NCBI GenBank assembly: GCA_027972325.1
Contig: JAPMOS010000002.1
Location: 656,001-720,000 of the forward strand
Length of the DNA stretch: 64,000 nucleotides
From: Paratrimastix pyriformis
Lineage: Eukaryota > Preaxostyla > Paratrimastigidae
Direction of reading: 5' to 3'
Under the pieces are notes generated by a model, which was not told the DNA's origin, ran no database searches, and saw only the letters and a program-made list of their open reading frames with translations. Position 1 is the stretch's first letter, and each line of letters opens with the position of its first letter. The position numbers and the translations under genes are program-made. This document shows, piece after piece, positions 1-64,000 of this stretch.

Positions 1-3000
1 AAGCAGGCCAGGAGGTGTCCAGCCGGCTGGAGGCGGCCCAGGCCAAGCTCGAGCAGACCCGGGGCGAGGCGGCCCACCTGCAGGAGCGGCTTCTGGAGGC
101 CCGCAGGCAGCTGGCCGCGGGGGAGGCCGAGGCCGAGGCGGCCCGGGCCGAGCTGCGGGGCCGCTGTGAGGCCGCGCGCAAGGAGGCCGCCGAGGAGAAG
201 CAGCGCCTCACCGAGCAGCTCGACCAGGCCCGACGCGAGGTCCGTGCGGGCCCCCCGGCTCCGCCTCCACCTCCCCGGCCTCCTCCGCCGACCGTCCCTC
301 CAGCCACGACACCACTCACCGGCACCATGGCGCGCGCACACACAAAACGCGACCCACGCGCACAGCCGGCAGATGCGCACGCACACAGCGCACCTGTCCC
401 AACTGTCCCCACTCCCTCCGCCCCCCCGCGGCACGCTCACCCGATCGCTGCTGGTGTTTTTTCTCGCCAGGGGGCCGCGGCCCTCGCCCGGGCCACGAGC
501 GAGCTGGACTCGGCCCGCGCCCAGGCGACCGTCGCCGCCCACGATGCGGCCGAGGCCCTGGCCGAGGCCCAGGCGGCCCACCGCCAACGGGTGGACGCCC
601 TCGAGGCCCAGGCAGACCAACGGGCTGCCGAGCACGCGGCCCGGGTGCGGGCCCTTGAGGACCGGATCGCCGCCTTGCAGAGCCAGGCCGCGGACCTGGA
701 CGGGGAGGGCCGCCGCACGGCTGAGCAGCATCTGCAGCTGGTGGCCCGAATCGAGGGGCAGCTGGCGCGGGCCCGGACCGAGGCGGAGCGGCGCGCGGCC
801 GAGGGCGAGGACCACCGGGCCCGGGGGCTGCTGCTCCGGGCGCAGTTGGACGCGACGACGGCCGAGCGGGACACGGCCGCGGCCGACTTGGCAAGAACGC
901 GCGCCGAGATGCAGGCGGCCATGGTCCGCACCCCACACATCCACCCACGCACCCACACACGCGCGCCACCACCCCACCTCGGGATTCGGAGTCGGAAGAC
1001 GCACAAGTTTCCTCATCATCGCCTCTTCGGGCTCGCAACACCGACACGCCCTGGGGCACTGCAGACTCAATCGGCGCACGACCAGGAGGCCCTGCGCAGC
1101 CACCTGGCGGCCACGGCCGACCAGCTGACGGCCGTCAGCGCGGACCTGAGCCAGGCCGCCCGGGAGCGGGAGCACCACCAGCAGGGCGAGGCCCACCTGG
1201 CCCAGACCGTGGCCGCCCTCGAGCGCAACCTGGCCCAGGCCCAGGACCGCGCCGCCGGCCTGCAGGCCACCCTGTGCGAGCGCGAGCACGACCTGGAGAT
1301 CGCCCGGGGGGAGGTCCGCCCCCCCTCCTTCCCTCCATCCCCCCCAGCCACGATCGGACACCTCACGCATCACGGTACTGCACGCCACGCATCATCACGG
1401 ATGATCACGCGCCACACGACCGCGCACGAGGAACAGCCCTCTCGCAGCTCGCACGACCGGTGGGGGCGATCGCGGCGTACCATTCCCTTGTGCATGCCTG
1501 TTGTGTCCCTCTTGCTGCCTGCCCTGGCTCACCCTGCGGGGTGGGTTGCGTTGCAGATCGGGGCCGCGACCGGCCAGCACGCCGACACGGAGCAGCAGCT
1601 GACCCTGGCCCGCCAGCAGCACGAGATGACCCGGGCCGCCCTCGCCGCCACCCAGGAGCAGCTCAATAAGGTCCGCTGCGGCCCTCGTTGCTCAGGGGCA
1701 CATCCACCGGGGTTGAGTGCCCCTCATCCTCAAGACCCTCGGGCACGAGCGGATCGTCCCCCTCGCAGGCCATGCCGTCATTGCTCAGGGGCACAGCCAC
1801 CGGGGTTGAGTACACCACATCCTCAAGACCCTCGGGCACGCATCCCTGCTGCATCCACCCTCCATTCACTGCCCCGCCCCTCGCCACCGGTTTTGCAGCT
1901 TCGGGGGGAGCTCGTGGCGGCCTCGCAGCAGCTCTCCGCGGCGCAGCGGGACGCCGAGGCGGCCCGGACGGCGGCCCGGACGGCGGCCCAGGAGGCGGCG
2001 GCCGAGGGGCGGCGCAGGCAGGAGGTGGCCGCCGCCGAGCAGGCCGCCCAGCAGAAGGAGCTCGCAGCGGCCAAGGAGCGCCACGCCAAGGAGGCAGCCA
2101 CCCTCCGCGCCCAGCTCGAGGCTGCCCAGCACGAGACGGTCCGCCGCCCCGCCTGCCCGTTCCGTCCCGTCCCGTCCCGTCCCGTCCCGTCCCGTCCCGT
2201 CCCGTCCCGTCCCGTCGGGGTTGCCACGAGCCTTTGTCTCTCTCCCCGTGTCCCCGCGATCTGCGATGCTCACCTCCCCCCGTGGCTCCCCGGCCCTCTT
2301 CCGCGGGCGCAGGAGCGCATCCGGGGCGAGGAGGCCAAGGCCCGCCAGCAGCTCGAGGGCTTCGACGGGCAGCTGGAGCAGCTCCGGGCCGAGCGGACCC
2401 GCCTCCGGGCCGACCTGGAGATCGAAGCCGCCAAGAGCCAGGTCAGCACAGCACCCTTCGTGATGGTGGCGGAGATGACCGGGGAGCGAAGAGTGGGAAA
2501 GAGAGTTCGCGTTTTTCCCCCCTCTCCGCTCATCCCTCGCCCCCTCACCACCGACCGCGCGCTTCGCGGGACCCGACAGACGCTTCGGCTGGGGCAGGAG
2601 GCCGCCCAGGCGCAGCTCGAGCAGGCCCAGCGGGCCGCCGAGGAGGCCGCCCAGCAGGCCGCAGGCCGCGAGCAAGACGCCGACCGGCTGCGCGAGGAGG
2701 CCGCCCAGGCCGGGGCCGCCCTGCAGCAGGAGCGCTGGGCGGGGGAGCAGCTCCAGGGCCAGCTGGCCGCCCTCCGGGACCAGGCCGCCGAGGCCACCCG
2801 GCGGGCCGACGAGGCCGAGAAACGCCTGCAGGCCGCCAGGGACGAGGCCCGGGGCCTCCAGGAACGCGGGGTCTGCTCCGCCACCCCACCACCTCCCCAC
2901 CTCCCCCCCCCCCCCCCCCCCCCCGCTCCCCGCTCCCCGCTCCCCGCTCCCCGCTCCCCGCTCCCCGCTCCCCGACAGGGATCTTCCGACTGATCGTCTT

Positions 3001-5773
3001 CGCTCACCCGGCTCATCGGCCGGCACACAGGCCCGAGCGGAGGCCACGCTGAAGTCCCTCCGTGAGCAGCACCAGGCCCTGGCCGCGGGCGCCGAGAAGC
3101 TGCAGGCCGATCAGCGCGCCCTCAAGGCGGCCCTGGCCGCGGCCAACACCGAGTGCGCCATCGCCCAGGGGGGCCTCGCCAAGGCCACCCAGGAGCTGCA
3201 GGCGTCGCAGGCCCAGTCGGCCGAGGCTCTGCAGCTGCTCGGTGCGGCGCGGGCCGAAGGGGCTGAGGTCGGTCTTCTGCCCGCCCAGCAGCTGTCCACC
3301 GACAATGGGTGGCCCGCGTTTACTCAATGGCTCCCCCCCACGCACCACTGGGCCCATCCGATTGCAGTATCGCGAGCAGAACGCGGCCGGCCAGGCCGAG
3401 TGCGCCCAGTTGCGCGGGGAGCTCGGGGCCGCCCAGGAGGAGCTGACCCAGGCCCGGACGGCCCTCGAGGCCGCGCGGACGGACTCGGCCCTGCTCAAGG
3501 AGCGCACCGGGGTTCTCCAGGGCCAACTGGCCGCCCTGCAGAAGCAGCTCGACATGCAAACGGAGGTCCGGACCCCCCCGCCCCCCCGCCCCCATCTCGC
3601 CTTCTCGTTTCCATCTGGCCTCTCTCTCTCTCCAACCCGCCCTGCCCCTGGGGACAGGTCAACAAGGCCCAGCGGGACCAGGCTCGGGCCCAATCGGAGG
3701 CCCTCCGGGGCGAGCTCCTCAGCCTGCAGGGGCAGCACGGCACCCTGAAGGGCCTCTCCACCACGGCCCAGGAGCAGCTCACGGTGGCCCGGCGCGACGC
3801 TGTCGCCGCCCGCGACCAGGCTGCTGCTGCCCAGGCCCAACTGGCCCAGGTCCGCATATATGCCCCGGGCTGTTGCTCGGCAGGGGTCGTTTGGACATCG
3901 CGTTCATCATCCCCCTGGGGTGCTGCCGACGCAGGCCAGGACCGAGGCCGCCCACCTCCAGACGCAGCTCATCCAGCTCGATGCCGAGCTCGCCAGCCTC
4001 ACCGCGGCCCTCCACGAGCGCACCGCCGAGGTGGCCGACCTCACCAACCAGCTCCAAGCAACCCGCGATGCCCTCCAGCAGACCCAGTACAGGGCGCAGA
4101 CGGATATGGAGGCGAGTGCCCAGGAGTGTGAAGGGTGGGCCATGCGAGACGAGGAATGGCGCTGCAATGCTGTCCGCGATGCGGCCACGATCGTCGCCCT
4201 CCAGGAGGCCCTCGGCGAGGGACAGAGACACCTGCGTCAGCTGGAGAAGGTCCGACTCCGAAGTTCACACCACACTCATCCTCAAACTTGACATCACCCC
4301 GCAGGAATATGAAACAACACATGACTTGTCCAACCAATCGCGAACTCAGTGGGAAGTCTGCCGAACGGAGCTGACCCTGGCCAAGCGAAACCAAGAAGAA
4401 CTGAAGGTCTGCAAACTGCCGCGCATCTGGACTCAAAATAGTGGTGGGTATATTGCCATATTATTGTGGAAGTGAGATATGTTGGCCCGGAGAGAAAAAA
4501 TGGAACTCACAGAAAAGTGAACTGAGTACAATACTGCTCTCCCCGGAGATCTTCTCAGAAACATTTCGAAAAATGCAGCGCCTTTTCTCTGTCGTTCCCG
4601 CTGTTGGCCTCTCTTTCCTCGCTCGGTTTGCCGGTCGGTCATCTTCTTTTTTAATTGGTTTTTTCCTCATCAGCGCATAATTTTTTTTGTGCTTCATTTA
4701 ATAATATTCAGGCGAGAAGTTCTACACCAAGGACCACGAGTGGGTTGATGAGTCTGGCCTTGTTGGCATTTCTGATTATGCCCAGAAGCACCTTGGCCAA
4801 ATTGTGTACGTCGACCTTCCTGAGATTGGCAAGGAAGTCGCCCAGAAGGACACTCTCACTGCCGTGGAGTCCGTGAAGGCCGCTTCGGATGTTTTCGCTC
4901 CCGTTGCCGGCACTGTTGAGAAGGTCAATGAGAAGCTGCGCGACAATGCCGGCCTTATCAACAAGGCTGCCGAGACTGATGGCTGGATCGCCAAGATCTC
5001 CATCAAGGACACTGCTGAGTTCGGCACCCTCATGAACGCCGAGAAGTACGCCGATTTCCTCAAGACCCAGCATTAAGATGGCGGCGTCAACCTGCTGTTC
5101 TGCGGTTGATTTTTTGTATAAAACCCCTTTCATCAGGGTATGTTGTTCTTATATTCTCTTTCGGTGTAACGACTTGCATACCAGCCCGTCCAAATACATG
5201 GAAACCTAAATTCCCTCCTTTTTTTTTCTATTTTTGTTTGTGGCGGGATTCCGACCAAGCTCACTTCAGGAACACATTACAGGCCCAAATTCCGTCTTCA
5301 TAAAACAAATTTAACAAGAAATTTTGCATGATGGTCTCATATTGCAGGTCCAGCTTCAGCAAGCCAACGCCCAGCTCCAAGCGCGCAGTGCCCGGTGCAT
5401 TGATCTGAGCACCCAACTCGGCGCGCTCCAGGCCGCTCTGCACCGTGCACAGGAAGAGCTCACCTCCCGCCAGCATGAGGTCTGCTTCGCCACGGCACCC
5501 CCTCCCAATTCACTGGGTGGCGCGTAGCTTTCCGCCTCCAGGGAGAGGTTGGTGAATGACGAGGGATGGTTGGAAGAGACCCGGGAGGCCTTGCGGTGGT
5601 ACGACCAGCGGGTCGGGGCTCTGGTCGGTCGCCTGGAGCGGGCCGATGCCGAGCGGGTCGTGTGCGAGGCCGAGCTGGCCGGGGCACTTGAGACTCTCGC
5701 ACAGCGTGAGGTCTGCCGTCCTCCGCCACCTCGTTGTACACCCCCATCCCCCCCCCCTCCCCATCCCCCCCAT

Positions 5774-5804
<31 letters not shown>

Positions 5805-8311
5805 TTCCTCTCCTCCTCTCATCCATCCTCCTCCTCCGTCCTCCTCTTCTCCATCCTCCTCTTCTCGTCGAACAACTTGCAGTCGGAGCTCTTAGCGCAG
5901 CGTGCCGAGTTAGTCGTGCTCCAGGAACGACTTGGCTCTTTCCAGCGCGATCTGGTGAAGTCTGTGCCCACTTCGCGGGGGGCAAAAGAAGCCTGTTTTC
6001 CCCGGTGTCCCACACCCGCACCCCGTCGTTTCCTGTCCTCTGCAGCAAATCGGGTGCCCACGACGAGGCGGCCCAGGCTGCGGACCAATGGATGCAGCGC
6101 CATCGGGAGGCCGCGCAGACCCTAGCCGAGACCCGCACCCAGCTGGCCCAGGCCCGGGCCCGCCTCGACGAGTTGGCCAGCCGTCAAGGAGTCGCCCAGG
6201 CCGAGTCGGCTGCCCTACGGGCCGAGCTGGCCCAGGTCCGGCCTCGCTCCGCCTCCCCCCGCATATACCACCAGCAAGCAATGCAAATTTTCATGTTCGA
6301 ACATCCCCTTTTCCTTTTTGCATATTTTGCACGCGTGGGCGACTCAGGCCAAGGAGCAGCTGATCCGGGCCACAGAACAGGGCCTAACGGGTCGCACCGA
6401 GTGCGCCCGGCTGCGGGAGCGGGCCGCCCTGGCCGAGCGGCGCCTCGAGGAGGCCGACAAGAGCCTCGCCGCGGCCCGAGAACGGGCCGCCCAGCAGGAG
6501 GCCGCCACCCGGGAGGAGCGCGACCACGCGCGGGACGAGGCCGCACGTCTGGCCTCCCAGCTGGGGGCTCTGCAGGGCCGGTGCGAGGCCATGCGGGGCA
6601 CCGTCACCCAGGAGATTCAGACCGCCGCCCAGCAGCAGGTCGGCATCCCCCCCCTCCATGTCCCCTTGGGCACGTGCCGCAGGGGAAGTCGGAGGCACTG
6701 ACGTGGCGATCGCTGTGTTCCTTCGCTCACTGCGCGCGCGCACACACATCTCCCCCATTTTTTTGCTCCTCTCGGCCTGAGCAGCTCGAGGCCCAGCGGC
6801 GCGAGGCGGCCAGCAAACTGGAGGCCGCCAACCGCCAGTACGCCGAAGCGCGGGCCCAGTGCGAGGACCTGCAGAGGTCCCTGGTGGAAGCCGAGCGGGT
6901 CCGCATCCCCCTGGCATCACCATCCCCTTTGTGCTTCATCGTTCACTTTTGCGGCCTTCTCGAGTGTTCGCACGGCCCTCGTTGTGTCTTCTTGTCTTGC
7001 GCTTCATCATTCGCTCTTGTGTGTGCGTCGGCGCGTGTGTGCGGGGCTGACCGACAGAGCTGTCATGCCCAGGTCGAGGAGATCCGGGCACAGCTCGCCC
7101 AGGCCCAGCAGGACAACGGCCAGCTCAAGGTCGCCGCCCAGAGGCAGGTCCGTGCCGCACCACACCCCTCATCCCCATGATGCCGCCCCCATTCCTCGCT
7201 GACCCCCCCCCCCCCCCCCCCCCCCGTGTCGGTTCCGGGACAGACGGTCGCGAGCGATGAGCTTAAGGAGCGGGTCAAGGAGTGGTCCCGGGACTTCGTG
7301 GCCACCCACAACCGGGACGCAGCCCTGCTCTCGACCGCCTCGGCGACGGCCATCCTGGGGGCCGAGTACCTCCTCGTCCTGGTGGCCCAGTCCGCCCGGG
7401 CGGCCGAACTCACTGCCGAGTACATCCGGGCCAGGGCCCAGGTCCGTCCCCGCACCGCCTCCCCCGTGAATTGCTGACGGACAATCGCGCGGCCTGAGCG
7501 GAAGGACGCCCGCGAAGACTCGCGTGGTTGTCACGACAGCACACGGTTTCTCTCTTCTCTCCCTGCTCCTGCCCGGGTGGTTGTGTGTGCGCGTCTGCAT
7601 GCGGGGCTTGGCCAGGCCTCAGGGGGATGTCGACTCACTCCCTGCCTCTGCCCGTGTGGATGGATATGCTGTGCTGGTGGCCAGGCCTCGGGGGAGGATG
7701 TCGACTGGGAGCGGACGGGCATCCCCGAGGGCATGGGCGGCCGCCCCGAGGCCCAGGCCCTTGCCGACGCCCAGGCCGAGGCCGCCGAGGCCGCCGAGGC
7801 TGCCCGGGCAGAGGCCGACCGACCGCCCCTGACCGAGGCCGAGCGGCTGGAGGCCATCCTGCTGGGCGGCATGGGGATGGCCAGGCGGCCCGGACCCGAC
7901 CCGGCCGGGGCGGACGAGGAGGAGCGCGAGGAGGAGCCGACCCCGGGTGAGACCCCCGAACAGGCAGAGAAGTCTGTGCGTGGGCGTGGGCGTGTGGGCG
8001 TGGGTGGCAGTTGGGTGCGCGTGAGCGTGCGATGCGTCCTTGCTGGAGGCTGGAGGCGATGCGGATTGGCTTTTTCCTCATGCGCTCGTTCCTTCCTTCG
8101 CCGTATCCGCCTGTGCTGCTTCCTGCTGCCACCCGTCGCCCCGTCGCCACGTCGCCCCAACAACGGCGCCGTCTGTTTCCCCTCCTCCCTCCCTCCCTCC
8201 CTCCCTCCCCCCGCCCTCCTGCTCCTCCTGCTCTCCTCTCCTCCTCCTGCTCCTTCTCCTGCTCCTTCTCCTGCCCTTCTCCTTCTTCTTCTTCTTCTCC
8301 TCCTCCTCCTC

Positions 8312-8343
<32 letters not shown>

Positions 8344-9600
8344 TCCTCCTCCTCCTCCTCCCCCTCCCCCTCACCATCCAGGGCATCATCCTCATTGGCA
8401 CCCCTCTTTCGATTCTTCCCTCCTCTGCGGCCATCCCCTTCCGCCGCCCAAAGACCCGCCGACGGCGGCGTCAGAAGGAGTCCGCCGGTGCGGCCGCCAT
8501 CGCGGCGTCCTTTTGGGGCTCCCGGGGCCGCGGCCCCAGCCGGGTCTCCGTCCAGGTCGGGGCCATGACCCTGGGCGGCGGCTCCCGCCCCGGTGGGTCT
8601 GCCACGCTGGTGGGCAGCGGGGACGCGGCCCTGGACGCCATCCTGGGCGCCGAACTCAAGGGGCCGCAGGGTTCGCCCACCAGGCGGCCGGCAAGACAAG
8701 CGCCGAGACGGGCAGACTGCGCAGGCTCCTCGACCAGGTCCGCCATCACACCTCCCGTTGTCTCCATCTCAACATTGTCCCTCTTCCTTCTGCTTTCTGT
8801 CTTTGCGTCGCCCACCCGGGGTCCAGGTGCGGATGTTGATGGAGATGACCCCGGCCATGCCCACGCCCTCCCTCGGCCCCGTGGCTGCTCCGCCGAGTTC
8901 CCCGCCCGCCGCCCCGCCGTCCTCCGTGTTGTCCATCTTCGGGTCCCCCTTCGCCCGCCAGCAAACCCTTCAGCCCCTGCCCGCCTTGGCCCCAGCTGAC
9001 CCCACCGGCAGCAGCAGCACCTCTCCCTTGCCGGGGTCTCGTCCCAGCCCCGTCCCTCCTCCGTCCCCGTCGATGGCCCGATCGCCCCTGCTGCTCGCCT
9101 CCGCCACTCGCGCCGCCACCGGCCCGCTGTCACCCTCTCCCACCCGGCCGTCGGCTTTCCCCGCGCGGTCGGCGGAGGGACCGGGGCGGAAGCCGAGTCG
9201 ATCGACATCCCCCCGTCGCTGGCCGCCCTCCCCTCCGCTCGTCAGAGTGCCGACATTCCCCCCGTCATCATCCCCGTCCCGCCCCCCTCGTCGGTCTTCG
9301 CCATCGCCAGCCCCCTGCGCCGCCCGCCCCAGCCGCCCCCCCCAGCTGACCCCATCGGCACCCACCACCACTGTCCACCCCCGGGTCCATGCCGGCCTGG
9401 CCTCCACCACCTCCTGCCACCCGGTCTCCCGCCCCTCTCCTTGCCTCCGCTGCCGGCCGGTCCCCCCCTCTCCGCCCTCACAGCCGCTGCTCCACCCCCG
9501 CCCAGGCCTCCCCCTCCGGGCTCCGCCCGCCCTCCCGGCCGGTCCCCCGCCCCCAGCCCCCTCCTTCCTTCCATTCTCGGGCCCCTCCATTCCCCCCTCC
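1..9600 (+). CDS. Giant coiled-coil protein, 5' truncated, C-terminal end unresolved
   Basis: The gene is open at the left edge. Exons supported by phase-0 joins and continuous heptads: <1..239, 471..923, 1065..1313, 1557..1670, 1899..2138, 2313..2441, 2598..2870, 3031..3267, 3368..3565, 3658..3849, 3935..4249, 4305..4406, 5348..5479, 5546..5710, 5883..5959, 6046..6235, 6348..6638, 6785..6898, 7073..7147, 7244..7441, 7685..7971 and about 8454..8737. The product is Ala/Glu/Gln/Arg-rich alpha-helical coil resembling myosin tails, golgins or centrosomal scaffolds; no named domain is visible, so no function is assigned. It ends in a low-complexity Pro/Ser tail after 8.8 kb, where several frames compete. 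The frame slips by one base at a GGG run near 8.67 kb. The intron 4407..5347 contains the whole gcvH gene. I am confident of the coiled coil and not of every exon edge. Confidence 0.75.
1688..1840. repeat. 93-bp tandem unit (1.6 copies) inside an intron
   Basis: Two near-identical units begin at 1688 and 1781, exactly 93 bp apart; the second is partial. Read on the minus strand they are open and encode a peptide containing VPEGLED and VPLSN. A near-identical single copy lies in sense orientation inside an exon of the surface-protein gene at about 36040..36129. Confidence 0.85.
2164..2215. repeat. CCCGT pentamer microsatellite
   Basis: About ten copies of CCCGT lie in the coiled-coil gene intron 2139..2312. 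Confidence 0.9.
2884..2977. repeat. Poly-C tract and CGCTCCC heptamer array
   Basis: A C run is followed by six or more copies of a CGCTCCC heptamer within the intron between exons ending at 2870 and starting at 3031. Confidence 0.85.
4573..5076 (+). CDS. gcvH: Glycine cleavage system H protein (lipoyl carrier)
   Basis: Two exons, 4573..4633 and 4712..5076, give 141 residues. H protein shuttles the aminomethyl group between the P, T and L proteins of glycine cleavage on a lipoyl arm; it acts in mitochondria or derived organelles. Residues 1-20 (MQRLFSVVPAVGLSFLARFA) are a short Arg-containing, hydrophobic presequence-like stretch, and the mature domain starts at about residue 22. The lipoylation motif ESVKAASD places the target lysine at residue 76. 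The intron starts GTCGGT and ends TTCAG, and phase 1 restores a glycine codon. Codon use is milder in GC than that of the host gene, with many T-ending codons, as expected for a strongly expressed gene. The gene lies in sense orientation in an intron of the coiled-coil gene. Splicing argues against bacterial contamination. Identity is very secure; organelle targeting is inferred. Confidence 0.95.
8170..8375. repeat. CTC/CTT-rich simple repeat
   Basis: A long pyrimidine-only stretch of CTC, CTT and CCC units lies between coiled-coil gene exons ending near 7971 and starting near 8454. It produces many spurious Leu/Pro/Ser ORFs. Confidence 0.8.
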
Positions 9601-9755
9601 CCCCCCCCCCCCCCCCCCCCCTCCCCCTCCCCCCCCCCCCCCCCCCCTCCCTCCTCCCTTCCTTCCTTCCCCTGTTCCTTCCCTTTTCTTTGAATCCCTC
9701 TCTCCCGCTGCTTCGTTGTGCGTGTTTGTTCTCTTGTGGATATTTGGTGCACAGG

Positions 9756-9765
9756 AAAAAAAAAA
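9756..9765 (-). terminator. RNA polymerase III terminator of the tRNA
   Basis: Ten A on the plus strand (T10 on the transcript strand) begin two bases after the tRNA discriminator base, a typical Pol III stop. Confidence 0.9.
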
Positions 9766-9767
9766 GC

Positions 9768-9840
9768 TGCTCGATGCAGGGATCGAACCTGCGACCGTTG
9801 CCTTATTAGAGCAACGCTCTACCGACTGAGCTAATCGAGC
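9768..9840 (-). tRNA. tRNA-Ile (anticodon AAT)
   Basis: On the minus strand a 73-nt cloverleaf folds fully: acceptor stem GCTCGAT paired with ATCGAGC and discriminator A, D stem GCTC/GAGC, anticodon stem TTGCT/GGCAA with loop CTAATAA, and T stem GCAGG/CCTGC with loop TTCGATC. The anticodon AAT (read as IAU) occupies 9805..9807. The A box (TAGCTCAGTCGG) and B box (GGTTCGATCC) are present and there is no intron. Confidence 0.95.
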
Positions 9841-9928
9841 TATGAAGTTTCACCTGGAATGACGTTGTGCCGAAATCTTCACCACGACATCATCAACGAA
9901 TAGATCATACTTTTCACGCACAGCCTTA

Positions 9929-10853
9929 CTACTGTGCGGGAGCCGTCCCCTCCGTCTTTTCTTGTGCGATGGGTGCCTCTGTCACTGCTGGGGCGGTGGC
10001 CGCGGATGGCGGCGACTGAGGCTGCTCGGCTTGGGCCGCACCCGCCGGCTGGTCCTTGGCCGCCTTGGCCCGACTCGTCTTGTGGGGGTGGTCGGGGCCA
10101 TCGGCATCGCTCCCCTCGTCGCCATCGCTCCCCTCGGCCTCGTCACTGCTCGGCTCCTCCGGCTCGCGGCCATCGTCGATGTAGGACTGCGAAATGGTGG
10201 CCGCCGGCCGGGGGGCCGCAGGTACCCCGGCAGGAGCTCCAGCAGCAGCGCCGGAATCGGCAGGCTTGCCTGAGGGTGGAGGGGAACATAAGAACAGATG
10301 AGCCGGGGGAATGGATCGCCAAGTGGATCGGGGGTGACCTTCAGTGGGCCCCTTCTCCTGAAGCACCTCCTGGGGGTTGGCCGCGGTGGCCCCCTTGCCC
10401 TTGGCGGCCGCCCGTGCTTGCTGGATGCGGGCCTTCTTCTTCTGGCGTTTCTTCTGGTTCTTCTCCAGCTTGGCCTCCTGGCTCGGTGAAAATGGGTAGC
10501 AGTTTGATTTCCGAGATGTTCGGGAGTCCAAAACAGACCTCAATTGCTTTGTTCTCTTCGACGCGTTTCTCGAATTCCTCATCGAGACGTTGCTATGAAT
10601 CCGACGATCGTTGCCTGAACTCGAAAGAAGAACTGACCTTCTCGGCATCTCGGTCCATCATCCGAAGTCGGTAAAGCTCCTTTCGGCGAAGATGACGATA
10701 AACATGAAACTCCCCGGAACCGGCACCAGCCGTCGACCCAGGAACAAACTTCACAATCTCAGGTGGAGCAGAACCAAGAGGACGATTGGAACGCTTCCCT
10801 TTCCTGTTGGGATCCCCAGACTTCTCGGCAGAGGTGTCCTTCTTCTCGGACAT
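9929..10853 (-). CDS. PRKRIP1-like spliceosome-associated protein
   Basis: Exons on the minus strand are 10638..10853, 10539..10592, 10339..10477 and 9929..10269, encoding 249 residues. The signature [19 protein letters not shown] at about residues 36-54 is the conserved core of PRKRIP1, which in animals is a late-spliceosome (C-complex stage) component and also binds the kinase PKR. The core is followed, across two short introns, by the basic helix [10 protein letters not shown] and a Lys/Arg-rich stretch ([13 protein letters not shown]), as in the family. The last exon is an acidic, disordered tail. The start is the only ATG before the conserved block. Introns begin GTCAGT, GTCTGT and GTCACC and measure 45, 61 and 69 nt. 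Nuclear localisation and a splicing role are inferred from the family. Confidence 0.88.
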
Positions 10854-11027
10854 AGCGGGTGGAAACTCGGGGGGTGAGAGGCAGTCCCCCCGCAAAATCA
10901 ACAGCCTGGGCGGTGTTCAAAAGAAGAGTGGAAGGACACCGCAAGGAGGAAGTGCCAGAATCCCTACCAGAGGAAGTTTGGTCACACTGTCTCTGTGGAG
11001 GCTCGGCCGATGAAAATACGTTGGGGA

Positions 11028-12269
11028 TTACTGATGCGTCCGCACCCGGCAGAGGCCCAGAGCATCCCAGAATTCCCGGTCGAAGAGCTGCCAGTTCTCG
11101 CGGCGTTCTTTGGGGCAATTCTCTTTTGCCCAACCCTGCAAAAGGCGTGAACGACGGGTGGGACCGTTCTGCACCAGACCGGGGCGAACAAGAAGACCGA
11201 GGTTCCAGTGGCTAAGATCTGGTCCACGGCCTCCCGACATCCCGCGCCTTCCTTGTAGAAAGTGTTGCGCCCGAAGCAATCGATGCCCACAAGCAGATCG
11301 TAGCGCCGGTCAGTCGGGGCGCTGGCCGGGGGTGGGTCGGGCCGGTGGTCAGGCAGGGACGATGCCGGGGTCGAGGCCGCGAGGGCGGTCGACAAGGTCA
11401 GCTGGTTCGTGTCCCAGCAGTAGTTGGTGGCAAAGCCATCCGTGCAACTAGGGTGGATCAGTTACGGAGTGCTGAGCGGGAGCAGGGGGAGGGAGGCAAA
11501 AGACCTAAAGAAGGCCATGTTTTCGGAGGTCAGGCCGTTTTGCCACTGAATCCGCCCGCCGTGCGTGATGCTATCGTACATGAAGACCAGAGCGTGCGGC
11601 CCCACACGGGCGTGCAACTCGTTGCGGAGGGTGGTCAGGAAATCCACCACGATCTGGTTCGGGGGGGAGGGGGGGGGGGGGCGATCAGTGGAGGGAGGAG
11701 CGGATCAGGCAAGACAGACTGCTGCATGCGGGGTTAACCCCGAGGGAGCGTCTGTTGGGATCGCCTCTTGGGGTATCTCCGCCAGCGGAGGAAGATGCGC
11801 CTCGATGTTCACCAGCCACCCATCGAACCCGTGGTGGGCGGCGATAGCGGCAAGTTGACGGGCATAATGCCTTCGGACCTCCGTGCCTACGGAGTTGTGA
11901 AGCATCGGTAAACGAGAGTTGCTTCAGACTTTTACAGAAAACAAGAATATTTTCCCGGTAGCCCTCTTGCCATTCAGTAATGAAGGTTCCGAGGATGGGG
12001 ACGCCATGCTGATGGGACCGCCGAATCCAAAGAGGCGGCGGAATGGTCACACGGTGGTGCGAAAAATAAACAAAGGCATCAGTTACGTCCCAACCACAGT
12101 TCATCGGGTAGTTTTCGTCGCAATCGCAGTTATAGCCCCCGCACATGTCATGGCACACCACAACACGTGGTCGATTGATATCACGGAATAGGATCGCTGG
12201 GGAGAACGCAACAGGTCCCTCGGGCTTCCATGAATCCAACGCTCCAGCCGAATCCAAAAAACGAGCCAT
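11028..12269 (-). CDS. Cytosolic endo-beta-N-acetylglucosaminidase (GH85)
   Basis: Exons on the minus strand are 11930..12269, 11720..11886, 11505..11653, 11180..11447 and 11028..11135, giving 343 residues. GH85 enzymes cut the chitobiose core of free N-glycans during their cytosolic turnover. Visible family landmarks in order: VVVCHDM, AFVYFSHHRVTIPP, GTFITEW, the catalytic FDGWLVNIE (Asn and Glu of substrate-assisted catalysis), MYDSIT, DGFATNYCW, DLLVGIDCFGRNT and LFAPGW. The last motif is rebuilt exactly by splicing out a 44-nt intron. The protein is the catalytic barrel only, without the C-terminal modules that make animal ENGase about twice as long. No signal peptide is seen, so it is probably cytosolic. 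All four introns start GTCT and all phases agree. Confidence 0.93.
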
Positions 12270-12562
12270 TTTTGTATTTTTGGAGCAAGTGCGGCGGCTC
12301 GAGCCGCTAGTGGGCCGCTTCTTCTGCCCCCGACTCTCACGACTCGTCCCCAAGTTCCCCAAACGCCTGGTACAACAGCAAAAGATTTTGCGCACGCACT
12401 GACGGCGCACCCCCACAACACATTTCGCCTGCACATATCCGCACCAGCGCACCGTGCAGCCTGTTGTTAACGAATTTACAAAGAAGAGAAAGACCAGGTC
12501 CAGAAGGGCCTGTACCTCATCGCCCCACAAACACAGAAGTGGCAACGGGGAGGTCTCGCCAT

Positions 12563-13352
12563 TTAGTAGTCCGGCGGGTATGGGTCGAAAATGGTGCCTA
12601 CAAACCGTGAAGCAGAAAACACGAAGCAGAAGCGGCGACAGACGGAGACGCTTCTCGGGGTCCGTGAAAGCATAAATGGCTTTATTCCGGTCGAGGAGCT
12701 CCTTTATGGTTTCACTGAGGGGAAAATCTATCTGTAACGAACACAACCGATAGTTTTCTCGAAGGGAAGCCTCAAAAGCCATCCTCCCCACGGTCCCGAT
12801 GGGGTTGTTTCTGTTGGTCGATCCAGATAAGAACGTGCATATGATGCTTGGTGCGCAGGTCCAGACCGAAGATCAAGAGACAAAAGCGTCTTGTTGTGCG
12901 TCAAAGCATCGGCCAGATGTTTCGCGGCCGAATCTACCAATCGAAGATCCCTTCTCGAGAGTGAGCGTCTCGCCTCGGAGTCGACAGACCTCAAATCGAG
13001 GTGGGTTAGCGTTTGATTTAAGACTAATCCGTTTCTCAGCGCTAAACACCCCGAGGGCTGGACGATGTCCTTACTGGATGAGGAAAACCAGTGAGCGGAT
13101 GTGCACAACAGCCGGAGCAGACTTAAAAATCAATTCTCGAACTGTATTGTTTGTTTTGAGAATTTCTCCAAGTTCCTCTGCCCCGTGGTTCCCAATCGCG
13201 AAATCGCTGGGGGGGGGGGGGGGGGCATGTCCAGATGGGCAGAGGAAGAAGATCAAGTTATGATCAAAGAAAAGAGCAGACATGATTTCCAGTCGCGTCC
13301 CTGATAAATTATTATGAAGATATTGTTTAAATCGAACCACATTATTCCCCAT
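12563..13352 (-). CDS. Small leucine-rich repeat (RI-type) protein
   Basis: Exons on the minus strand are 13282..13352, 13123..13206, 12990..13073, 12867..12950, 12644..12810 and 12563..12597, encoding 174 residues. Repeats such as LVLNQTLTHLDLR and LTHNKTLLSLDLR match ribonuclease-inhibitor-type LRRs of 28 residues. Exons 2, 3 and 4 are each exactly 84 nt, one repeat per exon, with all junctions in phase 2. The C-terminal cap (ETIKELLDRNKAIYA) resembles the last repeat of NLRC3-like proteins. No signal or effector domain is present, so a binding or scaffold role is the most that can be said. The start is the ATG at 13350-13352; the upstream in-frame codons carry no other ATG. Start codons of this gene and the divergent SUMO ligase gene are 86 bp apart. 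Confidence 0.85.
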
Positions 13353-13438
13353 GCAACAAAAACAGAAAGAGACTTGCTGCCCCACGACGAGAGGATAGTA
13401 TCAGTTTCTCTAGGGTTCTATCAGCTGACGGGGAAATC
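13353..13438. promoter_or_regulatory. Probable bidirectional promoter, LRR gene / PIAS-like gene
   Basis: Only 86 bp, AT-rich compared with the flanking genes, separate two divergent start codons, so both promoters must lie here or overlap the coding ends. No TATA box is obvious. Confidence 0.4.
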
Positions 13439-16247
13439 ATGAAAGCAGCTGTGGACAACCCGCCGCGTGTTCCAGCTGTTTCTTATGAGGCGGCGCTTCT
13501 TGCGCGTCAGAGGTTCCATCAACTTGCCGGTCTTGATGACCCTGATTCCGAGCTGGCCGTGGTCTGCTTCACATCCTCCAGACCTTCTTTTTTTCCATCG
13601 ATTCGTTGAGCTCTCTGTGAAAATCCAAGCAAAATGTCCCTTTTCTAAGAGTCGAATTGCCATCCCTGTTCGTGGGCTGGTCTGTTTCATTTCTTTTTCA
13701 AAAATGTTAACATTCCCTCTCGACCAGCATTGTACGCATACACAGTGTTTCGACTATCAGTCGTGGCTCCGATGTCCTGCTCTTCAACGAAAGGGCAAAT
13801 GCCCGATCTGCCTGAATCCCCTCGGCACCCTCGTCCGGGACGTGTTCTTCGAGGCGCTGTTGCGTTCGACACCCCTCGACAGCGATGACGAGATTGAGTA
13901 TTCCTCCTCTGTGCTCACCTCATCCACACCTCCACATCCACCTCCGGCTAACGCCACCAACCCGGCGCCCACTCCCCTGGCGGCCGTGGCGGCGTCCCCC
14001 GGCCCAGACGTGGTGGTGCTGGACGATGACGAGCCCCCCCCTGCCGCGGCGCGGCCACATCCCCACTCCGGTCGCCACAGCCCACGGACTGCCGTGGCGG
14101 CACACAGCCAGGGTTGGATCCGCAACCGGCCGCCGCCCTGCCTGGCGCCCGCCGCCCCCACGGGCCAGTCGCACTTCGCCCGGCGGGCCATGGCGCTGAG
14201 CATGTCCCCCGATCAGCCCATCCCGCACGTGGTCACCATCGACCTGGACTTGGATGAGGAACAGGCGCCGGAGGAGGAGGCAGGAGAAGAGGACGACTCC
14301 AGCGACGCGAGTGCGGCCCTTGAGGAGGCCCAGGACAAAGCTGAAGAGTCACCCACCCCAGCCATGCCGCTTCCACCCCAGGTTCCAGCGGCGACTCCCC
14401 CGCCACCCTTTCCCCCCACCCCCACCCCGCTCGTTGAGCAGCAGCATTCACCCGAGCCTCCTCCCCATGCCCCTGCCTCATCCCCGTCCCCCCCAACCTC
14501 TCCCCTCGATGACCCCCGGGTGGCCGCCTCGCCGCTGCCGCTGCCGGTGTCCAACCGACCGCTCTCCCCCCCTGCCATTGCGCAGCAGCCTGAGGCAGAT
14601 GCTGCGACACCATCAGTGCCACCACCCCCACCACCAGCAACATCATCGCCAACCTGCCCCCCGCCCGTCACCGCGATCTCCTCACCGCCTGCGGCGCCCC
14701 TCACCCCCATCTCCTCACCGCCTGTGGAGCAGCCCCTCACCGCCGCGCCACTTCCACCGGCTTCCGACGCCACACGACCCCCCTCCCCACCACCATCACC
14801 CCACACACCGGCTTCATCACCATCCTCACCACCCCCATCATCCCCATCATCCCCATCATCCTCCCCATCCCCATCATCCTTATCATCATCCTCATCATCA
14901 CCGCCGGCATCAGCCCCGGCATCGCCACCAACACCGCCAGTGGCGCCATCACTGACGCCCCCTCCCCTGCCACCAGCAGCCACCCTTCCTGACCTGTCCC
15001 CGGAGGATCCCCTTGCCCCTTCAGCCGCACCCACGCCCCCTCCCATCGCCGCAGCATGCGAGGCCGCTTCGACTGCGCCCCCGACCCCCTCCTCCCCCTC
15101 CTCCTCCGAACCTCACTCTCTGCCTCCACCCGACCCGAATGTCCAGGCAGCGTCGACCGCCCCACCCGCCGAAGCCCCGGCCGATGCGCCCCCAGCCCCT
15201 GGGCGGCCGACCCTGGGCCTGCTGGTTGACCTGACCAGCTTCCCGGGGTGCGAGCCCCAGGACCGCAGCACCCTGGCCGCGGCGGCCGTGCTGCCCTTCG
15301 CCCGGCCCAAGGCGGCCGGGCCACCGCCCCCGCCCGGCACGGAGGTCATCGACCTGACGTCCGAGGGCGACAGCGAGGAGGACGCCGCCGCCGCCAAGTC
15401 GGGCGATGCCACCGGCACCGATTCGGACAGCCGGTCGACCTCCGCTGACGACGACGAGAGCCGCCACCACCACTGGCGCCGCACCTCCGGATGGTGGGAC
15501 GACCGCCCGGGCGGCTGGTCCGAGTACGACCCCTTCTCGGCCGGGGCGGCCCTGGACCGGGCCCAGTGGTGGTCCGACCACATGCCCGCCTACTGGGCCC
15601 CGCCATCCGACGACGAGCCCTCGCTGCCTCCGCCCCCGCCGCCCCCGCCCCCGCCGCCCATGCCCCACGCCGCCGCCATGCGGTCGGCCCGGCTCACCTC
15701 GGCCGATCTGCACAGCCTGCTCCGTGTCGAGGCCCACCAGCAGCAGCAGCGGCGGCTCAGCGCGGGCCGGGGACCCCACCTGCACCTGATCGACCCGGCC
15801 TTGCCCCAGATCAGGCCCCGGCCCGCCTCGGGCCTGTCGTCCGTGTCGCCCGGCAACCCGCTGACCCTCCCCCAGGAGCTGCGCGCGCCCTCGGGCCCCG
15901 TGGCCCCCACCCCGGGCAGCGTGGCTTCAACCCTGGCACAGCAGCGCGCCGAGCTGGCCCGACGCATGCAGATAACTCAGACCCGACGGACCCTCGCCCG
16001 GCAGCAGCAACAACAGCAGGGCAGCGGGGGGCGGCCCACGACCCACGTCAGGGCAGGGGCGGCGGGAGAGACGACAACTTTCGCCGCGCGGCAGGCCATG
16101 GAACGGCTGCGGGCCACCGCCCCCGGGGCGCCTGGCCGCGGGATGACCTGGGGCGGCAGTGGGATACGGCTCTACCTGGCGGGGGCCGGGCGCCCAGTGA
16201 CGGCCCCTGGAAGCCAAGGGCTGACGCCGCCTGACGAGCTCAGGTGA
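13439..16247 (+). CDS. PIAS/SIZ-type SP-RING E3 SUMO ligase with SUMO-interacting motifs
   Basis: Exons 13439..13561, 13611..13679 and 13728..16247 encode 903 residues. Residues 42-95 form an SP-RING (MIZ-type) zinc finger split by an intron: CPFSKSRIAIPVRG, then HCTHTQCF, then KCPICLNP, with the Cys/His ligands present. SP-RING proteins bring SUMO-charged Ubc9 to nuclear substrates. The rest is a long Pro/Ser-rich disordered region carrying hydrophobic-acidic SUMO-interacting motifs: VVVLDDDE (near residue 159), VVTIDLDLDEE (near 232), LLVDLTS (near 562) and VIDLTSEGDSEED (near 602). No SAP or PINIT domain fits in the 41 residues before the finger, so the layout differs from animal PIAS and plant SIZ1. 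Introns begin GTCTGC and GTCTGT. The finger is certain; ligase activity is inferred. Confidence 0.9.
14811..14905. repeat. CATCCC/CATCAT simple repeat inside coding sequence
   Basis: An imperfect trinucleotide/hexanucleotide array lies in the SUMO ligase exon and is translated as Ser/Pro runs. Confidence 0.75.
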
Positions 16248-16563
16248 CGGCGAGCATTCTTGCCTCCCTTCCTCCCCATCCCCACTTCCCCCTCCTCTCC
16301 CTGCGGGTCTCATTTCGGTGGCGAACAGGCGGCGGTTGATGGCTGCTTCCTTGGCGCATATAAAAAACCGGCATGGCAACGCACATGCGGCCAGCCCGGG
16401 GGGGGGGTTCGAACAGAACCCGAGAGAAAAGGGGGATGTTGATGGGCAACCCGACGACCAACATAACAATAACACCGCTGGTGGCGGCTGCGGGGTGGTG
16501 TGGCGTGGATGGGGTGTGTGGGATGATGGGGTGGGGTGAGGTAGGCGGGGTGGGGAAGGTCGG
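16248..16563. other. Convergent 3' intergenic region
   Basis: This spacer holds the 3' ends of the SUMO ligase gene (+) and the RP2 gene (-). I see no further gene and no clear polyadenylation hexamer. Confidence 0.6.
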
Positions 16564-18578
16564 CTAGGCGTCGAAGATGACATGCAGCTCCTCGGCCCCC
16601 GCGTCGAGGCTGGGCGAGGTGTACACCACATCCTGCCCGGGCGGCGGGTGCGAGAGGGGAGAGAAGGAGGCAGGAAGAATGGATGTGAGGAAGAACAGAA
16701 GGGAGGGCGGGGCGGGGCGGGCGCGTGGGGGCGTGCGGACCAGCAGGGCGGGTGTGGACCGGGCGAGCTCCTGCAGGGTGGCGCAGGCCCGCGGGCAGCA
16801 GGCGTCGAAGGCCACCAGGTCCTCTGGACATGAGGCCCCAAAAATCCACAGAGACAGAGACGGCCACAGACGCACAGATGCAGACACATCGAAAGGCCGC
16901 CGAATGAACGGAAAAAATGACTCGGGGCTGGGGGGGGGGGGGGGGGGGGTGGCAGAGGAAGCGCGGTGGGTGCAGCCCAGCCCTCCTCCCTCCTCCTCCC
17001 TCCCCCTCCCTCCCCCCCCCCCCCCCCCCCCCCCCGTGTGCTCTCCATTGGAGGCGGGTGCGGACTGTCGCTGAGCATCCCCGAGGGGACGCCCTGGCGC
17101 CGGCCCAGCAGCTGCCGCAGGGCGGCCGGGGCGGGCTGCTTGAGGTAGCGGGTCTTCAGGACGGCCACACCCTGCCGGGCCAGCTGCTCGGCCACCGCGA
17201 ACCCGTGCTCCCCGCTGGCGCCCGCCAGGGCCAGCACCAGGATGTGCTGCCCAGAAGACAAGCAGATCCGGCGAGTGCGGTGGACGGGGGAATGGGACGC
17301 GGCGTGAGAGAATGCAGCCGGCGAGCGACAGGCGCCAACCACCCAGGGCGCGCATCGAGGAACGAAGAGGGATGGAGGAGGGGCGGGAGACCTCGTCGGC
17401 GGGTGGTGGGCAGGGGCCCCACGAGACGGGGATCGCCTGGCCGCCCGACTTGGGGGCCTCCGCCGGCAGCTGGGCCAAGTCCACCAGCGGCGCCTCGGCC
17501 TGCGCGCCAGCAGCAGCCAGGAGGACCGTGGTGGGACCACCGAAGGCGAGCAGGGGAGGGGCAGGGTGGGATCGCGACGTGTTCCCTGGGGGTCAGACCG
17601 GGGGCAGGCAGGTGGCGTGGCCGGGGGCCGGGGTGAAGTCGAAGGTGTCCCACCAGGTATTGTCGAAGGGCTGCAACCCAGCCCCGGCCATCTGGTCTGT
17701 GGGACCCAACCGCCCCAAGCAGCACGGCGAAGGTGGTGATGGGTGATACGGCGACGGGGTGATGGGGAGGGTGATAGTGGGCGATGCGGGGTGCTGGGGT
17801 GCTGGTGCTGCTGATGGGTGCTGGCGGCGATACCCCGACCCATCTGGTGCGAATGTGTTCGGGGGGGGCGCAGACCGATGAACTGGGGGTAGGTGACATC
17901 GATGCAGCGGAAGGTGATCCGGTCGCTCGCCTCGATGGACGGCTATTCCCGGGTCAGTTACCCACAGGGCGGAGTCGAAGGAATGACCTTGGTCATGCAA
18001 TAGAGCCGGAACTCACAATCCGTCACATTCCGCGTCCTGTCGTCGGAGTGGGACGGTGAAGAGGTGCGGTCACTCGCCGCGATCACAGACCTGAGCTGCT
18101 GGCAGGCGACAATAATGCGGCAGTTGGCACTGTCGCGCACGAAAACGCTGAAAAGTCAAAACGGGTTGGTGATACCCAGAGCAGCAGATGAAACGCCAAC
18201 CTTCCCGAGGTGGGCCCAAGGAAGATGGTGCAATTCGTACATCCGTCGCAGAAGACAGTGTCCATTCGATCGAAAAGATAAATATTGCAATCGCGGCAAT
18301 CTGCAATGTTGAACCGCTGCCCATTGATCGAGCTACACAGAGGCAAACCGATCAGACAGAAAATGGGACGGGTGAGCCGACCCAGGAAGTTTGATGACTG
18401 TCTGCCCCACCTGATTCTTGGCCTCAAAGTTGGAGGGATCTGGACGATTCACTTCCCAGCTGTACTTCTTGCGGGGTGCACCAGTGGATGCCGTTGATCC
18501 TGCACCAGGTGCCGAACCCCCCAGAACTGCGCGCTGCTCCGCAGGTGAAGGACGTGGCTTGCTCTGAGAACAACCCAT
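16564..18578 (-). CDS. RP2 homologue (TBCC domain, ARL3 GAP)
   Basis: Ten exons on the minus strand: 18382..18578, 18201..18332, 18091..18147, 17988..18036, 17876..17942, 17599..17696, 17392..17499, 17066..17246, 16741..16823 and 16564..16632. They encode 346 residues, against 350 in human RP2. The N-terminus MGCSQSK carries the Gly2 myristoylation and Cys3 palmitoylation pattern of RP2. The TBCC beta-helix follows: KYSWE, INGQRFNIADC, CNIYLFD, CTNCTIFLGP and IIVACQQLR. The last keeps the Gln and Arg used by human RP2 (Arg118) to stimulate ARL3 GTPase, with the Arg codon split by an intron. Then come PFDNTWWDTFDFTP and a weaker NDK-like C-terminal domain. Family role: releases lipidated cargo into cilia through ARL3. 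Introns run 45-242 nt; one donor is GTTGGC, the rest start GTC. Confidence 0.95.
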
Positions 18579-18967
18579 AGTTTCTGTGACGTAGGTGATC
18601 AACCCGGCACCGAAAGGTAAAAACAGCTGAAAAAGAGCCTCAACCCCCCGACGCTCTTGTGATTCCTGTCATGTGAAGTCCCCACTGCTCGCATTTTGTC
18701 ACCGGGTTGACGTTCAACGTGCGCTAGCTGGTTGAGGTGATGTCCAATAGCCACCCCTGGAGCAGGTGTCGAATGAGCATGGCCCGAAGGCAAAGGAATC
18801 TTTCTTTCTTGAACTTGTCGCCTGCGCCCTTCGAATTCACTCTCTTCTCTCTTCCTTTCGTGTCGTTCTTCTCTTCCCTCTTTCTTTCTTCCTTCCCCCC
18901 TTTCATCGTTCTTCTCTGGAAATCGCCCCATCGTCCCCGGGCCAACACGTTTTTCCTCTCTCGCCCC

Positions 18968-18998
<31 letters not shown>

Positions 18999-19192
18999 AC
19001 ACACACTGCATCCAATTTTCTGTGTTGCCCAGTTGGGAACGGCAGACTGACCCGTGTTTGGACGGATGATGCAACATCAAACAAAAAATTCCAAAAAAGG
19101 AATGGACATTGCACAATGTTTCTGGGGGGGGGGGGTACCACACGGTGCAGAATCGGGCAAAGAAGCGATTCGCGATGCTCATCATCTCACCT
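18579..19192. other. Intergenic region with CA repeat
   Basis: This is the 5' flank of the RP2 gene and the 3' flank of the F-box gene, both on the minus strand. It is AT-richer and holds a C run followed by about ten CA dinucleotides near 18965..19006, plus pyrimidine-rich stretches. No convincing gene is present. Confidence 0.6.
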
Positions 19193-21364
19193 TCAGCAAG
19201 GCGGAGGGGGCAGGCCAAACAAGGAACGAATGGCGCCAGATCTTACGGCAACGAGATCATCCAACCGCGGGCAGTCCAGCACCAACTCGACCTCGGGGCG
19301 CAACTCCTTCAAGAAGAAGAGCGTCCGCAGCTGGGGGCAAACAAGGGAGATCTTGGACACTGTGCTGGGGGGGTCCAGCTGGAGGCCGATCAGCCGGGGT
19401 AACCCGGACATGGCCGCCATCAGCTGTGCCCAGTCCTCGCTCGCCAGCGATCCCAGAATCGCCCGGATTCGACTCAGCCGGGCCCCGTGTCGGGTGAGCA
19501 GTCGAATCAGGCTGGCCGCATCAAGGTCCCCATAGACGAAGAGGTCCCGGGGCTGCAGTGTCGGCGTCCCCGCCTCCTCCTCGTCAGTCTGGAGGGAGAG
19601 CAAGGCAGAATCCGAACGCAGCCGGAGATCATCCAGGTACGGGCTGTGGCATAACCGCACCCGGACGGAGGGCAGGCCAGCTTGGGTCTGGGCGTGAGCA
19701 CTTTCGACGGTGAGAATGAAGTCGAGGAGCCCCGGCGCCTCGACCCGAATGTCGAGCGGGGGCAGTGGCGGATCTCCTGATCGCCCAACTCGATGTTCAG
19801 GTCGAGGTACTCCAGCTGCCCCGGCAGCCGCAGGACGAGCGGGTTGGGGAGCCGGGTAGCGTCCAAGTGCAGCTGCTCCAGGCGGACCAGCGACCCGCAG
19901 GCGCACAGCCTGGCCAGCAGGTCGGGTTGGGCCAGATGGATGCCGTAGAGCTCCCGCAGCCGCGGCGACCCGGTCAGCAGCCAGGCGGGATCCATCCAAC
20001 ATGCACCCTGGGGACCCACCACTTCCAGATCGGACATGGGCATGGGGCCAGTTCCCTCCGGGGGGGGGAGAGATCTGAGGGTGCGAAGACGAGGGCATCG
20101 CAAGGAGATCAGGGGGGACCAAGAGCGGAGTTCCATCAGGACTGGGCACTGCAGGATCAGCCCCGGGTTGGGACCAGAGAACACTTGGTGACAAAAAGAC
20201 TGGAGGTGGCTGCTGGCGATGCGCACAGGTGCCGTCTCGGTGGTCTCTTGGAGCAGAAGCGTGAGGCTCTCCAATCGATCGACCAGATCGGGCGGCAGGG
20301 CCGAGAGGATGCGGCCAGCTCGGAACATTTCCAAGTCCAGGTGAGTCAGGCAGGGAAGGGCACGCAGCGGGGCGATTAGGGATTCGGCGGTTTCATCGGT
20401 TGCGAGGCTGAGGCTGCGCAAGGTGGCCTTGTTCGCGGTCAGCAGCAGGGTCAGCGGAACCCTAATGGGGCCTCTCCGGTGCAGTTTTAATGAGAGCCTC
20501 TCCAGCCGGCAGATCCGCGTGCCGGGCAGGCCCTGGCAAGTGTTTAGCTCGAGGGAGGTCAGGTGTGACGCGATGGGCTCGAGGGCTGCAGGCGGGCAGG
20601 AGTGGAGCTTCAGGCTGGTGACGGCCGACAGGCTGCCCACGAAGGCGGCCAGGCTCTCCTCCGAAACAGCAGAATCTCCGATGGCAAGTTGTCTGAGGAC
20701 ACCCGAGAGGGGTGCCAGAGCACCGAGGTCTGAGAGGGGCAGCTTGAGGCGTGGGTTACACTGCTGCTGCATGTTCACTGGGTCGGGTTCCCGTGCGTTG
20801 CAGCGCAACACCTGGAGATCGGGGCAGGAGCGGGCCAAGGCAGCCAGCAGGCGGGTGCTCATGGGGAAACTCGGGCTGACCGTGAGCTCCACCAGCCCGG
20901 GCAGGTGGCTCAGGATGCGCTCGCCGTCAGGTTCAGAAGGAGCGGTGAAGTTCTCGAGAACGGCCAGCTGGGTATGTCCCCCAAAGGCCTCATCCACCCA
21001 GGAGCTCGGAGTGGCAGTCTTGGTGTTGGTGTGTGGTAAATGGAAATCATTCGCTCGGGGGACGGGGAACGCCAGCTTGGCGAGGCCTTTGCATGGCCCA
21101 ACAAGGGCGGCCAGAGCATCGACATCGATCTCCGCTCTCTGAAAGGATATCTGGCGGAGAATGCCCCGAATCATCGAGCGAATGGTGTGCGAAAGGCCGA
21201 GCAACTGAATGTAGGTCCGGCATGGGCTTGAGGAAGCCTCCACGATGGCCCGGAGTAGTTCGGGCGGGAGCTGAGCCCAAAGATTGCTCGTTGGGGTCTG
21301 AAAATGGGAATCAGGTAGGAGGGAGAAATAAAAGAAAAACCTTTTGCGACTTTTGATTGTCCAT
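19193..21364 (-). CDS. F-box / leucine-rich repeat protein (one apparent frame break)
   Basis: Exon 1 is 21341..21364 (MDNQKSQK) and exon 2 runs from 21297 to the stop at 19193. Residues 9-50 form an F-box (NLWAQLPPELLRAIV, then LLGLSHTIRSMI), the SKP1-binding motif of SCF ubiquitin ligases. About 600 residues of irregular LRRs follow (LTSLELNTC, LTHLDLEMF, LEYLDLNIEL and similar). The frame changes by one base near 19780, at a CCCCC run; either side reads as the same kind of LRR protein. I take this as one gene with a missing C in the sequence, or less likely a fresh mutation. The intron is 43 nt with donor GTTTTT. Substrate recognition by the LRRs is inferred. Confidence 0.8.
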
Positions 21365-21517
21365 ATCCGTGTCCGTACTGCAGTAAACAGTACCCTGTTT
21401 CTGGTGTCACGAAATAATTCGACCCGCGCCTGTCCGGCAGATTTTCCCACACTGTTGTTGGCCGGAGGGTTACTTTGTTCAGCCCCCAAGGGACCGCACG
21501 TCAATGTGCACCTTGTA

Positions 21518-21898
21518 TTATGGGTTGTTGGGGTCGTTCCCTATCCTGCGCGTTGGTGGTTGAACGCTATATCGCATGACATGATGACCTTTTTCCCGGT
21601 CACCACTTGTGCGCCGATTATCGTCGTTTGAGTTGGATAGGGAACCACCCGTGTCTTTTTGAAACCCCATATCATCGGGAGCAGCAGACCACTTGAAGGT
21701 TGTTTTCGACCCACCCGAGGCCAACTCACCTCCCCCGAAGGGGCCTTCGTCTGGTGTGTCGGGTTGCTCTTTCATTGGCCTCAGCCGCGACCTGCCCACT
21801 GGTTTCGACTCAGATGACGACCATTTCCAAGCAGCCACAGCGCACATGACGAACGAGGTCTGCCTGCCTGCCTGGCCGTTCTCACCACTGCCCGCCAT
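21518..21898 (-). CDS. Hypothetical protein, 126 aa ORF
   Basis: An ATG-started open frame with no domain I recognise. It is hydrophilic, rich in Gly, Ser, Lys and Asp. It could be the last exon of a gene starting near 23237, a separate small gene, or chance; codon use is plausible but not decisive. Confidence 0.25.
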   Translation of the reverse strand: MAGSGENGQAGRQTSFVMCAVAAWKWSSSESKPVGRSRLRPMKEQPDTPDEGPFGGGELASGGSKTTFKWSAAPDDMGFQKDTGGSLSNSNDDNRRTSGDREKGHHVMRYSVQPPTRRIGNDPNNP

Positions 21899-22439
21899 GG
21901 AGCGGCCGTCCCCGCGCTTTTGCTCGGCTTTTACAGGTCAGATTTGGCTCGCTCTCCCTCCTCCAAGTAGAGGAAGCCCTGAACCATTGACACGACCCTC
22001 TACGGTGCCCTTTTTGATCTCACCGCGTGACGGTTGATTTCCGGTCTGGACCCTGCCTTGCCTTCCTCCCCGTAGGTCCCTTCATTGGCTCGCTCGTTCG
22101 TGTTCGGTCGTTGTTCTGTTGGACGCAAGTCCTGGCGGGCCCACCAACCCACACGAAGCTGGCCCGGCGGGCAGTGGTTCGAGCAGGCCAGCACATGGGG
22201 CAGGTCCGTCTGGACGGAGAGGGTCGACTGACTTGATGCCCGAAAATTGGCTCTTTACAAGGATTTCCGTTTTCATTTTTCTCTGGGTGACCGATGCCCC
22301 GAGCTCACTCTGTGCAGGAATCGAGCACCGTGCCCTTTTTGACCGATGCTGTTCTGCGTGGGATTCACCCCTGCCATGTGCTCATTTGCGCGCTTGTGGG
22401 CGTTTTGATTCGCAGATTGGAGTTCAACCATCGAAAGAC

Positions 22440-22660
22440 AATTCCTCGACTGCCTCGGGCATCTCATTCGGCTGTTTCCTCGCCGGCAGCGCCCGAGTGC
22501 GCCCTTGTCGGCATTTTCGTCCTCCACCGGGTCGGCCCCAGGTCCCCGTCCCCATGCGCCAGCCCCTCGAGGGTGTCGATCCAGTCGGCCTCCTCCTCGG
22601 CCTTGGAGTCCTCGTCATCCTCCTAATTGCCCACCTCCTCCGGACAAGCCTCTTCGGCAG
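22440..22660 (-). other. Acidic coding-like segment, frame broken
   Basis: On the minus strand one frame reads an acidic run (EDDEDSKAEEEADWIDTLEG) and, one base out of frame after a GGGG run, continues as PVEDENADKGALG. The composition is typical of real protein, which suggests an exon with an indel. Confidence 0.35.
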
Positions 22661-22832
22661 CCCTGGCTCCCCACCTCCGTCCGCGCTCCTGGTTGCTGCC
22701 GTCACTGTCGTTTTCTCCCCGATCGCATCATTCCCATGATTTGATCAACCCCTTCTCCTTGCTTGTTGTTTTCTATGGCCTTCTCCTCCTTTTCAATTTT
22801 TGCGGAACCACAGCGGAGTCAGTGCGCTTTCC

Positions 22833-23237
22833 CTATTCGATGCACATGTTCCCCAAAAGCTCAAAAAGTGTCAAATTCGCCAGAAAAGTTTTACTAAACG
22901 GCATAAAGTCGGTCCCTATTGGTTCCGATGGTCTGGACCAACAGTTCGGTCCCTGGTTACCGACCTTGAATGCGCGATGTGGGCAGGGTTTTGTGAGACT
23001 GAAGAGATCTCTGACAACGTTGCAGATGCTAAAATATGCAGCAGCAAGTCCCGGTGCAAATGGTCTCTCGATGCATAAACTGGGAGACAGGGCCAACGAA
23101 ATAACATCTTCCGGGGAATGGTGGCCCCAAAAATCGTCGAGACAAGTACTGACGTCATTGAAAATAAACTGTGCGCTGTTTAGACGGGCTGTCAACTTTC
23201 GGAAAGCCGAAGGAGTTGACTGGATGGAGGGCTCCAT
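22833..23237 (-). CDS. Hypothetical protein, 134 aa ORF
   Basis: Starts at the ATG at 23235-23237, divergent from the MATH gene 212 bp away. It contains a probable helical region (LNSAQFIFNDVSTCLDDF). No family is recognised. A GTCGGT donor after residue 91 could splice it onward into the acidic segment further left. Confidence 0.35.
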   Translation of the reverse strand: MEPSIQSTPSAFRKLTARLNSAQFIFNDVSTCLDDFWGHHSPEDVISLALSPSLCIERPFAPGLAAAYFSICNVVRDLFSLTKPCPHRAFKVGNQGPNCWSRPSEPIGTDFMPFSKTFLANLTLFELLGNMCIE

Positions 23238-23449
23238 GCGAAAGCACCCTCATCGAGCCCTTCCCGAATAGCCATGCCCGGTTCATTTGGCAGCTTGTTG
23301 GGTCTACTGTTCATATCCGGTGTGACACCTCCGCCGGATCTGCTTTGCTGCAGGACGTCGCGACACGATCCTCAAGAACCCCAGGCCGTATTTGCTGTTC
23401 GCTCTTTCAATTCCCCGTCTCTCTTCCGAGCCATCTTCTCCGGACCAAA

Positions 23450-25535
23450 ATGCTAAGTGAGATGTCTCACCTCCCGCCGGGGGTGCGCGGCTTCGTCTGG
23501 CGCGTACGATTTCATCGGGAGCAGAAATCTGTCGAGAGCCTCCCGTTCCTCTACTCTGGGGCGGCATGGCACCTTGATCTGCGTATGAGCGACTGTGGGC
23601 AACGTGGATTGTTCCTCTCATATTTTCTTGCCATTCATCATCCGGACGAGAGCGATGCTCCCATCAAACTTAAGTATTCTCTGGCCTTCTACCACAGGCA
23701 GAAGGAACGCACCATCCAAAAAGGTTTGCTTTTGTTGCTTAATCCTATTTCCATCGTTGACTGTCTTGCTTCCTTCACCAGAGGGTCGGAGCGAATTCAG
23801 CAAGGCCGCCCCCCTTTGGGGTTGGATTGAATTTCTCCGGCCGGACACCATCTCCGAGGGGTTCCTCGACGCGTCGGGGCACCTGACCTTGGGCCTGCTC
23901 CTTGCTGACGGGGAGGTCCGTCCTCGCCTCCCCACGCGGTGGATCACCCCTTTCGTCGGCGCGTAGGACCCCACCCGCACAGCCTTCGGTGACTTTTACG
24001 ACCATTACCAGCGCCAGTCCCTGTCCGTTCCCTCGGCGCCTGCTGCCCAGCCTCGCCTCGGACCCTCGCCTCGACCCCTCGCGACAGCGCGAATGTAGCG
24101 GCAAGTTCGGCTTGTCATTTTCCACCACCCCCGACAGGTCGGCCGGCCCCTCCGGGAGCATGTCAGCCCGGGGCCCGCCTCCCTCGCTGTGGCCCTCCGA
24201 TCCGCGCCCCATCTCCAGCACTGCCGGCGCTGCTGCCACCGCTGCCGCTGCCGCGGCCGCCTCCCGGGCCCGGATGCCCGGTGGGCGAGCCATCCCGAGC
24301 TTGCACGATGCCCTGGGGCTCTCCTCGCCGCCCCCCGACGGTGCGGCCTCCGCCCGGGCGGAACGCGAGCGGGACGGGGGGCGCCCTCGCCCCGCGGCCG
24401 GCCAGGCGGCGGCCTCCTCTCGCCCCGGTGCGGCGGCCGGCCCCGGGAACGAGATGGCCCTGCCTCCGCCTCCGCCTCCGCCCCCGCCTGCCCTGCGGGC
24501 CCGGACGGAGGAGATCGAGGCAGCCAGGCGCGAGCGCGAGGCCCGGGAGACCCTCGACCGGCTGCAGCGCAACCCGTACGTGGGCCAGTTCCGCCAGTGG
24601 AGCGGCGCCGTCCGACAGCTGGTCCACGCCGAGCTGGGCGTCGTCCAGGAGGGTCCGCCCCCCCCCCCCCCCATACACACACACCGCCAGCCCCACAGCA
24701 GAGGCGCGTGCACAACAACCCATCCCGTGCATCACCTGCTTTTCTTTTTCCCCATCTGCCGTTCCATCCCCCCGGGGACCCCCTCAGTCTCGGACCTGAT
24801 GGGCGCCCTGCACCTGCTCCGGCCCGCCGAACTGCACAAGTACCTCTGCCCCAGGCTGCCCCCGCCCCCAGCCGCCGCCCCCGTTCCCACTTCGGGCCCC
24901 GCCGGCGCGCCAGCCGCATCCGCAGCCGGGACCTCCGCCGCTCCCCCCGCTCCTTCCGCCGCCACGACCGGTGCACCCCTGGTCGCACCGCCCGCCGTTG
25001 CCACCGCAACCGCAACTGAGACTCCGCCTGCGCTCGAGGCTGCTGCTGTTGCTGCTGCTGCTGCCCCCTCACCAGACTCGGCCGCCGTGGAGGCTGCCAA
25101 GCAGGGGGCCGAGAAAGCCCCGGCCGCGCGGCCCGTGGGGGATGTCGGGCTGCTCCCAGAGGCCCAGGCAGGCGAGGTGGAGGCCGAGGAAGAGGACGAC
25201 GACTCGGCGGCCGATGGGGAGGTCACCCAAGTGCTGCTCTCGGCCCCAGCGGCCGGGCTGGGTGCCCAGCCCGAGGAACGCAAGACCCCGCGCCGGGAGC
25301 CGGCTGCCCCTCTGGCCGACCCGACCGCCATCCCCGCCCCCGCCCCCGCCCCAGCACCTGCTCCGCCTTCCCCGGCCCCCGCCCTGCCGCCACCACCCGC
25401 GCCACCCACGGCCACTCCGCCCCCGCGCCGATCCCCCATCCCGGCCGCCACGGCCGCCTCCGTCCTCGCCACCGCCGCCGCTGCCGCTGCCACTGCTGCC
25501 ACTGCCACCACCGCCCTGCCCGCCACCGCCGCTGC

Positions 25536-25572
<37 letters not shown>

Positions 25573-28500
25573 GGAAGTCCTGCGGGGCCCTCGCTGGCAC
25601 CACCGCCCGGAAGCCTGCCGGTCCCCCCGATGGAACCCCAGGCGGCCCAGCTGGCGGCCTCCTTCCTCTCGCCGCTGGAGCGCCACCTGGTGGCGGCTGT
25701 GGGCCGGCTGCGGCGCGATCTGGTCCGGGCGCTGGGCCTCGAGCAGGCCGGCCTCGTCACCTGGGAGGCCGCCGCCGCTGCCGCTGCTGCTGGTGGCCAG
25801 GCCCAGGCCGCGGGGGCGCAGGGGGCCCCTGGGCCGCGCCCTGAAGAGCCCAGGACTGCGGTCCGCACGATTGCCTGTCCCGCATCCCGCTCTCGCCGCC
25901 ACCTCGTCTTCTTCTTGTGCTCACCTCCCTCTCTCTCCCTATCCGCTGCTCTCCTCCCCTCCCCTCCCCTCCATTCTCCCTCTGTGCAGGATCGTCCGTG
26001 GACGGGGCCCGAGGATCGCCTTCTTCTGTCGCTGCTCGACTCCTCTGCGGCGGCCGGGACCGCTGCCCCCCCGGCCCCCGGCGCCCCCGCCGGCGCCCCC
26101 GGGTGTGGGCCGCTGCCCCTGCTCGACGTCGCCCTGATCCTGCGGCGGAGCCCCGCCCAGTGCGAGGCCCGCAGGCGCCGGCTGGCCGAGGGCCGTCGGG
26201 AGCGGGCCACCTGGGCCTCCCGCAGTGCCGCCGCCGCTACCCGCGAGGGCGGCGCCGATCAGGGCGCGGAGGATGGCCTCCTGGAGGGCGGCGGGCCCGA
26301 GGACGACCGGCTGCGCATCCACCCGGGCCGCTTTGCGGTGCTCGATCCGCGGGGCGGCGCGCAAGAGAAGGAGCCCCCACGGGCCGACCCGGTTCAGGCC
26401 CTGGTGCTGCTGCCCCCCAGCGGGCCCGAGCTGACGGCCGACCAGCGGCGGGCCGTCGAGGAGGACGAGCGGCGCCGGGCCCAGGAATGCGTCGAGGCCG
26501 TGCGGACCCGGCTCGGCCAGCGCAACGGGGCCGAGGAGGCTGCCATGGCACAGGCGACCCGGTCCGCCCCACCACCCACCGCACCGCACTGTATGCGCAG
26601 CTCTTCCCTTGGCGTCCTTCGGGTTGAGCCGTAGGCGCGGGCACGGCTCCTCATAACCTGTTTGCCCCATCTGCCTCTTTGTTGTTTGGTGTCCCCGTCT
26701 GTTTGCGCGCGCGCGTCTGGACGGGGGGCCCGCTGCAGCGACTACGAGGAGCTGCTGACTGCCGTGACGGCGCTGCGGGGCCGGCTGTCGGAGGCCCGCC
26801 AGGCGCACTCGTTCAGCTGGCCGGCACTCTCGTGCGCCCTGCGGGAGGCATCCGCAGACATTCTCGGCCTCCTCGGTCCGCCACCACGACGACGCGACGC
26901 CCCGCCGCCCCGCCACCGCTGCCTCCCAGCTCGGCAGAGTCCACCATTCATCACTCACCTCCTCCTCACATTATCATCCTTTGGGGGCGCTGCTGTGAAT
27001 ATGGGTGTTGCGTGGGGTCACAGGGCCGGGGCATCCCCTCCGGGGCAGCTGGGTCCAGAGCAGTCTCGTGCTGAGCCCGGCCGGGCTGGAGGGGGCCAGC
27101 CGGCTGGGGGACGAGACCTTCGCCAGCCTGCTGGGGCGCCTGGATGGGCTCCTCGAGGCAGGCAGGGCCGCCCTGGCCACCCTGACCACCGAGGTCTGCA
27201 CCTGCACACCGACTCCCGCCCTCCCACCGCCAGATGATCCCAAGCGCGATCCATCCCTAACTTCAATCACCGTCCCTCCGCGTGGTGGTGGTGGCTGGTG
27301 GCTGGTGGATGATGATGGATGATGATGGATGATGATGGATGATGATGGATGATGATGGATGATGATGGATGATGATGATGATGATGATGATGATTGGATG
27401 ATGATGATGATGATTGGATGATGATGGTGATCTTGCTTGCTTGCTTGCTTGCTTGCTTCATTGTTGGACGGCAGGTGGACCGCATCCGGACGGAGGCCGC
27501 CCAGGCTCAGGCCGCCCGCGAGGCCCGTCTGGCCGAGCTGCGCCAGAGCGTGGCCGCTTCCCGGCAGACGGTCGAGGAGCTGCGCCGCCGGCTGCGGGAG
27601 GAGGAGGCCCGGGCGAGCAGCCTCGAGGCCGACCTGGGCAAGCACATCGAGGCCGATCAGACAGACCGCAAGGTCCGCCCCGAACCCACGCCCTGCCCGC
27701 CAGCCCGCGCGCAGTCTTTGGCCGGGCGGGTGCCGAGTTGGTTGGCGTCGAGATGATCCGTCCTGCGTGCCCCCCCGATGCATGGAATGCGATTCTGCGT
27801 GTCCCCGTGGGCTTGTCTGCCCTGCCCGCTCTTCTGTGCTGGCTGCCTGCGGTCCCGTCTACCTTCCGCCTGCCCGTCCGTCCGTCCGCCATGCCCCTCC
27901 TCATCTGGTTTCTGTGGTCACCTGGCCGGATGGATGGCCGGCTGTGGTCTCGGCGCAGCTTCTGGACGAGTTCTCGGCCTTCGCGGCCCAGCAATGTGAC
28001 CGGGCCGCCCACACGGGTGAGGCCATGCAGACGGCCCGCGCTCGGGTGGCCACCCTCAACGGTCGGCCCCCAGTCCCTCTGATGCCCCCCACACACACAC
28101 ACACACACTCACACCACCACCACAACCACCACCGCCGCCCGACGACCACTTTTCCTCACCATCCGGGCCTGGGTGGTGGGTGGCTGGGGCCGAACGCAGA
28201 ATGCGCGGGTGGGTACTATCGGCTGCTCCTGGCGCAGGCCCACGACAGGCAGCGGCACATTGGGGCGCCCCTGCGGGCCGTCGAGCAGACCCTTCTTGAA
28301 GCGCAGCAGGTCGGCACCCCCCCCCCTCCCCTCCCTCCCTCCCCTCATCCTCCGCGACGGCGACAACAGCATCAGACTTCATCATCCGATCATCCGATCA
28401 TCACCATCATCCAGGCATCATCATCATCCAGCTTTCCCTCCGTTCCCCCCCCTTCCTGCAGCGTCATCTGGGGCTGGAGCAGGACGAGGCCAGCCGCCTG

Positions 28501-30411
28501 GCGAAGGCCCTCGAGCTGTGCGCCCTGGACGTCGCCGAGGCCGACCGCAAGCTGAGCCGCGAGTCCGAGGCGGGCCGCTTCGAGTCCGCCCGCCACGCCG
28601 CCAAGGTCCGCCCCGGCACCCTCGCAGTAGCTTCACCATCGTGATTGAGTGATGGTGATGATTGGATGGTGATGATACCTGGATGATGATGATCGGATGA
28701 TGATGATGATGATCGGGTGATGATGATCGGATGATGATGATGCCGCGCCATCGGTTTGTTTTTTCCTCATCATCGCCACCACCCCTCGATCGCAGCGCAA
28801 GCAAAAGGCCCTCGCCGAGCAGGCCGAGCTGGCGGCCGCCCTGGCGCTGCAGCGGGACAAGGTGGTTGAGCTGGAGGCTCTGGTCGCCACCACGGCGGCC
28901 CACCTGCGCGCCATGCCGGCCCCGCCCGCCGCCAGCCCGCCCCCGTCGCCACGCCCCTCGCCCAGCAAGGACCAGCCCGCCCAGGCCGCGGGGCTCCCGG
29001 CCGTGTCGATGGCTGTCTCGGGTCTGCTCCTCCCCCCCGGCTCTGCTCCTCCCCGCTCTGCCGGTCAAGCCCACCACCGGACGACCGCCATCTTCATCAT
29101 TCGTCATGCTCGGCTGCCACCATCATTTGCGCTGGTGTGGCCAGGCTCGGCCTCCGCTCCCGCCGATCCAGTGGCTGCCGCTGCTGTTGCCCTCATTGCC
29201 GGGGCCTCGCCTGCAGCCGGGTCAGCCGACGCCGAGGCGGCGCAGCGGCGCTACCAGGCGAAGGTCGAGGAGCTCGAGCGGTTCTACCTGCAGTGGGGCC
29301 AGGCCCCCCAGTCGCGTCCCGCCAGCAGCGTCCGGGCACTGGAGGAGCTCTCGACGGTCGGGGGCGACCTGAGCGACGCCACCAGCAGCAGCAGCACCGA
29401 GCCGGGCGGCCCGTCGGCCGAGGAGGACGAGGGCGAGGTGGCCGGGGATGTGGTGCAGCTCGAGGTGGGCGGGGCGGCGGGCGAGGAGGCCCCACTTGTG
29501 GTCACCAACCTGGGCGGCGCCTCGGAGGGCGACGAGAGCCCTGAGGAGGTCGAGGAGGGCGCGGGCACGAAGGGCGAGGTCGAGGCGGTGGGCGGCGAGG
29601 ACGAAGAGGACGAGGAGGGCAGCGAGGGCAGTCAGCCCGAGGGCTCCCCGCCCCGCCCGCCTCGGCCCGTCTGGGCTCCGGGACGGGAGCCATGCTGCTC
29701 TCGCCCTCGGACGACCCCTCGGTCCCGTACGCGTTCAAGTGCCCCATCACCCTGGAGGTCATGACCGACCCCGTCACGGCCATGGTCTGTCCCACCCCGG
29801 CTGTCGACCCACCCCGCGGTCGGTTGGCCGTCCGACTCTGGTCTCATCCGGCGATTTTTTTTGTATTGCCCTTGTCGGGGGGGGCACAGGACGGGCACTC
29901 GTACTCGCGGGCCGCCATCGAGGAGTGGTTCTCCCGGGGCCACCGCACCAGCCCGGTGACCAACGAGGAGCTGCCCTCGACCGTGCTGCTGCCCAACCAC
30001 GCGCTCCGCTCGACCATCTGCGAGTTCCTCGAAGCACGCGACCGGCGCCAGCAGGAGCGGGCCGCCCGCCGCAGCGCCCCGCCCCCGGCGGCGAGCAGCG
30101 AGACGAAGAAGCATCACCATCACCATCGACACCACCGCCACCACGGAAGCGACGACGGGGCGCCGCTGGCCCCGGGGGTGTACATCCCCCCGCCCATCTC
30201 GGGCCGGAGCAGCGTCCACTCTGCCGGATCCTCGGCTACTCCGCCGCCCCCACCCGCCGTTCCAGCCGCAGAGAGCGCAGCAGCCTCCCGGCCAGAGGGT
30301 CTCCGGTTTGCCTTCCCGGCCCCGGGGCATGGGGTGGCTGTCCCCCGGGTCGTTTTCGGCCGATCCGCGGTCCCCGGATCCGGCGGTGGTGTGGCTCCCG
30401 GCAATCTGTAA
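23450..30411 (+). CDS. MATH - SANT-like - coiled-coil - U-box protein (possibly two genes)
   Basis: Exons: 23450..23723, 23782..23915, 23983..24652, 24788..25860, 25990..26561, 26738..26875, 27049..27193, 27475..27672, 27959..28061, 28200..28309, 28462..28605, 28796..29021, 29145..29630, 29690..29784 and 29890..30411. All join in phase and total 1629 residues. Residues 8-130 form a MATH/TRAF-C fold (FVWRVRFHREQK, WHLDLRMSD, PLWGWIEFL). A Pro/Ala-rich linker, a SANT/Myb-like stretch (RPWTGPEDRLLLSLL, RSPAQCEARRRRL) and coiled coils follow. A canonical U-box near the C-terminus (FKCPITLEVMTDPVTAM, DGHSYSRAAIEEWFS) is the E2-binding part of ubiquitin ligases. If the GTCCGT donor at 23916 is unused, the MATH protein stops at 23966 and the second gene starts at ATG 24160. 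U-box and MATH are certain; the fusion is not. Confidence 0.75.
27300..27430. repeat. GATGAT-type microsatellite
   Basis: A decamer and trinucleotide array (ATGATGATGG and GAT units) in the intron between exons ending at 27193 and starting at 27475. It is followed by GCTT tetramers. Confidence 0.85.
28635..28745. repeat. GATGATGATCG-type microsatellite
   Basis: A second GAT-rich array in the intron after the exon ending at 28605 of the same gene. Confidence 0.8.
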
Positions 30412-30606
30412 TTCTGGGGGTTTTGCCGCCAAACCATCTTTCGGGACAAAGATTATTGTGGATAAGTTAGCTCGTCATGCGTTCGATGGGAAAAGTCGAT
30501 GCTTCTCAAATAATACTCAGCACCTTGTGCTTAATGCATGAGGAAGGCGGCCACAGCTAACAAGCCAGCCAAGAATAGCCAAAAATTGCAAAACCATCCA
30601 AAAAAA
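30412..30606. promoter_or_regulatory. AT-rich upstream region of the surface-protein gene
   Basis: 195 bp between the U-box stop and the next ATG, sharply AT-richer than both neighbours. It is presumably both 3' end and promoter. Confidence 0.4.
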
Positions 30607-33600
30607 ATGAATTTTCCGAACAGCAGCCACCCCTTCCGAACACGTCGACTATTTGAAATTTCAAACCGCGAAAAGTGCCCAATTTATTATTCTTTCCGCA
30701 CCAGAACCGCCTCCAAATCTGCACGCTCTTCTCATATTATTTGTTGCTTCTGTGGGATATTTGGTCGCCGCAACGTCTCCCGCGACCCAGGGCCTTGGCG
30801 GGTATCGATTTGGTGATGCAGTATTTGGGAAGGGGGCCACACGTCTCGTTCTCACAAACTTCCACGTGACAATGTCTGCATACACATCCATGGATGTTTC
30901 AGGTCTGTTCTCGCCAAGTTCTTTAAGATCATTTTTTCTCCCCGCGGGGTGACAGGGTATTTTCGGCCTCCGACCGATGGAGTCTACGTCTTTACCCTTC
31001 AACATCAACATTTTGCCAAACTGGAATTGGGCAATTCATCGATCGGCGAGTCTCACCAGGGATGGCAGTATCTGAACTTGTGCGTGCCTCAATGGTCTAC
31101 CCAAACGCTTTCGATGGCTCTTGTTCGCGGCTCGGAGACTTTCATGCGGCTTCAAATTCAAGCTGGGTGTCATGGCGGCGACGCGATCTTGCTGGTCAGC
31201 GCCGTTGCCCCGGCGGCCTTATTTCATATCATGATGATGGCTTTCGGGGGTTGCTCTCTAGGTGACTCTGCCGACAGTCGACTTGGCCATGGTGATGCAG
31301 CCCTCCTGGGTCAGCACGGCCGCAGTCCCTAGCGCCGACATGATCTCGGCCACCCACAGCACCATCGCCCCGCCCGCTACTGTTCAAGCCGGATCCTCAC
31401 TCCGCTTCAACATCCACACGGCCGACGCCAATGGCTTGCCCCTTGAAGCCGTCCCCGGGGAGACGTACGCCCAGCCCGTCCCACGATGGCAGGTCAGGCT
31501 CCTTGAGCCCGGCACGTGGACCGTCGTGGCGAATCTCAGGGTCGACAGCCCCGGGTCGGTACCAGCCACTGTCTCGGCATCCACGGAGCCCGATGTGCTC
31601 ACCCGAGCGGGCACCTTCCGGCTTGAGGCCCGATACGACGGGGTGGCCCTCACGGGCAGCGGGGCCACCTTGGTGGTCGTGCCGGGGCCCATCAGCGCCC
31701 CGCACACCACGGCCAGCTGGCCCAACGGCAGCTGGAATACCGGCGCCCAGCCGGCTTGGTCGCTGTCGCCCCGCGATGCGCTGGGCAATCTGGCCAGCTG
31801 TTCAAGCGGCGCCACGGCAGGATTCAGGGCGGGGCTGGCGGGCCCCAGCCCCTTCAGTGCCGCCGTCTCTTGCAATGGGACCCGGTGGGTGGCCACCTCG
31901 GCCCCCATCACTCGGGCAGGCGTCTTCGCCCCCTGGGTGACATACCAGGACCAGGCCATTGTCGGTTCCCCCGGCCCTGCTGCCCTGTTCATCGTCTCGG
32001 GTCTGTGGCGCCCTGATCCCGCAATGGCATCGAGCTCACCCCCTGTGTGTCCTCTTCGTTCCCCTCCTGGATGGGCGACAGGCGCCCTCTCCCACGCCCT
32101 GACCACGGCCCAGTGGCCCGCCGGGACCTTCGTGGGCCCCGCTTCGATCGGGGTGCCCATCCAGGCGGTCGATGTCAATGGCCAGACCGTCCGTCCGCCT
32201 TGCCCCTCCGCATTCCCGTCCTTGCCGCCCCCGCGTCCCTGTCCCATGTCTTTGTCTTTGGCGCGGTTCCAACCTCCTCGGCACCATCTCCCCAACCCCA
32301 GATCGACTGCCGGGACATGGACGCGTCCTATCGCGCCCTCTTCTCGCTGGCGATTACACCCGCCGATGGGGCTGTCACCCAAGGCACCGTCACCGGCTGC
32401 AGCGGGTCGGCCTTTCTGGGCACCGTGACTGCGAACAGCCCGGGCGGCTACTCGACCAGCGCCCACTTCGAGGGGGTCCCCATCCGGGACTCGGGCCGCT
32501 TCGGCTTCCAGGTGGTCGCACGTCCGTCCCCACCCATCCCCACCACCACCCCGATTGCCGCCCTGCTCTCCGCCTCCCCTCCGAGCCACCGATTGTGCTT
32601 TGCATCTCGGCAATGCCCTTTTCCCCATCGGTGTTGGTTCTTCCGCAGGCCCTCAGGCCAGTCGCTCCTCCGTCGCCTGGCCACAGCCAGGGGTCACCGC
32701 CCAGGCCGGGGAGCCGTTTGCCCTGCTGGTGACGGAACGGGACGCCGGCGGGGCCACGATCCCCTGCTCGGCGGCCCTGCTTGCGTCGGGCAGCCTGCCG
32801 GTGCTGAGCGGCCTGATGGAGGCCGACGCGGGCGCCCCAGTGGTCGGCCAGGTGGCCTGCGGACCGGCGGGCCACTTCCTCGTGACCTTCCTGCCCGGCC
32901 TGGCGGGCCGGTACGCCATCGAAGTCTTCTTGGACGCGGAGCCCTTGCCCGGGTCGCCCTTCGCCGGCTTTGAGGTGGTGGATGGTGGTCTGTTCCCCCT
33001 CAGTCCCCCTCCTGCACTCAGTCTTCTCATCATCGCCACGTGCCTCCCTGCCCTTCGGCAACAGGTGAGTCTTCGTGGGCGGACGCGGGGGTCATCTGGC
33101 CAGACCCGACCACCACCCGTCCGGTGGCCGGGGAGGCCTTTGTGGTGGTCATCGAGGCCGAGGGGCCGACCCCATGCGAGGCCGGACGCCCCTCGGGCTT
33201 CTTCTGCTACCTGGTGGGCCCCTCGGCGGTCGTCACGGCCGATGCGCTGTGCAACGGGACGCACTACGTGGCCACCCTGACGCCCACCCAGCAGGGCACC
33301 TACTGGGGCCATGCGGTCGGGGACGGCGCCCCCCTGGGCTCCGCAAGCGGGCCCTATGAGGTGCTGGCTGCCGAACCCGCGCCGGGCAACAGCTCCGCCG
33401 CCTGGGCCATCCCGGGCGCCCTGCCCCGGCCGGCAGGAGCCCCCGTGGAGATGGCCCTCTACCTGTACGATCGCTTCGGAAACCCTGCCCTCTGCACGGC
33501 TGCCCTCCTCACCCAAATCTCGGCCACGGCGGGCGCCGACCTGGCCGGGGTGCCCTACTGCGGTGCTGGCGGGCTGACGTGGATCCGCTGGGTGCCGACC

Positions 33601-36600
33601 CTTGTGGGGGAGTCTCTGCTCCTGCGGGTGACCCTCGGCGGCGCCCCTTTGGTGGGCTCAGGGACGCACGGCATAACTGTCGTCCCGGGGCCACTGGCTC
33701 CCGAAGCCTCGGCCATCAGCTGGTCATCCCAGGGGCCCCTCGTGGCCGGGGACGTCATCACGGGGCACGCCCTGGATCGGGACGCTTGCGGGAACCCCGT
33801 GGCCTGCCACTCGGGCGATGGACTGGCCGCCGGGACGGCCACGACGGGCCCCACAATTGTGCAGCTGGAAGCCACCTGCGTGGATGGGGCCCGCGTTCTG
33901 TCGGGCCTGCTGACGGTCGCAGGCGAGTACGCCCTGTCCACGACGGTGGGCGGGGCTCCCTACGGTTCGGGCGGCGCGTCGAGCATCGAGGTGGTGCCTG
34001 GTCTGTCGCCCCAGCCACCCGTCCCCTGGTGGCGCGGCCCACTGCCCCCGTCAATGCCGGGGTCCCCCCCATCATTCCGCGCCTGATCCCGCCCCATCGC
34101 CTTCTCCGAAGGCCCGCTGTCGGCCGAGGGCACCACTGCGGCCTGGGCCGACCTGCCCGCCCCGATGCAGAACACCGGCCCTGGTGCCGTCATCGCCCTC
34201 CGGCCGGCCGATCGCCACGGCAATGCCCTGCCCTGCGCCCCGGCGGACTTCGAGGGCTTTCTGGCCTTCCCGGGTTCGGATATAACCGCCTCGGGGAGCA
34301 TCGTCACCATTGTCTGTGGACCGTCGGGTGCCCTGGTGAACGTGACCGTGTCCCGATACATCATCGGCGCCGAGCCCTACGACCTTCGGGTGCGGCTCGC
34401 CGCCACCGACGCCGACATTGCCGGGTCGCCTGCCCGCAGGGCCATCACGCCAGGTCTGCCCTTGCGTGGGGGAAGGGGAAACTGTTTTTTTCGGACACCG
34501 GACTCGAATCCGTCCGAAATGGGTTGCGATTTCGGCGAAAAATGGGGTGGGAATACACTTCACAGGCAGTTTCACGAAGGAATCAAAAAATTCTTCATGC
34601 GACGCAACCATGATGTTTCTGTCAGGGCCCATCGTGTGGACGTTGAGCGAGGTGACGCACCCCGAGGAGGCCATGGCGGGGAGCGTGGCCTTCATCGCCT
34701 TCACCGGCCGCGATGCCTCGGGCAGCCACGGTCTGAGCCCCCGCTCACACACACCCCGCCCGCTCATGTCACTCTGCCCCCAGTCTTCTGCACTGAGGCG
34801 CTCCTGGCGCGATTGAAGAGCATCTTATCCACGGCTGATGGCGACACTGTGGCCATGGGGACGTGGAGCTGCCCCGGGGGTGAAGCCACCCTGGGCATCC
34901 AGCTGGCGATGCGCATGCCCGCCATGCCCGGCCTCTACAGCTGGGTGACGGCCCTGGACACAGCCGCCATCCTCCGAAGCGACCTCACGGTGCTCTCGGG
35001 TCCGCCGCCCCGCCCCCCGGGATAACGCCGTTCCCTCTGGCCGCCTCGCCTCGCCTCGCCTCGCCTCGCCTCGCCTCGCCTCGCCTCATTATCTGGAACT
35101 GGGTGCGGCTGGCGCATGGCGCAGCGCCCGTGTCGCTCTCGGAGTCGCAGGTCCTGTGGCCGGCCGACCTGGCGGGCGCTGTGCTGACCGCAGGGGGCCA
35201 AACCGATTTCCCCATCGTCCTGGCCGATGCCGACGGCGTCCCGCTCCCCTGCACGGACACCCTGGTGGCTGCTACCCGGGTTGTCGCCTGGCCGGGGAAG
35301 CTCCTGGGCGCGGTCTGGTGCGACGACTCGGGCAGATACCATGCCGCCGTGCGGATGACCCTTGTCGCTCCCGAGGCCCACGTCCAGGTGACCTTCGCCG
35401 AGGAGACCCTGGTCGGGGCCAATGCGTCGGTCGGGGGCAATTCGTCGTATTTTGCGGTGGTCCCGGGGCCTCCCAGCCCTGCTCACTGCACGGCAGCCTG
35501 GCCCGGGGTCATGAAGGCAGATCGGTCATGGGCCTTGGTAGCGAGTGCCGTGCCGTATCGGTTCAACATCGCCGTGGTCTGGCAGCCGCCCAGTCAATGC
35601 CTCGCGATTCCCTGACACCCCCTTTCCCCGACCCAAACAGCGAGATGAGTTTGCAAACCCCATCGGCTGCACGGAGGCCGCCCTGGCGGCAGCCCACTTC
35701 ATGTTGGACACGCCACTGCCCGATGCGGCTTTCACCATGGGCTGCGCGACCGGTGGCCGCTTTGAGGCCTCGCTGCTTGTGCCCGTCGCCAGTCCTGCCG
35801 CCAGTCTGTCCATCCTCCAGGGCAGCAGGCGCATCTCCGGCTCGCCACGTCAGTACGCTGTGCTTCCTGGGGCCCTGGCGCCCGCCCAGTGCGAGGCCTC
35901 GTGGCCCGCGGGGACCCTTGAAGCGGGCGGTGCCCCATTGGAAATTCGCATCACGGGACGCGATGCCCTGGGCAACACAGTTGCCTGCAGCGGCTACACG
36001 GGGAGCGCCGGGTTTGGGGGGGTGGCCACCCCGGTCGAGCCGCTCGTACCCGAGGGTCTTGAGGATGAGGCGCACTCAACCCCGGTGGATGTGCCCCTGA
36101 GCAATGGCGGCATGGCCTGCGAGGGGGACAAGTGGGTCCTCACCCTGCGGGTGGATGTCGCCGCCTGCTACCGGCTCAACCTGACCCTGGCCGGCGCCCC
36201 GCTGGGGCACTCTGCAAACCTCGATCTTGTGTGCTTCGAGCCGGGTCCGTCCCGCCCCACCGGGCGTTGAGATTTGCATCGCTGCAGTTTTGGTCTTCCA
36301 GTGCTCATCGAACTGACGCATTCGGGGGGATGGGGCTGGTCTGTGCTCCGATCCACACAGGGCCAGTGAGCTCGTCCCGCTCGGCGGTGTCGGCTCCGTC
36401 GGCCCCGGTGCAGCTGGTGGCAGGGACGGACACGGAATGGGCCGGCCTCTTCCGCGACGCCAACGACAACTTGGTCTGGTCCCCCCACCCACGCACACCA
36501 CTCCCCGGGGGTATGGCGGCCTTCCACACGCACTCACCTTCGTTGGCCCGCTGTCGGCTGCAGGTTGCCTGCACGGCCGCCCTGGCGTCGCGGGTGCATT

Positions 36601-39600
36601 TCCACGTGAGCTGCCCCGAATCGACGACCGAGGTGCGGTGCCAGGGCGGTCGGCTCTGGTTCGAGGTGCGCTGCCCCCGAGTGGCCAGCTGCCAGTGGGC
36701 GCTCGACTTCCTCGGGGCGGCCCTGCCGGGCGCGGCCATCCACGAGGAGATCGTCGTCATCCCAGGTCCGTCCCGGCCAGAGATGAAGATCATCATCATC
36801 ACCGGTGTTGCGAATCTGTGGGGCAGGGGTGGGGTCGGCAGTTGGCACAGCGGATCATCAACCATATAATGTTTGGGGACGCTTTCCCTGGCTTTTCTGC
36901 CACAGGCCCTCCGGATTCCGCCTCGACGCGGGCGCTCTGGCCTGGGCTGCCCGACCTGCGCTCCAACTTCGTGGCCTGGGCGGGGCTGCGCCCCGTGGCC
37001 CTCCTGGTGGCCGACCGGCTGGGGAACCCCGTCCCCTGCGCCCCCGGGCTGCTCACGGCCCGGTGGACCGACGAACTGGGGGACCCTGCCACAGCAGGGG
37101 CGGCCCACGTCAACTGCAGCGCAGCCGCTGGGTGGATGGCATGGCTGGGCCAGACCGTGGCCGGGGGCTGGCTGGTCGCCGTCCGGGTGGCCGCCTCGGG
37201 GGAAGAGGAAGAGATCGAGGGCTCGCCCCGCTGGGTGACAGTCGCCCCGGGTCCGTCGCCGCCCGGGGCAGGGGGGTCCTGCTGCCCGCATTCCCATGTC
37301 GCTGACTCTGTCACGCCCTCCCTCCCACAGCGGCCCTCTCGCCCTCGCACAGCCAGCTCGTCCTGCCGAGCCAAGGGATCGCCATGGAGGCAGGCGAGTT
37401 CCTCACGGCGGGCATCATGGGCCGGGACGCCTTCGACAACGAGGTCCCCTGCGGCCCGGCCACGGTGGGCTTCTTCTGGGCGCGTCTCGAGGGCCGCCCC
37501 GACTGCGACCTGACCGCGGCCCCGGTCGGGGTCGACGGGAACATCACCTGCAGCAGCGCCGACGCCACGTATGCAGTCGCGTTGGCCCCCGTCGTGAGGG
37601 GCTGCTACTTCGTGCAGGCCGTCTCGCTGGCCGGGTCGCGGCACGTCCTCGGCTCGCCGACCGGCCTGCGGGTCAACGTCACCGAGGCCGACCCCACCGC
37701 GGCCTCGTCTGCCGTGTGGTGGGCCGCCCTGCCGTCCCCCGTTCCCCCGCTGGCGGCCGGCCAACCCCGCGCCTTCGAGCTTTCCGTCCGCGACCCGTTC
37801 GGCAACGAGCTGCACTGCGGGGGCGGGCAGCCATGGGAGGCCCTGCTGCAGGTGAGCGTCCGTCCCCTGGGCACTGGCGACACGCTGCCTCCCGGGGCGC
37901 TCCTCGAGGCCCAACTCGGCTGTCGGCCGGCCGACGGGCGGCTGGTGGGCAGCGTGGCGATGGCCCTGGTGGGGGCATACCGTGTGGATGTCACCCTGGC
38001 TGGGTTGCCGCTGGCCGGGTCGCCTCTGGTCGTGCCGGAGATGGTCCCCGGTCCGTCCTGCCCACCTTGACCACATCCCCCGATGCGACTCACGTCATTT
38101 CCTCGCTGTCTTCAAGGTGTCCCCGCCGAGTCCAACCTGCAGATCGGTTGGCCCCAGCCGCGCGCCTTCGTCTGCCCTGCCACGGGTTTCGACCTGCCCC
38201 TTCGAGCCGCCGATCGGTCCGTGCCTCCCGCCCGCCCCGACATCAGCGCATCGCCTCCGCCCATCCTACGCGTGGACACGGCACTCAGTGTCCCATCGAT
38301 CGTCCCCCCCCCCACGCTCTACCGCAGGTTCGGCAACCCGGTTCCCTGCGCTGTCCTTCTGGAGTATCTCAATGCCTCCTTGCAGCCTGTCACCAGCGGG
38401 GCCCCGCCCACGGCCGGAGTTCCCGCTTGCCCTGCAGACGAGGCCCTGATCCACTTCGCCCAGCCGGCCCCCGGATGCTACGAGCTCAGGGTGACCGTGA
38501 ACGGGCAGCCCGTCCCGGAGTCACCCTACAGCCTCACCATTGACGATCCCGCTGACGGTTCGCTACACCCCACCCCATCCCAGCTGCCGCATCATGGAGC
38601 TGTCTTTGTCTTTGTCACCCCGGGTTATAGACGTTGGCTGCTCGGACCACACCGACTGCACGGCTTGCATGGGCGACTTGGCCCACGAGTGCGCCTGGTG
38701 CGGGGCCACGGGGGCCTGCCTCGCCCCGGCCCAGCGGCTCGCTGCCGCCTGCCCCGACCAGCAGATGGCGTCCTCATGCGCCACGGGTCCGTCTGTCCAC
38801 CCTCATTTGGGCACGCATATGGTTGATCAAACAGTATCCGGCCTCCTTGTCAGCCCTCCCTCCGTCCCGCCTCCTCGCTCACACACTCCCCGACGGCACC
38901 ATCACCCTCTGGTGTGTCGCCGACGATTGATTGCAGGACTGTTGGATCCGGCCCGCACGGTGGCCGCGGCGCCCCCCACGGGTCGCGCAGGTCAGGCCTA
39001 CACGGTTCTGGTGAGCCCCGTCGACACGGGCGGGGCGCCCATCGCCTGCACGGAGGATCGGCGGGCGACCTTCTTCGAGCTGACCCTCGACGGGGCGCCC
39101 CCGGCCGGCCTCCAGTGGTCCTGCCCCAACGCGACCGCCTTCGGGGCCAGCTGGACACCCACCCGGGCCGGGCCGGCCTGGCTCAACATCAGCCATGCGG
39201 GCGCCCTGCTGTCCGGGTTCACCCTGCTTGTCAAGCCAGGGCCCGCGTTCCTGGCCCAGTCGTCCCTGAGTGCCCCCGAGGCCGTGGTGGCGGGGGCTGC
39301 CCTCGAGGCCACCCTCACCCTGCGGGACGAGCAGGCCAACCCCCTGGACTGTGTCTTGGCGCGGGTGTCCGAGCTGGTGGCGGCCAGCTGGGCCGGCCGG
39401 CAGCCGACCGCTTGGCGGTGCGGCACCGATGGGAACTCCTTCGTGGCGCGGTGGAGCGCCCCGCAGCAGCCGGGCGATTACGCGCTCGAGGGCTCCGCGG
39501 TGGGGCTGGGGCCGCTCCCGGGCAGCCCCCGCTCCATCCGGGTCACAGCCGACGGCCCCGTCGATGCGCCGCGTCCGTCCCGCACCTGCCCTGCCCCCCA

Positions 39601-39873
39601 ACAGCCCCTCCCCAGCAGCACATCACCAGTCAATCGTCGTCGCGTGATGGGAAGGACTGACCAACCCTCCTCCCCTCCCCTTCCGTGTTGTGCGCAGCAG
39701 CTGCTCTGTCGACAGGCATCCTGGTGGCGATCGCCGGGGGGGCGGCGTTCCTGGCGGTGGTGGTGGTCACCACGGCGGTGCTCATCCTCCGGCGGAAGTG
39801 GCCTCCAGTACCCCAACCCGGCGCGCCTCCATCGGGCCCCATCCAAAAGAACGTGGCCCAGACCCAGGTGTGA
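30607..39873 (+). CDS. Giant surface protein: PA14, about 19 filamin-like repeats, PSI, membrane anchor
   Basis: 22 exons: 30607..30643, 30705..30902, 30956..31194, 31262..32000, 32082..32188, 32302..32521, 32649..32987, 33065..34000, 34112..34453, 34626..34730, 34784..34999, 35125..35576, 35641..36244, 36361..36473, 36564..36765, 36906..37250, 37331..38050, 38117..38216, 38328..38557, 38631..38786, 38937..39572 and 39698..39873. All phases agree, giving 2403 residues. A hydrophobic N-terminal segment (LHALLILFVASVGYLVAA) is a signal peptide or anchor. A PA14-like domain (YFRPPTDGVYVFTL) follows, then about 19 Ig-like filamin repeats recognised by a recurring RDxxGNxxxC motif and a VxPG end, a Cys-rich PSI domain (DCTACM, CAWCGATGACL), one membrane helix (GILVAIAGGAAFLAVVVVTT) and a short basic tail. 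An adhesion or cell-coat role is inferred. Confidence 0.9.
35041..35090. repeat. GCCTC pentamer microsatellite
   Basis: About ten tandem GCCTC copies in the intron 35000..35124 of the surface-protein gene. Confidence 0.85.
36040..36129 (+). repeat. Exonic copy of the 93-bp unit
   Basis: About 90 bp inside exon 13 of the surface-protein gene, nearly identical to the reverse complement of the intronic units at 1688..1840. It is in frame here and encodes LVPEGLED and VPLSNGGMACEGD within one filamin-like repeat. Confidence 0.85.
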
Positions 39874-40970
39874 AGTGGGCGCCGATGATGATTTGCTTGT
39901 GTTTATCTTCCCCTTAGGATTTTTTCTTGTCCGTGGGCGTGGCACTTCCTTGATCGTTTTCTCTTCCGAACCCCACCCCCGGGTGATCGAGAGAATTGGC
40001 GGGTGGTGGATGACTTCCTTTTTGGGGAACGGGTTCTCTTTGTTCGGATTCTCTTTTCCCCTTGTTCGGCTTGGCGTGACGCCCCGAGTGCGGGCGGCGG
40101 TTTCGTTCTCCGTGGTGATGTTCTGTGGATATTATTTGTATTCGTGTTGTACAGATAGAGGGGCCCCAAATGGGCTTCTTCACGTGTTTTTGCTTGGTCG
40201 TGCGCTTTATCGTGCCCCCTCCCCAACCTCCCAACCTCCCTCCCCCCAACCCAACCCACCAACCCACCCGAGCGCTCGGGCACGATGCCGCGAGCTTTAT
40301 ATAGGTTTCTTGCGTGCTTTTGCGTGCTTCACTGTGGAACAGACAAAACCTGCCTCGCTCATGACGACGAAAATGGGGATTGCGTACAACACGGACTTCA
40401 AAAAAAAACAACCCGCCGGTCTTTTCGAAGAGGCCTCAACTTTGCTCCATCGCACGCCTCTCGTGAGACCCCATCATCGATCCGGCACATTCGAATGTTT
40501 CCGGCTCTCCGAAATCGCTCCAACCCGGCTCCGGGGCTCTACTCGCTCGTGGGGGCTGGCTTCATGTGGAGACCTGGGTTTTTGGGAGATATTTTTTCCC
40601 CCCGGACCTCCATTCCCGGAATGAAGCTTGTGGATCCTTCGGAAAGCCTGAGCCAACAATGAGAAGAGCCAGAAAGCGCACGGCGCTTGTTGAGTGAGTC
40701 CTTTTTTTGAGAGATTCTCTTGCACTTCGTGAGCAGAGTGTCATGGTACCGGCAAAACCGTACTCAAAGTCCACACCCCGGACATTAGGCATAGTGAGGC
40801 GTCCCCGATCCACCACTCGTCGGAATCTGCCCACGTGCCAATCTCTGTCTGCCCCCGGGGCACCTAGGAGGGGAGCCAAGAGAGTCTTCCGGCCCACGGG
40901 GAGGAGGAGGAGCAGAGGCCCATCGGAGCAGAGGATGCGAACGAAACAACATGGAGGAAGTCAGACGGCC
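39874..40970. other. Convergent 3' region without a supported gene
   Basis: About 1.1 kb between the stops of the surface-protein gene (+) and the bromodomain gene (-). Short ORFs exist on both strands (for example minus 40474..40725 and plus 40285..40662), but none shows a domain or splice-supported continuation. Composition is mixed and AT-richer. Confidence 0.5.
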
Positions 40971-43635
40971 CTAGATGGGCGTCAGGTCGCTGGGCGGCCT
41001 CCAGGGCCCGCCGGCCGGGGTATGCGGGACCGGGGCGGGCACGGGAGAGCGCGAGTGGGAGCGGCGGCCCCGGGGCGCGCGGTCGCTCTCGGCCCCCGAG
41101 GAGGCCCCGGCCCCGTCCGGGCTGGGTGGCCCCGAGGCCGAGTCATTGTCGTCGTCCAGCACGATCCGGCCCGCCCCAGGGAGGCTCCCGCCCGCCGCGG
41201 TGGCGGTGGGGGTCGAGGGCGCGGCGGCAGCTTGGCGGCCCCCACGACCCCGGCGGCTGTGGGCCGCAATGCGCCGGTGGATGCGGCGGGGCGGCGAGAC
41301 GGCGTGGGTGGGCGGCAGCGGCTGAAGCGGGGTCGGCACGGCCTCGTCCTGTGGATGTGGGGAGGCACGCAAGGATGCAAGGCGAGGGGGCAAAGCCCGA
41401 TGAGCACAGCCAGAATCAACGGGGGCGGGGCCAGAGTGCGGGCCACCGTGACGAAAGCTGTGACCGCGCCCATTGGAGGGTGAGGGAGGTGGGCGCGGAC
41501 CAGGATGGGGACGTTCTCCATGTCGTCGCCGAGGGCCCCGGGCAGGTCGGGGGGCATCGACCCGGGGAGGAGCAGGCTGTGGGCCTGGGCGGCCCGCTGG
41601 GTGAGCATCGGGCGCAGCAGGGCGATGTGCTGGCCCGCCACGATGGGCCCCAGCGGCCGGAAGGGCCGCATGAAGGCCAGCGCGTCTGCGGCGTGCAGGG
41701 AGCGGAGAGCGGGACAGAGCGAGCGATGATGAGGACAAGTCAGGAGATGAGATGTGAATGTGCGGACGCGTGGCGGGGGAGACATGGGTATGTGAGCGTG
41801 TGACGGCAGGTGGGAGACTCCGACAGACCGGACGGGGCCGATTCGGGGGCCTCCGGTTGCTCGGGTCTGAACAGGGCGAGCAGGGGGGAGGATGAGGGCG
41901 AGTGAGGCGGGTGCGATGCTCATGCACAAAAAAACCTGCCCGTCGCCCGCCCAGATCCCGCCGAGGGGAACAGACGGGAAGTCGGCAGCCGGGGGCCGCT
42001 CGCCCGTGAGCAGCTCGACGGGCAGCCGCAGGCGGCCCATGCCCAGGGCCGAGAGCCCGAGCAGGTCCAGGTCCACGTCCCCGAAGACCCCCGTCAGCAG
42101 CCGGTAGTCGTCGGCCTCCAGGTCCGCGCTGTCCGCCCGGGGCCGCCGCTGCATCATATGCAACGCCCACAGCACAGCGCCGTCAGCAGGTGGGGGATGA
42201 GGTGTCCGATCACACCACCCATAACCATGGCTCTCACTCAACCAGCACCATCCGCCCACCCGCCTCAGGGATTCCGTCGCCCGAGAGGGACGAACGCCGG
42301 ACCTGGGAGCGCCTGACAAGGCGGCCGGCGATCCGGTCGGTGATCCGGTCGAGCCGCTGGCCGTACCCAAGCAGCCCGCCCCGGCTCTCGACCCCCAGGG
42401 CCGACCCGCCCCCGACCACGTGGCGCAACAGGCCGCGGAGGCCCATCGCGATGCCCTGGCGGCGCAGGACGAAGTCCAGCAGGGCGTAGCTGGTGCCCTC
42501 CATCCAGCCCAGCTGGGCCGCCCCCACGGGCCCGAAGGCGGCCGCGGCAGCAGCAGGGCGGGCGGCGGGCGGCGGCGGCGCGAGCGGGTGGGGGGCGAGG
42601 GGTTCCGTGGGCACGCAGACGGGCACGGTGCTGTGGCCCCAGGGCTGCAGGGCTGTGGCCAGGTCGCGGTGGACGACCGGCCGGCAGGCGAAACAGGCAC
42701 AGGGCGCACATGCGGGCGACTGGCGCAGCGTGTGTCCGAGGGGGTCCAGAGGCCCGGTGGGGCCCAGGGGGGGCGGGGGGACGGCGGCCGTCCAGGCGAG
42801 CTGGGCAAAAGCCGTGATCGGGTCGGCTGGGGGCGGGGGGGCCATCAAGGTGGCGGCGGCGGCGGCGGGGTCTGTGAGGGGAGGCAAGGCCGACACCACG
42901 GGAGTCTCCGCCGGCAGCGGCTGAGGGACTTGGGCCAGTCCTTGCTGCTGCTGCAGCGGCTGCTGCGCTGAGTCGAGAGGTAACGGCGGAGCGGCCGTCG
43001 TGCTGAGCTGGGCGGGGCTGCCCTCCAGCGTGGCGGGCGGTTGCTGCTGCTGGTCATCGGGCGCGGACCCAGGGGCGATGGGGGTGGTGATGGGGGTGGT
43101 GATGGGAGCGGTCGGGGTGGTGGTGGTAGTAGTGGCGGCGGCGGTGGTGGTGGTGGTGGTGGTGGTGGCGGTGACGGTCTTGCCGATGGTGTCGTCTGCG
43201 GTCGCGGCGACCGCGCCAAGAGAAGCGGCAGCGGCAGTTGTCGGATCAAGCCCGACAGTGGTGGCAGGGGCAGTGGTGGGAGCTGGGGGAGTTGTGGTGG
43301 GAGTGGGAGTGGCTGTGGACGTGATGGTGGATGGAATTGCGGTGGTGGTGGCGGTGATGGTGGTGGCGGGAGGTGCACCGGCATCGGTCGTGGCGGCGGA
43401 GTCGCCATTGGGTGGAGCGGAGGCTGTGGGCGGAGGCTGTGTGGGGGTGGAGTCTGTTGGAGAGGCGGGCACCCCATCCCCGCCGGCGGGCCGCGAGGTC
43501 TCAACGATTGGCGGGGCGGCCACCACGGTCATGACGGCTGCCGAGGGGGGCGTGACCGACGGGCAGGCGGCAGCATCGTCGGCAGGCGGCGCAGGGACGT
43601 TCGGGGCGGCAACCACGGCAACAAGAGCCGAACTG

Positions 43636-43675
<40 letters not shown>

Positions 43676-45268
43676 GCCTCAAGGCGGCCTGGTGGAGGAA
43701 GTACAGGTCCGGGTTGGCGCCCAGGTCGGCCGCCCCCCGGCTGATCACCACGGCCGCCCTCTGGGGGGGTGCCGCCTCGCTGCCTGCGGGCCAAGCGGGG
43801 GTCGGGGGCAGGGCGTAGAAGGAGTGCACAAAGAGCCGTTCGCGGGTCGTGCGGTGCATCAGGGTGCCCAGCTTGGTCAGGAGCTCCTCCGGGCGGGGGC
43901 AGGTGGAGGCGGGGAGGAGGAGGGACTGGTCGGATTGACGTTGGGCGCAGGGAGGGGGGGCAGGGAGGGGCAGGGAGGGGCAGGGGGGGAGGGCAGGGAG
44001 GGGGGGGGGGCAGGGGGGGAGGGGCAGGAGGGAGGGAGGAGGGGCAGGGAAGGGAGGGGCAGGGAGGGGCAGGGAGGTGCAGGGAAGGGAGGGGCAGCGC
44101 GCAGGGAGGAGCAGTGCATGCCTGGGTACGGACCGCGGAAGCCCTCATGGATGGCCAGCTGGGCGACCACCTTGGCCATGGCCTGGCGGGCCACAATCCC
44201 GTCGGCCAGGGGCGTGTCCTGGTCGGCCTGGGCCCCACACAGCACGCAGCCGTCCTCGGGCAGGGGCACCGCGGGCACCAGGTCCGGCAGGGGGACCGCG
44301 GCCGGAGGGGCAGCAGGCGGGGCGGCGGCGGCGGGGGCGGGCGAGGGCTCGGGGCCGGTCAGGGGCGAGGCGGCGGCCTCCTCGTTGGTGACCTCGATCT
44401 CGACCTGCATCGGCACGGCCGCGCCCTCCTCGCCGGGGCGGGGCTCCTCGGCCCCGGGGAAGGCAGGCAGCGGGGGGATGAGGGCATCCCCGTCCCCCGG
44501 CTGCAGCACGGGGGTGCTGGTCACCGCCGGGGTCGGGGCCCGGGCAGGGACGGGGGCCGGTGCGGGTTCGAGGATGCGCTGGTGGAGGGCGTGGATGCGC
44601 GCCAGCCGGCTCACGTTGGCGCTGACCAGGGTGTTGGGGGCCGGAGCCACGAGAGGCCTGCGACCGTGGGGACCGGGATCGGAGACGGGGTGGGGTGCGG
44701 GGTGGGGGTAGGATGGAGGGATGGGAAATTCATCCGGTGCGCGATGCAGTGTGCCCACCCACTGCCCATCCCGGGGTCATCAAGCACGATGGTTGCACTC
44801 CCCTCAAGTGGGGACGGACCTGGGCTGGGGGGCCTTCCAGCCCTTGTAGGTGGCCAGGGGCAGGGGAGGCAGCCGGGCGGGGGAGCGGTACCAGAGGTGG
44901 GGCGGCCCCAGCAGCAGGTCCTCCGGGCCCAGGCCCCCGAGGGGCGATGGCTCGGCGGGGGGGGCTCCCGGTTGGGCCGCGACAGCGGCAGCGGCCTCCT
45001 CTGCTGGTGGTGGAAGGGCGGACAAGGGCCCGTCGGACGGAGGAGGGACGGCGGTGTTGATGTTGGTTGTGGTTGTGGCGGGCGGGGGAGGACTGAGCCC
45101 CCAGAAGGGCGGCAGGGCCGTCAGAAGGAGCTCCGTGGCTGTCACCCCACCAAACCCCAACCAGCGAAGGCCCCCGCCCCCGACGGGAGCAGCACGAGGG
45201 CCGCGGGAAACGAACGTGAGTACTGATAACTCGAATCCGGGCGCAGCGAGCCTGAGGAGGGAGGGGAG

Positions 45269-45303
<35 letters not shown>

Positions 45304-47908
45304 CGGACCAAGACGCTCCTGCTCAGGGGCCGCGGCCCAGGGCTCGAGTGGGTCGTCGGTGGCCAGGCTCTGCGGGGTGCGGCTGAAGGCCGCCTGCTCG
45401 CCGAAGGGGGCCGCCCGGTCGTACTCGTCGACGGCCAGGGGCGCCACCCAGGGCAGCATGAAGGCCGGCAGGGATGCGTTCCGGGCCTGAGAAACGTGTG
45501 GGTGGTGATCAGCCTGCTCAACCCCCCCACCACAGACACTCCACACCACACACGGGGGGTTTCCCAAACACGACGCCGCCAGCACCACGATCCGGCGCAC
45601 AGACGTGCTGGCGCTCGATCCATGCCTGGGCGGTGCGGCACTGGGTCTCGGTGGCCCCGGTGGCCTGCTGGCAGGCGGCCAGGGAGGCCTCGAGGGCTGC
45701 CAGGCTGCGGGCGCGGTCCTCGGGGGGCATGGCGGCCACCTGGGCCTGCTCCTCGGGGCTCAGGGACGTCGGGCCTTCCATCGGGGCCATCATCCACTCG
45801 GGCGCGCAGGGCGCCCAGCCCGAGAAAATGTCGCTCTCCCACGTGGCCTCAGAGGGGGCTGCCCCGGGGGGCTCGGGCTGCGGCTGCGGCTGCGGCTGCG
45901 GCTGCGGCTCCTGAGGCTGTGGCTGCGGGGCGGCGAGTGGGGGCTCCTTGTGGGCCCGGGGGGCCCGCACCTTCCGAGATCGGGCCTTCTTTGTGACGTG
46001 CTGCTCGGGCGGCGAGGAGGCTGCGGCGGCATCAGGGGCTGCCGCTACGTGCGGCTGCTGGGATAGTGCAACGGCGGGCGGGAGGGCGGGCGGGGCGACC
46101 GCGGGTGCGGCCATGACGGTTGCGGTCCTTTTGCGGCGGACGGGCTTGGCCGGGCCCGGGCCGCCGTCCAGCACCTGGTCCATGTCCAGCTCCATGGCCG
46201 CCGCTCCGCTGCCCTGCGGCGGTTGGGGGGCGAGCCCCTGGGCCTGGGGGCGCATCGCCTCGGGCCCCAGGCCTGATGGCCTGTGGTGTGCGGTGGCCTG
46301 TTGGCCCAGTTCGCGGTCCAGCACGGCAGGGGCCGAGGGCGGAGACAGACTGCCCACGGGGGCGCCGTCGGTGGTGTGCGAGCGGCCCGTGACGGCGAGC
46401 TGCTTGCGGATGCGGCGCCACTGAGCGGTGGAAATGGACTTCTTGCGGCCGCCGGGCGAGCTGCCCGGAGCGGGGGGCGGGGTGCCGGATCCGGCACCGT
46501 TGTTGTTGGTGAAGTTCTCCAGGGCCCGGGCGCGGCGGGCGCGGACGAGGCGCAGGTTGGCAGCCATGCTGGCTGTGAGGGAGAGCAGGCTCTGCTGGGC
46601 CTGGGCGGGCGGCTGCCGGCCGGGAGAGGCAGGCTCCCCGTCGCCGCCATCAGGGGAAAAAGGCCCCCCCTCGAGAGCAGGGGGTGCTTCGAAGGCGGGG
46701 ATTTCCTGTGAGATAGCCGGCATGGGGGGCTGGGCGGGCAACGAAGGGGGCAATGGGGGTTGCTGGGGGTTGAGAGCACTCGCGTCCTCGTCCTCAGCGG
46801 CCATCCGGTCCCATTCGATGTTCGGCTCCATGAGGGGCTCAGCCGCAGGCTGGGGCGGTGGCGGTGGCGGTGGCGGTGGCGGTGGCGGCGGGGGAGGAGG
46901 AGGAGGCGGGGGAGGAGGCGGCGGCGGGGGAGGAGGAGGCAGCGGTGCCGCGCTCTCGGATGATGGACCACTGATAGCGGGTGGAGGCGATGGGGAAGAC
47001 GAAGATGGGTGGTGATGGTGATGGTGGTGGTGATGGTGCCGGTGGTGTCGCTCCGTTGGGAACGGAGGAGGGGGAGCGGCGGCAAGCGGCGGCTGATCAA
47101 ATGTGGGGCGTGGGGGAAGGGATGCCTGCGGTAATGTGGTTGATGGCGCAGGTGGCATGGCACCTGCTCCAGTAAGAGAAGAGGAAGAGGTCCCCAGGGT
47201 TGGTGCCGCCTCAACAACACCGAGGGGAGGGGGAAGAACGACAGTGTGGGTGAAGTTGAGGTCGTATGGCGGGGCATCTGGAGGCCAAGCCGGGAAAGAC
47301 TTGGCGATCTCTGCTGTTCTTCGCTCCATTTCCGCACAGAATGTGATGATCTCCGCACACCGAATCACGTCAGTGTTGTATTCTCGGCAATTTCGATACA
47401 TCAAACGAAATTCATCAAAGAATTGGGCACCGGTTGTATAATGCTACGGAGAAGGGAGTGGTGTTCTCACAAAGCAGGGCGAACACAGACCCCCGATTTG
47501 AGGCGTTTTCGGATGGTGGAGATGTCGATCGGATTCTGCGGATGGGGGACAATAGGAGCACGGTCCGATGGATGAAACAGACAGTAATGACATCATAATA
47601 GTCAGGGGCGTCTTTCCGAGAGACTGGTTGGAGGAAGATCTCAGAGTAGGGCTGTCAAACAAATCAGTCTCGACCCGGACTGTTAAAGAGAGGGAAAACC
47701 TTGCATTTGGTTAATTCACGCAGGACCAGGTTGGCCGCGTCCGCGAACTCGGTGCTTGTCGCGACTCGGGAGGGCTTGAGGGCGGTTGGTGTTGCTGCCA
47801 GAAAATCTTCGAACAGACCATTACGACCTGCCTCTCTCTCGTTCGGACAGGATCCGAATTGAAGAGAATGGCAAGCTCGCGGGGAATTCCCGCGGCCTTG
47901 TTGCTCAT
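40971..47908 (-). CDS. Bromodomain protein with long low-complexity C-terminal region
   Basis: Well-supported exons on the minus strand: 47849..47908, 47700..47774, 47583..47639, 47491..47535, 45605..47443, 45309..45486, 44820..45138 and 44134..44657. Five exons rebuild a complete bromodomain, an acetyl-lysine reader: VLRELTKCKIFLQPVSRKD, DYYDVITNPIDIST, GAQFFDEFRLMYRNCREYN (conserved Asn) and VIRCAEIITF. Long disordered tracts follow, with poly-His, poly-Pro and a basic stretch (KKARSRKVRA). Further left, coding continues in blocks about 42309..43888, 41968..42154 and 40971..41345, including a 12-Gln run encoded at 43639..43674 and helical text such as ALLDFVLRRQGIAMGLRGLL. The joins near 44.1/43.9 kb and 41.9/41.7 kb do not agree in phase, so this part could be a second gene or contain an indel. 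Chromatin binding is inferred. Confidence 0.8.
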
Positions 47909-48108
47909 CGCAACAGAAAGAGTCGATTTCACCCCCTGATTCCAACTATCTCCTCGATTTGAACAAAAAATGAATTGTTCCGCAAATAATAGGAAGAAGA
48001 AGATGCGAGGTTCAATAAATAAAACCTCGTCGCAAAAAGGAACGATGATAAATCGAATCCGAATGAGAGAAATGCTGGGAAAAACTAATACAAAAACGGC
48101 CCGCTTTG

Positions 48109-48856
48109 TCAAGAAAATCCCGCAACAAAACGATCAGGAGGAGCATCAGCAATAATCCCCCGTGGTGTTGGAAGGGGTCGCCGTGATGGAGTCGTCAAGG
48201 CCCCACCGCTTGTCCGCCTTTCTGTCACAATTGGTTGGGCACCCGGCTGGAGAAAGGGAAAAGGAGTAGAGGGAAATGATGGGCGGTGCCACCAGCAGCC
48301 GGGGTGCTCCGTCGTTCGGGTAATGAATGCACATGTCAAGCCACCACCCACCGCCCAGCGTGATTACAGACCGCCACAGGTGCCACGAGTCTGTGCTCTC
48401 GACGTTGGTCAATAAAACGACACAACGCAGCGGCAACGAAGGCGAAAACCATGAAGGCCGCAAAAGCACTCCCACTTATGATGCCTGCGAAAAAATTGGA
48501 ATGGTCCCACACGTGAAAACAGACCAACGGTCAAATCAAAAGTGCAGAATCCTTGGTCAGCATATCCCCAAGTGCCACCGCCACATTTCGCTGGCATGAA
48601 TGCGAAGACTTCAATCGATTTTAGAGGAGGACGACAACAGACAAGTCGTGGGCCCAGAACGGTTGCCAGGAAGACACAAACCAGATTGCATACACCATCC
48701 ACAGCTTTCGAGAAAGCAATTGAGTTTGTTCAGATATGCCGACACAGACCCGTCGCCTGCCAAACAATTGTCACATGACGTATAGGAAGAACAAGAAATT
48801 GCTGACACTATTCTCATGTGTGGGGAGAGAAGGAGGGCGGCGAGAACCAATAGCAT
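48109..48856 (-). CDS. Small type I membrane protein with PSI domain
   Basis: Exons on the minus strand: 48750..48856, 48643..48704, 48525..48608, 48372..48484 and 48109..48246, encoding 167 residues. A signal peptide (LLVLAALLLS...) is followed by a PSI/plexin-type Cys-rich module (CSSYTSCDNCL, CGWCMQSGLCL), one membrane helix (GIISGSAFAAFMVFAFVAAA) and a basic cytoplasmic tail. It resembles the C-terminal part of the giant surface protein (PSI, helix, short tail) without the repeats. All introns start GTCTG; one is only 34 nt. Function unknown; a receptor or adaptor at the cell surface is a guess. Confidence 0.82.
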
Positions 48857-49379
48857 TCCTAAATAAAGAAGAGCCGATAGGTGTCGCCGGTTCTGAACAC
48901 CAGCCGGTTTGTCTCTGCAAGGTGGTCCCGGGCCCTCCTCCGCATCTGCCCGGGCCAGGGGAATGGTGGACCCGGCAGAGACTCACTTCAGGCGATCATG
49001 CGCCAACTCGCAGGGCTGGCCATGAAGAAAGACGCCCTCTCTCAGGGACATGCGGCTCCCGTAATCCCCAGCCCGACATCGCATCGTGTTCCAACAGGCC
49101 CAGGAGGCCGGAGGGCCGCTGCCCACCATCACCCTGGGTCGTTCGATCCTGGTCAGCGATTACCCTCTGATGGACCGCCCCCCGCAAAGGCCTGGCCGAG
49201 TAACAATCTCGTTTGCCTGTGTCTGCGTGTGAGCCAGAATACATCGACTATCTCTCTCTAGGTTTGTTGAAGCCGGGGCTGACTGCCATAACGAGATAAA
49301 ACACGCCGTGTCTGATGCGCACCACGAAGAAAGAGAGGAGGAGAGGAACATACAGAGAAAGAAGACACCACTCACTTGC
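48857..49379. other. Intergenic region with coding-like plus-strand text
   Basis: Between two minus-strand genes. On the plus strand a stretch near 49000..49065 reads AIMRQLAGLAMKKDALSQ. Another near 49087..49200 reads FQQAQEAGGPLPTITLGRS and SILVSDYPLMDRP in a different frame. Both look like protein but lack a start, a domain or a clear splice model; they may be remnants or chance. Confidence 0.35.
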
Positions 49380-52300
49380 TCATGGCTTCTTCGTCCGCGC
49401 CTTTGCGATCTTTCGGCCTTGGAGAACTTCAGGGGGAGCAATCCAGCTGAAATTGTCTGGGGTATGAAGAGTGCGGAGAGGGAGATGTGAGTCGAAGTGG
49501 AGCAGGGATTGGGGGGGGGGGGGGGGGGGGGAGTGGGAGGGCCGGCGGGCACGCAGACTTGTGGGGGCAGCGGGAGCTGGGAGCTGGGGGGGAGCCGCCG
49601 AGCCGCCGAAGGGGTTGACGCCTGCTGCGTGGGAGGCACCGAAGACCACCGGGGCAGCTGCACCAGAAAAAGCGTGAGCAAGGTGGGTCGGGCGGCATGG
49701 CGGGAGGGGCAGACCAGGGGTGGACGAGGCACCAAAGACGGCGCTCCCGAAAGGATTAGTGGCCGTCGGGGCAGGGGCGGGGCCGAAGGGAGCAGCAGGA
49801 GCGCCGAAGGGAGCGGCGGGGCAGCGCCGAAGGGGAGCGGCGGGAGGCGCCGAAGGGGTTCGCAGCGGGGGCAGCCGGAGCAGGGGCAGCTCCGAAGGGC
49901 GAGCCAAACGCGGGCGGTGCCGAGGCGCCGAACGGGTTGGCGCCGGCTTGGCTCGGGGGCAGGATCCCGGGCGCGGCAGCCGAGGCGCCGAACGGGTTGG
50001 AGAGAGCCGACCCGCCGCCAGCCGAGAAGATGGGCGCGGGTGCCGGGGCCGGGGCCGCGGGAGCCGCCGGGGCAAAACCGGACGACCCGCCGCCAGCCGA
50101 GAAGACGAAATCGGACGGAGCAGCCGAGGCGCCCCCAAAGTTGAACGAACTGGGGATCGCCGGCTTGAACTCCATCTCGATGGCCCCATCCTGCACAGGG
50201 GCAGACCCACCAGAACACAGGTGTCAGGCGCGGGTGCGCGGGGCGGGGGAAGAACAGATCACCCCAACCCACAAGGACAGAAGGACACATGTCGCGGCAT
50301 GGGGCGGACCTCAGCGGGCTTGCTAGCAGGGCTGGCGCCGAAGGGGTTGGCCCCGAAGGGGTTGGAGGGAGCCGCGGCGGGGGCCGCGAAAGGGTTGGAG
50401 GCCGGGGACGGGGACGGGGCTGCGGGGGCGCCAAACGATGGGGCTGGGGCCGGGGCGCTCAGGCCGAAGGGGTTGCCGGCTGGTGGGGCGGGGGCGGCAG
50501 CGGCGGGGACCGAGGCGAAGGGGTTGGCGCCGAAGGGGTTATTAGAGGGGGTTGCAGATGGGGAGGGAGTCGCCGCGCCTCCGAAGGGGTTGCTGCTCGC
50601 GGCAGGAGCGGCGGGGGGAGGCAGGCCGAAGGGGTTGGATGCGACCGGGGCAGGGGCGGGAGTGGAGGCAGGGGCGGAGGCAGGGGCAGGGGTGGCTGAC
50701 GGGGTCCCGAAGGGGTTGGTCGCCGGGGTCGGGGTCGCCGGAGCCGGAGCGGGGGTCCCGAAGGGGTTGGTGGCGGGGGTCGCGGCGGCGGGAGTAGAAG
50801 AGGGGAAGATGCCGAAGGGGTTGGAGGCAGGAGCAGCAGACGTGGGGGCCGGGGCGGCTGGGGCAGCAGAGGCACCGAAGGGATTCACACCAAAGGGATT
50901 GGCCGCAGCGGGTGCCGGGGCGGCTGGAGTTGCGGGGGCGGCCGGGGCCGGGGCCGGAGCAGCGAAGGGACTCACAGCTGGGGCGGCGGCAGGGGCGGGG
51001 GTGCCGCCCGACGGGGCGCCCTCGAGCGCCTGCGGGCTGGCCTTCAGGAAGGGGTTGGCGACCCCGCCAAAGGCGGCAGGCGGAGGCGGGACCTCGTCCT
51101 TGGTGGGGGCCGGGATGGGCTCGCTCGAGGGGGCAGTCGAGAAGGTGGCCAGGCCGAAGCCGACCGCGAAGGGGTTCGGGGCATCCTTGGGCGGGGCGAC
51201 CGGGGCTGGGAGCCCAAAGGCGTTGCCCGGCTTGCTCTCGGACTCGTCTTCGTCATCCTGGGGGCTCGGGCTCCGGGCGGCGGGCGTCTCGAGGGCCGTG
51301 CTGGGGGGCGGCACGAAGACGATGCCCGCGTCGGGGGCGGCGGCCGGGCTGGGGGCCGCCTCAAACTTCAGGACGTCCTTCTTGGGGCCGGCGGCCAGGA
51401 AGCCGCCCGCCGAGGGGAAATCCTCCTTCTTCTCGTCCTGGGCGGGGGCGGGGGTGGGCAGGGCGAAGGGCGAGGCGGCGGCCGGCTCGGCCTTCTTCTC
51501 GCCGAAGGGGGACGAGGTCTTGTCGGGGAGGGCGAATGGCGACGAGGAGGCGGGGATCTTGTCGTCCTTCTTGTCGGGCAGGGCGAAGGGCGATTCGGTC
51601 TTCTTCTCGCCGAAGGGCGAGACGGCGGCGTCCTTTGGGGGCGGGAGGGCGAAGGGCGAGGCGGCAGCGGCGTCCTTCGCAGGCGGCAGGGCGAAGGGCG
51701 ATGAAGCGAGGGGCTTGCGCTCCTGGGCCTGCACGACCGCAAAAGCGAAATGAGCGATGGGCGGCAGGGGAGGCCGGCAGAGGCGGACCGGGGGAGCGCC
51801 GAAGAGGGCCGCGTTGATGGCCATCTTGGGGACGGCGATCCCCTCGAGGGCCTTGCTGGTGGCCTCCTGGGCGTCCTCGTCGACCACGGCGGGGCTCTCG
51901 CCGCCCTTCAGGGCGGCCACCTGCTCCTTGGCCACCTGCCACTCGGCCTTCTTGGCTGCGCGGGGGAACGGGGGAGCGAGGAGGAGGAGGATGGCCGTGA
52001 TGAGAACAGTGCCGCGGTGCGAGGGAGTGGAAAAGTGGAAACGGGATCGGGACGGACCGCGCGAGAAGGGGTCGCTCATCTGGGCGGCGGAGTGGCGTGG
52101 GGTGCGGCGGGAGGTCTCCTCGGGGAGAACGATGGGGGCAGCCGTGGCAGAGGCCACCATGGGGGCCACCTCGCACAGCGAGTGGGCCGCGGCCCGCTCG
52201 GCAAGCTCGACGGGCGGCTTGGTGAGCATCTCGGCCGCCGCGGACTTCTTCTCATCGGCCGCCGCGGACTTCTTCTCCTCGGCATCCTTCCCAAAGAGTC

Positions 52301-55300
52301 CGAAGATCGACTTGGTCTGAGGGAGCGAGCGGGAAGTGAGCGGGTGAGCGAGATGGCTGGATGGGGCGACAATGGCTCTGCATGGGGCAACAATGGCGAG
52401 GGCGGACCGGAGCGGCAGGGGCGGCCTCCTTGGTGACTGGGGTGCCAAAGAGCGATGCGGCACTCGATGTGGGCTTCGCGTCGCCGAACAAGGCGCTGGC
52501 CTTCGATGGGGTGCGGCTGGGCGAGGGGGGCGCCCCAAAGAGCGAGCCCGAGCCGTGCGGGGGGCTGACCGAATAGAGGGCGGCCTTGTCCTTGACCTCC
52601 TTCTCCTCCTGCGCCGAGCGGAGCGGAAGACGGGAAAGGGCGTGAGATCGGTCAGGATGGGCGCTTTCCCGCCAGGGACCCGCGGAAACATCGACACCCC
52701 GTGCCCCCCCCCCCCCCCCCCCACGCACACACACACACACACACAACGTGGTGATGCAGACCTCCTCGGTCCAGTAGCGCCGCTTGCTGATCCCCGCATC
52801 GTGGCTGTGCGCCGCAGCGGCGCCAGGGCCGGGCAGAGGCGTCCGGCGCGACGGGATCTTGCCGGCCTCGGCAGGCTCCTCGCCACTGAGGCCCTCGGCC
52901 TCCTCCTCCTCTTCCTCCTCCTCCTCCTCCTCGCCTTCCCCGTCGGCCTCGGCCTCGCTCTTGGTCGCCCCCGCGGCGGCCTCCTCGTCGTCGCTGAGGG
53001 CGACGGCCGTCTCGGCCGTGGCGCCGTCCCGCGACATGGCGGCCTTGGCGGCGGCCTCCTCGTCCTCGCCCTCGGGGCCCACATCCTCATCCTCGTCGCC
53101 GCCCTCCTCGGCGGCGCTCGGGTGGAACTCGACCTCCTCCTGCTCCTCCTCGTCCTCCTCATCGGCACCCTCGCTCTCGGCCTCGGAGGCTCCGGGGGCG
53201 GGCGAGCCGGGGGCGGGCGAGGCCGGCTTGCCGAAGATGGAGGCCCCCGAGGGGGCAGGGGACATGAGGGCCGCAAAGGGAGACGTGGAGGGGCTGGGCG
53301 CCCCGAAGAGCGAGCCCGTGCTGGTGCTGCTCTTCAGCGCCGGGCCCGAGGTGGTGGTGCTGGTGGCGGTGCTCGTCGTGCTGGTGGTGGTGGCGGCGCT
53401 GCTGGTGGTGGTGACCGGAGCAGCCAAGGAGGCGAACGGGTTCGAAATGGGGCCCGTGCTCACGGAGGCCGCGAAGGGGTTGGCGGCTTTCTCTGGGGCA
53501 GCCGGGGCAGCCGGGGCGGGTGCGGGTGCCGGGGTGCCGAAGGGGTTGGGATTGGCTCCCGCGGCAAGGGAGGCGAACGGGTTGGCAGCCGGGTTGGCGG
53601 CCGGGGCGAACGAGCCGAAGGGATTCGGCGCGGCAGCGGCGGGGGTGGCCGTCTTGGCGGGCTCGGCGGCCTTCATGAACGGGTTCTCGGCAGCTGCGGC
53701 GGGGGGAAGGGCGAGCGAAGCCACAGGGACGGCGGGCTTGGGCGAGGCGGGCCGGGCCTTGGGGGTGGCCAGCTTCTCATCCTTCTTCCTGGGCTCGGGC
53801 TTGGCCTCCTCTTCCTCGGACGGGGCCTCTTCCTGGGGCTCTGGCTCAGGTTCGCTGTCCTTCTCGGACTCGGACCTGGAGGCCCGCGACTTCTTGGAGC
53901 CTTTCCGGGCCTTAGGCTTGGGCTTGGGTTTGGCTTTGGGCTTGGGCCGCTCCTCCTCCTCTTCCTCGGCCTGCTCCTCCTCTTCCTCCTCCTCCTCTTC
54001 TTCCTCCTCGGTGGCGGCCTTCTTGGGCAGGGGCTTGCCGACCGCGGGGGATTTGAAGAGGGCCGAGAGGGCTGAGGTGGGGGCCTCCGAGAGGGCCGAG
54101 AATGCGCGCGGCAGAGTCGAGAGGGACGGCAGGCCCTCGTGGGGAGGCAGTTCCGCGACGGCAGGCTTGCGACCCTGCGGAGAACCAACCAACAAACCGA
54201 AAGCATGCGCATGAAGTGGTGCCGAGGGTTGGGTGTGGCGGGCTGGGCGGGCGGGACGTGCCGGTCGCTCCCACAGCAGCTGGCCGGACGGACCTTGGAC
54301 GTCTTCTTGGGCTTCTCCTTTTCCTTTTCCTCAGTCTCTTCCTCCTCCTGCTCCTCCTCGGCCTCGAGGGGCACGTAAGACTGGGCAAGGCGCGACCGTT
54401 TGGCGGTCTGGTGGGGCGCGGCGAGGGAGCTCAGCATATGCCGCATATCCTGGGGGGGGGGGGGGGGGGGGGGTGAGTGAGCATGAAAGGGCATCGATGG
54501 AAGAAGCAGGGCCATGCACAAGACCAGACAAAGATGCACGGACCTGAGCGGCCGGGATGACCCGCTCGAGTGACTCGAGGATCTTCTTGGCCGTCTCGCT
54601 GGTGGCGGCAGCCCCCGAGACAGTCGAGGGGCGTGGGGCCTCGTACGCGAGGGTATGCTTGCGGCCTGTCCGCGGGGCCAGGTCGTCCGCCTGCTCCTCG
54701 AAGGGCATCTCCTCCTTGTTCACTGCCGGGGCCATGGCAGGGGCCGGAGCCGCTGGGGCGGCGGGGGAGGCCATCATCAGGGGGACCTGCATGGGCATCT
54801 GGAGACCCATGGGCGACATGGCCCCAAAGGGGCGCATCGGGCTATAGTAAGGTTGGTAGGGCATGACGTAGGGCATCCCATACATGAATGCCGCACCCGG
54901 GTGGCCGGCGGGGGTGGCGTAGGGAGTTGGGGGGCGCATAGCGGGGAACATGTAGTTGTCGATGGGCAGCGGGCCGGCCAGGGGGGGCATCTGGGTCGGC
55001 GGGGAGGAGAACAGTTTGGCGAAGGCGGGTGTCCGGGTGACTGATGGTGTGGCAGCGGGCGCTGGGGTCGCCTGGGGGGTCCGCTGGGTGGCACCGAGCA
55101 GGTCCGAGAAAACGACGGACGAGGGGACGCTGGGTGTCGGAGGCAGGAGGGGGGTCACGGCCGAGGGACGGGCGGTGGACTTGGGGGTGGGGGCAAAGAG
55201 CCCCGAACCAGCAGCGGCGGTTTGTTGCTGTTGCTTGTTGAAGGGGCTCGCGCGAGGCACGGGCCGGGACTGGGCAGGAGTGGATGTGGACGAGGCGATT

Positions 55301-55801
55301 CCGTCCAGGGTCAGTGTGGCGGGGACGTTCGTGGCCCAGGATCCGATTTTTTGCATCACCGAGTCCATCGATGCAGGGATCATTGGTTCAGGTGCAGCTT
55401 TGGGAGAGGGACGAGGCGGGGTTCGCCGCGGGGAGATGTGAGGAGGAAGGACGGGGGGCGATGCCGGTGATTGAGTGGTCGTGTTGGTGTCCGGGGCCGC
55501 GGTGACGGTAGGAGCAATTTCCAAAGCAGACGACTAATAACAGTTGTGTGGTAAATCAGGCACTCACATGACCAATCCAGACATCTTCCTCGATCCGGTT
55601 TCGCTTCACAACATGGTCGACGGTTTGGTCCGTTTGCTCTACAAAAGGGGCGCGTGTTGCTACTGTGACCAAGGTGCCAGTGTGGGACAGACCGGACGGT
55701 GTGACAAGGTCCTCCGCAGGTAATGGCTCAGCGCTCCGGGTGCGCTTGTGAAATGGGCTCAAGGCAGCAATGCCTTTCCAAACTTTTCCCAAAAACGACA
55801 T
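49380..55801 (-). CDS. FG-repeat nucleoporin, nuclear-basket type (Nup153/Nup1-like)
   Basis: Exons on the minus strand: 55583..55801, 54544..55533, 54294..54449, 52762..54174, 52408..52608, 52058..52316, 51789..51955, 50310..51728, 49559..50190 and 49380..49456, about 1840 residues. The N-terminus (MSFLGKVWKGIAALSPF) looks like a membrane-binding amphipathic helix followed by basic residues, as in Nup1, Nup60 and Nup153. A short motif ETAKKILESLERV resembles one shared by plant Nup136/Nup1 and Nup153. Then come acidic coils, SPFALP repeats and dozens of NPFG repeats; the C-terminal tail is basic (GRKIAKARTKKP). FG repeats form the permeability barrier and bind transport receptors. The exon 49559..50190 is one base out of phase at C-rich runs near 49.83 kb, probably a sequence error. 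Class is secure; orthology to a given nucleoporin is not. Confidence 0.82.
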
Positions 55802-55931
55802 TTGAAGTATCGATAAAGTGAGATTCCGGAGTGAAAGCGAGCAAGAGGCCCGGAAAAAACCCTTTTGCAAACGCCTTCTACTCCAGGAGCAACCAGGCTA
55901 TCCCGCAGGCTCTTCTGCGCTCAAATCAGAA
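55802..55931. promoter_or_regulatory. Probable bidirectional promoter, nucleoporin / CDC123 genes
   Basis: 130 bp separate two divergent start codons. The stretch is AT-richer than either gene body. Confidence 0.4.
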
Positions 55932-58004
55932 ATGTCCTCTCCGATTCGAATTGAAGAGTGGGACGATACGGATCTCAGAATCCCTCCATCTGTTCCAGAT
56001 GGAATTCGTGTTCGTTTAAGGTCTCCTGTCTTTGAACGCTCGCGACCTCCTATTTTTGAACATTAGGCAGGCTCTCTTTCAGTTCGCATACTCTGTAGGG
56101 AGGGTCGGTAATTTTTTTTTTTTTTTGAATTTCTTGAATTTTGCTCTTGCCAAACCCGGAATTTAGTGGTATCCCTTCATTACGGAATTCACTTTCCCCA
56201 CCGAATTGGTGAGCGTGAGTGTCGATGAAGCGAAAGCTATTGTGATTGAAGGCCGCAGATTGCGCGGTCTGGTCGACACGCATGATCTTCATGTCGCCAT
56301 CTTTCTATAGACCTTCCCTGCAGCATTGCTTCCTCGATGACACCAGATCAGGTTGCGAGCGCCCTGGGGAACCTTTCCCGCCGAATCTCTGCAGCCATTA
56401 CCAGACTCGGCGGTTCCTCTGGAGTCTTTATCAAACTGAATTCCCGCAGCGCGAAAGGTCTGCACGTCCCGGTCCCGCAGCTCTCACCCCACACGGTTCC
56501 GCAGATGTTGTCTTCGAGGAATTCCACGAGACCCTGTGGAACGCCATGCAAGCCGAGCTTCACCACACGGACTTGAGCCAATACATGCCCTCGCACAGCT
56601 GCCCCGTTCCCGTCTGTGTGCTCTCGCCCGGCCCATCTCGGCCCTCACACCGGCCGCCGCTTTCCTGAGGACAGAAGCTGCGCGAGCTTGAGGAGACCCT
56701 AGCGGGGCTCTTCATTCGGCAAGCGCAGGCCTCGATGCGTGTTTCCGACCCCGGTGCAGCCATCGATCAGCTTCTGCGCAGCGGCCGCATCTATATGGAT
56801 CTGTCCAAGTGCCTCGAGTCTGTGCCCCTCCTGGTGGCTTGTCCGAGAAGCAAGCTGTTCATCTCCGGCTGGATCGTAGGTGTGTGGACCACGGATTGCC
56901 CTTCGAGGCGGAGATCGCTGTCCGGGCGTGGGACCCGACCCTGCTGCCCAGCATGGAGATGCGCTGCTACGTCAGGAACAAGCACCTCACCGCCATCGCC
57001 CAGGTCGGCACCGCGCTCCTCTTCGAGCCACGCTTCACGTTGTTACACGTTGTACGCCACCCCCCCCCCCCCCCCCCCGCCAGTACTACGATTCGGCGCC
57101 GCTCGCCTGGCTGACCCGCGGTGGCCCCGCGGCCGTGACCGCCATCCGGGAAGCCCTCCAAGAGAGGATTCGCCACTTCGTGGAGGATGAGGTGGCGCCC
57201 AAGGTCCGCCCCCGCCATCCCCAGCCACCTTCCCCCGCTGCCATCACCCGCCTCCATTCATCCCTGCCTCTCCCACTCATTCCCCGACTTCCGCCTCCCC
57301 CGCCGACATCCCCCTCACCTGCGCGCCCCGCATCCTTCCCACCCTGTTCCACAGCTGCCCCACAAGAGCTTCGTGGTGGACGTCATCTGCAGACATCCCC
57401 CCGAGTGGGAGCAGACCCCGCTGGGCACCGAGGAGATCCTGCCGCCCGCCCGGGTGCAGGAGCGCGTCAGCACCATCCGGGGCGAGGGCCCATGCCCCAT
57501 GCGAATGGGCGTTGTCGAGATCAACCCGTTCCACAAGGGCGCCGCCTCCCTCTTCGCGGTCCGTGTCGCGGCTTTTCCGATCGGCTCCTGGCTTCATCTT
57601 CTTTGATTTTGATTTCTCGTTGGCAGTGGCGCGGCCCCGATCGCGATATTCTCCTGCACGGCTTCGAGATGCGGCTTATCAATCCCTCGCCCCGAATGCT
57701 GACCCCGCAGCTCTGGGCCACGCCCCTGGCCCACCTGCCGGCCGCCTTTGCCACGCGGCTTCAAGAGTGGGTGACTGCCCAATGCATGGAACGGTGCCCC
57801 GATCAGTTTTATCGCATCGTACGTGCCCACCGGTGCCACTGGGCCCAAGCGCGACCCCAGGAGGCAATGCCCTACCTGGCCCCGGGATGGCGCGAGCCTC
57901 GGCACCGTTCGGGGACCTGGTGGGTCGTGGTCGGGGGCGCTGCCCTCGTGGGATTGGTCTCCCTTGGCATGGTGGCCGCGAGTCGGGTGCGGCGCTTGTT
58001 GTGA
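55932..58004 (+). CDS. CDC123/D123 homologue with C-terminal membrane anchor
   Basis: Nine exons: 55932..56009, 56167..56266, 56311..56457, 56505..56611, 56675..56817, 56880..57003, 57084..57203, 57355..57558 and 57627..58004, giving 466 residues. CDC123 is an ATP-grasp-fold chaperone that assembles translation initiation factor eIF2. Family landmarks in order: WYPFITEFTFP, ITRLGGSSGVFIKLN, LECVDHGLPFEAEIAVRAW, MEMRCYVRNKHLTAIAQ, YYDS, SFVVDV and MGVVEINPFHKGAASLF. The usual RD pair between the Ser-Gln and Tyr-Tyr motifs is missing. Unlike known CDC123, the protein extends past the fold and ends in a membrane helix (TWWVVVGGAALVGLVSLGMV) with a basic tip, so it is probably tail-anchored. The first junction (donor GTTCGT at 56010) is the least certain. 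Homology is strong; ATP binding and eIF2 chaperoning are inferred. Confidence 0.88.
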
Positions 58005-58136
58005 GAACCCGATTGTACTTGTAACATTTGGATTTCCGGTATTTTTTTTGGGGTGAAATTTTGGGGGCTTCGCGCCGTGTCCTTAACCGGGGAGTAGTGA
58101 CTTATAAAAAAGGAAGGTTCTCGATTTTTGGAATCT

Positions 58137-60718
58137 ATGAGTCATAGCTTCGACCCTGTCCCCAATGATCCCCAACTTCAGCTTCTTCTGAGCCACTCCG
58201 ACCGGAAGGGCCGCAAGATCGAATTGATGAAGGACAACGATACTGGAAATATTGTGGTCATGAAAACATGTTCTATTTCTGCAACAGATGAACCAGCTCG
58301 TATTTTGGAGAGGGTCAAGGAATTGTCCCAGCTCGAGAACGAATCTATCGTCCGATGTATGGAAGCCTCTCTCAACCCGCCGGCCGGAGAAGGCGCCCTC
58401 GCTTCGATTACAATTGTCCTGGATTATTCTCATCTGGGGAACTTGGATAAATATGTGAATAACCTGAGTCACTCACGCCGGACCAATGCCGCGCAGGCCT
58501 TGCTTGAGGGCATCGATTTTCTTGAGGAGTACCAGGTTTTCGGTTCAATCAAGGTCTGAAACTTAGTGCATCTTCATCCATTCACATCATTTATTCCCGA
58601 AATAGCCGTCCAATGTCCTCTTCCAAAAAGTCGTTCCTCCCCCGGCGGGTGAGGTGACCGAGGCCTCCGCAGGAGGACGCCCAGATGTCCCTGCCGAGTT
58701 GGTGCTCCCACAACTGCGACTGGACCCGTGGATGGCCCTGGTTGCCCCGGCCACCTTGTGTGACTTCTCAGCCCCTGAGCTCGCCTCCCAGCCCCGGGCC
58801 CGCCCTGATTCCTTTAGCGATCGCTTCGCGGCGGGCCTCATCCTCGCCTGCATCTACGGCGACATGACCAGCGCCGAGTTGCATCGTGTGCTGGACAAGC
58901 AGCCCGCCTGGCGGCTGGACTACGAGCGACGTTCAACTCTGATTCGGGCCCGGCTGGCGGCCCGGTCGGTGCGCCAGGAAGTTCTGGAGGGGATTCTGGA
59001 ACTGCTCGCTCAGGAGCCCACTTCGCGGCCCTCGGCGCTCTCTCTGCTTGAGCGCTGGTGGGGCGGGGGAAGGCGAAGCACGACTCCCGTCCATGGTCTG
59101 TCCTCCTCTCCTCTTCTTTGATGACCGAGTCAACCGCCATCGATCCGTAGGGCCCGAGGCCGCCCCCACCCTGGAGCAGCTCGCCCAGTCTTTTGGAGCT
59201 CTGCCTCCGTCCCCAGATAGTCCCTGCGTCTCACTCTGCGCTGCATTGGACCACCTCTCGGGCAGCCCCGAGATGATGCCCATGGCCCCGCGCCAGGGGG
59301 CGGCCTGGGTCTCCATCCTCAAGGCGCCTGTCACCGCCGCTTCCCCCTACGTCATGGAACGCCTGGGAACTGCCCTGGCCCGGATGGGGGTTCACCTGAC
59401 CAACCGGACGGTGCTGGGTCACGCCCACGTGGCCGAGGCTCTCCTGGCTCTCCTCAAAGTCCCGCTGACCCCCGAAAACACGGTCGCCATGCGGGAGATT
59501 CTCCATGCTGTGGCCATCCTGGGCCTGGACAGCCCCTACACCCAGTCGGCCTTCGCCAAGGGTCGCATCGAGGAGCCTCTGATGGCCCTTCTCGCGAGCC
59601 CCATCTTTGGGGCCGACCCGGCCCTGGCCGAGCAGCTCGGCGCCGCCCTGGGCTCATTGGCTCAGTGCCCCCTCCTGCGCGATGCAATCGGCCATCCCCA
59701 GGTGGCCACGGCCCTGGTGGGAGTCCTGCGGGGCCCGCTCTACCCGCGCTACGTGGACACTGTTCGCCAATGCTGCCGGGCCGTGGGAGCACTGTGCGTG
59801 GTGCACATCCGAAACCAGACCATTTTCCGCCAGGCGGGCGTGGTGGGTGCCCTGATCGGCTTGCTGCTGGTCGAAGCCGCCAGCCAGGTGCCCGCACTAT
59901 CCCTGGACGAGGAGCTGGCCCGCTGTCTGGGCAACTGCTGCACCGAGAACCGCAGCGCCCAGAATGACCTGCTCCGGGAAGGAGCCGTCCGCGCCTTGTT
60001 CGCCCTGACCCGCAAGCTGATCGAGAGCATGCGGATTCGCGGGACGACGGCCGAGGCCAAGTGCATCGAGTGGGTCTTCTGGTGCTGCAACCGACTGGCC
60101 GAGGGCAACACGGCCGCCCAGCGGGCCTTCCTCGAGGCCTCCGCAACCGAGCTGATGGGGGCTGCTCTGCATATCCCGGCCGTTGTCACCAGTCCCGGCG
60201 CGGCCGAGGTCTGAACAGACCTTCTCTAGTTCCGGCTCCTGAACAGTCCCCCCAAGGAGATCTGCAGGCTGGTGAGCTGCTTGTGCGGCTGCACAGCCCT
60301 GGAGGGTCTGGTTGCGGCAGTGGGCCCCCAAAAGGAGCTCTTCGAAGGCCTGACGGCCCTCCTTCGGGCTGCCGGGGCCCAGACGGTGGCCTCGCTGGGT
60401 GAGCAACTCTGCGTGGCCTTGGAGGCCATGCTGACCCACTGCGGGCCGGCCGCCCTGCCCCAACTCGGACTGACCCCCAACCTGTGCACCAACCTGGCTG
60501 CGTTCGCCAAGGCCCATGGCCTGAAGCCCCCGCCGGGGGACGGTCTCACCCGCTGCGGGGTCCGTGTCCACCAGATGGCGCCCCCACTGGCCGCAGGGCA
60601 GACGCTGGCCGAGCGGGTGCACGAGCTGGCCTGTCTGCTCGCGGCAGCCCAGGGGGGCAAGGAGGCCCTCAAGGAGGCCGGCCTGGGCGCCTTCCTGGGG
60701 GAGTCGCCCCCGGCCTAG
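58137..60718 (+). CDS. Pseudokinase with C-terminal ARM/HEAT-like repeats
   Basis: Exons 58137..58553, 58606..59095, 59151..60208 and about 60257..60718, roughly 808 residues. The N-terminal 300 residues follow a protein-kinase fold: a beta-3 lysine (IVVMKTC), a hinge (ITIVLDYSHLGNL), a catalytic-loop remnant where SIKPSNVLF stands but the HRD triad is absent, SAPEL for the APE motif, and an end helix (PTSRPSALSLLERW). No DFG is seen, so it is likely catalytically dead. From residue 305 the chain is helical repeats (VAEALLALLKVPL, VDTVRQCCRAVGALC) similar to armadillo or HEAT. The last intron can be read as 21 nt (exon 4 from 60230) or 48 nt (from 60257); both keep frame, and an in-frame TGA demands removal. 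A scaffold role is inferred. Confidence 0.8.
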
Positions 60719-61328
60719 CCGGCGGCCGGATGAGGGAACCTCGTTGCCCTGCTGTTGTTGATGTTGATGCTGCGTCCTGTTTTTGTCTGTTGAGTTCATT
60801 CATTATTTTCGAGGCTTCTTCGGCCTGTCTCAGGCCCCCTGGTTTCCCATTTTTTTCTCCCCGTTTGTTATACGGGTTTTGTTCAGCCGGTGGCGGGGTC
60901 TCTCCGCCCGCCCGGCGTTTCCGAGAGCCTGTGCGTGTGCGTGCGCATGTGCGTGTCCGATGCACAGCCAGGTCGGATGGCGTTTCCTTTGTTCTCCTCT
61001 GTAAAGCTTCGTGTCCCTCATTGTACGTCTGTTTTGTAAATCTTGCCGCGGTCCAGTCCGTGCGCTCTCCTTTGCGTGCGGACATTTCCCCGTTTCTCCA
61101 TCTCCGAATATCATCCGGTTTCTGTGGTGGTTTCTGTGGTGGTTTCTGTGGTGGTTTCTGTGGTGGTTTCTGTGGTGGTTTCTGTGGTGGTTTCTGTGGT
61201 GGTTTCTGTGGTGGTTTCTTTTTCTCCGTTCGGGTTTCCATTGTCTTTGATGCGGCGGCAGGGCGGGGAGGAAGATCGCGTCGCACCTCCACTCTCCTGT
61301 TTGCTCTCCACCCATCTGAGCCGCTGAT
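60719..61328. other. Convergent 3' region with repeat
   Basis: About 610 bp between converging genes, T-rich at first, then a 12-bp tandem array. No gene was found. Confidence 0.6.
61118..61220. repeat. 12-bp tandem repeat (TTTCTGTGGTGG)
   Basis: About 8.5 nearly perfect copies in the spacer between the pseudokinase and DCUN1-type genes. Confidence 0.9.
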
Positions 61329-62944
61329 TTACTGGGCGGGTGCCGGGGCGGCGGGCTGGGGCGGGTGCCTGATCCACTCGACGTAGTCGTCGATGCAGTT
61401 GGGCCAGGCCCCGGACGCGTCGTACTGGGCGAAGTCCGTCCCGAACTGGCCGTCCTTGTCGGCCATGAAGAAGCGCCGGATCTGGTCCCACGTGTCCCGC
61501 GTGATGTTCTTGTACTCCTTCGAGGATTCCTGGTGTGTGTGTGTGTGTGTGGGGGTGACCAAACAATGCTGAGGTGGTTCTGCCAGGAAGCATGGGGAGG
61601 AGAAGGAGAAGGAGGAGAAGGAGGAGAAGGAGGAGAAGGAGGAGAAGGAGGAGAAGGAGGAGAAGGAGAGAAGGAGGAGAAGGAGGAGAAGGAGGAGAAG
61701 GAGGAGAAGGAGGAGAAGGAGAAGGAGAAGAAGGAGGAGAAGGAGAAGAAGGAGAAGGAGAGAAGGAGAGAAGGAGGAGAAGGAGGAGAAGGAGGAGAAG
61801 GAGAAGGAGAAGAAGGAGGAGAAGGAGAAGAAGGAAGGCCAGAAGGGATCCTGAGGGGCGTCGGGATCTGGACCCGGAGGGGGAAGAAGGCGGGGGAGAG
61901 CGGAAGGGAGCGGAGGATGGGAATGGTGGTGGGGCCGTGCGGGGCGGACCGAGGATGGGGGAGCGCTTGCCGCACGAGAGCCTATGGGCGAACATGTAGA
62001 AGTCCTGGAAGCTCCCCGGGCCGGCGGGCGGCAGCGAGCCCCGGGTGCCGCCCTGCTGCACGTCCCGCCGCAGCTCGGCCATCTTGGGGCGGAGCTGGGA
62101 CAGGCTGGTCACGCTGCGCCAACCGCATGGGGCGGGCAGGCGGGGCGAGAGGAGGTGCGAGTGAGTGCTCCACGGCCGAGATGGTAAGGGGGAAAAAAGG
62201 GGGAGATGGCCTCGCGCAAGAAGGCATGGCGCGGGTGGTGACGGAGCCGGGGCGTGGGCGACGGACTCCATGGCCCGGAGGCCATCGACGAACTCCTCCT
62301 CGGTCCACTCGCACATCTCCTTGCAGTGGCACCGCCAGGCCACCACCAGCATGACCACATCGTCGGGCTCCACGCCCAGCTCCTGGCACATCTGCTCCGT
62401 CCCGGCGATGGAGATCATCGGCTCGTTGGGGTCCTTCAGCCGCATGAACTCGCGCTTTGCGGCCTGGCGCGCCTCGCCCTCCTAAAGGGTATGCCGCCAC
62501 CGGTGTGAGCTGGTGGGTCGTCAACCTGAAAATCCAGACCGCGGGATCGTCAATCTCAAACTTAGAAAAGTCGAAAGAGCTCGTTTCTTCGACAGCGAAG
62601 ACCCGGCCCTTGGTGACGTCGTTGCCCGATCCGTGGGACATTTTGCATTCGGTCTTGTCACCACCGCGGTTGGGGTAGGAGACCTCAAAACCGCGAGGTG
62701 TGATAAGAAACTCAATTGTCACATTCCCCTCGGGAAGGCCCCCCGACGCACGGGTCTCATTGACCCAACGCCCGCGCGATTGGCAGCTCAACACGACGCA
62801 ATTCTGAGAAAAGTTGGCACGGCAAAGGCAATGACCCTGAGGGTCGCGGAGCTGCAGCTGCAACGAGAAGTAGTATCCGGTGACGTTCCCGAAAACCTTG
62901 ATCTTCATCCCCGGCTTGGCATTGAGCTGCTTCTGCATTTGCAT
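61329..62944 (-). CDS. Galectin-like domain fused to DCUN1-type (DCN1-like) neddylation domain
   Basis: Exons on the minus strand: 62540..62944, 62267..62481, about 61950..62113, and 61329..61529; the link between the last two is unresolved. Residues 1-110 resemble a galectin: KPGMKIKVFGNVTG, ANFSQNCVVLSC, GRWVNETR and EFLITPRGFEVSYP. The WxNExR pattern is kept while the HxNPR pattern is degenerate. The next exon joins in phase 0 and starts the DCUN1 fold: MCQELGVEPDDVVMLVVAW, EWTEEEFVDGLRAM and LRPKMAELRRDV. It closes with NITRDTWDQIRRFF and GAWPNCIDDYVEWI, the C-terminal cullin-binding signature. DCUN1 proteins promote NEDD8 transfer to cullins. Part of the central DCUN1 helices is not visible. 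The galectin-DCUN1 join rests on splice phase and lack of any stop or start between them. Confidence 0.78.
61590..61848. repeat. GGAGAA-type purine microsatellite
   Basis: About 260 bp of GAG, AAG and GAGGAGAAG units in the intron before the last DCUN1 exon. It sits where the missing part of the domain would be expected. Confidence 0.9.
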
Positions 62945-63142
62945 TTTTGTTTTTTTGCTGCAAAGTAACCGATGAACCCGAGCAGGCGGAAAGAAAAATC
63001 AATGGTCGGCGGGGATGAGAAAAGTGCACGGACGCTGGGGTGAACTAACGTAACCCAGGGGAATCCTCAACTCGACCTCGAAGAAAGTCGTCGGGTGTGT
63101 TTGAGTCCTCTCCACTTTCCGCCTCTCGACTTTTTTGTTCCC
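62945..63142. promoter_or_regulatory. Probable bidirectional promoter, galectin-DCUN1 / ABCA genes
   Basis: 198 bp between divergent ATGs. An in-frame acceptor-like TTTGCAG lies just upstream of the minus-strand ATG, so an extra 5' exon there cannot be excluded. Confidence 0.35.
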
Positions 63143-63787
63143 ATGGCTCCTTCCAAATCTCAAACTTTGAGAAGGCAATTTATTGAGCTTCTCCGCAAGA
63201 ATTGGTTTGTGAAAGTGCGGAACAAGCGGACCTTCTGGGGAGAAATTTTTTTCCCGATCTATTCGTTTGCGCTGTTCATTCTCATTCAAAATACCACACC
63301 GAGGGAAGTCGTTCCGGCCGTTCGTGAGTATCCTGGCCTCGATGTCTTTCCCCTAAGCCCTATGCTCTGCTACGTCGCTTTGGGAACACCTCCTCCCTGC
63401 ACGATGCTAGCTTATTCTCCAAATACGACAGATGTCACAAATTTCATCCATGAACTCGAGATCGAGCAGCACCTAGTCGGGTTCACAAAGGGGTTCGCCT
63501 CCTCTGCAGCCGTCATTCAGCATTTGTGGGATCATCCCCAAACTGTCTTTGGAGGTCGGCCCTTTCCTTCTTCGCCCCCGACACCACTCTCGCAAATGTA
63601 GCTGTTGATATCAAGAGTCTCGATCCATTTGAATACACTCTGCGCACAAACACGACCCTCCTCAACGCGGTGATGGGGACTTCAGGCAACTTTTCGTCGT
63701 TCCTGATCTCCGGGTACACCAGCTTCCAACAAGCCCTGGATCAAGCCTTCAGTCTGTCTCCAACCGACCCCATGATCGCTCACTTCT

Positions 63788-63832
<45 letters not shown>

Positions 63833-63928
63833 CAGTCAACCTCCGCCTGCGTGCTGCTGGATCCGCGGGGAAGGTGGCCTTTGCGGAAACGGCCCAGCGC
63901 TTCCCTGCCCACAAGTCGGCCAACATCA
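63143..63928 (+). CDS. ABCA-type ABC transporter, N-terminal part (runs off the window)
   Basis: Exons 63143..63554, 63602..63751 and 63836..63928; the next donor (GTCCGT at 63929) opens an intron that leaves the window. The start FIELLRKNWFVKVRNKRTFW, then EIFFPIYSFALFILI, is the typical first cytoplasmic segment and first membrane helix of ABCA proteins. The later text (PFEYTLRTNTTL, SGYTSFQQALDQAF) matches the large loop between helices 1 and 2, where ABCA proteins show YxIR and a LQxxID-like motif. Nucleotide-binding domains are not yet reached. ABCA proteins move lipids across membranes; the substrate here is unknown. A CTCCTG hexamer repeat fills the intron 63752..63835. Confidence 0.85.
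63789..63833. repeat. CTCCTG hexamer microsatellite
   Basis: Seven or more copies end directly at the 3' splice site of the ABCA intron and serve as its pyrimidine tract. Confidence 0.85.
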
Positions 63929-64000
63929 GTCCGTCTTCCTTCCCCCATACAGCCCCCCCCCCCCCCCCGCCTCCCAATTCCCAACCCTTCCCGCCCCAGC

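Follow-up and report, generated by a model that had tools for sequence, protein, structure and literature searches.

Matched changes in the predicted U1 snRNA 5′ end and the 5′ splice sites of Paratrimastix pyriformis

Described pairings of U1 with the donor site

The letters ACUUACC at bases 3–9 are typical of U1 snRNA, not defining of it, and bases 5 and 6 of the canonical RNA are two (pseudo)uridines that face purines at donor positions +4 and +3 (GURAGU). This end is close to universal: the survey described in PMC10581693 has ACUUACC in every species in which U1 was found (227 of 230 Saccharomycotina and nine of ten outgroups), and even the divergent Giardia is described as keeping ACUUAC, with donors [G/A/C]UAUGUU (PMC3510501). 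The Saccharomycotina are reported to have switched from +4 A to +4 U, a change tied to loss of METTL16, and the authors suggest that a U1 with A at base 5 might compensate for it (PMC10581693); the diplonemid S. specki is described with an extra, C-rich U1 alongside the normal one (PMC12621601); and the oxymonad Streblomastix strix, of the same phylum as P. pyriformis, is reported to have GT–AG introns with +3 A, +4 U, and +5 G (PMC1501061). A switch on both sides is not expected, since thousands of donors and a multicopy RNA must change together, and our literature search found no earlier report of a matched U1/donor change.

On the basis of gene sequences, we put at about 0.93 the probability that the U1/5′ splice site code has been replaced genome-wide in the free-living eukaryote P. 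pyriformis (Preaxostyla). The stem-loops, the loop-I GAUCAC, the first bases AUAC, the ACCU, the pairing register, and the contacts of GT, −1 G, and +5 G are held in common with canonical U1/GTRAGT (Rfam RF00003); the differences are U1 bases 5–6, AG instead of UU, base 11, U instead of G, and pyrimidines instead of purines at donor +3 and +4. U1 and donor would have changed to match each other, in all likelihood like lock and key, although this step of splicing is normally near-invariant. As described for the Saccharomycotina, donor +4 moves to U, whereas here U1 is changed, +3 is changed also, and METTL16-like and SNRNP27 genes are kept. Loss of METTL16 or SNRNP27K behind the +4 pyrimidine, as in yeasts, was rejected as an explanation because both families are matched in the genome, METTL16 in several pieces. 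In Giardia, likewise a metamonad, the U1 5′ end also pairs with the donors, although its ACUUAC is unlike the P. pyriformis end; S. specki shares a U1 gene with an altered 5′ end but, as described, retains normal U1 and has no matching genome-wide donor replacement. Streblomastix has +4 U and +5 G in common with P. pyriformis and differs in its +3 A, and since this A is shared with most eukaryotes, the +3 C is probably an innovation of the Paratrimastix lineage.

Donor sequences in conserved genes and in the window

Donors were placed independently of the GTCYG pattern by spliced protein-to-genome alignment, in which any GT could serve as donor and AG as acceptor, using human PRPF8 and CCT1–8 as references for nine P. 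pyriformis genes outside the window, the 64,000-nucleotide stretch of DNA analyzed here. The alignments placed 91 introns, 73 of which are well anchored, with four or more of the 11 flanking residues identical on both sides; the 18 with weak flanks were excluded, and a distant CCT-like gene (L071, score 164, six introns with +3 C 3, G 2, A 1) had been set aside before counting. Position +3 of the anchored introns is C in 60, T in 10, A in 3, and G in none, and across the full set of 91, weak flanks included, it is C in 74, T in 14, A in 3, and never G. Position +4 is T in 35, C in 33, G in 4, and A in 1; +5 is G in 67 of 73 and −1 is G in 61. An earlier note on the window had claimed GTCYG instead of GTRAGT, and this is borne out in the nine genes, with GTCYG in 55 of the 73 anchored introns and GTRAG in none; the note had placed no intron confidently with A or G at +3, but A does occur there, in about 4% of donors (3/73). 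We regard a noncanonical donor code with a pyrimidine at +3, typically GTCYG, as confirmed for the junctions read from these gene sequences. A few GTATG and GTTTG donors are present in the same genome; together with the GTATG reported for the oxymonad of the same phylum (PMC1501061), they may be intermediates in a natural case of such a change.

Base composition alone, with a GC-rich and pyrimidine-rich genome placing C after GT and U1 irrelevant, is a very improbable source of the pattern. Intron interiors are 36.6% C, C at +4 and +6 tracks that background, and the window is GC-rich (58–74% G+C across 4-kb steps). Against this, of the 1,418 GTs in these nine genes that do not serve as donors, 7.9% are followed by A, 33.7% by C, 35.7% by G, and 22.7% by T, so that +3 C is far above their level (60/73 vs. 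33.7%; p 2e-17) and G is missing at +3 despite its frequency there; purines at +4 are depleted (5/73 vs. 38.4%; p 7e-10), GTCNG makes up 7.0% of the unused GTs, and U1 carries a matching change. Composition alone was rejected for +3 against both the unused GTs and the intron interiors.

That the junctions are misplaced, the true donors being GTRAG at shifted positions, is scarcely credible. Repeated residues do let a protein alignment slide a junction, and the two strands of the window together contain 24 copies of GTGAGT. However, when donors are limited to +3 A or G, the alignment score falls by at least 355 (355–1,421) in all nine genes, as compared with 0–50 when they are limited to +3 C or T, and restricting the donor alphabet in this way led us to reject shifted GTRAG donors. 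When every dinucleotide was permitted as donor in PRPF8, 17 of 19 donors remained GTCNG, the other two lying in the poorly alignable N-terminus; the introns of this gene rest on the human alignment because no P. pyriformis Prp8 protein was among the 120 matches listed of 3,036. GTAAGT is absent from both strands of the window, where 10 junctions are fixed by deposited P. pyriformis proteins.

These two proteins, the glycine cleavage H protein and XRP2, match the window without mismatch (table 1); according to the genome paper, which gives the assembly number as JAPMOS000000000, RNA-seq intron hints went into the gene models (PMC10703272). The H protein of a metagenomic relative (P0002) shows 80% identity. 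Position +3 of the 10 introns is C in nine and T in one, again in line with the earlier claim; +4 is T in 4, G in 3, C in 2, and A in 1, and +5 is G in 8. The nine XRP2 junctions were the same even with any dinucleotide permitted as donor. An alignment to human RP2, sound only to about residue 190 and giving false introns beyond, was replaced by the deposited protein, and CDC123, a gene named in the earlier note, did not align with the reference (score 141) and was left out of the counts.

Table 1. Introns of the window fixed by deposited P. pyriformis proteins
Feature	Positions	Strand	Donor	Remarks
Coding part of the glycine cleavage H protein gene	4573-5076	+		Deposited protein P0001
Glycine cleavage H protein gene intron	4634..4711	+	GTCGGT	Acceptor CAG; P0001, 141/141 residues fit
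XRP2 intron 1	18333..18381	-	GTCGGC	P0121, 346/346 residues fit
XRP2 intron 2	18148..18200	-	GTTGGC	+3 T; P0121
XRP2 intron 3	18037..18090	-	GTCTGT	U1 match complete; P0121
XRP2 intron 4	17943..17987	-	GTCATT	+4 A, +5 T; P0121
XRP2 intron 5	17697..17875	-	GTCTGC	P0121
XRP2 intron 6	17500..17598	-	GTCTGA	P0121
XRP2 intron 7	17247..17391	-	GTCTCC	+5 C; P0121
XRP2 intron 8	16824..17065	-	GTCCGC	P0121
XRP2 intron 9	16633..16740	-	GTCCGC	P0121

A gene parser that required nothing of donors except GT was run on both strands of the window and called 147 introns, with +3 C 90, G 35, T 17, and A 5, and GTCNG in 66; it should be noted that the parser is imprecise, calling 10 of 16 donors exactly on PRPF8. 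Among 5,208 unused genic GTs of the window, +3 is C in 35.0%. Counts of donor-like words in the window point both ways: AG/GTCCG (33 vs. 12.9 expected) and AG/GTCTG (17 vs. 9.9) are raised, G/GTCCG is only slightly so (77 vs. 69.7), G/GTTGG has the highest count (78 vs. 45.9), AG/GTGAG is likewise above expectation (14 vs. 9.8), and G/GTAAG is below it (1 vs. 8.9).

U1 genes and the type of spliceosome

Eight U1 genes were found, and all begin with AUACAGACCUUG in place of AUACUUACCUGG, the new start being the reverse complement of CAAG/GUCUGUAU. The covariance model RF00003 matches each over positions 1–166 of 166 (E 3.7e-13 to 2.0e-10) and is their best family in Rfam, yet at 50.8–60.2 bits they lie below its curated cut-off of 69.5. 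Software that relies on GTRAGT donors to find genes, or on ACUUACC to find U1, would perform poorly in this lineage, and further cases may sit in records as “U1 not found.” The 5′ end is taken to be the A of AUACAGACC, as predicted from the gene sequence. Bases 3–9 read ACAGACC in 8/8 copies, the usual ACUUACC being absent; the U1 end foreseen in the earlier note, roughly CRGACCU for UUACCU, is matched by CAGACCU at that place in every copy. A canonical-ended U1 was found neither by the covariance model, which scored 41 of 992 first-look candidates, nor by the whole-genome pattern ATACNNACCT...GATCA, whose 16 matches comprise the eight U1 genes and eight non-U1-like sequences, none with TT. 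A search for the new U1 end in viral contigs found nothing.

The ACAGAGA box of U6, which had been proposed as a check, is unchanged in 4/4 copies, and the usual recognition elements are present in all copies read of U5 (7/7; GCCUUUUAC) and U2 (8/8; GUGUAGUA), both ordinary. U1, U2, U5, and U6 are all of the major type, with several copies each, and the introns are of U2 type by their GT ends and the ordinary U2, U5, and U6 elements, the AG acceptor having been imposed. P. pyriformis thus very probably uses an ordinary major (U2-type) spliceosome whose U1/5′ splice site code has changed in both the RNA and the donor. U12-type (minor) introns typically have the donor motif RTATCCTT, and one U12-like match is present in the genome, at 44.9 bits against a cut-off of 53; but GTATCC is absent from the 73 donor hexamers, a set that covers GT donors only, the major-type RNAs are multicopy, and U1 fits the donors, so that a U12-type or other splicing system is hardly to be entertained.

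Predicted pairing and the word shared with U6

By computation, the U1 5′ end is complementary to the donors of its own genome in the usual register. The mean duplex energy over the 73 donors is −8.85 kcal/mol with the P. pyriformis U1 and −4.54 with the canonical end, Watson–Crick pairs over nine positions average 5.97 versus 4.49, and 66 donors pair better with the former, 7 with the latter. Among the 16 possible base pairs at U1 5–6 ranked by donor fit, AG comes second, behind GG, and UU 15th. The usual arrangement would thereby be inverted, purines at U1 5–6 (A, G) facing pyrimidines at +4 and +3 (GUCYG): G6 would form G–C with +3 C or G–U with +3 T and clash with purines, while A5 would pair with +4 U, a C at that position being apparently tolerated. 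T at +4 is above the intron background (p 2e-5), and C (33/73), unpaired with A5, is not clearly so (p 0.08). As in other U1 RNAs, C9 would pair with −1 G, C8 with +1 G, A7 with +2 U, C4 with +5 G, and A3 with +6 U, and it is through this predicted pairing that U1 would select donors in the cell. The donors show no sign of pairing with U1 base 2, since A at +7 (15%) is not raised over the intron interior (17.6%). The change at base 11 as a match to −3 A was dropped, computed pairing being not improved by G-to-U (−8.85 vs. −8.91).

U1 bases 1–7 (AUACAGA) are identical to U6 37–43, which makes both RNAs complementary to the best donor, GUCUGUAU, and the donor would next be handed from U1 to the unchanged U6. 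It is conceivable, though unlikely, that GUCUGU arose because it complements the ACAGA box of U6, itself unchanged, with U1 following or now secondary and the preference set mainly at U6 binding. The shared word agrees with this, as do the computed U6 pairing of GUCUGUAU (−6.9 vs. −1.5 for GUAAGUAU) and the GTATG donors reported for Streblomastix (PMC1501061), whose +4 U already fits U6. The 73 real donors, however, average −2.36 kcal/mol with the U6 box, little additional pairing and about the value of GUAUGUAU (−2.4); the −1 G is a U1-side or U5-side feature, and a U6-driven donor does not require U1 to change. U6 is also ordinary here, and eukaryotes with the same U6 mostly use GTRAG. As to the order of the donor and U1 changes, it is one that we infer. 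The earlier suggestion of less reliance on U1 is not needed, although U6 may favor the same donor now that the U1 word is the U6 word.

Beyond replacement of the code as such, we consider it likely that two substitutions have made the U1 end a seven-letter copy of U6, the same anticode reading the donor twice, by U1 and then by U6, and that the U1–U6 compromise at +3/+4 is gone; we hold this with somewhat less assurance because of the low mean U6 energy of the real donors. The shared word may matter for the hand-over, and whether the likeness alters it is a testable question.

Genes for a U1C zinc-finger protein and for LUC7 are present in the genome. A promoter-like element, CCCATAA, lies 59–60 bases upstream of U1 (8/8) and 58–60 bases upstream of U2 (8/8 read), and it precedes each of the 27 snRNA loci that were read (U1 8, U6 4, U5 7, U2 8).

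Donors in conserved genes and in the window

The earlier note had claimed that donors (5′ splice sites) in Paratrimastix pyriformis read GTCYG in place of GTRAGT. A purpose-written spliced protein-to-DNA aligner, which requires only GT at the donor and AG at the acceptor and has no preference at +3 to +6 (+1 being the first intron base), placed 91 introns in PRPF8 and eight CCT genes, using human reference proteins; 73 introns had at least 4/11 identities on each flank and were kept. The claim held in this set: GTCYG is found at 55/73 donors and GTRAG at 0/73. Position +3 is C in 60, T in 10, A in 3 and G in none; +4 is T in 35, C in 33, G in 4 and A in 1; +5 is G in 67; and +6 is T in 38, C in 27, G in 6 and A in 2. 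Against the base following 1,418 unused GTs in the same genes (C 33.7%, G 35.7%), binomial p values are 2e-17 for the excess of C and 1e-14 for the absence of G at +3; that for purines at +4 is 7e-10. Limiting donors to C or T at +3 lowers the alignment score by 0–50 units per gene, and limiting them to A or G by 355–1,421. PRPF8 aligns to the human protein with 1,815 of 2,343 columns identical, and 17 of its 18 introns have +3 C; with all dinucleotides permitted as donor, GTCNG occurs at 17/19, the other two sitting in the poorly alignable N-terminus.

Introns of two different CCT genes, L063 and L066, share the same first ten letters, GTATGCACAT, with A at +3, perhaps by coincidence or perhaps as a separate class of donor. 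A distant CCT-like gene, L071, fits all eight human CCTs poorly (best score 164).

Within the window, an exon of 121 residues starting at 4711 is 100% identical to the deposited P. pyriformis glycine cleavage H protein, which fits at its full 141 residues, and deposited XRP2 matches a second gene at 346/346 residues. Their 10 introns have C (9) or T (1) at +3, with +5 G missing in two, in models from a species-retrained predictor that could have learned GTCYG; it was combined with RNA-seq intron hints and trained on a set curated using mapped transcripts (main text of PMC10703272). A gene parser using a coding model without donor preference, applied to each strand separately, gave 147 introns on both strands, with +3 C in 90, G in 35, T in 17 and A in 5, and GTCNG in 66 (top pentamers GTCCG, 36, and GTCTG, 15). 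As the parser is imprecise (10/16 PRPF8 donors exact) and the strands were parsed separately, some of its +3 G calls must be wrongly placed or spurious. Word counts in the window are mixed (slash, exon–intron boundary): relative to expectation, AG/GTCCG stands at 2.55x, AG/GTCTG at 1.72x, G/GTCCG at just 1.11x, G/GTTGG at 1.7x, AG/GTGAG at 1.43x and G/GTAAG at 0.11x; GTAAGT is absent from the window, whose two strands together contain 24 copies of GTGAGT.

The H protein gene seems to be nested in a same-strand intron of a coiled-coil gene that begins upstream of window position 1, as judged by eye from an exon running to ctgaag/GTCTGC and a next exon after ttgcag. Another intron of this gene carries a tandem repeat, and further introns carry long C runs.

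The 5′ end of U1 and its fit to the donors

The genome searched (56,060,509 bases, 495 contigs) does not match the published assembly (56,627,582 bases, 633 scaffolds, 60.94% G+C; PMC10703272) contig for contig. Eight U1 genes were found in it by a search that scored 41 of 992 first-look candidates. All eight start AUACAGACCUUG, versus AUACUUACCUGG in the U1 model, bearing out the prediction of a U1 with roughly CRGACCU; the usual letters ACUUACC are absent. The genome-wide pattern ATACNNACCT followed by GATCA at 12–26 bases has 16 matches, the eight U1 genes and eight sequences unlike U1, none with TT. CCCATAA lies 59–60 bases upstream of the first A in 8/8 U1 genes and 58–60 upstream in the eight U2 genes read; this U2-like distance supports both the function of the U1 genes and the position of their 5′ end. 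Although all eight score below the curated Rfam U1 cut-off, we class them as U1 by structure, register, promoter and complementarity, and predict from sequence that they work like ordinary U1 in donor recognition.

The reverse complement of U1 bases 1–12 is CAAGGTCTGTAT, that is, CAAG/GTCTGTAT. Mean pairing of the 73 donors is −8.85 kcal/mol with this U1 versus −4.54 with the canonical end, and 66/73 pair better with the former. When the 16 possible pairs of bases at U1 positions 5 and 6 were ranked on the donors, GG came first, AG second and UU 15th. Most simply, the usual arrangement can be read as inverted: at +3 and +4, donor pyrimidines lie opposite U1 purines, whereas elsewhere donor purines lie opposite U1 pyrimidines. 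G6 would account for +3 C, and by wobble for +3 T; A5 would account for +4 T but not for +4 C, which does not clearly exceed the intron background (p 0.08) and may therefore be tolerated without being under selection. The change at U1 base 11 brings no computed pairing benefit, and +7 in the 73 donors shows no sign of pairing with U1.

A word shared by U1 and U6

The U6 box singled out in the earlier note is present as AUACAGAGA in 4/4 copies; the U5 loop reads GCCUUUUAC in 7/7, and U2 GUGUAGUA in all eight copies read, of 10 matches. U1 bases 1–7, AUACAGA, equal U6 37–43, with which canonical U1 has just AUAC in common: the two changed bases (5 and 6) are exactly those that make the words alike. 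The best donor is therefore a complement of U1 and U6 at once. Computed pairing with U6 is −6.9 for GUCUGUAU and −1.5 for GUAAGUAU. The 73 real donors average just −2.36 with the U6 box, similar to GUAUGUAU at −2.4, which counts against placing weight on the shared word; with one genome to go on, it may be cause, consequence or accident.

P. pyriformis is placed in Preaxostyla, Metamonada. The oxymonad Streblomastix, of the same phylum, differs in having A at +3, its donors carrying A, U and G at +3 to +5 (cited part of PMC1501061). In one possible sequence of events, GTATG donors would have come first; U1 base 5 would next have become A, and last base 6 would have become G together with +3 C. 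On that order, the GTATG at 2/73 donors would be remnants.

Comparison with other lineages

Searches of published open-licence papers, without their supplementary files, listed no prior report of a P. pyriformis U1 or donor change. The main text of the genome paper (PMC10703272) has "intron" twice and "splice" once, all concerning gene prediction or references, and neither "spliceosom" nor "snRNA". Going by the cited parts of the following sources, Giardia U1 keeps ACUUAC, unlike P. pyriformis (PMC3510501); a diplonemid differs in having an extra C-rich U1 alongside a normal one (PMC12621601); U1 was not detected in two Amoebophrya strains (PMC7789003); and both U1 versions of Fritillaria share identical 5′ ends (PMC13326754). 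A survey of Saccharomycotina yeasts (PMC10581693, cited in part) suggested that a change of U1 base 5 to A might compensate for +4 U, reported ACUUACC as invariant wherever U1 was found, and described +4 U as accompanying METTL16 loss. Unlike these yeasts, P. pyriformis has METTL16-like and SNRNP27 genes although its +4 is a pyrimidine, so METTL16 loss does not explain the change here.

A U12-like match (44.9 bits, cut-off 53) suggests that a minor spliceosome may be present. The sole Rfam family above its own cut-off in the window is a tRNA (70.1 bits).

Coordinates of features in the window and in the genome searched (G000; C, contig)
Feature	Location	Strand
Whole window	G000:C112:656001-720000	
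Repeat (CCCGT)n, coiled-coil gene intron	window 2160-2215	+
Long C runs, coiled-coil gene introns	e.g. near window 2905, 5770	
Coiled-coil gene intron with apparent nested gene	window 4407-5347	+
H protein gene	window 4573-5076	+
tRNA gene	window 9768-9840	-
CCT-like gene L071	G000:C51:69001-72500	
METTL16-like gene (L072)	G000:C332	
SNRNP27 gene (L073)	G000:C9	
U12-like match	G000:C432:103343-103517	-
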